Assembly: GCA_028718185.1 (NCBI GenBank)
Contig: JAQUMH010000003.1
Span: forward strand, 86,811-150,810
Origin: Elusimicrobiota bacterium
GTDB taxonomy: Bacteria; Elusimicrobiota; UBA8919
Direction: 5' to 3'
Length of the DNA: 64,000 bases
Below, piece after piece: positions 1 through 64,000 of this stretch. The notes under the pieces are model-generated. The model made no database searches. It worked only from the letters and a program-made list of their open reading frames with translations, and was not told the origin of the DNA. Positions within the stretch are counted from its first letter, which is position 1. Each line of letters opens with the position of its first letter. The position numbers were made by a program, and so were the translations under genes.

Positions 1-127
1 GATATATATTTCCTTCAGCCAATAGTTTGACCAGCGGTCATATTTACGAAGTATGTGTAAGCAGTGTTCAGGATACCATAGGTAACTGGGCGCCGGTGTC
101 TGCCTCAAACCAGGGTGATAGTTATGT
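1..127 (+). repeat. Copy of 1297-1423 at the window edge
   Basis: Bases 1-127 match 1297-1423 without a difference and diverge immediately after, an offset of 1296 bases (432 codons). The left part of the duplicated block lies outside the window. Confidence 0.95.
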
Positions 128-3100
128 AATAGGGTCAACACCTACCGTAAAGCGATTTTTATGGGATACCGGGGTTCCGACTTCATCAATGACGGCATTT
201 ACCTGTAATTCATTTCTATCGTCATTGGGAACAATATCCGGAACAGCAGCAGATAACAGCGGAGGAATTGGTGTCTATAATGTACAGGTCCGCATTTCAA
301 AAGCAGATGATAATTATGTATACTATAATTGGACGACTTCCGGCACGTGGATTAATGATTCAAATCTCTTAAACTGGTGGCAGGAAGCCACTTCAGGACC
401 GTCACCGTGGCAATTAGTGATAAAATCCACGGATGCCGGTGGTGGCACTCCGTTTACATCCGGCGAGCAGTATATAATCCGTTCAAGAGCATATGATAAC
501 ACAAAACAAATGACAGCCGCAGAAGGAGGACCTGTCGTTAATGTCTCTAATACCGAGTTATATTCGCCCGGAGTATGGACAGTCAATCGCACCTCATTTA
601 CCTGGGACAGTGCCCCGGCAATATCGTCGTTTACCGCCTCTCCACCTACAACCGGAGATGTAGCAACCAGCCCGTATTTTATAGGTTGGGCATCAGATAC
701 CGTGAACGCAAACGGTAATCCGTCTTCAAAATGTAACAGGGTAGAGGTTTTACTATTTGCAAAAACCGGAACATACTCCGGAAAATACTGGCAGGGTACT
801 GATAGCGGTTGGGATACGGGAGCAATATGGGTAAGAAGCGATACAAGAGCCAACTCAAGTTATTCAGTAGATAAATGTACCTGGTCAATTCAGGGACCTG
901 TTAATATGCCCACCGGCAACTATTGGATAGAATGTAGAGGAGTAGATAATTTAGGCACTACCCAGACGGATTTTACAACATACCGTTCAAGTATATCATT
1001 TTCTATAGATGCATCACCGCCTCAATCTAAAATAACAATACCCAATAGTGATAATGAGGGTATGGCACGGACTGTGTCCGGACTACCGACAATTTCCGGG
1101 ACTGTTATTGATATGTCAGCCGGTGGTGCAACCGGTAATATTACACAAGTCAAAATAACAATCCTTGACAGGTCAATAGGTAACGGCACAACAAGTTTCT
1201 GGTCATCAACGAGTAATAATTGGTTTTCAGGTGCCGTAAATGGTTCCACGTATGCTATATGTAATCTTGATACAGGACCTACTCCGGCTGTGTGGGGATA
1301 TATATTTCCTTCAGCCAATAGTTTGACCAGCGGTCATATTTACGAAGTATGTGTAAGCAGTGTTCAGGATACCATAGGTAACTGGGCGCCGGTGTCTGCC
1401 TCAAACCAGGGTGATAGTTATGTGCAGGGTTCAACACCGACTGTTAAAAGATTCTGGTATGAAACAAATAAACCCAACTCTTCCAATTTGTATCCTACTT
1501 CCGGTTTATACCTTTCCTCACTGCTGACAATAAGCGGGAATGCGGATGATACCGGCGCAACCACTAATGCAGGTGTCAATAAAGCACAGATATGTATTGC
1601 AAACGGGGATGATACGCAATCATATAATGCATGGACATCTTCTGCAACTTTCGAGACAAACTATCCTCACTGGATAGATATGTATTTCAATGGAACAGCA
1701 AGCCGATATGAAGCAAGGAATGAATATGAACTCAAGTATTCTTCAACTGCATTTTCAGAGGGAGCGACATATAGGGTAAGAATGCGTGCTATTGATAAAG
1801 CATATGATGCTGCAACTGAAGCATCAAACTCCGGGAATACCGAAAACACGTTTACATGGACAGTTAATATATCCTCGTTTATTTATGATAAAACACCGCC
1901 CCTTAATGTTGTAGTGACAGAGCCGCCTTCAACAAGAGAAAAAATAAATTCTCTTCCAACTATATCAGGTACCTGTGAAGATGGTATCAGAATAGCGGAT
2001 ACTAATGCAATTGAAATAAATATACAGGATGTAGATGGAACCGGCGCGCCTGCTACGTGGAAACTTAACGGTAGCGGCTGGCAGTCAGGGCTTGATGATA
2101 ATGTATGGATTGCGACCAATACATTTGTAGGTTATTCTTCGGGTACCTGGACATACACATATCAATATGTTGTAAATGCTTCAACAAATAGCGATAAATA
2201 TCAGATAAGGATAAGGTCTAAAGATAAAGCCGGTACTTATTCTGTTACATATTCAACACAATTTGTTTATGATTTATCAAACCCGCTGTCTGAAGTTAAA
2301 TATCCTAATGCGAATTATATAAGTTTAACTTCATTACCAACAATTTCAGGAACAGCATCATCTGATACCGACCCGACGGTCGCTGCACTGAAATATCCAG
2401 GCGTAAAAATTAAAATTAAAAATATGTCAAAGACATCAAATGACTGGTGGACGGGTGGTAGCTGGGGTGGAGAGACTTCAAGGAATGCGACCGCATTTAC
2501 AGCTGGTAATCCCTGCGTGTGGAGTTACAATGAAATATCAGCCAGTGATTTAACTTACGGAACAAGTTATCAGATATATGTCCAGGCACAGGATAAAGCG
2601 ACCAATACGGAAAACAACGGGACATGGGCGGTAAAATATACAATTACATATGATACTGCCCCTCCGACAACCCAAATTACAAACCCGATAAAGAACGGCG
2701 AGACAACAGGATTGCCGACATTGTCGGGTACCTGTGTGGATTCCAATGGGCTTTCCGGAGTATCCAAGGTAGAGATATATTTACAAGACGAAGATTCAGC
2801 AGAGGTATGGAGCGGCGGTAGTTGGGGCGCACCGCCTTTGGACAACTGGCCTGATGCAGATTTGGGATACAATCCGTCATTAGGATATTCAACCTGGACA
2901 TATGTATATACAGGTGATAATTTAAGTAACTGGTATTGGATAACTGCCAGGGGTTATGACAATTCCTCAAAGAATATAACAGGTGACAAAAATGTCCAGA
3001 CAGAGTTTTCAGTAGACACATCATCTTTCAGATTTATAGCGGACACGTCATTTACCGGACCGACCCTAATAACACGACCTAATAGGGATGACAATACAAT

Positions 3101-6100
3101 AGCCCGCAAGGACTTGACAACAATCTCCGGCACATCATACGATAACCGCTCGCATGCCCAGATACAAATAACATTAGAGGATTTGACGTGGGGTACAAGT
3201 TTCTGGAACGGTTCCCAGTGGTTTGACGGTGCAGTTAACGGTTCTACCAAGGTTGTTTGCCAAAAGAGCGGTTCAGGAACATTAGTTAATTGGTGGTATG
3301 ACTGCACAACAGCAATGACTAGCGGACATAAATATGAGGCGCGTGTTTATGCCCGGGATAATGCCGGTAACACGCTTGGCGAATATGGAGCATACAGTAA
3401 GGGTTCAACAGATACCGTGAAGGAGTTTTGGTATGATTCAACAGTACCTATATCAACAATAACAACGCCGAGTGGCGGGATAATCTCATCACTTGGTAGT
3501 CCGTTAGCGACAATTTCCGGTACATCAGTAGACAATCCATCTTCAGGAGCCAGTGGAGTATCTACAGTAAAATGGTGTTTATCAAATGATGCCGATACGA
3601 TGTCGTTCCATATATGGTCAACATCCGGGTCGTGGGATACCGGGTTATATTATAATGACGGCGCATCGATATCCGGCGGGTGGAATGACTGGAAAAGCGT
3701 ATTTTACAGTACGCAGGCATTAGTATCAGGTTCCACATACAGGTTACGGAGTAAAGCAATAGACAATGCAGTTGCAAGTATAGGCGAGGCAGCTGGTTCC
3801 GGCAATACGGAATCCGACAAATCGTATTATGATAGTCGTTTTAGGTGGGATACTAATGGACCTGACTCAAAGATAACAACGCCTGATAGTGATTCTGCCC
3901 CCGGTGGAGGAACAAAGCGGAGGTCATCACTGGCGATAATATCCGGAACAGCGGATGACGATTCAGGTAGCGGGAAAATAAATTCAGATGGAGTAAAGGT
4001 ATGTATCCGTGCAATCCCATCAGGTGGAGATGGGGGCGCCGGCACCAATGTAATGTATAGTGCGGGCGGGTGGGTAGCGACGCCCGTGAGCGAGTCCAAC
4101 TGGTACTGGTTAGATGCCGGTTATGTAGGATATTCAACAGGAGTATGGACATATAATTTTTCAGTAATACCAACGACATCAGGTTGGAAATACAACATAA
4201 TAGCGAATGCATATGATGCATCGAGTCCTGCGAACAAGCAGCAAACGTCAGGTTATGATGCAAATCTTTCATCCCGTACATTTATATGGGACCAGCAGAA
4301 ACCCGTGTCCGCTATTAGTTGGCCTAATGTATCATATATATCATCACTTGGAACGATAACAGGAAATTCTTCATTTGATACAGCAATAGAAGCCGGCGGA
4401 ATAAATCTAAAAGTAAAGAAAATGACAGATGGTTATATATGGACATCAGGAGGATGGTCTAATGGTGCTAGTGGTGTGGATATACTACCTACAGATAGTG
4501 GCGGAGAAGTATCGGATACGTATCAATATTTCTCACAAACATTGGTAGATTCACTAAAAAACGGTACCTCATACCAGTTTTTAGTAGCGGCAAAAGACTC
4601 CGCATTGCCAACAGGCAACAACGAAGATGTATCCGGCAAGTCATGGTGGACTGTGTGGTACGATTCTGCGCCTCCGACGACCCAAATTACATATCCTACA
4701 AACAATGGTGAGACGACCGCATTACCGACCATTTCCGGAACCGCAGCAGATGATCTTTCCGGTATCTCCAAGGTAGAGATATATTTACAGGACGAAGATT
4801 CTGCGGAAGTATGGAGTGGCGGTACTTGGGGCGCCCCGCCTTTGGCTGACTGGCCTGATGCCGATTTAGGCTACAATCCGACATTAGGCTATTCCACGTG
4901 GACATATGTATATACAGGCGCTAATTTAAGTAACTGGTATTGGATAACAGCGAAGGCATACGACAATTCTTCCAAAGCTGACGGTACCAAGAATGCGCAA
5001 TCGCTGTTTACCTTAAGTGTATCATCAAACCGGTTTATAGCCGACACCGCATTTAGCGGACCTACATTAATAACAAGACCTAACACAGATAATAATACAA
5101 TCGCCCGTAAAGACCTGACAACAATATCCGGCACATCATATGATAATCGTTCGCATGCCCAGATACAAATAACATTAGAAGACTTGACGTTGGGGACGAG
5201 TTTTTGGAACGGTTCCCAGTGGTTTGCCGGTGTAGTTAATGGTTCCACTAAGGTAGTTTGTCAGAAAGACGGTTCAGGAACATTAGTTCATTGGTGGTAT
5301 GACTGCACAACAGCGATGACGAGCGGACATAAATATGAAGCCCGTGTTTATGCCCGTGATAATGCCGGCAACCAGTTAGAAGAATATGGAGCATACAGTA
5401 AGGGTTCGACAGATACGGTGAAGGAATTTTGGTATGATTCCACAGTACCCGTATCAACAATAACAACGCCGAGCGGCGGAATAATCTCATCACTTGGTAG
5501 TCCGTTAGCGACAATTTCCGGTACATCAGTAGACAATCCATCTTCAGGAGCGAGTGGAATATATATCGTGAAATGGTGTTTATCAAATAACGACGATACA
5601 ATGTCGTTCCACATATGGTCAACATCAGGTAGTTGGGATACCGGGTTATATTATAATGACGGCGCATCAATATCCGGCGGGTGGAGTGACTGGAAGAGCG
5701 TATTTTACAGCACGCAGGCATTAGTATCAGGTTCCACATATAAGTTGCGAAGTAAAGCGATAGACAATGCAGTAACGAGTATAGGTGAGACAGCCGGTTC
5801 CGGCAATACGGAATCCGATAAAACATATCATGATAGTAAATTTAGGTGGGACACAACCCCGCCTGACTCAAAGATAACAACGCCCGATAGTGATTCCGCA
5901 CCCGGTGGCGGAACGAAGCGAAGGTCATCACTTGCGATGATATCAGGAACAGCGGATGACGATTCCGGTAGCGGAAAAATAAATTCAGATGGAGTAAAGG
6001 TATGTATCCGTGTAATACCTGCAGGCGGAGATGGCGGAGCAGGCGCCAATGTAATGTATAGTGCCGGCGGCTGGGTAGCGACGCCCGTGAGCGAATCCAA

Positions 6101-9100
6101 CTGGTACTGGTTAGATGCCGGTTATGTAGGATATTCGACTGGAGTATGGACATCTAATTTTTCAGTAATACCGACAACATCAGGATGGAAATATAATATA
6201 TTAGCGAATTCATATGACGCTTCAAATCCTGCGAACAAGCAGCAGACGTCAAATTATGATACAAATCTTTCTTCCCGTACATTCATATGGGACCAGCAGA
6301 AACCTGTGTCGGCTATTAGCTGGCCATATGTAACATATATTTCATCACTTGGAGCAATTGCAGGAAATTCATCATTTGATACAGCGATAGAAGCCGGCGG
6401 AATAAATCTAAAAGTAAAGAAGATGACAAATGGCGATATATGGACATCAGATGGATGGTCTTATGGTGCTAGTGGTGTGGATATAGTTCCTACGGATAGT
6501 GGTGGTGAAGTATCGGATACGTGGTTATATTTCTCACAACAACTGGTAGATTCACTGCAGAATGGTACCTCATACCAAATTTTAACAGCGGCAAAAGACT
6601 CTGCATTACCAACAGGTAACAATGAAAATGTGTCGGGTAAGTCATGGCAGACCGTGTGGTTTGATACTCAAAAAGCAACCTCAACAATACAATACCCGAT
6701 GGACCAGGGTGAGACAACAGGTTTTCCGTCGTTTTACGGGTTTTATTATGATAATTTAGCAATAAGCGGCGTAAAAATAAAATTGCAAAGGAAAGTTGAC
6801 GGCCAGTTTTGGAAAGCAGGTTCAGGCGCTAATGGAAGTTGGGAAGGTACGGCAGAGTGGAATGACGCCGAAGTTTACAGTTCTTCCTGGGTATACAGGT
6901 ATGGCGGAGCAACCGGTCTTTCTGAATGGTACGTTTTAACTTCTAAAGCACGGGACCAGGTACAACCGACAGCAAATGAGGAAACAACATTTACGGCAAC
7001 TGTTAACTCAAATACTTTTATAGTTGATTTAGCTCCGCCTTCTGTTAAAATAGTCAGGCCCGATACAGATGACCAGACAAACTTTTTTGCACGAAAGGAT
7101 TTAACAACAATATCCGGTACGTCTGTTGATAATCGTTCCAATGCTTTGATTGAAATTGCGATAAAAGATGTTACATTATCTGCGCTATGGCCCAACGGTA
7201 CATACTGGTCAGGTACCCAGTGGTTACCTGCATCATTTGATGTAAACATTACAACAAAAGTTGTCTGTACGAAAAGTGGAACCGGTACAAGCATTAACTG
7301 GTATTATGTTCTTGGCGGCGCAAATATGACATCAGGACATGTCTACGAGATTCGTTCAAGAGCAGTTGATAGTGCAGGAAATGCTCTGCCGTTTGATGCT
7401 AATGCGTATGTTCAAAATTCAACACCGACAGTAAAAAGATTTATGTATGACCCTACACCGCCGACATCAGAAATAACAAATTATACCGGTGGCGGCAGGT
7501 ACTCTTCAATTTTAACAATATCCGGTACTTGTTCCGATAATGACCCTGCAACTGTAGATGATTCGGGGATAGCAGACCTGAACGACGGTGGTGTACAATT
7601 TATGATACAGCAGGGTTCAAAATATTTGTACGTGTGGGCATCTTCATCAACGCTTGAATCAACAGAACATTGGATTACTCCTGACTGGGTATTAGGGCAA
7701 GAGGGTGCAAAATGGCAAAAGGTTATCCCATCTGCCGATAATGCTGCCGGACTACAAAATCAGGGTAGTTATACAATGGTATGTAAGGCAAAGGATAAAG
7801 CCAGACAAGCAGATAATGACACAACTACGACTCAGGGAAATATCCAGACAATACCGTACTCGATTACAATTACATACGATAACAGCAAACCGTCAATAGA
7901 AGTTGTAAGCCCGGCTGATGTCGCAAATAACCGTATAACCTCGTTGCCTACAATATCCGGTACGGCATATGATGATGCTCCGCTTGGTAATATACCTTCT
8001 AATAACGGTGTTGAATTGAACATTGTTGATTTATATGGTTCGAATTATACATGGGATGGTAATAAATGGTTAAATAACGAGGACTTGACTTTATGGATTT
8101 CTACCGGTTTTAATGCATATACCGGTGGTAACGGTTCAACAGGTACATGGACTTATGTAGTCCCTGTCTCGTCTTGGACGACCTTGCATCAATACAGGAT
8201 AAGAGCAAGAGCAAAAGATACAGCAAGCCCTCAAAATTATACAGTTGCTTATTCAACCCGTCTATTTACCTACGATACAACACCTTTAGTGACACTGGTT
8301 ACCAAACCGCCGATGTATGTAAATAATACATATATAGGTCAGATTTCCGGTACCGCTTCTGATACAGATTTTAACTATACACAAATACAGCTTCAGGTAA
8401 AGCGGCTAACTGACGGGCAAACTTTTATTACCGGAAGCGGGTTTAGCGGTGGTGACAACTGGCCTATTGCTACGGGTTCCTCGGGAAATGACTGGTATTA
8501 TATTGCAATTTCAACAAAAGATTTAACTGACGGTACATCATATTCCGTTGTTTCCAGAGCGACTGATTTGGCAGGGAATCCCGAATCACTGTTAAAAGCG
8601 TACACGACATTTTATTATGATATAACAAGACCTACACAGGCAATTAGTTATCCGCTTGATTCTCCAAACAATATTTCGTCTTCAATTTCAAGTATTTTTG
8701 GTAATTGCGGAGATGTTGTTCCTGGGGAAGGCAAATTTGCTGTCGGTATTGCTTCTGTATCTATAAGGATTCGTGATTTATCAAAAGGTAATGCAACGTA
8801 TTATGCAGGAACAAATGCAGAGGGCTGGAAAGAGGATTCAACAGGTGATTTATACTGGAGAGCTTGCGCACTATCGTCTAATACAACCGCATGGTGGTAT
8901 CCGGCCGGGACCGATGAAATGCCGACATTGACAACTGATATATCATACGATTGTATAGTAAGGGCAATGGACCGTGCCGGCAATTACGCTATTATATATA
9001 CCACCAGAACATTTAAGGTTGACACGACTCCGCCGACCGCCTCTTCAATAGGCAAACCGTCAACTAATGATTATTATTTAAAAGAACTTACCTCTATTTC

Positions 9101-12100
9101 AGGAACATCGCAAGATGCAAATAATACCTCAAGTATAAAAAAAGTTGATGTAACTATCCGGAACTTAACACTTGGCAGTACTTATTGGCAGGGTTCCAAT
9201 AATAGCTGGGTTCAAAGCTCAACAGTTACAACGGTCAGCGTAAGTGGTTCACCGGTTAGCTGGGCTTATACAATTGGCGGCGGAACATTTACAACAGGAA
9301 ACCAGTATCAGATAACAGTAAAAGCGTTTGATGCTATCGGAAACGGAGAATCATCACCGCCGACAAGGACATTTTTCTGGGATGTCAGTGCGCCCACAAC
9401 CACCATTACTAACGTTACCGAGGGTGCAGTGCTTGCCTCGCTTCCTACTATTAGCGGTAATATTGGTGACAGACCCTATATAAATCAGGCAGGCGTCTCT
9501 AAAGTAGAAATGCAGATTTATGATGGCGCGCGGGTAAGATATTATAACCCGTGGGCTACAACAAAGTGGGGTTCTGATTCTGTATGGTATTCTTCCGGTA
9601 CTGCCGGTGATGTATATATAGGCGGTGGTGTGTTTAGGACCACTGCTTCATGGGAAGATAATTATACCTACAAAATAAGGAGCCGCGGTTATGACTCCTC
9701 CAGAAATGACAGTGAATCAGTTTCAGGAAATGTTGAATCACCATACACAGAAAAGACATTTACGTATGATGCCGCTGCACCATTTTCAACCTTTACTTTT
9801 CCTTCCGTGGCAAATGGTACAAAAATACCGATGTTTGCGACAATATCCGGTACTGCTGCTGATGCCGGGGATAATGTTAATTTGAGAATTAATTCAGGTT
9901 TTGAAGGTGTAAATATTTATGATGCTACAGTAGGTTATTTAAAAACTTTAAATGCCTCACAACAGTGGGTCAGTGACAATGATTCCGGGATTTACCTGCC
10001 GGTTGTGTATACTCCATATACAGCAAGTGCTTCATCCGGAACCTGGACATATACTATAATATATCCGACTGCCGTCTGGACAAACGGTAACACATACAGG
10101 GTAAGAAGCCGCAGTCAGGATATTGCCGGCTGGAACGAGGCAAGCCCGGTTCAAAAAACATTTGTTGTTGATACTTCATCGCCGGCATCTTCAGTAGCAA
10201 TTCCATCGGGAGGGTCAATTGTTTCCACACTTCCTACAATATCTGTGAATGCCGATGCAGATAGTGTCGGCGTTAAAATCAGGTTAAAACATATTACAGG
10301 CGGGACAACATACTGGTGGACAGGAAGCTGGAATTCAGGAACTGATGATGACGGCGGGTGGATTAGTATAAGTCCTTCATGGTATTATTCACATGCAGAT
10401 TTTGTAAGTACAGCTGCATGGACTAATTCGCCTGTTATCCCGGGAACGACATTTTATCTCAGGACACAGGCGAGAGATGAGGCGACAAATATTGAACAGT
10501 TAGACAATACAATCACGTTCCGTTTTGATAACAAGCCGCCTACAGTTTCAATATCGGCACCGCCGCAGGAACTTACATCACCTAACGAGACATCAAATGC
10601 CAGGTATTCTGCTATTTCAACCGTATCCGGATATTGTTCTGATGTGCCGGCAGGAGTCAGTAATATATATGTACAGTTTATCCGTAGCGATAATAGTAAT
10701 TATTGGTCCGGTTCAGGCTGGGATACGCCTGTAACAACATTTACAGCCGTTCTTTCAAATGCAGCAACATACTGGTATAAGATAGCGCCAACTTCATGGA
10801 CGCACGATAAAAAATATATACTGAAAATATGGGGTAAGGACAGCATAAATAACGAAAATTATAATTCAGCGTCATATGTTTCTTCAAGAACATTTGTTAT
10901 CGATTCACAGGGACCGACAACAACAATATCAGACCCGGGGACCGGAACAAAAAGGAAATCAGTTACACAAATTGCAGGAACTGCACAGGATTCGGGCACT
11001 TATCCCTCTAATGTCAGTAGTGTTAAATTAAGAGTCAAGGACCTTACTTACCCGTCAACATACTGGCTCGGTGTTTCTGCGTCCTCTGCCTGCTGGACAG
11101 ACGATTCCAACACGTGGTTTGATGCGTCAGGCGGTGGTGCAACTTCAATATCCTGGACAAGTTACACGATAGATTATGAGTCAAATGTATGGATTAACGG
11201 CAGGTCTTACACAATATTTGCGAAAGGATATGACCAGATCCCTGGTAACGAAGGCTCACCTACCTCAAATACATTTACTTATGATACCACTTCGCCTGCT
11301 TCAACCGCAACAGTACCGATGAATGGAAGATATATTAAACCATTTGCAACCATTTCCGGTATTGCTTCCTCTGATACTTTGGGTGTCGGTGTCAAGATAA
11401 AAAAAGCCGGTGTTAACGAGTGGTGGTGGGGTGATTCCGGTTGGCAGGGTAGCGCTCCTGACCCGTGGCTAAGTTCGATAGGTGGTTCTGAGTGGACATA
11501 TACACATGCAAATTTACAGTCAGGCTGGACAAACGGTCAAACATATGAACTTACAACGGTTGCAACAGATACTGCCAAAAATATTGAGACATCACCAAAC
11601 ACAATTACATTTACTGTTGAATCAACGACTCCTACGGTATCAATAAAACTTCCGTTAGATACTAAATATTATCCTGCAACAACATTAGCGACTATTTCCG
11701 GTACGGCAAATGATTTATCAGCGAGCGCTGACGGTAAGTTCAATGTTTTGGGTTCAACAACAGTTGAGATTATTGTGAAGAAGGTAACCGGCTCGGCAAA
11801 ATACTGGGGCGGTTCTGACTGGGTTGATTGGCCCGGTAGTACTGACGAACTCTGGATGCCTGCTGATTGGTATCCGCATGGGGTATCTTCCGGTACCTGG
11901 AAATATACAATTCCAGTCTCATCGTGGTCCAATAATACTGATTACAGGATTTGGGTGAGAGTAAAAGATGAAGCGGGCAATAAAATTGATTATGCAGATT
12001 CTGACATTACAGGAAATTCAGGTACAAATAATTTATTCTACTGTGATAATACACCGCCGGAAACAACGGTAACAATACCGCAAAATTTGGTTCCAATAAA

Positions 12101-15100
12101 TGCAGCGAAAGCACCTTCGCAGCTTTGGGGGAGTTTTTCGGATAATAAATCAGGTTCTAATGCGATACGGTTAAAAATTCATCGTTTACCTGAAGATAGT
12201 GGTAACGGCTGGTATAATGGAGGAGGCAGCTGGGGGACTGAACAGTGGAACGACGGAGTAATTTATACTTCTTCATGGACATTTACTGACTGGAGCAGTT
12301 CCTACTTCCAGAATGACCATAAGTATGCAATTTATCCTCAATCTCAGGACAAGGCTTTATTATGGGAGACTCCTTACGGTTCTTCATCAACATTTGTATA
12401 TGATACAACAATGCCGACCTCAACCATAACATGTCCTCTCCAGACAGGAAACACATTTTATAACGATTTAACAACAATTTCCGGTACCTGCGGTGACCCG
12501 AATACATACCCGTCCGGAATACAAAAAGTTGTTATTCAGATTCATAACGAAACAACAGGTTTTAATGTGTACTGGACGACAAATTCTGTCTGGGAAAGTT
12601 ATGCCGGCTGGGTTGAAGCGACAAATATCTGGTCGTCTTCATGGTCATATACAGGTATATTAAATACCAACTGGGTTTCTAATCAAAAATATAAAATTGT
12701 TTCAAAATCTTCCGATACCGCCGGGAATGTTGAGTCACCTTCTTCCATGCAGACCAACTATTTCATATTTGATACGTCAGCACCTGTTAGTTATATTGTA
12801 AAACCGTCAACGACAGATGCAGGAGCGGAGCCGGCAGAATATTCTTCACTTCCTACGATTTCAGGAACAGCTTCTGATTCTACCCCTGGTGTTGTTAGTT
12901 ATGTTCAGGTAGCGATTTTTGAAACTGCGACTTCCGGTGGTGCAAATCAATACTGGAACTGGGTAAATGCTTTTAATTTAGGTTCTTCGTCCTGGACACT
13001 TGTAACAGGTGGAACACCGACACTATGGCAGCAGGCAGCCGATAGCCCTTCTCCATGGACGCAAAACCGTGAATACAGGGTTTACTCCCGTTCAGTTGAC
13101 AGGGCAGGCAATACTTCTTCTATCACCGTGTCATCATTTACTTTTAAACCTCCTATGGCTGATACCATTATAACTGCACCTTCTATGGGCAAACAGTATC
13201 AGGCATCCAGTTTAGCCACTATCTCCGGAACAGGCAGTTCTCCTGTTGACTGGACAGAAATCCGGCTGCAAAACCTGACACTTGGCTCAACATATTTTGA
13301 TTTCAGGACATGGATGTGGGTAAGCACCACTACCCCCGATACCGCCTGGTTTAAAACAACTAATGCACCAAACTGGCAATTAGATTCTTCAACAATCACC
13401 TGGATTTTTAATAATGAGTATAAAGTAGAATCCAGGGGTTATGATGCTGCTCAGGCACCGCCGTATGAACAATCACCGTATGACTATGTTACATTTATCA
13501 TGGATGACCAGCCACCATCAACCCAGATTTATAAACCGCAAAGTGACAGCTATTATAATACGGTTAATCTTGCTACTCTATCAGGAACATCTTCAGACAC
13601 AAACTCGCTTGGCAAAGTAAATAAAGTTGAAATCCAGATTGAAAAACCCGGTCCGTCTTACTGGAACAACAATGGTATTGGTTGGACTGGTGCTTTTTGG
13701 AGTACTGCTGCTATTATTACAGCTGAAAGTAATTCTTCTGAATGGCAGATAGTTGTCCCTACACAAACCATCTGGGAAAGCAACGTTAATTATACTATCA
13801 GGAGTCGCGCAACTGATAAAGCGGGAATTTCCCAGGTAGCAAATATATTTACTAATTTTACGATAGACGATTCAACACCTTCCGTAAAAATTGTAGGTCC
13901 CGTAAGTGCCTCGCAATTAAGTTCTCTTACGACAGTTTCCGGTACTGCTAATGATTATGCTATTACACAGTTGAAAGAAGTCCGGATTGCAATAAGAAAT
14001 GATGGGCTTGGCGGATGGTGGGATGGTGGTGGTTATTCTGCATCAAATTCATCGTTTGTTGTCACGGGACTTTCAGCGGGTGTTACACCGGCGACCTGGA
14101 CATATATCTCTGCTACATTTTCTGATAATAACCAATACACGATATTAGCCAAATCAGTTGATAAAGCAAATAATGAAACTCAGGTTTCTCCATATGTTGA
14201 AAATATAACCTCTGTAACATTTATTGTGGATGCAGCACCGCCGTTGTCGACCATATCTGTACCGCAGAGTGAGCAGCCATATAAACCTTCAAGTCTTACA
14301 ACTTTGAGCGGTTCACAAAATGAGCCTGCTGGTAAAACATTTAGTTCCGGTATCTCAGGAGTACAATTATTACTTGTTCGTCTTGCATCGCCGACTTCGC
14401 AATATTGGGATGGCGGCGGCTGGGTAACATATTATTCTTCTAATGCCCCGACATACTTTATTAATGTGAACACCGGAACATTTACATCAAGTCACTGGGA
14501 TTATACTTTTGTTGCCGGTAACTGGGGAGCGACGGAAAATTATTATAATTTAACCACAAGGGGTATTGATAAAGCGGCGAATTATGAAACTAATCTTTCA
14601 ACAATTACATTTGTTGTTGACCCCGTAGAACCCGTATCAAGAGTTGTCTATCCTGCTAATAAATCGTATGTAAATACTCTTTCACTTGGTACAATTTCCG
14701 GTACTGCTAATGGCGGACTTTCCGGTATATCTAAAGTATGGGTTGCATTTAAGAAACTCCCGAATAGTGGTGATTATAACTGGACAGGTTCTTCCTGGAC
14801 AGCAGGTCCGGACCCATACTGGTATGATACATCTAATGCTACTGTGTGGACAACAACCAGCCCCACATCGGTTCCGACGCTTACCTCTGGTACTACATAT
14901 AGCGTTCACGTAATGGCAACTGACGGTGCTGGTAATAACCAGACAGTTGTTTCTTCAGGAACATTCATGTGTGATACAGGTGAGCCTGAAATAGTCATCG
15001 CAACACCGACACCTAACACAAGTGCATATTCAAAGTCACTTCAAACCATTTCCGGTACTGCGTCTGACGGTTTAACGGGCATAACCAAAGTAGAACTGGA

Positions 15101-18100
15101 AATACAAATGCAGGGCGGGAATTACTTTGACGGTGCTGGATTTAATTCCGCAGTTTCGTCTTATGTGGTTTGTGTTTCATCAGATGCTCCTACAAAATGG
15201 TATTACAGTAAAGATATGAATGCTTACTGGGTGCCTGATAAGAAATATACAATTACGGCAAGGGCGAGTGACGGTGCGAACAACACAAAAACATACGTAG
15301 TCAGCAACTTCTACTACGACACGACAATCGCATCGTCTGTGGTAACCACGCCGTCGCTGCAATATTATAACAACTCGCTTTCCCAACTTGCAGGAACTGC
15401 ACAGGATAATCTTTCAAATCCTTCCGGTGTCCCTTCAACCGGTGTGAAAGTTCGTGTCCAGAGAACCGATGGTAAATACTGGAAAGGAGGTACAACACCT
15501 GAAGAATGGGCTGAATCAACAGGTTCACCCGATACAGATTCTACAATTTGGAGACAAGCTACATATTCATCGCCGCCCTCATGGACAATTCCTATAGATA
15601 CAAATAATTGGCAAACAGGGACAACTTATTACGTGTGGTCAAGAGCAGAGGACAAGGCGGGTAACATTGAAACTCCGCTTAATGCTCCCGGTACATTTTT
15701 ATATGACTTGCAGGTTCCTACATCGGTGGTTTCAGTGCCGGTAGACGGTGGTGCATACGGGAACGGCGTTTTATCCTCGCCGCTTACTTCTATATCGGGA
15801 ACAGCTATGGACACGTTGCAAGTCCAGACCCAATCAGGAGTAAGTCAGGTTAGAGTTGCAATTAAAAGAGTAAATTTATCTCCGAACTGGTGGAACATTA
15901 CAAAATTAGGTACTGCTAATGAATGGCAGGCAAGTATATACTGGTCAACAACTACTGCACTTACTTCAGGCACTACTATCTGGGCGGTAACAAGACCACA
16001 GGCAATTAGTGATGGTGAAGAATACCATTTATGGGTAAAAGCAGATGACAAAGCGAATAATTCGCAGAACATTACAGAAACCGACCCGTATATAAAATTT
16101 TATTGGGATGTAACTAATCCAAACTCATATATAACTACACCGTCAAGTGGTACTGCTTATCGATATATATCACAGTTAGCAACAATTACAGGTTCTCAAA
16201 ATGATACAGGTGGTTCCGGTATAAGTGAACCGCCTCAGATGAAACTTAGAAGATTTCCCGACGACCCTTCAGGTAATAATTATTGGCAGGGTTTGACCTG
16301 GGGATCTGATAATATTTGGTTCTCAGCTGACGATACATTATGGAAGAAGGATTTAACTGCTAAATTAGATGTAATTTGGAAAAATGACACTGCTACTAAG
16401 GGATGTGAGTACAGTTATCAGTTATGGACTAAGTCAAGAGATAATGCATTTAATGAAGAGGGCAACGGTAATGGCAATCAGGGTGTATTCTTCAGGACTG
16501 ACTTCTCATCACCGACGACTACAGTTACAGCACCGGGTAAAGCATATTATAATAACCTGTCCATACTTTCCGGCGGTTCATCTGACCCAAATACCAACTC
16601 GTCCGGTGTGAAAGGCGTGGATATTTCAATTTATGACGGTACACAATGTTGGAATGGAACAAATTGGGTAATAGGTTCTGATATATATATTAAAGCATCC
16701 ACGCCGACTACCACTACCTGGCAATATGAAATCAACACATCAACATGGACCGAAAGCGTAACATATTATATAAAGACCAGGGCGTATGACCTTGCATCAA
16801 ACACACAGACAGTTATAACACAGTCCATATTCCAGTGTGACAGGACATCTCCTACAATAACTATTCAAACGCCGGAAGATTCAAGTGATACTCAGGCTTT
16901 AGCTACGATGTCAGGTCAGGCAGGAGATACGCTTGGCAAAGTTGATAACGTTAAAATTGTTGTTGCCTGGATGCAAACTGGTGAGTTCGACAATACACCT
17001 GAGGAATACTGGTCATTGGGAGCCGATGGTCAGCCCGGCGGCGATGATGATACCTGGACTAGTATTTTTGATAATTCTTGTATATTGAGCGGTTCAACTG
17101 CAACATTACCGACTTGGAAATTTACCGACCAACCTTCATGGAAAACGGGTGTAAATTGGTATAGGGTTGCGGTAAAAGCAGAAGATATAGCAGGTAACTA
17201 TAAATGGTCATCTGAAGCTGCAGGCATCATTGACTGGGTTAATGCAAGGAAATTTAAAATCTCACCTACGGCATCTTTGGTAACTATAACAACTCATCAG
17301 AATAGCAGATATTATAAGACTCTTACCTCCGTCACAGGTACTAATAATGCTGACCCGGACACAACAAAGGTATGGTTACAAATAATAAGGTTAAGTGATA
17401 ACTGGAATTGGAACAGTTCTCAGACAGCACCTTATTGGGTGAGCGGTTCTTCATATGCTAGTAATGTACCAAGCGGTACCGGTTGGGGTATTACCGTGCC
17501 TAATGCGATGTTTGTTTCAGGTTCTTCATATACAATTAAGGCATATGGTGAAAATGCATCATATCTATTTATACCCCCAGCACAAATGGGTGTTCCTGGT
17601 TCCAATTTTACGATTTACTACGATTCAAACACACCGCTTTCTACGATTAATTACCCCAATTCCAGCAAGACGAATTTTAGTTCTATAATTTATTCTTCCG
17701 GTACAACTGTTGATAAACCGGTAGGACTTAACTCCGGTATTGAAAAAGTAGAGGCACAATTATACTGGACGCTTGACGGGTATACCAGTTACTGGTCATT
17801 TACTCAGAGCCAGTGGCAGTCAGAATCAACCCATACCGTTGTAGATTCTTATAATACAAACACTTCAACCTGGTCCCTGACTCTGAATAATTCTGCCTGG
17901 ACTGACGGGCATACATATAAACTTAGGGTAAGAGGTTATGACAAAACATATATAGCTTCAGCCCTGACCCCGAACATTGAAGGAAATAACGACTGGGCAA
18001 ACATAACCGGTTTTAATTTTACTATTGATAAATCAAGCCCGTCCGCTTCAATAGATATTCCAATCAGCACTAAAGCATATTCCGGTCTTATTACGATATC

Positions 18101-21100
18101 CGGTTCTCAAACTGACCCGCTGCCTGGTGTAGGACTTTCCAGGTCCGGAATTAGTAAAGTTAAATTCCTGCTACAAAGAGGCGATGGACAGTATTATAAA
18201 GAACAGGCAGGTTGGCAGGGTGATGCTTACTGGAATATGCAGGCGACTGTTTATACTGATACATGGTCATATACAGGATTCGCAGTTGAAGACAATAATA
18301 GATATTCCCTATCCGTAAAAGCGCTTGATAACTCCGGTAATGAACAGGAAAGTTTTGTTGTAGGAACGTCTTCAAATTCCTTTATTATAGATACTTCATC
18401 ACCGACATCAACTGTTACACTTCCTGCTGAAGGTATAAAATACAATAGATTACCTACGCTTTCCGGTACTTTTACAGACCCTAATGCAATAAATGCCGGA
18501 GTTAATTCTGTCAAGATACGGATAGTTCGTTTATACGATAATCAATACAGGACACCCGGCGGCGGCTGGGCGCCAAGTGCACCTTACCCATATGATATCG
18601 CGGTAGATACATGGACAGCCGCTGGTTATTGGAGGTACCCGGTTGGGACCAGTTTTGCTGATACTGATTGGGGTGTAAATGATTCATCTTATACAATATA
18701 TTCACAGGCGTATGATGCTTCAATTCCGTCTAATATGCAGGTCGTTGTTACAACAAGGACATTCTATATTGACAGGTCTTCGCCGACAGCTGTTATTGTG
18801 AGACCTGCCCAACCGGATTTATCATATGTAAAGGCACTTTCAACAATTTCAGGTACGGCAAACGGTGATTTGTCAGGACTTAAAGCAATCCGGATTTCTA
18901 TATATTGCGAAGCAGGAACTGAAATCGGAAATTACTGGCAGAGTGGCGGTAGTAGCTGGTTAGCATATGATTCTACCGCGTCCTGGAATACGGTAACCAC
19001 TGCAAATAATTGGACGTATGCGGCGGTTCCAAACTGGGAAAGCGGTGCAAAATATGCACTTCAGGTAATGACAACTGATTATGCCGGTAACGTCCAGACA
19101 GTAATTGCTACAACCACATTCTTATTCGATAATACTGTTCCGACAGTCGGGATTACAATACCCTCTGATGACGGGAATTATGGACCGAAGAATCAACTGC
19201 CGACTTTAACAGGTTCTTGTGCAGATACTGCAGGAGCCGGTGGTACTGCTTCCGGTCTGACTAAAGTTACCTTAATTTTAAGGGACACTACATACCCGAC
19301 CACATATTATAATTGGACATCATTTAATTGGGAAAATGCACCTGCTTTAACGGCAATCTATTATAAAGATATTGTACCTTCCAGTGGATGGGATATTACC
19401 CAGGATTTTGGCTGGACGACAGGTAAGAAATATGAACTTAAAGCCTGGTCAACAGATAATGCCGGTAATGTTTCTTCTACTTCAACTGTTACATTTGATT
19501 ACGATGACCAGTCACCTGTTTCCGTAGTTCAGGTGCCTAACAAATCGCATCATAACAATTCGCTTACTCAACTTTCAGGAACTGCTTCGGATGCCGGTGG
19601 TTCCGGTTTTACAAATATGAAAGTCATGATAAAGTATCCGGCACAGGGAAGTCATGCTTCGGACGAATGGTGGAATGGTAAAAATTGGACCACTACCCCG
19701 CAATGGAAGAATGCAACCAGTGTTGCACCCTGGACATACAACGGTGTTTCTGTTTCCTCTTATACCGACAATAATTATTACATTGTATATTCATCAGGTA
19801 TTGATGATTCACTGAATTACCAGACAACTGTTTCTTCCGCTGTGTTTTACTATGATATAACTAATTCAACAACAATTCTGACTATGCCTAACAGGTATCA
19901 GGGTGCAACAAGAGAATATCAGCCATTTGCAACAATTTCAGGAACATCTTATGATGAAAACTCAAATGCATCCGGTGTAAAAGAAACAAAAATTTCAGCA
20001 TATCGTTCAGGTGCCGATTACTGGAATGGAGTTGATTGGACAGGTCCTCGTACATGGTATTCAGCAACACCGCTTACTTCCGGAAATACAATCTGGTATT
20101 ATGCCGTACCTTGGGGTTGGAACACACTTCAATATGATGTATATGCCCAGGTCACTGATAATGCAGGAAATGTTTCACCTTATATATCAACATCAACATT
20201 CATAATTGATACTTCATCTCCAATGTCAACGGTAACAAAACCGGCTAATTCAACAGCAATAAGAGTAGGCTCATCAGACCTTGTCACTATTTCAGGAACA
20301 TCACAGGATAATAATACTGTTACTGCGGTAAAAGTTTATATACGTAAAAATTCAGGGCAATACAAGTGGTGGGATACTGTCGGTTTTGATGACACCAGCA
20401 GCGAATATCCATTAAGTGCTGATAGTGTTACTCCCTGGCAATATACTCACATTACAGGAGCGTATTTTACTTCAGGAGCTTCTTATTATGTATATTCATC
20501 TGCGTGGGATAATGCAACAAATAGAGAAGATACACCCGGTTTACAACCCTCAACATTTATATTTGATACAACCAAGCCGACGTCAACCGTAACAAATGCC
20601 GGGTCAGTAACCGGCTACACAAATGACCTGGCAACTATCTCCGGTACCAGCAATGATGTAGTGCCCTTAGGTATCTCCGGAGCGCAGACATCCGGCGGGA
20701 TAAACAAGATAGAGGTAAAGATAAGCAGCAACACCGGCAGCGGCTGGTCAATGCTGACGGATTGGACAGAAGTAACCAATAAAGGCGTAATAGCCGGCAC
20801 CCAAATCTCATCATATACATATACGTCGTTAGCCGCCCATCAAATCTCCGGCAAGAAATACTTAATCAAGACGCGAGCCACAGATAATTCGTTAGATGTC
20901 GATGGCAATGCCGGTAATTTAGAAGACGGTGATGCAAAGACCGGTTATATAATAATCTATGATACAAATCCGCCAGTAAGCAGTATGACAACGCCCGAGT
21001 CGACAAATGCCAATTACGGACAGAGCCGTCCATTAACAACGATAACCTTAAGTGCAAGTGATGTTCCTACAGCAGGTGGCAGTGTATACAACAGTGGAGT

Positions 21101-24100
21101 GAGCAACGTGTATGTGCGTATCTCCTCCGGAGTAGTAGGTTCTCAATATTGGAATAAGAGTAGTTTAAGTTGGATAGGTGGCAGTTCCAGTGACTGGTTA
21201 GATACTACATTAGTAGGCAGCGATTATATATTAAGCGGTTCGTCAGTGCCCGCCTGGGGCAATATGGGCAATTACCGTGTAGAGAGCAAAGCGTTGGATA
21301 GAGCCGGCAATTACGAGGTAAGTTACACCACCCGCACATTTAAATATGACAATACCCCGCCGACGACAGCAATCAGTATCCCGTATGCGGAATTTCATCG
21401 TATGATGGTAGTCTCATCCGGAACTGCGAGTGATAGTTTTTCCGGCATGGACAAGGTAGAGGTTCGTATCTCGAGTGAAGGTGCGAATTACTGGCAGGTA
21501 TCAGGTGGTGTAGGCAGTTGGACAACGGAGACCTCGAACACGTGGTTAGATGCGACGTTAGTAGGCAGTAACTGGACCGTGTATGCCTCGAGCATGCCGA
21601 GTTGGGATGAAGGACCAGGTTACCTGATAGAGAGCCGCGGACGAGATAAATCACAAAACGTACAGTCACCTGTAACGAGTAAGACTTTCATAATAGATGC
21701 GAGCACGCCGACAGTATCGATAACAACCCCTGCGGTAGGCGTAACGACGATGTCAGTCTTGACGTTAATTTCCGGCACGGCGAACGACACGCCGTCAACA
21801 GGTCACATAAAGGATGTAAAGATAAGGATTTACAGATTACAAGATCATCAATACTGGGGTGGCGGTGCATTTAATTTAGGCGATGAATACGCGGATACGA
21901 GCGCATGGTTTATCCCGAGTTCGACGCATACCGACGGTATCCAATGGAGCCAACCATTTAATACAGTAGACTGGAACGACGGACTATTATACCGTATAGA
22001 GGCGAAAGTAGATGACCGGGCCGGCAATTACCGTACCGATTATTCGACTCGTGAATTTAGAATAGACTATTCACCACCTACAAGCAAGGTAAATCTGCCA
22101 GCGACAACAACATCGATATCACAATTTGTGAAGATAACCGGTACAGCGAGTGACACCGGCGGCTTAAAGAGCGTGAGCGTAACAGCACAGAGGTTAGATA
22201 CAAAACAATATTGGGAGTCGACCGTCCAGCACTGGAACCAGAGTACGACGTATTGGATACAGGTGACACAGGTAGGCAGTGTATGGAACAACTGGGAATT
22301 CACGCAGATAACGCAAAATGATTTATCAAGCGGAGTAAGTTACTGGATAACGACAATCTCAACAGATGTATCTAACCCGCCGTTAGTAGAAACTCCGTCG
22401 CCAAGCCGTGGCTCATACTTTGTGTATGACAACACCGCACCCATAAGTAACATGTTATCGCCTGCGTCAATCTCAACTGCTACGGTGAAGTCGTATTCCT
22501 CAATAACAATAGCGAGCGGTAGTTGCAGTGACTTCCAGCCGTTTGTAGGAGCAGCGTATTCTAACATAATTTCGTCAGTGGAGATCTCAATCCAGAATTT
22601 AACCTTAGGCACGAGCTGGTGGGACGGTAACAACTGGGTCTCGCAGTCAGGCGTGTATTGGTCATCATCAACAAATTTTGCCGTAGGCAACACGAGCTGG
22701 ACCTACACTTCATTAAGCAACGCATTCAAGAGCGGCAGCCAGTATAGACTGAAGACCCGTGCATATGATGGAGCGATACCAAATAACATAGAGGTAGCGA
22801 TAAGCACATATACTGTAATATACGATACGAACGTACCGTCTTCAGTCTTAAATCTTCCGTCTTCAGTCAACCCGAATTATGGACCTTCGCGCGAGTTATC
22901 GTCGATATCCGGCACCAGCGATGACGACTCATCTTCGCCAAATAAGGCAGGCGTAAATAAAGTGCAAATTCGTATATCCACCGGCACAGCGACGAAGATG
23001 TACTGGCAATCAAATAACCGCAGCTGGGTAGCATCAGCGAATACGTGGCTTGAAACAGATGATACCGCAACCGCGCCGTTCGTGTTTAGTTCAACCCCGG
23101 TGTGGGAGAACGGCAAGCTGTATACAGTGGAGAGCAAAGCGATAGATAACGTAGTTCCCGTAGGTAACGTGCAAGTCTCGTATTCAACAGTAACATTTAA
23201 ATATGACAGTACGCCTCCTGTATCAAGTATATTAAATCCGACCAGCTACTGGATAAACGCGCAGTTAGCGACAATCTCCGGCAGTGCGAGCGACGAATAT
23301 TCTCAGTTGGAGAATGTAAGCGTGCGAGTCTCATCATGGACGGATAGCTGGGAGAACGTAGTAATGGATTGGTCGGTAGGTTTAGGTTCTGCGCCGTGGA
23401 GTTTAGCGAAGCCGACGTTAATAGATGGCGTGAAGTATAAGGTGGAAACAAAAGCGAAAGACCGCAGCCAGAACGTTGAGACCACACCGCAGTCATATAT
23501 CTTTATGTATGACGTAAGCGTGCCTACGATAGTGGTAACAGCTCCGTCAACGAGCAAGGTTAATTCGGTAGCTAATTTACCGTCGATTTCCGGCATGGCA
23601 TTAGACTACCCGATAAGTCCTTCAACGGGCACGTTATTAAAGGTGCAGCTGAGAGTATCACGAGTTGCAGGCGGAAAATACTGGGATGGTAGCGGCTATA
23701 CGATAGATTATGCGACCGCCGCGTGGTATGATGCAATAAATGAATCCGGCGACTGGAAAGTATGGAAGAGCACAAAACCGACATTAAGTAATACAGAATC
23801 ATATATGATAGAAGCGATAGCATATGACAAAGCCGGTAATGCGCCGTTATATGTATCAACCAGGACAATCCAGGTAGACACAAATGCACCGACATCATAT
23901 GTAAATGTGCCTGCTAATTTAACAGCGCGCAGAGCACTAGCCAGTGGCGGAAAGATAACCGGTACAGCAGTAGATGGCGCCGGCGAGACTACGGTAGTAT
24001 CAGTGCGTCTGTATTTAGAGCGGTTAAGCGGTAATGCGTCATGGTATGCCAATAGCAGTGACGGTTTTTCACAAGGCAGCCCGTCTTACAATCTATTATC

Positions 24101-27100
24101 TGCGCCTGTTGCCGATGCGTGGGAGTATGCAGTAAGTGAGAGTAAATTAGTCAGCGGGACCTCATATTTTTGTTACACGCAAGCAGCCGATGAAGCGACG
24201 AACTTAGAGCCGTTGTATGGCTACCAGCCGTCAACGTTTACATGGGATACAACAAAACCGACTTCAACAGTAACAAATGACGGAGCAGCAGCCGGCTATG
24301 TAAGTAACCTGGCAACTATCTCCGGTACTAGCGAGGATGTAGTCCCGTCAGGCATTTCCGGAGCGCGCACATCCGGCGGAATAAGCAAGATAGAGGTAAA
24401 GATAAGCAGCAATACCGGCAGCGGCTGGTCAATGCTGACGGACTGGACAGAAGTAACCAATAAAGGCGTAATAGCCGGCACCCAAATCTCATCATATACA
24501 TATACGTCATTAGCTGCGCATCAGATATCCGGCAAGAAATACTTAATCAAGACGCGAGCCACAGATAATTCGTTAGACGTCGACGGCAATGCCGGTAACT
24601 TAGAAGACGGCGATGTAAAGACCGGTTATGTAATAATCTATGATACGAACCCGCCAGTAAGCAGTATGACAACGCCCGAGTCGACAAATGCCAATTACGG
24701 ACAGAACCGTCCATTAACAACGATAACCTTAAGTGCAAGTGATGTTCCTACAGCAGGTGGCAGTGTATACAACAGCGGCGTAAGCAACGTGTATGTGCGA
24801 ATCTCATCCGGTACAGGAGCAGGATTAATTTATTGGAATAAGAGTAGTTTAAGTTGGATAGGTGGCAGTTCCAGTGACTGGTTAGATACTACATTAGTAG
24901 GCAGCGATTATATATTAAGCGGTTCATCAGTGCCCGCCTGGGGCAATATGGGCAATTACCGTGTAGAGAGCAAAGCGTTGGATAGAGCCGGCAATTACGA
25001 GGTAAGTTACACGACCCGCACATTTAAATATGACAATACACCGCCGACGACAGCAATCAGTATCCCATATGCGGAATTCCACCGTATGATGGTAGTCTCC
25101 TCCGGAACTGCGAGTGACAGTTTTTCCGGCATGGACAAGGTAGAAGTCCGTATCTCGAGTGAAGGTGCGAATTACTGGCAGGTATCAGGTGGTGTAGGCA
25201 GTTGGACAACGGAGACCTCGAACACGTGGTTAGATGCGACGTTAGTAGGCAGTAACTGGACCGTGTATGCCTCGAGCATGCCGAGTTGGGATGAAGGACC
25301 AGGTTACCTGATAGAGAGCCGCGGACGAGATAAATCACAAAACGTACAGTCACCTGTAACAAGCAAGACTTTCATAATAGATTCATCTTCACCTACAGCG
25401 GCGAATACAACACCTGTTGTTGGTTATTCAACAATGTCTTATTTGTCTGTTATTTCCGGTACCGCTTCAGATGTTCCATATTCCGGGCAACTTAATAAAG
25501 TAGAAATAAGAATACACAGGAACGGAATCGGTGGTTTCTCAGAGAGATATTGGAAAAATGCTAACCCGCAAGGTTGGTCATATACTAATGACTACGCCGA
25601 TACGAGCGCATGGTTTATCCCGAGTTCTACGAGCAGCGACGGCACACAATGGAGCTATCCTATTGATGACTCACAATGGGCTGAAACTGAAGAATACAGA
25701 ATAGAGGCGAGGGCATTTGATAGGGCAGGAAATATGCAGACAAACTATTCTACCTCAACATTTAAAATTGATAAATCAAGTGCGATATCTCAGGTTAACG
25801 TACCTGCAAATAATTCTGCAATTAAATCTTATTCGGCATTATTTGGAACAGTTTCAGATGCATCAAAAATTGCAAAAACATACGTTTCCATAAGGTCTCT
25901 TTCCGGGCTGATGTATTATTGGAATGGTGATACTGCATTTGATTCCGCACAGATTGTATGGTCACAGGCAACACTTTCTCCTGCCACGACAGCGTGGGGT
26001 TATGCTGATTTAACTCAGCCAAGACTTACAAATGGATGTTCCTATTATGCAATGGTTTACTCTTCCGGTACTGAAAACCCGGTACTGATAGAGTCGCCGT
26101 CAGCTGCAGGAGCCTCGCTATTTATATTTGATTCAAGTGAACCGGTCACGGCAATCCAAATACCTGTTAGAACATATAACAACGCATCACTTGTAAGTAT
26201 TTCCGGAACTGCCGTTGATATTCCTCCGTTTGCGGGTGCAAGAGTATCAACGCCTTTAGCGAATATTAGTATGTATATTGTCCGGCATGCTTCGAATTCA
26301 ACAACAACAGAAAAGTATTTTGATGAAACTAGTTTTGTTGAAAACGACGGCTCACCTTACTGGATAACAACTATATCAACTGCTAATCAGCCGTCATGGT
26401 CGTACTATGATCAGGATTTAATCTGGATACAAAATTCATCATACACAATAAAAGTAAAAGCTACCGATAGAGCAGGAAATGTTCAGGGCACTCAGGTCGC
26501 ATACGCAAGCAAGACATTCTGGTATGATAATTTTAAACCGACATCAACTGTTGTATTGCCGACAATAGGAAATCTGCCGTATAATACACTTACAACACTG
26601 TCCGGTACTTGTGAAGATGCTGTTGCCGGGATTACAACACTTTCTACTGTAACTGTTTTAATACAGGACCTGACGTTTGCTTCAACCTATTATAATAGTA
26701 GTACTGGCTGGTTTGCCGGAAGCAGTTATTGGAATTATGCTTCCACTAATCCTGCCGGCAGTAGCTGGAATCTAACCGTTCCGGATTCTATATGGACGGA
26801 TGCTCATCAATATAGCATTAGGAGTAAAGCAACAGACCTTGCAACTAATGAAGAAGTCCCGTCAGCAGGCAACACTTTCGTCTATGATATAACTGCACCG
26901 ACTTCAGTTGTTGTTGTTCCTGCCAGGAATACCGGTTATAAGACACTTTCATCACTTTCAGGAACTGCATCTGATGCGTTTGGTCTGTCAGTAGTAAAAC
27001 TTTCAATAAAACAAAATGAAACAGACGGGCGTTGGTATGATCCAACGGGAGTCGCTTCATTTACAGCAACGACAGAGTACTGGTTTAGTGCAAAAACATC

Positions 27101-30100
27101 CGGTAACTGGACAACATGGTATTCTACAAGAGCGTCTGCAAATTCATGGAATGATATATTAGAAAGCGGTAAATGGTATATTTTAAGGTCTTCAGCAACA
27201 GATGTTGCAACTAATTGGCAGACTGTTTCATCATCCAATGTATTTACATTTGATAATACCCCGCCGGCAACGCTGGTTTATGCTCCCGTTCAGTCATCGA
27301 CTATTTCCGTGCTTTCAACAATTTCAGGAACTTCTTATGATAGTGCCTCAGGTCCTTCCGGTGTCCGTATTTCAATTAAAGAGATTGGTGGTACCGGAAA
27401 GTACTGGACCGGTTCTAACTGGTTAGGTGAAAACGAATCCGATAACTGGCTTGTTGTCTCAACCGGGGTTTCTGTAGCCAATACACTGGTATGGACATAT
27501 CCCGGATTTATGGGCGGAACTACACCTGACTGGTCAGATATTAATTATGATATCCATGCATATAGTTTTGATAGTGCCGATAATACGGAATTATTCACTT
27601 CTACAAGGACATTTTATTTTGACAAGACACCGCCTACGACTAAAGTTACAAAACCAGCTACAGAAGCAAACTCGTATTTCCAGAGTTTACCTACCATTTC
27701 CGGGACCGCTGTTGATAATAAATCCGGGATTTCAACAGCCAACGGGGTAAAAGTTGCTGTTTTGAAATCCACATCCGGTGCATATGGTTACTGGTATCAG
27801 GGAACTGATTTTGTATCACCGTCTCAGGTATGGATTGTTGCAACGGGAACATATCCATGGACGAGAGCAATAGATGATACTAAATATGAAGATACCCAGT
27901 TCTATGTAATTTATTCGTCAGCTGTTGATTTATCATCACCTGCAAATTTACAGACTGTAATTTCTTCACGCACATTTACGATTGACCATTCATCGCCGAC
28001 CTCTTCGGTTTTGGCACCTGCGGATGATTCAAAAATAAATTCGCTTACCTGGATTTCCGGGGATGCATCAGACCTTAACGGTGCAGGCGGAAGCGGTATA
28101 AAAGCGAATGCAACAAAAGTGATGCTCACATATCTGGAGGGCTCAACAACTTACTACTGGACCGGTGATCCGGGTAATCAGTGGACAACCACTGAATCGA
28201 CTGCTTCAACTACAGGTACTGGTACCTGGCAGATAGCAGCACCTGTTTTCACAAATCTTTCGCAGAAACGTTTCTATGTAAAATCAGTGTCCGAGGATAT
28301 TGTCGGCTTAAGACAGGAAACAAATAATACAAAGTCGTTCGTATATGATGTTACTGCACCGACTTCAGCAATTGTGATGCCGGTAGATAGCCAGAGTTAT
28401 GGACCTTCGAAAATACTTGCTACTATTTCCGGTACATCTAACGACCCGTATGTAGTAACGGTTGTTTCGGTTTCTATCCAATTATCCAATCAGGGAGGGT
28501 TACCGCTTCCTTCAACATATTGGATGTTTTCAGGTTCGCAATGGGGCGAGACACAAGAATGGAAAGTTTGTCAACAGTCAGTCGGCGGAAGTTGGGCAAC
28601 ATGGTATATAAATACGCCGCTTGCTGCGCCTAATTATATCTGGGCGAATAATAACGTTTATAGAGTCTATGTCCGGGCAAAAGATACTGCCGGCAACGAA
28701 AGTAGCGGTAACGCATTTTATAATCAGTTTAAATATGACACTGCTGAACCGAATTCAAATATTTCTATACCGAACAAACCTTATAATGGAGTAAATTTGA
28801 CAACTCTTTCAGGCGCTGCTACAGATACGGGTAGTTCAGGTCTTAGTAAGACACAGGTTCGTATCACCTGGCCTATTCAGGGTGCACATTTAGGTGCAGA
28901 ATATTGGGATACTACACTTGGATGGACAACAACTGTAAATACGTGGAACGATACAACTACGCCTGCTGCAAGCTGGAAATATACCCAGATTTCAACTTCA
29001 AATTATACTGAAAACAATTATTATGTAATTGAAAGTAGGGCGATTGACGGTTCTGACAATACCCAGACATCTGCTGCATCATATAGTTTTACATTTGATG
29101 TTACTCCGCCGGATTCGACACTTGTAATGCCGGATTCAGTAAATTATGCCTGGCCGCCGACAAAGAAATACAATGCAATGCCGACAATTTCCGGGGTAGT
29201 TTCAGATACATATGATTTAAAGACATCCACGCCTGTTGAGTTGATTATAAATGAGAAAAACGGGAGAGGTTACTGGGACAACACAGCAGGTCAATATCTT
29301 GGTTCAACCGTTAAGTGGAATGTTTTGACAACTACCGCCCCGTTTAAACTTACAATAAAAACAGATGGTCCTGACGGTGTGCCTTGGGTAAACGGCGAGG
29401 ACTACCAGATTGTATCAAGAGCTTACGATATGGCTGAGAATGCAGAAATATCTTATTCCACAGCTACATTTAAATATGATAACAATCCGCCAAGCACACT
29501 GGTTATTACACCTTCAACCGGAAATGTTAATATATATAGTTCCATGCCGACAATTTCCGGTACCGCTTCAAGTGACGCGTTCAGTGTTAAGGTTATTATT
29601 CAAAGAGCGACGGATAAAAAATTCTTTAATAAGTTAGGTGACGGTTCATGGGAAAATTATTATGTTGAAAATTTACATTCTAACCTGACACCTGCTTCTC
29701 CGAGTTTATGGGATATGTCGAAGTCACCTGCAATGGTTACTCCCGGTTCTGAATTTTATGCCTGGACAACAAACACATCTTATTATGTCTGGGCATATAC
29801 AGTTGATGATGCCGGTAATCCGGGACCGGTGCTTTCAACAGCTACTTTCAGGTTTGACAATACTCCTCCGTCATCATTAGTTGTTCAGCCGTCAGCCTGG
29901 CCTGCGTATTATAAACAGGACTCAATTGCTACCATATCCGGTACTGCCTCTGATGAATCAAGCACGATAGTTTCACCTGTTAAGATTGAAATTCTGGAAA
30001 ACGATATTGCCGGTAACACTACATATTACTTCTCCGGCGGCGCAGGCGGATTTAATTCAACAGCAGAAGTTCCGTTAAATGCCGCTTTTGTCGGTGCTTC

Positions 30101-33100
30101 ATCAGGAACATGGAGTTACTTCAGTGCATTCTTCGGTTCTAAACTATCTTCCGGCAGGTATTATAATGTTCGTTCCTGGGCGACTGATTCAACAGGCAAC
30201 CAGCAATCAACTCAGACAGTAACATGGAATAGATTTTTATACGATGTCAAGCCGCCGTCGTCAACTATTAAAAACCCGTATCAACTGACTCATAATGCGA
30301 ACCAATTGTTGACGATATCAGGTACTGCTACTGATAATGTTGATTCAGGAAAACCATATTCGGATATCAGTGATAATACAAAGATTTACGTGTCAATGTG
30401 TAAGACGACAGGTGACCCGTTGTACACTCCGACATCTTACTGGTATAGTTGGGTTTCCTCGGGAACATGGCAATTAGGTGAAAACTGGTTCAATCCTGGT
30501 GGTTATGATGGTACGTTATGGTGGTATTCAATGCCGGGCGGAGAAAGTGACTGGCAATCCGGTGTTTACTATAAAATAAATACAAAAGCGACAGATAAGG
30601 CAAACAATGCATCTGCTGCCGGAATTGATTTGTTATTCAGGGTTACTAAAGGCGCAGCATATCTTAAGTTATCGCAGATAAGCAATACTGTAGCGGGACA
30701 ATCATCAGGAATAAAAATAGAAGTCTTTGATGCTGATGGCGGGGCTGCGTTAGGTTATGACCAGACAGTTGAATTTTATACTCCTGATGGTCCTGAGACC
30801 AGCGATGATGGTCTCCCTGGTCCATTTGCATTTACTGATGCTGATAATGCCGTTAAAGTATTTACCAGTTCTGTTACATTAAGAAAAGCAGCAAACAATA
30901 CTCCTCAAAATCCCGGAACAAGAACGGTATATGCAAAAGCCAGTGCTGATCAAACAGTTAACAGCGGTCCTATCCCGGCAATTCCTTCAAAGACACCGTC
31001 GCAAACCGGAATACTTGTTTCTCCTCTTTCATGGTCCAAATTAAGAGTTCTTGTTCCTAGCCAAGGTAGGGATGGCGGGAATATGTCAGGCAATGGCAGA
31101 AATGGGAACGTTGAAACCCGGACTGCCGGTATTGGATTTAGTATAACAGTTGACGCAGTTGATGATTATTGGAACCTTGTTGATACAGGGACGCCTGTAA
31201 ATGTTGATATTAATAATGAATATGCAACTGATGGTGAAGGACTCTACAATATAACAAGTGGTTCAGTTGTTGTATCCGGTCTAAAGTTAAGGCAAGCTAT
31301 TTCTACAACTATTACTATTTCAACTTATAACAAAACTGATACATCAACAGCGATGTCTGTAACAGCTAATACCGCTCAAAAATTACAGCTTTTAGTCCCG
31401 GGTGAAACCGTAGAACCTGGTTCTAATTTAGGTAAGTCAGGTACTCTGGTACCTCAGACTGCGGGTGTTCAGTTTGATGTTACTGTAAATGCTTGCGATT
31501 TATACTGGAACAAAAATGCTTCTGCAAATCCGGTTTCGACAGTTACCACACCGACTGATATATACGATGTAGCACCGTCTACCCGTTCTTTGGTGAGTGG
31601 GACAACGACATTTACACTTACTCTTGTTACTGCTGCAACTCAATACATTTCTGCACTTGCAGGAGGACTTACAGCGAACACGACTTATGTCTATGTGAAA
31701 CCTAATGTTGCTACACGGTTGCAGTTATTGGTGCCGGGTGAAACACTGGTACCGGGCAGACCACCTTGGATAGGCGGTGGTGGAAAACAGATGGTCAAAA
31801 CAGATTTAAATGCCGGTGTAACATATTATTGTACCGTAAATGTTGTTGATGATTGGTATAACATCCAGACAGATACCGGAATGCCTCAGGTTAAGTTGCT
31901 AACGGTTAACGATTCTTATGATACAGAGCCAAGCTATTCACTAATTGCTTCTACAAGAGAGTTCCCCATAAACTTTACAACTTCCGGTAATCAGACAATA
32001 CAGATGCAGATACAAAACGGGCCGGCATTTGATGCAACTGCTTCTTCAACCGTTATTGTGATACCCGGTGTAGTTGACCGCCTGCGACTTATTTTACCCG
32101 GTGAAACTGCGACAACCAATCCAAATGAAACTGACGGTAAGGCAGGGACTCCTGATTACGGTGGAGATAACGGGGACGGAATTCAATCATTTATGGCCGG
32201 TGTTGCTATAACAGTTACAATAAACGCCTGCGATGTCAGGTGGAATACCTCTGCTTCTGGACAGCAAGTTAAAGTTTCTGTTGATGCAGCTGACCAGCCG
32301 TACGCTCCGGTGTATTCCAATCAGACCCCAAATCTTGACGGCGGCGGTGTTGCAATGGTAAATATCACTTTGAAAAAGGCAACAGCCACGACATTCTATG
32401 TTGAGGACAACGATGTTACTGAACCGTTGATGTCTTCACAGACAGTAAGAAATGTGCCGGTTACTGCAAATTCGACCGCCGCACAGCTAAAACTTCAACT
32501 CTTGGTTCCGGGTGAGACTGCTGTCGCCGGTAAGGATACTTCACCTAACGGTAAGACAAATGGTCCGTCACAAAGGACTGCCGGTACTGCATTTACAGTA
32601 ACAGTTAATCTTGTTGATGCCAACTGGAATAAGTATAACGACGGACTTACCGTCGGATGTACTGTACAAATTAATAAACCCACTAAACTTGAAAGCGACC
32701 CGTATGGAATATACCCGTCTTCAGCAGCACTGGTAAATGGTATTAAAACATTTTCTGTTACTTTAATCAGAGCCGCTACATCTCAGATTGTTGCCGAGGA
32801 TGTTGATGGTGTAGGCCAGCTTTACACGCAGGATGTATCACCTGAGATTACAACTATTGCAGGCAACCCGACACAACTCCAGATACTTGTTCCGAACGAA
32901 TACTCGGTACAGGGTTCCGGCAAAAACAGCAGCGATGTCCAGTCACAGATTGCCGGGATACAATATCTGGTAACAGTTCGTGCCTGTGATACTAATTGGA
33001 ACCTTGTAACATCCACCGAGCCGACTGTTTCCGTAACTTCAAACGATACATTTGCGCAGATACAGGCATCCCATCCGCTTACACAGGGAGCAACCACATT

Positions 33101-36100
33101 CACAGTTTCTTTAAGAAAGAATACAGGCGGGGTTTCGTCAAGATATCTCACCGCAACTTACAGCGGTACAATGACAAAACCGAATTCACCGACATTTGTT
33201 GTTGCTTCCTCGGCACCTGTTAAACTACAACTTCTGGTTCCCGGTGAAACCGCTGTTGAGGGTGATGTGGATAATAACGGTAAATCAGTAATTCAGACAA
33301 ATTTGACGGCTGGTTTTAACTATAGTGTCACGGTAAATCTTACTGACCCGTATTGGAATACAGTGACTTCACTCGGTTCGGATACTACGGTTCAGGTTAC
33401 CGTTCCGGGAGCATACCTGAACCCAAGTTCTATCCCGAGCAATTATTTAGAGAACGGCACACGTAACTTTACCCTTGCGATTTTGTCGTCAGGCAGCTGG
33501 ACAGCGACAGCTAGTGATGTTAGTGTTCCATCAAAATATACAAGTAATACTTCACCTCAGATAATCGTAGTATCCAGCGGTGCCGTAAAGTTGCAGGTTT
33601 TGTTACCTGGTGAGACTGCGATTAGTGGAAAGACATCAGACCCGGCAGGTAAGACAGGCTCACCATCTACCCAGACAGCCGGAATAAAATTTACAATAAC
33701 AGTTAATGGTGTTGACCCGAACTGGAACATAGATGATTCAAAGTCAGGTGATGTTGTGACAGTTATAACAAGCGATAATAATGATTCCAATCCGAATGAT
33801 AATACACTTTCATTCGGACAGCGGACATTTGATATAACAAACAAGACGGCAGCAGTGGCGGTTCATAAAGCGACAGCGACAGCATCGGGATATACAGAAG
33901 GTAATTCTGCTTTCTGGACAGTAATAGCTTCAGCCGCAGTAAAGATGCAGATAGTGATGCCTGGCGAGACTGTCGTTCCGGGCTCGGCATTAGGCAAGAG
34001 CGGACCTATAACTGCCCAGGTTTCAAGTGTTACGTTTTGTGTAACTGTTAACAGTTGCGACCCGTATTGGAATAAATCAAGTAGCGGTACTTTGTATGAT
34101 AGTGCAGTCCGGCTGACTTCAAATAATGACGAGTTTGTTTCTTCAATTGACAAGAATTTACAAAGTGGTACAACATATTTCTGGATTACGTTGAAGAGGT
34201 CAACAGATACTGCGCAACTGACTGCTACTGATATTTCCGCTGCACCCAATATGGTTTCTACAACAACAGCATTCTTTGTTGTAGGTTCGTCTAATGCAGT
34301 AAAGCTGTTGATATTGATGCCGGGTGAATCACAATATAATGGTTCCTCAACAGGCAAGAGCGGACCGGTTTCGGCACTTACAGCAGGCACCCCGTTTGAA
34401 TTAACCGTTAAAGCTTGTGATAATAACTGGAACACTGTAAATATCACTCAGCAGATTCGGGTAGAAACACCGACCGACATTTATGATATGTTGCCTAACG
34501 GCAATCTTGAACAGTGGCTGCAAAATGGTTCTACAGTATACACATGGACATTTGTAACGGCAAACGGCGTGCATCAGATAAAGGCGTTGGATATTGACGG
34601 TGACGCAGTACTTTTAAGCACGTACACGCAGACAGTAAACGTCCTTTCTGATACTCCGCTGAAACTGCAGATAGTAACACCCGGCGAGACCGCAGCACCA
34701 GGTTCATCAGCTGCCGGCAATGGTAAGACAGGTTCTCCTTCTACGCAGACAGCCGGAATACAGTATGTGGTTACAGTCAACGGATGTGATAATTTATGGA
34801 ACGTTGTTACATCTACCGAGCCTACAGTTGAAGTAATTTCCGAGACGGACGAATATGAAGTTATCCAATCATCACATGCATTGACAAGCGGTTCAACAAC
34901 ATTTACGGTAATAATGAAAACGGGGGAAAGCACATCTCATACCCTGAAGACGCAGTATTCAGGTACTATGGCTTCCCAGACAACAGATAGTTTTGTAGTT
35001 ATATCGTCCGCGGCGGCAAAGTTGCAGATATTGGTACCTAATGAGACCGCATTAAAAGGTTCAGGAAGCGGCAAGTCAGGAACACTAGCAACATTTACAG
35101 CCGGGATGAACTATGTAGTGACAGTTAATTTAGTTGACTCCTACTGGAATAAAGTAACAAATTTAGGCAACAGCACAACTGTACAGATAAGCGTTTCAGC
35201 GCCGTATGCAAGTTACGTGAGTTCAAAAACATATTTGCAGAGCGGAGTCAGAACATTTACATATGCAATGTTATCCAGCGGCAGCTGGACGACAACAGTA
35301 TCTGATGTTGATGGAGTTGCACCATTTTATACAAGTAATACTTCACCTCAGATAACCGTAGTATCCAGCGGTGCGGTGCAGTTGCAGGTTTTGTTACCCG
35401 GCGAAACAGCAGCACCAGGTAAATCAACAGGTAAAACAGGAACACCGTCTACTCAGACAGCAGGAATAACATTTACAATAACGGTTAATGGTGTCGACCC
35501 GAACTGGAACATAGATGATACTAAAGACGATAATGTTACTGTTGTGACAACCGACAATAATGATACCAATCCACAACCCAGTTCGCTTTCAGCAGGACAG
35601 CGGACATTTGATATAACAAACAAGACGGCAGGAGTGGTAGTTCATAAAGCGACGGCGACAGCGTCAGGATATACAGACGGCAATTCGGCTTTCTGGACAG
35701 TTATAGCTTCAGCCGCAGTAAAGATGCAGATAGTGATGCCTGGTGAGACTGCTGTTCCGGGTTCAGAACTTGGCAAGAGCGGACCTATAACTGCCCAGGT
35801 TTCAAGTGTTACATTCTGTGTAACTGTTAACAGTTGCGACCCGTATTGGAATAAATCAAGCAGCGGCACTTTGTATGATACTGCAGTCCGTCTGAGTTCA
35901 AATAATGATGAGTTTGTTACTGCAATTGACAGAACTTTAAATGGTGGTACGACATATTTCTGGATTATGTTGAAGAGGTCAACAGATACTGCGCAACTAT
36001 CTGCTACTGATACTTCCGCTGCACCCAATATGGTTTCTACAACAACAGCATTCTTTGTTGTAGGTTCGTCTAATGCAGTAAAGCTGTTGATATTGATGCC

Positions 36101-39100
36101 GGATGAATCACAATATAATGGTTCCCCGACAGGCAAGGGTGGATCAGTTTCAGCACTTACAGCAGGCACCCCGTTCCAGATAACAGTAAAAAGTGTAGAT
36201 AATAACTGGAATACAGTAAGTTCCGGCGGTGGTTCAAATGCACAGGTAAGAATAGAAACACCGACCGATATTTATGATATGTTACCCAACGCCAATCTCG
36301 AGCAAGTGTTGATAAGCGGTTCAACCACTTACTGGTGGACATTTAAAACGGCTAATATTTCCACTGGTCATCAGATGAAAGCACTGGATATAGACGGTAC
36401 TCTACCACTGCTTAGTACCTACACACAAACAGGCATCAATGTTGGGGCTGCATCTGCAGCCAAGTTACAAATTATTGTTCCGGGTGAGACAGCAGTTCCC
36501 GGCGATACGTCAAATAACGGTAGGAGCAGTTCACCTTCACAACAGACAGCCGGTGTGCAGTTTATTATAACTGCAAATGCAGTTGATAACAATTATAACG
36601 TTTCATATTCAACGGAGCAGATAAGGATTGTATCTAATGATATAAACGCACCCGGACCGTGGCTTAAACCGCTTGTGGATGGAACTACGCTTGTTAGTCT
36701 GACACTTGTTACTTCAGGGTATGTTACAGTTTCACTTGAGGATACGGATGCTATAAGACCGGACTTTACTTTCCCGTCAGACTCGCGCGGGATTACTGTT
36801 ATTTCAAACACTCCTGCAAGATTTTTAATACTGTCTCCTGGTGAAACACATAAGCCCGGAACATCTGCAGGAAAATCAGGAGAACCATCTACCCAGACGG
36901 CAGGGCTTGTATTTATCGCGACCTGTTATGGAACTGACAACTGGTACAATATTACCTCAACTAATGCTTTGGTCAGGTTTAGTTGCGACGACCCGAATGA
37001 TAAATATGGTGCGCTTGATTATATTGACTTGCCATTAACCAACGGGACAACATTCTATCCTGTAAAATTGAGAACTGTTTATGATTATGTTAATGGTTCT
37101 AACTGGATACCTAAAGTAGAAGGCACAATAGGCGGTTTTGTAAAGAATTCCACGTCAACTGTAAACCTCACTCAGAATATGAATGCAGATAACAGGAACC
37201 TGCAGATATTGATGCCGGATGAAACCGCAGACCCTGGTACTGTAACAGGCAAATTCGGTTCTGTATCAAACAGGACAGCAGGAATTTCATTTACATTTAC
37301 CGTTAATTCAGTTGACAACTGCTGGAACAGGCGTCCCGAAGAAGTTGTTAATGTTTCAATTGTAACCACAGACCAGTATGACGATGAAAGCGAACTTACC
37401 AATAAGACTCTTACAAGCAACGGCACATTGACATTTAACCATGATTTCAAAACAAGAGGTACTGTAAAATCAACCGCAACAGTTACCGGCTATAATTCAA
37501 GTTCAACACCGTTTGTGACTGTTGTTTCATCAGGTGCTACTAAATTGCAAATCCTGGTACCCGGCGAAACTGCAGTTGAAGGAAAATGTAATGTGGAACC
37601 TCTTGGTAAAACGGGAACACCTACTCAACGGGCGGTATGGGACCAATACACAATAACTGTAAATTCAGTTGACCCAAGCTGGAATAAAGTTACCACTTCA
37701 ACATATACTGTTCAGGTTATAACATCGGACGGTTTTGATGATAACCCTAACCCGAATAATCTTACTAATGGAACTGGGAGTCGAACATTTAATATAAAAT
37801 TATTTACAGCACAGACATCGTCTATTGCTGTAATCACTTCAGGTCTGTATCCTAATCCGCAGTCTCCGGATACTTCACCGGAGTTTGTGTGTGTATCCTC
37901 AGTACCTGTAAAGTTGCAGGTTTTAGTTCCGGGTGAAACTGCCAATCCGGGTTCATCAAGTGGTTACACCGGTGAAGCATCTACCAGAACTGCGGGCTCG
38001 CCGTTTACTATAACTGTTAATCTCGTTGATTTAAAATGGAATGTTACGACCTCTTATAACAATGTTATTTTACCAATTACCGATAATGACCCGTATAACG
38101 ATTTACGGGATGTATATAGTTTAGGTGCATCTACAGGTCAAAGAGCTCTTGTTTATGGAACAACAAACTTCATCCCGGTGCTGATTAGAAAGTCTACCGG
38201 GACTACCATTACAGCTAATGATAACAATTACCTCTATCAGAGTGGTAATTCCCGTCTTATACCGGTTACTTACGGTAATCCTTCGAAACTTATGGTTCTC
38301 GTGCCCAACGAATCCGCTTCGCAGGGTTCTCCAAATGGTAAGTCCGGTACAGTTGCTGCATTGACAGCAGGCACACAATTTAAGGTGACGGTTAATGCCT
38401 GTGATACTAATTGGAACATAGTTACTGATACTAATCCGTGGGTTACCTTAACGACAACTGATTTATACGACGATGAATCGGCTTCGCACTATCAACTCCA
38501 GAATGGAACTATAACTGCTAGCATCACATTCAAGACAGCTAATATGCAGGGTTATACTCTTACATATGCTACTCAGACGATTTCTGTTACCCCGGATGCT
38601 GGTTATATAATTGCTTCAACTAAAACACCGGTAATGACTGTAGATCCTGGCACTCAAAATCGTCTTGTTGTTGCTGTCCCAGGTGAAACGATAATTCCCG
38701 GCACATCAACTGTAACCGGTAAAATCGGTACTCCTTCACCACAAGCAGCAGGTATTGGATTCTGGATAACTGTTAACGGTTGTGATAGCCAGTGGAACAG
38801 GCAACCGAATGCGACTGCTAATCCTGTAACAATTTATACAACTGACCCGAACGATGTTAACCCATCTGCGTGGTCTAATTTACCGACTGGTTCAACTAAT
38901 TTTTATATAACGATGTTAACAGCAGGTAATTGGCAGGTCTGGGCTGAAGACCAGGACGGGTCACCGCTTACCGTTTCCACTTCTCCTGCAATTACAGTTA
39001 ACTCAGGTGCCACAGTAAAACTGAATCTTTTAGTTCCTGACAAGGTACAAGTTCCCGGCGTCGGAAATAGCGGGACTTTGCAGTCTCAAACAGCAGGTAT

Positions 39101-42100
39101 TCCGTTTACCGTTACTGTAAATGCTGTTGATAGTTATTGGAATATCACAACTATTACTGACGAAGTCAAGATTCTTACTGATGACCAGTGGGATGCCGAT
39201 TTATCAGATAAGAACCTCATTTCCGGAACAACCGAGTTTATAATTGATTTAAGAACTGCAAAAGACACGCTTATATGTGCTACTAATATAGATAGCCCAA
39301 GTATAACAGCTTCAACAGCACCGGCGATAACAGTTGGATATAGAAAAGACGATGCAAATAAATTGTACTTGCAGCTTGTTATGCCGAATGAAATCGCAGT
39401 TCCGGGTAAAGGAGAGTTCCCGACGGGTGGTAAGTCCGGTAGTCCGTCTGACAGAATGGCGGGTGTTCAGTTCACGATGACAGTTAATGCCTGTGACAGG
39501 TATTGGAATAAAATTACCGCTGACCCGGGTCTTGGCGGTGGCTGGCCTGTAGGAGCAAAGATTTATACAACAGATATTTACGATGCGGATGTATCCTCAA
39601 AAGCACTTACAAACGGGTCAACGACATTTAACTGGACATTCTTTACCGCAACAGTTATTTATTCTACCGCAACTGATGTGGACTCTGCCGCGCCTGTTTA
39701 TAATTCCTATAGTTCATCTGTTAATGTTATTGCGAATAGTCTGGCTAATACGTTAGTAGTTTTACCAGGTGAAACAGCAGTCGGCGGTAAACACAATGTT
39801 ACGCCTTACGGTAAATCCGGCATAATTTCAACACAAACAGTTTCCGTCCCGTTTACAGTAACGGTCATGGCAACCGACCAGTGGTGGAACCTTGTCACTG
39901 TTTCAAGCAATGTTTCTTTAACAACTTCGGTAGACGGTTTTGACGATGAGACTAATTTTGTTAATAAACCGTTAGGTGGCGGAGCAAGACAATTTACAAT
40001 AACACCTTTCTTTGCAAGTTCAACCTATACAGTCACGGCGATTGTTACTGGTTTTAATGCTTATCTAACAAGTGAATTTACTGTGGCACCAAGCACCTCT
40101 ACTGCAAAATTACAGTTACTTGTTCCTGGTGAAAGCGCTCTTCCGGGTTCTATAACAGGTAAAACCGGTTCTGTTTCTAACAGGGTAGCCGGTACACAAT
40201 TCTATGTTACAGTAAATCTTGTTGACGAAAGGTTCAATAGAATTACTTCAATTTTACCGCAGCCGCTTGTAGCAATTTATACTTCTGATGTATATGCTAC
40301 TACGCCTACACCTGTTGCGCTTACAAATTATACAAAAACGGACTTCCCGGTAACGCTTGCTACGGCAGGACTTTCAACTGCTACTATTCGTGCATCAACA
40401 ACTGATTACTGGTTCCAGGGTTATCATTTTGCAGAATCAACTTCGCCGATACTCAATGTGGATATTGGTACTGCTGCCAGACTTCAGGTTCTGTGTCCCG
40501 GTGAAACACCGGTTGCCGGTTCCCCGGACGGAAAGATAGGAACGCCGACTTATCAGGCATCTTTGACAGCATTTACCGTTACTGTGAATATTACAGATAG
40601 TAAATGGAACAAGGTAAGTGCCAATGCCCTTGTTCGTATAGAGACAACTGATCCGAATGATAGCAGTTCATTCCCGGTTACTGTCCCGCCGGATTCGGGT
40701 GTATCAACTAACGGTGGAACTGCAGATATTGATGTTTCAATGGTTACAATGGGAACATGGACGCTTACAGCGGTCACTGTTCAGGCTGGTCTTTATACTT
40801 CAACAACATCAAAAACTATAAATATAAGGCCGTCTGCTCCTACACGTTTACAAGTCCTTGTTCCTAACCAGACAAATGACCCGGGAATCGGTAAAGCGGG
40901 TACGGTTACCACACGAACAGCCGGAATACCGTTTACTGTTACCGTTTTTGCGACTGATAACCAGTGGAATATTTCTGCAAATACATGGTATGTGCTGGCA
41001 GAGGTAGTTGCAAAAGCTGCAGAAGACCCTTATGTTATTAATCCTTCATCACAACCGTTAAACGGCGGGGTAACTTATTTCACGATGACATTGGTAACAC
41101 AGAGAACGACAACACTGACTGCTTCAACAACCTGCGGGCTTATATTTAATGATTCTTCCGGTATACCGGTTACTGCAAATACAGCTACAAAACTTCAATT
41201 GTTGGTACCGGACGAAACGGCAGTCCAGGGCAAATGGAATGTTGAGCCGCTTGGTAAAACAAGTACACCTACTAACAGAATTGCCGGGACCGGATTTTAT
41301 GTGACAGTAAGGAGTGTAGATGACTGGTATAATATAGTAACTACTAATCCGGTTGTTGGTTTGACCACTACCGACTCATACTGGTCAAATCCGACAGCAA
41401 AACAGATTACAGGCGGTCAGACTACATTTTATGTTATACTTTATACCGGCAATAATGGAGCGATGACCGGTCCTGCAACACATCAGATATGGGTAGATGA
41501 TTCCGGTTTTACAACAGATTTAGCGGTCTCGTCATCACCGGTATTTAATACTATTCCCGGTGCAAAAAGCATACTTCAGGTTCTTTTGCCGGGCGAAACA
41601 GCAGTTCCCGGTAAATCTTCAAATGCAGATGGTGTAACACCGCCTTACGGAAAGACTGGTACACCTGAAACAAGAAAATCAGGCGAGTCTTTCGTTGCAA
41701 CCGTTAATGGTGTAGATGCTCAATTCAACCGTATTTACACGGGTGGTGACGGAAATATCACCCTTAGTTTGGTTGATGACCCGTATGATGTTCCGGCATC
41801 AACAACAATGCCGTTAAATAGTGGGACTACACAATTTACATTTACACCTGTTTTAGGAAATACAACCGCACAGGTTTCTGCTATTGGTAATTTAATTGGC
41901 TATACAAATAACAAGAGTACTTTCGTCTGGGTGAATCCGTCAGGCCCGTATCAGTTACAGGTAATTTTACCAAATGAGACAGCAGTAGAAGGGCAAGGTA
42001 AATCGGGAACGCCGTCTAATCGTACTGCAGGTATTTCATTTAAAATAACTGTTAATGGTTGTGATTTTAGCTGGAATAAAATTTCAACTGACACGGTAAC

Positions 42101-45100
42101 TAAAGTTGCAATAACAACACTTGACCCGAATGATGCGGCGATATCAGCCAAATATTTGCAGTATGGAACGACATATTTCTACCCGACACTCATTACTGCG
42201 GCGACTTACTGGACAATTACTGTTTCAACTCAGACATCAGAACCGCCTGGGTCTAATTATCTGCCGAATACATCTACTAAATTTACAGTTGAACCTAATT
42301 CAAGAGACCGTTTACAGATTCTTGTTCCGAACGAATCGGCAGTCCCTGGCGATGTTAATAATTTCGGGAAAACAGGTACAATTTCTCAAAAGGCAGCAGG
42401 GCAGACATTCACAATTACAGTTAATGGTTGTGATGCTTATTATAATGTGAAGACGGACGATTTAGGTGAAACATCACAACCGGTAGCATTTACAACAACT
42501 GATAATTATGTTGATTTAACAGCACAAAATAAAACACTTACCAATGGTCAGGCAACACTTAGTCTTGCTCTTGTTACTGTCTCAACTTGTGCAAGAATAA
42601 ATGCGACAAAAAATACTTATAGTGCCGCTTCTTCTGACAATATTGAAATTATTTCAACATCTCCTTACCGGTTACAGGTTTTACTGCCGGGCGAGACAGC
42701 AGTTCCGGGCAGGTACAATCAGACGCCTTACGGAAAATCAAGTACAATAACAACCAGAACTGCAGGGACATCATTTACAATCACAGTAAACGGTGTAGAT
42801 TTGTATTGGAATAAAATTATAACACAACCAGCTTCCACAACGACAATAAATATAACAACCTATGATTCTTACGATTCAGAACCGTCAAATTATGCGTTAA
42901 GTAACGGCTCGGCAACATTTACAATTACACTTGTAACCGTTTCAACTTGTGCAACGGTTACTGCATCCGAAGTGAATGTTAATTATTATCCTAATGACCC
43001 CAACACATCTGATTTAATGACTGTTGTGCCCGGTGCGCCGACTCAACTTCAGGTTTTGGTACCTGGTGAAACCGCAGTTCCCGGAAAATACAATAATGGT
43101 AGCAACCAGCCGCCTTACGGTAAGACATGGACCCAGCCGTTACCTAGTCAGGCAGGAGGCGAAGGATTTAAGATAACTGTTAACGCCTGCGATACTTACT
43201 GGAATAAATATACATCAGACAGTTCTACAAAAGTGTGGGTGAATACAGACGATAATTTTGATACAGAGCCGTCAACCCAGACACTGGTTTCCGGTACAAC
43301 CATATTCTATCTGACTCTTAGAACAGCGGGTCTCAGGAAGACGACAGCATATGCCGAGTTTACTTATTCGGTTGCGTATTCAACACCTATTACCGTTGAT
43401 GTTGGAGCTTATTATTACTTGCAGTTATTGGTACCCGGCGAGTACGCAGTTGCCGGTTCAACAGCAGGTGGTAAAGGCGGTTCTCCTGATACACGAACAG
43501 CAGGGACCCCGTTCTTTGTAACTGTTAATGCTTGTGATAAGGCGTATAATGCAAAAACTGCAGGTATGTCAGATAATGATATTGATATCTGGACTACGGA
43601 CCCGAACTCCATGTATTATTTAGCCGACAATGTTTCAAATGCAACACTTAAGTCAGGGACCACATATTATCCGGTAACAATGGTTACTGCATCTTTGTGG
43701 TCGGGTACAACTTATGTAGTTTATGCAAAAGACCTGGCTAATGGAAGTATTGGACAAGTTTATTCGCCGCCAATACCAACATTGCCGGGAACTGCAGTAA
43801 AATTGCAGGTCTTATTACCTGGTCAGGCATCTGCACCGGGTACTTCAAATGGTAAAACAGGAACACCTTCGGATAGAAAAGCGGGAACGCAATTTATTAT
43901 TACTGTCAATGCTGTGGATGCCAACTGGAACAGGGACATAAACTGTCCTGGTGATACAAATGTGACAATTCAGACAACTGACAGGTACGATAGCGAACTG
44001 GCAGGGCTGGACCTTATTTCAGGGACAACTCAATTTGCCATTATATTAAAAACAGGTGCTGTTGGGCTTACAGCAGGTGCAACACATCAGATATGTGCAA
44101 CAAATCAGACAGGCGGTTATGGTGTACAATCAAACACATCAACAGTTGTAACGGCGGTCCCGGGTAGTCCTGCGAAACTCTTGATAGTTTTACCAGGTGA
44201 AACTGCGGTTGGTGGTAAAAATACTGACCCTGTTGGAAAAACAGGGACACCTGCAGGTTGGACAGCGGATGTTTCAACTGGTATAGTAGTTGTTGCCTGC
44301 GATACTAATTTCAATGTCAGCACAGGGGCTGTTCAGCCATCGGTCTTCGCTGTGCTTTCTGATTTGTATGATGAATCTGACCAGACGCTTGCACTTATGG
44401 CTGGTTCCGGCTACAGGACATTCCCGGTTAAACCTTATACGGTTGGTCTATGTTCTGCAGCAGTAACTGCCAATGGATATGAATCCTACACATCAACAAA
44501 AGTTACAGTAACTGCAGGTACAGCAACAAAGTTACAGGTTCTTGTACCAGGTGAAACTACATTGCCTGGTTCACTAAATGGAAAATCCGGTACAGTTACA
44601 ACCGAGACAGCAGGGACAGCATTCACTGTTACCATAAACGCTTGTGATGGAAGATGGAATATCAATACAAGTAATACTTCAAATATACAAGTAACAACAA
44701 CAGACAACTATGATATAAACGACCCTAAGAGTTTGACGCTTCAATCCGGGACCACTTATTACTCGGCGACATTTGTTACGTCGGAAGGTATAGGTAGCGG
44801 GCATGTTATCACCGTTACCGGTGGTTCTATGACTAATGGAACTTCTTCCCCTGTCCCAATGAAATCAGGACCTCCTGAAAAGTTGCAGATTCTTGTTCCT
44901 AATGAAACACCGGTACCTGGTTCGTCTTCCGGAAAATCAGGAATTGTTACAAATATGACAGCCGGTTCTGAATTTACTGTTACTATCCGCGCTTGCGACA
45001 GTAACTGGAATATTACTCAATCGACGCCTATAGTTCAGTTAAAATCATTTGATGCTTATGACGATTCGCCTAACGGCTGGGACCCGTCAAACTTCCAGCT

Positions 45101-48100
45101 TGAGAAGACCGGGACCAAGACAGCAAGCGTTACATTAGTTACGGCAGCCGTATCATCAATGTCTGTTGTTGCTACTGAGGGTTATGGTTATAATTATAGT
45201 CCTTATGTTTCTTCTTCATTTACTGTTATTCCGGGTACTCCTAAACAACTTCAGGTTATAATTGCTGCGGTTGGTGGATTTTCAACTGAGGTAGAACTTC
45301 CCGGTTCTCCGACAGGTAAAACGGGAGGAATTATTGGTTCTATAAGCGCCGGTACACAATTTGATGTCCGGGTAAACGTTGTGGATGAATTCTGGAACAA
45401 GGTTACAATTGCAGGTGAGGGTAAAACCATGGCTGATGTAAAAGTTACATCACCGAGGGACGGTTATGATGTTGAACCGGATACAAGAACAATTGGGCAG
45501 TCAGGTTCTCCGGGCACAGAAACGTTTAGTGTTAGATTATTGAATGCATGTACCCAGCACATTTATGCTATTGATGTTGATGGTCTTTCACCGTCTTATC
45601 CGATTGGTGGCGACGTTACAAAACAATATTCTTCAACATTTACGGTAGCGCCTGCTAATACCGCGGGTTTACAGCTTCTGCTTCCTGGTGAAACTGCTTT
45701 GCCGGGTTATGGTAATTACCCGACAGGCGGTAAATCAGGTGCGCCTACGACACGGACAGCAGGTATCCAGTTTACAACCACTGTTAATCTTGTTGATAGT
45801 TTCTTCAATGTAAAAACTGATGACGCTGTATCAAACTCGGCAAAAGTATGGTTAGTAACAAATGACTTGTACGATGTCGACCCGTCAACTCAAATACTTA
45901 GTTTAGGAACTGCTGTTTTTGCGGATAATAAACTTGTTACTGCAACAACTACGACCTTGCCTACACCGCCATATACAACTATTGCAACGAAGAACAATGC
46001 AAGTAAAACAAATGATACCAGCCCTGTCTTTGCAGTTGCGTTTTCAACACCTTCAAGACTTCAGGTCATTTTACCGGGTGAGACTCCTGTTCCGGGAAAA
46101 TCACCTTACAATAATAATACAGGCGGAAAATCAGGTACACCTTCAACAAAAGTAGCGGGTGAAACATTAGATATAAAAATATATGTGACAGATGATTATT
46201 GGAATAGGATAGACAATTCACTTGGTAATGTTGCCACAGCAAGAGTTACATCAATTGACCCGCAATTTACTATACCTGCGGATATTACAATAACTCAGGG
46301 CTACAAAGAATATGGTATTGGTGGTGAAAATGCCTTGAAGACAGCATGGTCGACAAATACAGTATGCGTGTCAGATGTTAATGGTACTTTTGCCGCTTCC
46401 ACATCTACAATTATAAGAATTTATCCGAGACCGGCGTACTATATGAGTTTTGTTCAATATCCGTCCACAGTTACAGCAGGTAACCCGATTACAATGCAGC
46501 TTAGTGTTTTTGATAATTATAATAATCTTTGTTCAACAGGTCCAAATGTTTATACAGGAACTGTTAATTTTTCGGCAAAGACATTTTCAAACACAAAACA
46601 GAATCCATCATTGCCGAGCTTTGTAACATTTACACCACTTGATGCCGGTACTACAAATCTTATTAATGCATTTATATTAAAAAAATCAGGTTCCCGGAGT
46701 GATCCTGATCACTTTATACAGGCAGAAGATGCCGGTTCTTCAAGTATTTCAACTAATAGAACTGATTATTCCGAGAATGCAAAAATAACTGTTAATCCCA
46801 CTATTGCGCAGGGTTTCTATGTAACACCCGCTATACCTGAGCCGGATGCAATACAGGAGGTTGGCGGTGGTGAATCAAAACAGATAACCGGTCAGTATGT
46901 AGATATATATGACAACTACATTTCTTCCGAAGGTATTACAGTTTATCTCAATGTCGTGGATACCGGGACTTCGGTAAATGTTAGCAACCAGATACAAGAT
47001 TCGTTTGGGAATGTCATAATATCAACTAAAACCGATGTAAACGGCGCTGTCGGCGGACTTCTTGGCAGTATCTATTATGTAGTCTCATCCAAAAAAGATG
47101 ATGTTGCCCGTGTCTGGATTGCAACATATACTGCACCGACCGACATTTCACAATTTGTCGGTTTAAGACAGAATATTTCAAGAAAACTAAAAACCGTTGG
47201 CGGTGATGTGAGTCATTTTGTATTTATTGAGAAACCGGGTTCTGCTATTGCCGGCACACAATCAGCGAAATATAAAGTTGAAAAACGTGACAAATACGAA
47301 AATCCTACTTTCCAGGGTTCTATTGGGCATTATTATGTATTGCTTAAACTTGATGAAACGGAAAAAACATACCATTCTGCAGGTGGTTGGCAGTATCCGG
47401 GAGATTACGGGTTTAGGGATACCTCGGGTAATAATATCACACAGGTGGATATGCCGTATGGTACCTATCAGGCTGAGTTTTGCTACATTGACAAGATGGC
47501 TTCTATTCCACTTGGTGAAGATAATCGTTCGGGAACATGGCAGATAAGATGTGGAGTTGGTGCTGCCGCTGATGCTGTTGACCAGCTTTTGGTTAACCCT
47601 GCTGATATTTCTAAAGTTAATTTTGATAACCCGGCAAGAAAACTTACTGCCGGCAAACCTGAGGAATATATAATAGGTTCAGGTCCGGGTTCCACATTGC
47701 AAAACTTTGTAGTACAACTTCAGGACCAATACAGTAATCCGAAACTTTCAACTGCACCCTGTGTCATAACACTTTCAGTAGATAGAAATTCTGGTAACGA
47801 TACTTCTGTTGACACTTATGGTTTCTCGCTTTCCACGGTAACCTACTCACCGTTCCAGCCTACGGGTGGATTTGTCAATTTAATTACTACGGTTACGATA
47901 CCGCTTAACCAGTACTATGCGACTTTCTACTATATTGATACGGCGATTTCCGATGTGCAGGGTAGCGGTAAGCCGAAACTTATTGCTACGTCTAACTGGT
48001 CAATAGATACAGCAGAACAATCGGTAACGATAAAGCCTGATTATATCAAAAAGATTCGGTTCCAGAATTCATATCAGACACAGCCGTTAACAGCAGGTAC

Positions 48101-51100
48101 AACTTCACAGTCAATTTATTTCCAGACAAGCGATATTTATGCCAATCAGTCACCTGTTCTTGCTACTGATGTTGAAGGTGGTTATGCTGCATTCAAATTG
48201 TCGTCTGATGAAGTGGGAAAGAAACGGTTTGCTTCACCTCATTATAGTTATGGATGGAGTAATACTACAGGCACGGCAAGAATGTCGCTTGGTGAATCTA
48301 CAACTTCGTTCTACTACATTGGTACAATTGTCGGTTCTCATACATTTACAGTTGAAAGACCCGGCTGGTGGATTGCCGGTAAATCTTCTTTCACAATTGA
48401 TGCAAACAGAGTTGAATCATTAATGGTTGTGTTACCTGGTATCCAGAACAGGCGGCTTATAGCGTGGACCACTATCCAGTGGGAACCGAATTATACAACA
48501 GGTGTTACAACCGACACAAAATTTGTTGTCCAAACCCGTGATATATTCGGGAATGTTACTCCTGTTAAGAAAGATGTAACAATTAAACTTGTGACAACTT
48601 CTGCTGAGGGTAAATTTGAAAATCAGAAAGGGTTAGATTCTGATCCAATATGGGACAAGCTTGAAGTGATGATAGGTTCCGGCACAAGTTCAACTGTTTT
48701 CTATTACAAAGATAAGGTAGCGGGAAATCCGAAAATTACCTGCTGGGAAGCACCCGGTCAGTTTGATTATGAAATTATTGACGCTACGGTATCACCTACA
48801 ATTACTCCTGCGGTAGCAGGCTATTTCTCGGTTTTTGCTTCAACACTTACGGCATCAGTCAGAACAGTAGTAGGTGTTAAAGTAATAGCCAGAGATGAAT
48901 ATAGTAACGTTGCTTCCGGTGATGATGTTAACGGTAACTATTATGTCGGGACTGCATCAATTGGTGTAGTTTCTAACTCGGATAAGGGGACAATTCAACC
49001 GGCAACCGTTAAGTTTGAAACAACAGATAAAGGCGAGAAGTCAGTAAATGTCCAATCAGCATATATTGAAGAACTTCAGGTAAATGCAACTGACTACAAT
49101 ACAAAGTTCCCTGATGCAATTAGCGGCTGGACTTCCTATAAAGGTAAAGCTGCTTCCTCATTCTCATCTGATAGCATTAAAACTATAGGTGCAATGTTGG
49201 TACCACAGGACTCGGTTTATGAACCGAAGCTTAGTGGAAATAAGGATTTGTATCAAGGTGATGGTTATAGAGTCAAATCACCGGCACCTATCGAAATGGC
49301 ACGGCTTGCACTAAGTGTTGAAGGAGGTAATACTTTTAAGTGGGAATGGTTGAGGGTTGATTTAACAACATCTACCACACTTGACTGGAGTTATGTAACA
49401 GAGGTTGCTCTTTACCTGGATGCTAATGGGAATGGAGTTTTTGATGGGGAAACAGAGTATAGTCCTGTACCATTTGATACATTTATTGCCTCTACTACAA
49501 TGACGCAGAATAAATGGTGCAAACTTGATTTTTCAGGCAACATTCAGACTATAGGAGCTGCTTCTCAGAAATACTTTATTACGGTTAGGATTCCCATGAA
49601 TGCTGAGAAGGACAAGTTATTAGGTTTAAGAATAAGGGATACTGACTCACTATTCGGTACTGGTGTTTACCTTGCTGCCAATAATTTAGAGTTTAAAACG
49701 AACGATGCTTATATAAGAACTAAACCGCCTCAGGTTAGTATTGAACCTTTTGATATAGCCGCATGGTGGGACCCGTTTGGTGCAGTTGAACCGCCGCTTG
49801 GCAAATATACAACTGTCCAGCAAGGGACCGAAAGAGTAGGTATGTTGAAGTTCGGTATGTGGACAAGTGAATTCACGTCGAAATTAAAGGCAGTCAGGGT
49901 TGATGCCATAGGTACATGTCTTGATAACAATCGTTTATTGGGTGATATTACTAAAGTACAGCTCTGGCGTGATGCAGCCGAGGACTCAGATGGTGTGTTG
50001 AGAAAAAATATAGATACTTTGATTTCAGAAGTTCAGTTTTCAACAACAGTTGCTACATATTTGCCGTGTGAAGATGTTGTGGGTACGGATGCGGATGAAA
50101 CGCTTATTGAACAAACAACTCACTATTATTATATTGTGTATGATATAGGTGCAAGTGCCTTTGCAGGTGATACAATTACAGGTGAAAAAGGTGATACAAT
50201 CGGTGCCAAAATACCCGAAGACCCGTTTGTTTTAATAGGTGGTGAATTAGCAGGAAAAGAAGTACCGGGACAAAATGTTTATCCGATACAATCTTCATTA
50301 GCAACAATAACACCTACTGTTGATATGGTAACACTTTCACCGAGAGTGGAACCGACTGCCAGTATACCGCCTGTCGGTGTAACACAGGGCGATAGTAACA
50401 TAGCAATGGGAAGATTTAATATGGTCGTTAATGCCAATGCAGCGGTATGGAAACAGTTAAAAGTGGACAGATTAAGTGCTGCTTCCGGAAGTGATAGCGA
50501 TATTAGTGCTATAAAAATATGGTATGATAAAGATGATAACGGACTTTTTGATCCGAATGTTGACCAGGTTGTTTCCAATCCTCCAAGGTATTTTGGCGAA
50601 CCGCCGGATGATCCCGGTAAGGCGACACTTACAATTACTGGACCATTTGATGGTCAGGAAATAACAAGAACCAGCAAGACATATTTTATTACTTATGACT
50701 TTTCATACTTTGCTTCAACAGGTACTACTAACCTTGGTTTCCGTCTTGCTACTACAAATTACATAATTCTTCAGGAACCCGACCAGGTTAATACTGCTAA
50801 CATACCGCAATCAAAACAGACAGGAACAATGAAAGAATTTGAGGATGTAGTAATATGTGACCCGATTGACCTGGTACCCGTGACACTTTCTCAGGATACG
50901 AGCAATGTTGCAATGATTCGTTTTAATATGAAGACAGAAAATTCATGGGCGCCGTGGAAAGGAATAAAAGTAAAGCGGCTTGGTAGTTCAAGAGATACAG
51001 ATGTAACAATAGTAAAAATAGTAAAAGATAATGGTGATGGCGTATTTAATGTGGAAAAAGATGTAGTAATAGGCAGCGGTACATTTAACAATTATGGAGT

Positions 51101-54100
51101 ACCGGGCGAAGCAGATATCAGATTCTTAACTTCTCCGGTGAGTTATACCCAGATTATTTCAACATATACCCAGTATTACTATGTTGTGTATGATATTTCC
51201 AATTTAGCGGTTCCTGACTTTTATGTAGGTGCAGCATTTGAGATGATGGGTTCAACTAAGGCAGTAGATGCTGCTAAACAGTTTAATATTCAGACACCAA
51301 ACAGTATGGGTACAAATAAACTTCCTTTTGAATCATCAATGGCTTTACTTGTTCCGACACCTCGAACTGTTACAATAGTACCGACAGATATGTCCAAGAC
51401 TGCCTGTGCGCTTGGCAGTGGTATAGGAATATCTGAAGCAAATATTCCTATAGATCCTGCTAATGGCGGTGCAGGAGCATTTGACACTCAAAGCACACCT
51501 GCAGGCAGAAGAGTTCTTATAGATAATGAAGTTATTTATTATTCAGGTATTTCAACAGGGGTCCCATATAATTATCTTTTAGGATGTACGAGAGGCGACC
51601 CGACACTTGCAAACACGCTTGTTTCAGGGCATACTGCAAATACTACAGTATGGAAAACACTGGTTCAATCTGAGACAAATGTACCTATGTTAAAGATGTC
51701 GGTTTCTTGCGATGGCTATAATGTCAAATGGACACAACTACAACTAAAGAGAGAAACACTACAAGGCGGTAATGTTAATGATTCGGATGTCATAGAAATA
51801 AAGGTATGGCGTGATGCTGAAGGGCTTAATAAAGGTAGATTATCACCTGATGATGTTCTTATTTCTACGGGTAGTTTTTCTCCTTACAAGTTTGGTTCGC
51901 GTGGTAAGGGCTACGAAGGTGCAGATGGTATGGCATATATAGATTTGGATGACCCTGAGTGGAAGGGAATATATACACCCGGAGTTCCCGGTCAGTATGC
52001 TGTAATTACCACAACACCGGTAGTATATTTTGTTACCTTTGATATATCGCAATCAGCAAGGGAGAATGATTCAATCGGCTGTTCAGTATCCAGGTTAGTG
52101 ATTAATGACCCGAACACTTATTCAACTGCTAATTTCCCGATAAAATCAGCGACCTCGATTATAAAGCCGACCAGAGATATTATGGAAGTGAGATATGAGA
52201 ACAGGGCTAAGAAATATGTTTTACAGTCAACAACCGGTTATGCTATGATAGCAATTGATTTAAGGACTGCCACAAGAGAAGCGATATGGACAGGTTTAAA
52301 GATTAAAAAGACAGGTACTGCTATTGATTCGGATATTTTCAATATAAATATTTTCAAGGATACCAATTATTCTAACGAGCTGGATGCCGGTGATGAAATG
52401 CTGACACTTGGTACCGATAAATTTATTGAAGGTTCAGCCGTTATCAATTTGCCTCAAAAAAGCTATCAGACCATACATTCGTATGAATATCAGATATTAA
52501 AGCAAAAACAAAACCCGTCATGGAACCAGAGATATTTTGTTGCTTATGATTTTAATCCTACGGCAATGGTAGGTAATTATGCCGGTATTATAATTGAGAA
52601 CACTTCTGACTTTTATGTTGTTTCGCCGGATGATGTGATGTTTAAAGGGATGCCGCCTCAACCGGAATCAGATAAGTCTACAATAATGGATTATCCGGAT
52701 AAGATTACTGTTCAGATGTACGAAGTCTCTCCGCCTTCTGTAATTCAGGGAGATAAAGATATTAAAATGCTCTGGATAAAGATGAAGACGGATGTTGCAG
52801 AAGCGACATGGAAGGCGCTTTTAGTGGAGAGAATACCGGCATTCCAGGCGGCAGCACAGGGTGCAGGCGGCGGAACAAACAGGGATGTCCAATATATTAA
52901 AATTTACAGGGATGCTAATGGTGATGGCGAGTTGCAGATAGGTGATGACCCGCTTATATCTTCCGGGACCGACCAGTTCCCGGCGGATCTTGTAGGTAAT
53001 TCCAAACTTATTATGTTGACAGAGCCGCAGCAAATAGGTGCTTTGTCATGGAAATCATATTTTGTTGTATATGATGTTTCACCTACTGCTTTAAGAGAAA
53101 ATACTTTAGGTATGAGGATTGCATCAGAATCATTTTTCTTACTTGATTTATCAAATGATAGAGCAGATACAGTAAATCCATTTCCTACTTTTGAAACAGC
53201 ACCATCTGCAATTGGTCCTATAAAAGTGACAGCAGCAGGCCAATTCCTGATACCGCCCGGACTTACCCAGGATAGACAATATGCTTTGATGTCGTTTGAT
53301 ATGAAAGCCCATGTCCATTCGGTTAAGTGGACAGGACTTATGGTTGAGCAGACAGGTACTTATAACCCGCCGTATTCTCTTAAAGGTGACGGTATTTTAT
53401 CGGAAATTGGACTTTTCAAGGATAATGGTGATGGCGTATATGGTTCAGATGATATATTTATTTCATCAGCAATACACGGTACTGCCAACTTTATAAACGG
53501 TGTGGCACGTCTTAATTTCTCAACTCAGACAGTAACTACAGCACTGTCAAGATACTTTATTGTCGGTAAGATAGGCAGAAAAGATACTCTTGGCGATACT
53601 ACCGAAGGGGAAACTGTCGGAGTACGGATATTTGCATATAATAACTTTACCGTAGACCCTTATACAGCAGTTTCTTCAACATTCAATGCGTTCCCGTATG
53701 AATCACCATTAGGGATTGTGAGACATTTCTCAAAAGCAAGTGAGCCGATTGTTCATGTTGAAGAATGGATTAATTCGCAGAATGAGGTGAGAGCGTCATG
53801 GATACCGGGCGAATCCCCTGATCCTTTACAATTCCCGATTACTAACAACGAATACGGAATTTCAACATTACCCGTAACAAAAGATGATGATAAACCTGAT
53901 TTTTCAGACGGATATCAGGATGTACAATTATCAACCTTTATTATTGCAAGTATGCCGATACCTCTATCGGATAATGCGACTTATTATATTGCAGTCCGTT
54001 CAGTTAATAGTTTGAAAATTGCTTCATTGCCCGGAATGGCAAAGTTCAGAGTTGATTTAAGCCCTCCGACTACACCAGGCAAACCGGTTCCGACAACGTT

Positions 54101-61507: not shown

Positions 61508-61638
61508 CAATTATTAAAGAAGGAATATGAAAAGAGCTCAGGTTGATTGTTTATTTTAGAGTATGAGAATTTTAATGTAGCGGCAAAGCTAAACGGTAGC
61601 AGGCAGCAAAGAGGCACAAAAAAAGGAGATGATAAATC

Positions 61639-61791
61639 ATGGCGAAGAAAAAAATAAAAAAAAGTGAGAAGACTGAAAAAAGCCAGAAGTACAAATGTTC
61701 AGAATGCGGGAAGGTTGTTAGCGTAGACGAATGTGGATGTTCAGACTGTTGTGATTTAGTATGTTGCGGTGAACCCATGGTTGCATGTTAA
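61639..61791 (+). CDS. 50-residue desulforedoxin-like Cys-rich protein
   Basis: The frame runs ATG 61639 to TAA 61791 with AGGAG (61624-61628) ten bases upstream. After a Lys-rich start come YKCSECGKVV (Cys20, Cys23) and LVCCGEPM (Cys42, Cys43), the four-Cys iron site pattern of desulforedoxin and the N-terminal domain of desulfoferrodoxin (YKCxxCG ... CCGExM). Five more Cys are present: C32, C34, C37, C38 and terminal C50, with CGCSDCC replacing the usual Gly-rich stretch. Nine Cys in 50 residues is unusual for the family and could give a second metal site. The desulforedoxin family mediates electron transfer in anaerobes, often in superoxide or peroxide defence, which suits the downstream disulfide reductase pair. 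Confidence 0.82.
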   Translation: MAKKKIKKSEKTEKSQKYKCSECGKVVSVDECGCSDCCDLVCCGEPMVAC

Positions 61792-62048
61792 TAGTGGTTA
61801 GTAAGAATAATATTCTCACCTCTTCCCTCTCCCCTGCTGGGGTTTGCTGAAAAAGTCCCCAGGTGTCATTGCGAGGAGTCACGTTGTAAGCGGGACGACG
61901 AAGCAATCTCGTCTGAAGAATAGATTGCCGCGCTCCCATTGGTCGTTCGCAATGACCGGCAAAGAGAGTTTTTCAGCAATCTCCCTGCTGGGAGAGGGCG
62001 AAGGGTAAGGGGAATATTTAGCGGACTCCGATAAATATTTAAATTAAA
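61792..62048. repeat. Repeat-filled spacer: split hairpin with inserted element
   Basis: The arms CCCTCTCCC (61825-61833) and GGGAGAGGG (61990-61998) would form a common intergenic hairpin but are separated by the element at 61844-61979. The tail CGAAGGGTAAGGGG is typical of the same repeat. No gene or promoter with a clear -35 was seen before the start at 62049. Confidence 0.7.
61844..61979. mobile_element. 136-bp MITE-like element with nested inverted repeats
   Basis: The outer ends are perfect 11-bp inverted repeats, TTGCTGAAAAA (61844-61854) and TTTTTCAGCAA (61969-61979). Inside, GTCATTGCGA (61865-61874) and TCGCAATGAC (61947-61956) form a second perfect 10-bp pair; this inner core is a well-known interspersed repeat type in diverse bacteria. 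CTCCCCTGCTGGG on the left (from 61829) and CTCCCTGCTGGG on the right (61981-61992) may be an imperfect target duplication. No transposase is encoded, so movement would need one supplied elsewhere. Confidence 0.65.
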
Positions 62049-63020
62049 ATGAACCCTATATTTGAAGTTCCTCAGGAACTGAAATTAAATTTACCTTTAA
62101 TAGAAAAGCTTTACGATGTCGCAATCATCGGGGCAGGACCTGCCGGTATGACAGCCACTGTTTATTGTTCCAGGAAAAAATTAGATACGTTGCTAATCAC
62201 TAAGGACATAGGCGGTCAGGTGCTGGTTACCAGCGGAATTGAAAATTATATGGGCTATCAGCACATAACCGGCAGAGAACTTTCGGAAAAGTTTTATAAC
62301 CAGATATCACAGTTCCCTATATCTCTATTGAAGGATGTAAAAATAAGTAATTTGGAGCTATCCAAAGATAAATTTGTTCTTAGTTGCGAGGGGAAAAAGT
62401 ATTTTTCAAAAACTGTGATTATAACATCCGGCAAAAGGGCTAAAGAGTTAGATGTTCCTGGCGAGAAAGAATTTTTAGGCAAAGGTGTTGCTTTTTGTTC
62501 GACCTGCGACGCGCCTCTTTTCAAAGATAAGGTAACTGCCGTTATCGGAGGCGGGAATTCTGCCTTGTCAGCTGTAATAGACTTGCTTTCATATTCGCCC
62601 AAAGTCTATTTAATAAATATTGCAAGTACAATACAAGGTGACCCGGTACTTATTGAAAAAATAAAAAATTCAGGCAAAGTAGAGATAATATTAAATACAG
62701 AAGTTGTTGAAATAAAAGGCGAAAAAAGGGTTGAATCTGTTGTGGTTAGAAATAGTGATACAAATCAAATACGACAGATTGATGTTTCGGGGGTTTTTAT
62801 AGAGGTGGGACTTACACCAAATACCGAGTTTGTAAAGAACGTCCTGAGCCTTAACAATAACAAGGAAATAATTATTGATTGTAATAGCAGAACATCTGTT
62901 CCTGGGATTTTTGCTGCAGGTGATGTTACCAGTACCACCGGTAAGCAAATAATCATTGCTGCAGGTGAGGGTGCAAAAGCCGCACTTTCAGTTTATAAGT
63001 ATCTGTTGGAGACAAAGTGA
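62049..63020 (+). CDS. AhpF/thioredoxin-reductase-like FAD disulfide reductase
   Basis: 323 residues. The FAD site is VAIIGAGPAG (Gly28, Gly30, Gly33). GGQVLVTSGIENYMGY follows as in the TrxB/AhpF family. The redox pair is Cys150-S-T-Cys153 (VAFCSTCDAP). The nucleotide site is VIGGGNSALSA (167-172). The second FAD motif is GIFAAGDVT. Where NADPH-dependent TrxB has HRRxxxR, this protein has VYLINIASTIQGDPV; the stretches VEIILNTEVVEIKG, VFIEVGLTPNTEF and KQIIIAAGEGAKAAL resemble AhpF. It probably uses NADH and reduces the CxxC protein encoded next. It lacks AhpF's own N-terminal thioredoxin folds; the neighbour supplies a two-fold equivalent. Its stop overlaps the next start by four bases (GTGA). 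No clear Shine-Dalgarno is seen. Confidence 0.92.
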   Translation: MNPIFEVPQELKLNLPLIEKLYDVAIIGAGPAGMTATVYCSRKKLDTLLITKDIGGQVLVTSGIENYMGYQHITGRELSEKFYNQISQFPISLLKDVKISNLELSKDKFVLSCEGKKYFSKTVIITSGKRAKELDVPGEKEFLGKGVAFCSTCDAPLFKDKVTAVIGGGNSALSAVIDLLSYSPKVYLINIASTIQGDPVLIEKIKNSGKVEIILNTEVVEIKGEKRVESVVVRNSDTNQIRQIDVSGVFIEVGLTPNTEFVKNVLSLNNNKEIIIDCNSRTSVPGIFAAGDVTSTTGKQIIIAAGEGAKAALSVYKYLLETK

Positions 63021-63652
63021 ATTTTATGGACGATAAAGCAAAAGATACGATAAAAAAAGATTTATCGGTTCTAACAAAAAAAGTCAAACTCATTGTTTTT
63101 ACTAAAGAAACAGAGTGTTCTTCATGTAAAGATAGCATTTTAAGTATTGAAGAAGTTGTCTCACTTTCAGATAATATTTTAATGGAAAAATATGATTTTA
63201 CGAAAGATAAAGAGAAAGCAGAGCAATATAATATTGATAAAACTCCGGCAATAGCAGTAGTTAGCGATAAAGATTTTGGTATAAGGTTCTACGGTTTTCC
63301 TGATGGTTTGGAGTTTTTATCGCTGCTTGATGCAATAAAATTGGTATCTTCCGGAGAATCAAATTTGACTTTGGAGACAAGAGAAATGACTTCAAAAATC
63401 ACAAAACCTGTCGTTATAAAAGTTTTCACAACAGTAAGTTGTCCATACTGTCCGGCAGTAGTTAAACTTGCAAATAGGTTTGCTGTTGAAAGTGATTTAA
63501 TAGGTTCACATTCCATAATCGCAAATGAATTTCCGGAACTCGTTGAAAAATATAGTATTTTTTCTGTACCTAAAGTTATGATAAATGAAACGGCGGAATT
63601 TGAAGGTGTTCCTTCTGAAAAGGAATTTTTAGAAAATATATTAAGAGCATGA
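63017..63652 (+). CDS. Tandem thioredoxin-fold protein disulfide oxidoreductase (PDO/glutaredoxin-like)
   Basis: 211 residues in two thioredoxin folds. The first has Cys34-S-S-Cys37 and a cis-Pro at 77 (DKTPAIAV). The second has Cys142-P-Y-Cys145 and a cis-Pro at 185 (FSVPKVMI). This matches the PDO / glutaredoxin-like family of anaerobes and thermophiles and the N-terminal half of AhpF, though AhpF usually keeps only one CxxC there. I chose GTG 63017: GGAG (63008-63011) lies five bases before it and it overlaps the reductase stop. ATG 63026 in the same frame is the alternative. It should receive electrons from the flavoprotein upstream and pass them to disulfides, or to a peroxiredoxin not seen in the window. 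Confidence 0.9.
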   Translation: MNFMDDKAKDTIKKDLSVLTKKVKLIVFTKETECSSCKDSILSIEEVVSLSDNILMEKYDFTKDKEKAEQYNIDKTPAIAVVSDKDFGIRFYGFPDGLEFLSLLDAIKLVSSGESNLTLETREMTSKITKPVVIKVFTTVSCPYCPAVVKLANRFAVESDLIGSHSIIANEFPELVEKYSIFSVPKVMINETAEFEGVPSEKEFLENILRA

Positions 63653-63687
63653 GAAACTTTAAGACAGCATTTTTAATGATTAGAATT

Positions 63688-63731
63688 TTTTAATTTATTT
63701 TTAATGTTAGTTTAATACCGTTTATTATATA
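63688..63731 (+). promoter_or_regulatory. Second promoter with three 11-bp-spaced TTTTAAT-type boxes
   Basis: TTTTAAT at 63688, TTTTAAT at 63699 and GTTTAAT at 63710 are 11 bp apart. TATATA at 63726 starts 16 bases after the start of the third box, the same geometry as at 59873-59916. It probably drives the gene starting at 63846. Confidence 0.65.
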
Positions 63732-63776
63732 CTTGCCCCGTAAAATGACAATGTCCGTAAAATAACAATGTCGCAA

Positions 63777-63808
63777 TGTAGTCGCCCGCCATCGATTCAG
63801 TGGCGGGC
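63777..63808 (+). repeat. REP-like class E hairpin
   Basis: TGTAGTC precedes an 8-bp stem GCCCGCCA / TGGCGGGC (63784-63791 and 63801-63808) with loop TCGATTCAG, the same loop as the copy at 58906. It would lie in the leader of the following gene. Confidence 0.85.
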
Positions 63809-63845
63809 TGATGTTGTGCAAGGGGTGAAACTAAAGGAGGTGAAG

Positions 63846-64000
63846 ATGAGCTGGTTGTCAATTTTATTACAAGGAATCGAGCAACTCGTAAGCTGGAATA
63901 ATTACAAGAGCATATACGAGGAATATGATATGTTTTGGTATCAGAAGTTATTTGTTTTACTTGTTTTGTTTTTGTTCTTTTCCGAAGGAAACCAATTGAT
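63846..64000 (+). CDS. Start of an unrecognised membrane protein (3' end outside window)
   Basis: The ATG follows a very strong ribosome site, AAAGGAGGTGA (63833-63843). The 51 complete codons visible begin MSWLSILLQGIEQLVSWNNY and continue to a hydrophobic segment, KLFVLLVLFLFF, at about 34-45. The first 20 residues could be an amphipathic helix. It is too short to assign. The gene lies behind the TTTTAAT-box promoter, so it is a likely member of the same regulon as the receiver at 59946. Confidence 0.7.
   Translation, partial: MSWLSILLQGIEQLVSWNNYKSIYEEYDMFWYQKLFVLLVLFLFFSEGNQL

Follow-up and report, generated by a model that had tools for sequence, protein, structure and literature searches.

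Gliding in Flavobacterium is described as depending on the adhesin SprB, type IX secretion and a proton-driven motor (PMC8986121). The system that we describe here, from its genes alone, shares with it a large, repetitive, probably secreted surface protein, type IX-style components and an ion-driven inner-membrane motor. In contrast to Flavobacterium, the genes encode a MotA/MotB pair, a FliF-FliG-TPR fusion and a PorV-TPR protein, and GldM was not found in a search that lacked a positive control. SprB has about one third of the length of the giant protein. The Agl-Glt machinery for gliding in Myxococcus also has an ion-driven motor of the Mot/Tol/Exb superfamily and a cytoplasmic coiled-coil partner, but, to our knowledge, neither FliG nor a giant type IX-like substrate. 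MotA, MotB, FliG and, in two genomes, the C-terminal domains of FliF are shared with the bacterial flagellum. However, FlhA was not found in 291 of 294 genomes, the FliF and FliG parts are fused with TPR, and a giant secreted protein is linked to them.

A 2023 preprint by West-Roberts is said to deal with giant genes of Omnitrophota and Elusimicrobia. Elusimicrobiota have been named as rich in huge proteins (PMC11573180), and giant genes there have been called common; those of the superphylum were described as uncharacterised in function, and their proteins were read as surface weapons or cellulosome-like structures (PMC12057145). The gene analysed here likewise encodes a giant protein in the same superphylum; however, a defined family with a fixed architecture and a conserved motor operon, as found here, is not mentioned in the available text of the two papers (PMC11573180; PMC12057145). 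A FliF-FliG fusion or a MotAB operon beside a giant gene was also absent from the titles and abstract beginnings of the best-ranked papers of a literature search that covered no preprints, which is not proof of absence. Thus, giant proteins in Elusimicrobiota are already known (PMC11573180; PMC12057145), and the family definition and the link to a motor appear to be new, as no record of them was found in these sources. We propose, at about an even chance, that a non-flagellar machine driven by MotAB and FliG moves the giant protein, as its surface fibre, along the cell, probably for gliding.

The window, that is, the whole stretch of 64,000 nt that was analysed, corresponds to positions 86811-150810 of contig C3 of the source genome G000 (3.03 Mb, 27 contigs). 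It contains the following features:

1..54755, + strand: giant gene, the 3' 18,250 codons (frame open over 3..54755; a further 5.4 kb or so of the gene and an assembly gap precede the window at C3:81259-86810, so that the gene begins about 5.5 kb further left)
180..30644, + strand: R1 array, 80 Ig-like units of about 124 aa each, with matches to Pfam Big_7, Big_3_3 and Big_13 (7 more units lie left of the gap and about 2-3 in the gap)
20763..26284, + strand: duplication within R1, with an offset of about 3.68 kb, an exact stretch of 212 bp and 69% aa identity over the compared 1.8 kb
31041..46442, + strand: R2 array, 42 units of about 118 aa each, predicted tandem Ig-like beta sandwiches
46443..53972, + strand: C-terminal region with three of four putative calcium-binding loops, recognised by pattern only, near 49419, 50526 and 52911
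53973..54416, + strand: fn3-like stretch, below the Pfam cut-off and kept in the family, with the fourth calcium-loop-like motif near 54225
54417..54752, + strand: C-terminal domain of the FlgD_ig / Por_Secre_tail type by profile matches, probable type IX sorting signal
55142..57307, + strand: neighbouring gene for a sensor histidine kinase, closest to the NCBIfam model MASE3_PAS_HK but under the cut-off of that model, possibly unrelated to the giant system

The original prediction, a frame of more than 18,250 codons without a stop and with its start upstream of the window, proved to be correct. The ORF 3..54755 (+) encodes 18,250 aa and runs off the left edge, and the same frame goes on left of the gap in an ORF that begins at C3:81025. 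Base composition gives a stop-free run of 18,250 codons a chance of about 10^-500; in the other five frames, there are 645-1654 stops. Extension to the left revealed a likely start, followed by a hydrophobic stretch that resembles a signal peptide by eye, and no catalytic domain was found there by Pfam or NCBIfam. The ATG at C3:81259 is the likely start codon; it was chosen because C3:81160-81249 in part resembles repeats that are scattered along the contig. Fragments of such dispersed intergenic repeats are also present in the window at 58897, 61910 and 63785.

The window begins directly after a scaffold gap of 100 N at C3:86711-86810. Immediately left of the gap, 127 bases repeat C3:86981-87107 exactly; immediately right of it, 127 bases repeat C3:88107-88233 exactly, and both of these copies are located within the gene. 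We infer that a short-read assembly with k=127 was broken at a repeat; one copy of the 999-nt stretch C3:87108-88106 (333 codons) would then be absent from the gap. With one 999-nt copy the frame closes across the gap without a stop, whereas it is broken with the deposited 100 N. Given one such repeat unit in the gap, the full giant protein has about 20,401 aa. The GC3 of the giant gene is 0.34, near the values of six other G000 genes (0.26-0.34), and therefore its higher GC content comes from the amino-acid content. Directly downstream of the giant gene lies the histidine kinase gene, and response regulators are located further on. At 62049-63652 of the window, a thioredoxin-reductase-like gene overlaps a protein disulfide oxidoreductase gene (TIGR02187); both match the model for an AhpF homologue.

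The protein had been described as lacking a visible enzymatic domain and as consisting of scaffold-type repeats, and both statements hold. Pfam detected no enzymatic domain in the part inside the window or in residues 1-1,300 of the upstream part, nor did NCBIfam, used alone, in upstream residues 1,301-1,895. The R1 units match bacterial Ig families, and the R2 units, which have no Pfam match, are predicted to be tandem Ig-like units: a model of an R2 pair, based on 41 rows of paired units, had a pLDDT of 93.3 and a pTM of 0.86, and in Foldseek it retrieved tandem Ig-like proteins with a probability of about 1.0, at low TM-scores. The variable N-terminal domain of about 1,000 aa has no match in Pfam, NCBIfam or PDB, and weak partial matches were found in four genomes besides its own, among 99; its single-sequence structure model had a mean pLDDT of 32.8. 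A match to EBNA2_N in the second piece of the window was below the Pfam cut-off and was taken as chance. As to the calcium loops of the original prediction, four motifs like D-x-N/D-x-D/N-G were found by pattern. RTX repeats (PF00353) had no match in G000 at E≤0.001, while two controls matched. A giant adhesin of the RTX / type I secretion type was rejected on this absence of PF00353 matches.

With the last 1,250 aa as query, 24 of 41 genomes, G000 included, matched at E≤0.001, and the giant-gene stretches of six relatives (G004, G036, G027, G011, G029 and G005) were read. Complete ORFs free of N are present in four of these, with 17,343 codons in G036 (stop to stop), 17,613 in G027, 14,455 in G011 and 13,077 in G029; the ORF of G004 (18,641 codons) contains gaps and is truncated by a gap at its N-terminus, and that of G005 is in pieces. 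According to repeat profiles, the order R1, R2, C-terminal region is the same in G000, G004, G036, G011, G027 and G029, and thus kept across several families of Elusimicrobiota, which speaks for the proposed reading, and the N-terminal domain precedes R1 in G000 and the four complete relatives. R1 varies little in length, from 64 to about 90 units (80 plus 7 left of the gap in G000, 81 in the truncated G004, 80 in G036, 76 in G011, 75 in G027 and 64 in G029). The R2 counts are 42 in G000 and G004, 32 in G036, 14 in G011, 27 in G027 and 9 in G029. Between two genera, the repeats are colinear unit by unit: the R2 units of G000 and G004 pair 42:42 (37 reciprocal best pairs, rho 1.0, mean best identity 0.61), and their R1 units form 50 reciprocal best pairs (rho 0.98). 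For R1 of G011 and G036, which belong to different families, 38 reciprocal best pairs were found (rho 0.92). Thus, the array order is kept between nearer relatives; for the remaining pairs, order was mostly weak or none, and R1 paralogues were often as similar as orthologues.

It had also been claimed that selection keeps the frame intact. This agrees with dN/dS values of 0.26-0.40 between internal duplicates and of 0.08-0.11 for the C-terminus compared with G004 and G005, the latter at a nearly saturated dS of 2.0-2.6. That the giant frame is a product of assembly, or that in nature it consists of several shorter genes, is extremely improbable. The scaffold gap at the left edge of the window and the exact repeats of up to 212 bp within the gene are in line with such a view, as is the single-contig genome G291, in which a colinear R1/R2/C-terminus is split over several frame shifts (L189-L192, C1:283089-314716), either by long-read indels or because the copy has decayed. 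This broken copy also counts against our reading. Against an artefact stand the purifying selection, the four gap-free ORFs of the same plan in other assemblies and the unit-by-unit colinearity between relatives; the last two rule out a collapsed or invented repeat ORF.

The distribution of the family was assessed with the profile A1, the last 260 aa of the giant protein, in a sample of 294 Elusimicrobiota genomes. It was detected in 97 genomes at E≤1e-20 and in 77 at E≤1e-60. Therefore, the claim that such giant genes are very rare and known mainly from Omnitrophota and a few other lineages was not borne out; the host phylum is Elusimicrobiota, and 77-97 of its 294 genomes carry the family. 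Of the 77 giant-gene genomes (E≤1e-60), 53 have an ORF of 5,000 aa or more and 35 one of 10,000 aa or more, and the longest ORF has 19,358 aa; the shorter ORFs may be due to contig ends. An ORF of 24,396 aa in G028:C22 has only a weak C-terminal match (at 71999-72244) and possibly represents another giant family.

The picture of a passive scaffold had missed an operon of FliF-FliG, MotAB and PorV genes that is linked to the giant gene in relatives. In G004, G011 and G036, the giant gene is followed downstream by a gene for a PorV-type barrel with TPR and then by one for the middle and C-terminal domains of FliG with TPR. In G011, these are followed by an 800-aa protein that, judged without a predictor, has the look of a coiled coil, and by MotA and MotB. 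The usual order is giant gene, PorV-TPR, FliF-FliG-TPR, coiled coil, MotA, MotB.

FliG_C was found in 120 of the 294 genomes. It is present in all 77 giant-gene genomes (E≤1e-60) versus 43 of the 217 others, which argues for our reading, with a Fisher p of 5e-40 that overstates independence because the genomes are related. The fusion was scored by length as a FliG ORF of at least 560 aa, with one 408-aa fragment also let in, and among the matches listed such a long FliG ORF was found for 73 of the 77 giant-gene genomes. Of these 73 genomes, 42 have it on the strand of the giant gene, 3.1-12.2 kb downstream, 4 have it at another place on the contig and 27 on a different contig. Two observations count against a tie: the long FliG and the giant gene are not neighbours in 31 of the 73 genomes (in 27 of those they are on different contigs), and for at least 24 genomes, including G001, G003, G008 and G200, a long FliG ORF is listed and the giant gene has no match at the cut-off. 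A second class of FliG_C proteins of about 480-580 aa also exists beside the 600-700-aa fusion, e.g., G000:C9:11802-12122.

Altogether, 38 of the 42 near loci and 20 others were read. The 38 near loci contain PorV-TPR in 38 cases, FliF-FliG-TPR in 38, MotA in 31, MotB in 30 and a match to a coiled-coil profile of low specificity in 30. PorV-TPR and FliF-FliG-TPR lie behind the end of the giant gene in 38/38 and in direct order in 37/38, again in favour of our reading; in G060, an additional set of FliG, MotA and MotB separates the end of the giant gene from PorV-TPR. Of the eight near loci without MotB, four stop at a contig end; those of G005, G120, G076 and G040 do not. The 20 other loci all have PorV-TPR and the fusion, and 13 have MotA and MotB; in G200, MotA/MotB are on the opposite strand. 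Outside the phylum, FliG was looked for in nine genomes. Five genomes of Omnitrophota, Saganbacteria and Margulisbacteria had no FliG_C match, one Poribacteria-labelled genome has a 335-aa FliG and a 98-aa fragment, and three are labelled only 'bacterium', one with a FliG ORF of 489 aa and two with ORFs of 586-826 aa, one of these two having the same coordinates as the sampled G272. We consider it very likely that the giant gene and the motor are functionally tied, and with a linked motor operon in relatives the likely function shifts from a passive scaffold to a moved surface fibre.

In G000 itself the arrangement is different. The operon (C3:50083-61275) lies 20-31 kb upstream of the giant gene and ends 20 kb before it, which counts against the proposed reading. 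It encodes PorV-TPR, FliF-FliG-TPR, a 1,163-aa coiled-coil-like protein, a 787-aa fn3 protein with CHU_C and a PorP/SprF-like protein with LysM. MotA and MotB had no match in C3:40001-80000, the 40 kb searched around the operon, a further point against. Inside this operon, the fn3 protein with the CHU_C type IX domain (L003:17446-19809) is followed by the PorP/SprF-like protein with LysM (L004:4-1275), and matches to the fn3 protein were also found in G004, G005, G120, G076, G040, G034 and G200. Just ahead of the operon, a protein with CBM6 and F5/F8-type carbohydrate-binding domains is encoded (L003:8400-9476).

The motor parts are flagellar-type in sequence. The FliG part matches FliG in PDB at 1e-56, and MotA of G011 matches flagellar MotA at 1e-52 (PDB), both in support of our reading; the same MotA matches NCBIfam MotP at 3.5e-78, below the curated cut-off. 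MotB matches MotB in PDB at 6e-39. The C-terminal domain of FliF was found in the N-terminal part of the fusion in G011 and G036 at E of about 1e-5; it was not over the Pfam threshold in G004 or G000, which counts against, and all four fusions align over most of their length. The aspartate in the membrane helix of MotB (motif like YADLMTE), which we take to be the functional residue, is present in 39 of 40 aligned sequences (four of 44 MotB ORFs were left out for length). In MotB of G011 (L026:19051-19677) it is replaced by glycine in an otherwise complete operon, which counts against our reading. In a conserved stretch of FliG that by resemblance is presumably the torque helix, D444 is kept in 61 of 62 sequences, D450 in 57 and R458 in 60 (numbering of the G000 ORF). 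Thus, sequences of the FliG torque domain and the MotAB stator are present in the family loci, and for G000 this applies to FliG only.

FlhA (PF00771) was found in only 3 of the 294 genomes at E≤1e-20, and G000 was not among them; 4 of 14 controls matched, all of them flagellated. For genomes without FlhA, we therefore rejected the idea that the linked FliG serves a flagellum. In one genome, G214, the two systems coexist: FlhA and a 320-aa FliG_C ORF are on C78, and C132 carries the fusion next to the giant gene. Flagellar genes are given as absent in Elusimicrobia in a figure legend (PMC7031533). A role in Zorya anti-phage defence (ZorA/ZorB with ZorC/D or E) was also rejected: ZorB profiles match the MotB of G011, the only match among the four operon proteins scanned, and no PADLOC profile matched MotA, FliF-FliG or PorV-TPR at E≤1e-5.

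A sorting-like C-terminus had been predicted as well, and the last domain indeed resembles type IX sorting domains by Pfam and PDB matches. In eight family members scanned (E≤0.1), FlgD_ig was found in 8/8, Por_Secre_tail in 3/8, a fraction that counts against our reading, and CHU_C in 2/8. In PDB, the domain matched FlgD at 0.0015 and PorU, in its C-terminal part, at 0.0082; NCBIfam gave no match. G000 contains 74 matches to the domain at E≤0.01, a point in favour, although 74 is not a protein count, as some matches are short and four are within one ORF of 4,198 aa. Six copies on the examined stretch of C3 end 0-7 codons before the stop.

PorV-family matches above the cut-off were found in 6/8 genomes, and in six genomes the PorV-TPR proteins themselves exceed it, which supports our reading. 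At E≤0.01, the numbers of matches were 53 in G000, 60 in G004, 37 in G036, 28 in G027, 22 in G011, 17 in G029, 2 in G009 and 4 in G013. The dozens of PorV-family genes of G000 lie in many cases close behind sorting-domain genes: for 21 of 46 (46 of the 53 were taken), a sorting-type domain ends at most 1,500 bp upstream on the same strand, compared with a mean of 3.8 and a maximum of 11 in 500 rounds of a shifted-position control, in which contig ends were approximated by the last match. Apparently, such neighbours are dedicated substrate-carrier pairs. Bacteroidota, by comparison, use a single shared PorV.

For SprA, partial matches were found in one ORF of 1,729-1,827 aa in 8/8 genomes, all below the curated cut-off, and no control genome matched; the protein has no SprA match in Pfam or PDB, which counts against our reading. 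In G000, a PorV-like gene and a peptidase gene with FlgD_ig (over the cut-off) and Por_Secre_tail (below it) precede this ORF at a distance of two ORFs. GldM was found in 0/8 genomes, a weak negative, since no control genome was over the cut-off either. From the sorting domains, the PorV family and the SprA-like ORF below the cut-off, a type IX-like secretion route is probable, albeit not proven.

The gene itself, its layout, its conservation, its linkage to the motor genes, the sequence identity of the motor parts and the lack of a detectable FlhA are documented by the results above. Secretion, attachment, coupling and movement, which we infer, would proceed as follows. The secreted fibre of about 20,400 aa would comprise a signal peptide (by eye), the N-terminal domain, about 90 R1 and 42 R2 units, the C-terminal region and the type IX-style sorting domain. 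It would cross the inner membrane by Sec and leave the cell via the SprA-like channel, and its C-terminal domain would anchor it outside to the PorV-family outer-membrane protein that carries TPR. Across the periplasm, this protein would be linked to a ring of FliF-FliG-TPR in the inner membrane; MotA/MotB would turn the ring using ion flow, with the long cytoplasmic coiled-coil-like protein as a partner. In this way, the motor would pull the giant fibre over the surface of the cell, and the movement would probably serve gliding.

The main rival, unlikely in our judgement, is that the giant protein is exported via the SprA-like channel with power from the MotAB/FliF-FliG motor and is not moved later. 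GldLM powers type IX secretion in Bacteroidota, and both the linkage of the motor operon with a PorV-family gene and the failure to find GldM in 8/8 genomes, albeit with no positive control, would fit such a role. However, G009 and G013 have the SprA-like gene and few PorV-family matches but no FliG_C match, so the route seems to work there without the motor, and the motor tracks the giant gene. Rather improbable, too, is a static adhesin, an S-layer-like coat or a scaffold that binds prey or host, with the motor serving another surface activity. Such a role would suit repeats that are all Ig-like, the lack of a detected catalytic domain and the published view of the superphylum's giant proteins as surface weapons or cellulosome-like structures (PMC12057145); it is at odds with the co-occurrence (77/77 vs 43/217) and the gene order kept in 37/38 loci.

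We consider it very unlikely that the giant protein is an external filament spun by the fusion ring, a flagellum-like propeller without flagellin. The stator and rotor sequences are truly flagellar-type, which speaks for it, but the export gate FlhA is present in 3/294 genomes only, and the proposed attachment site is a PorV-type outer-membrane barrel. We therefore return to the moved fibre. In roughly equal measure we believe and doubt that this is a new motility machine, in which MotAB turns a stand-alone FliF-FliG-TPR ring and a PorV-TPR adaptor connects it to a moved, type IX-secreted Ig fibre of 13,000-20,000 residues.

The giant genes of the superphylum, described as uncharacterised in function (PMC12057145), thereby gain a concrete set of partners and a testable mechanism. 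Many genera of one phylum carry a testable candidate, FliG fused to a FliF-like part and TPR, adjoining MotAB and a giant secreted fibre. If true, the flagellar rotor would have gained a second role here, with no flagellum attached.
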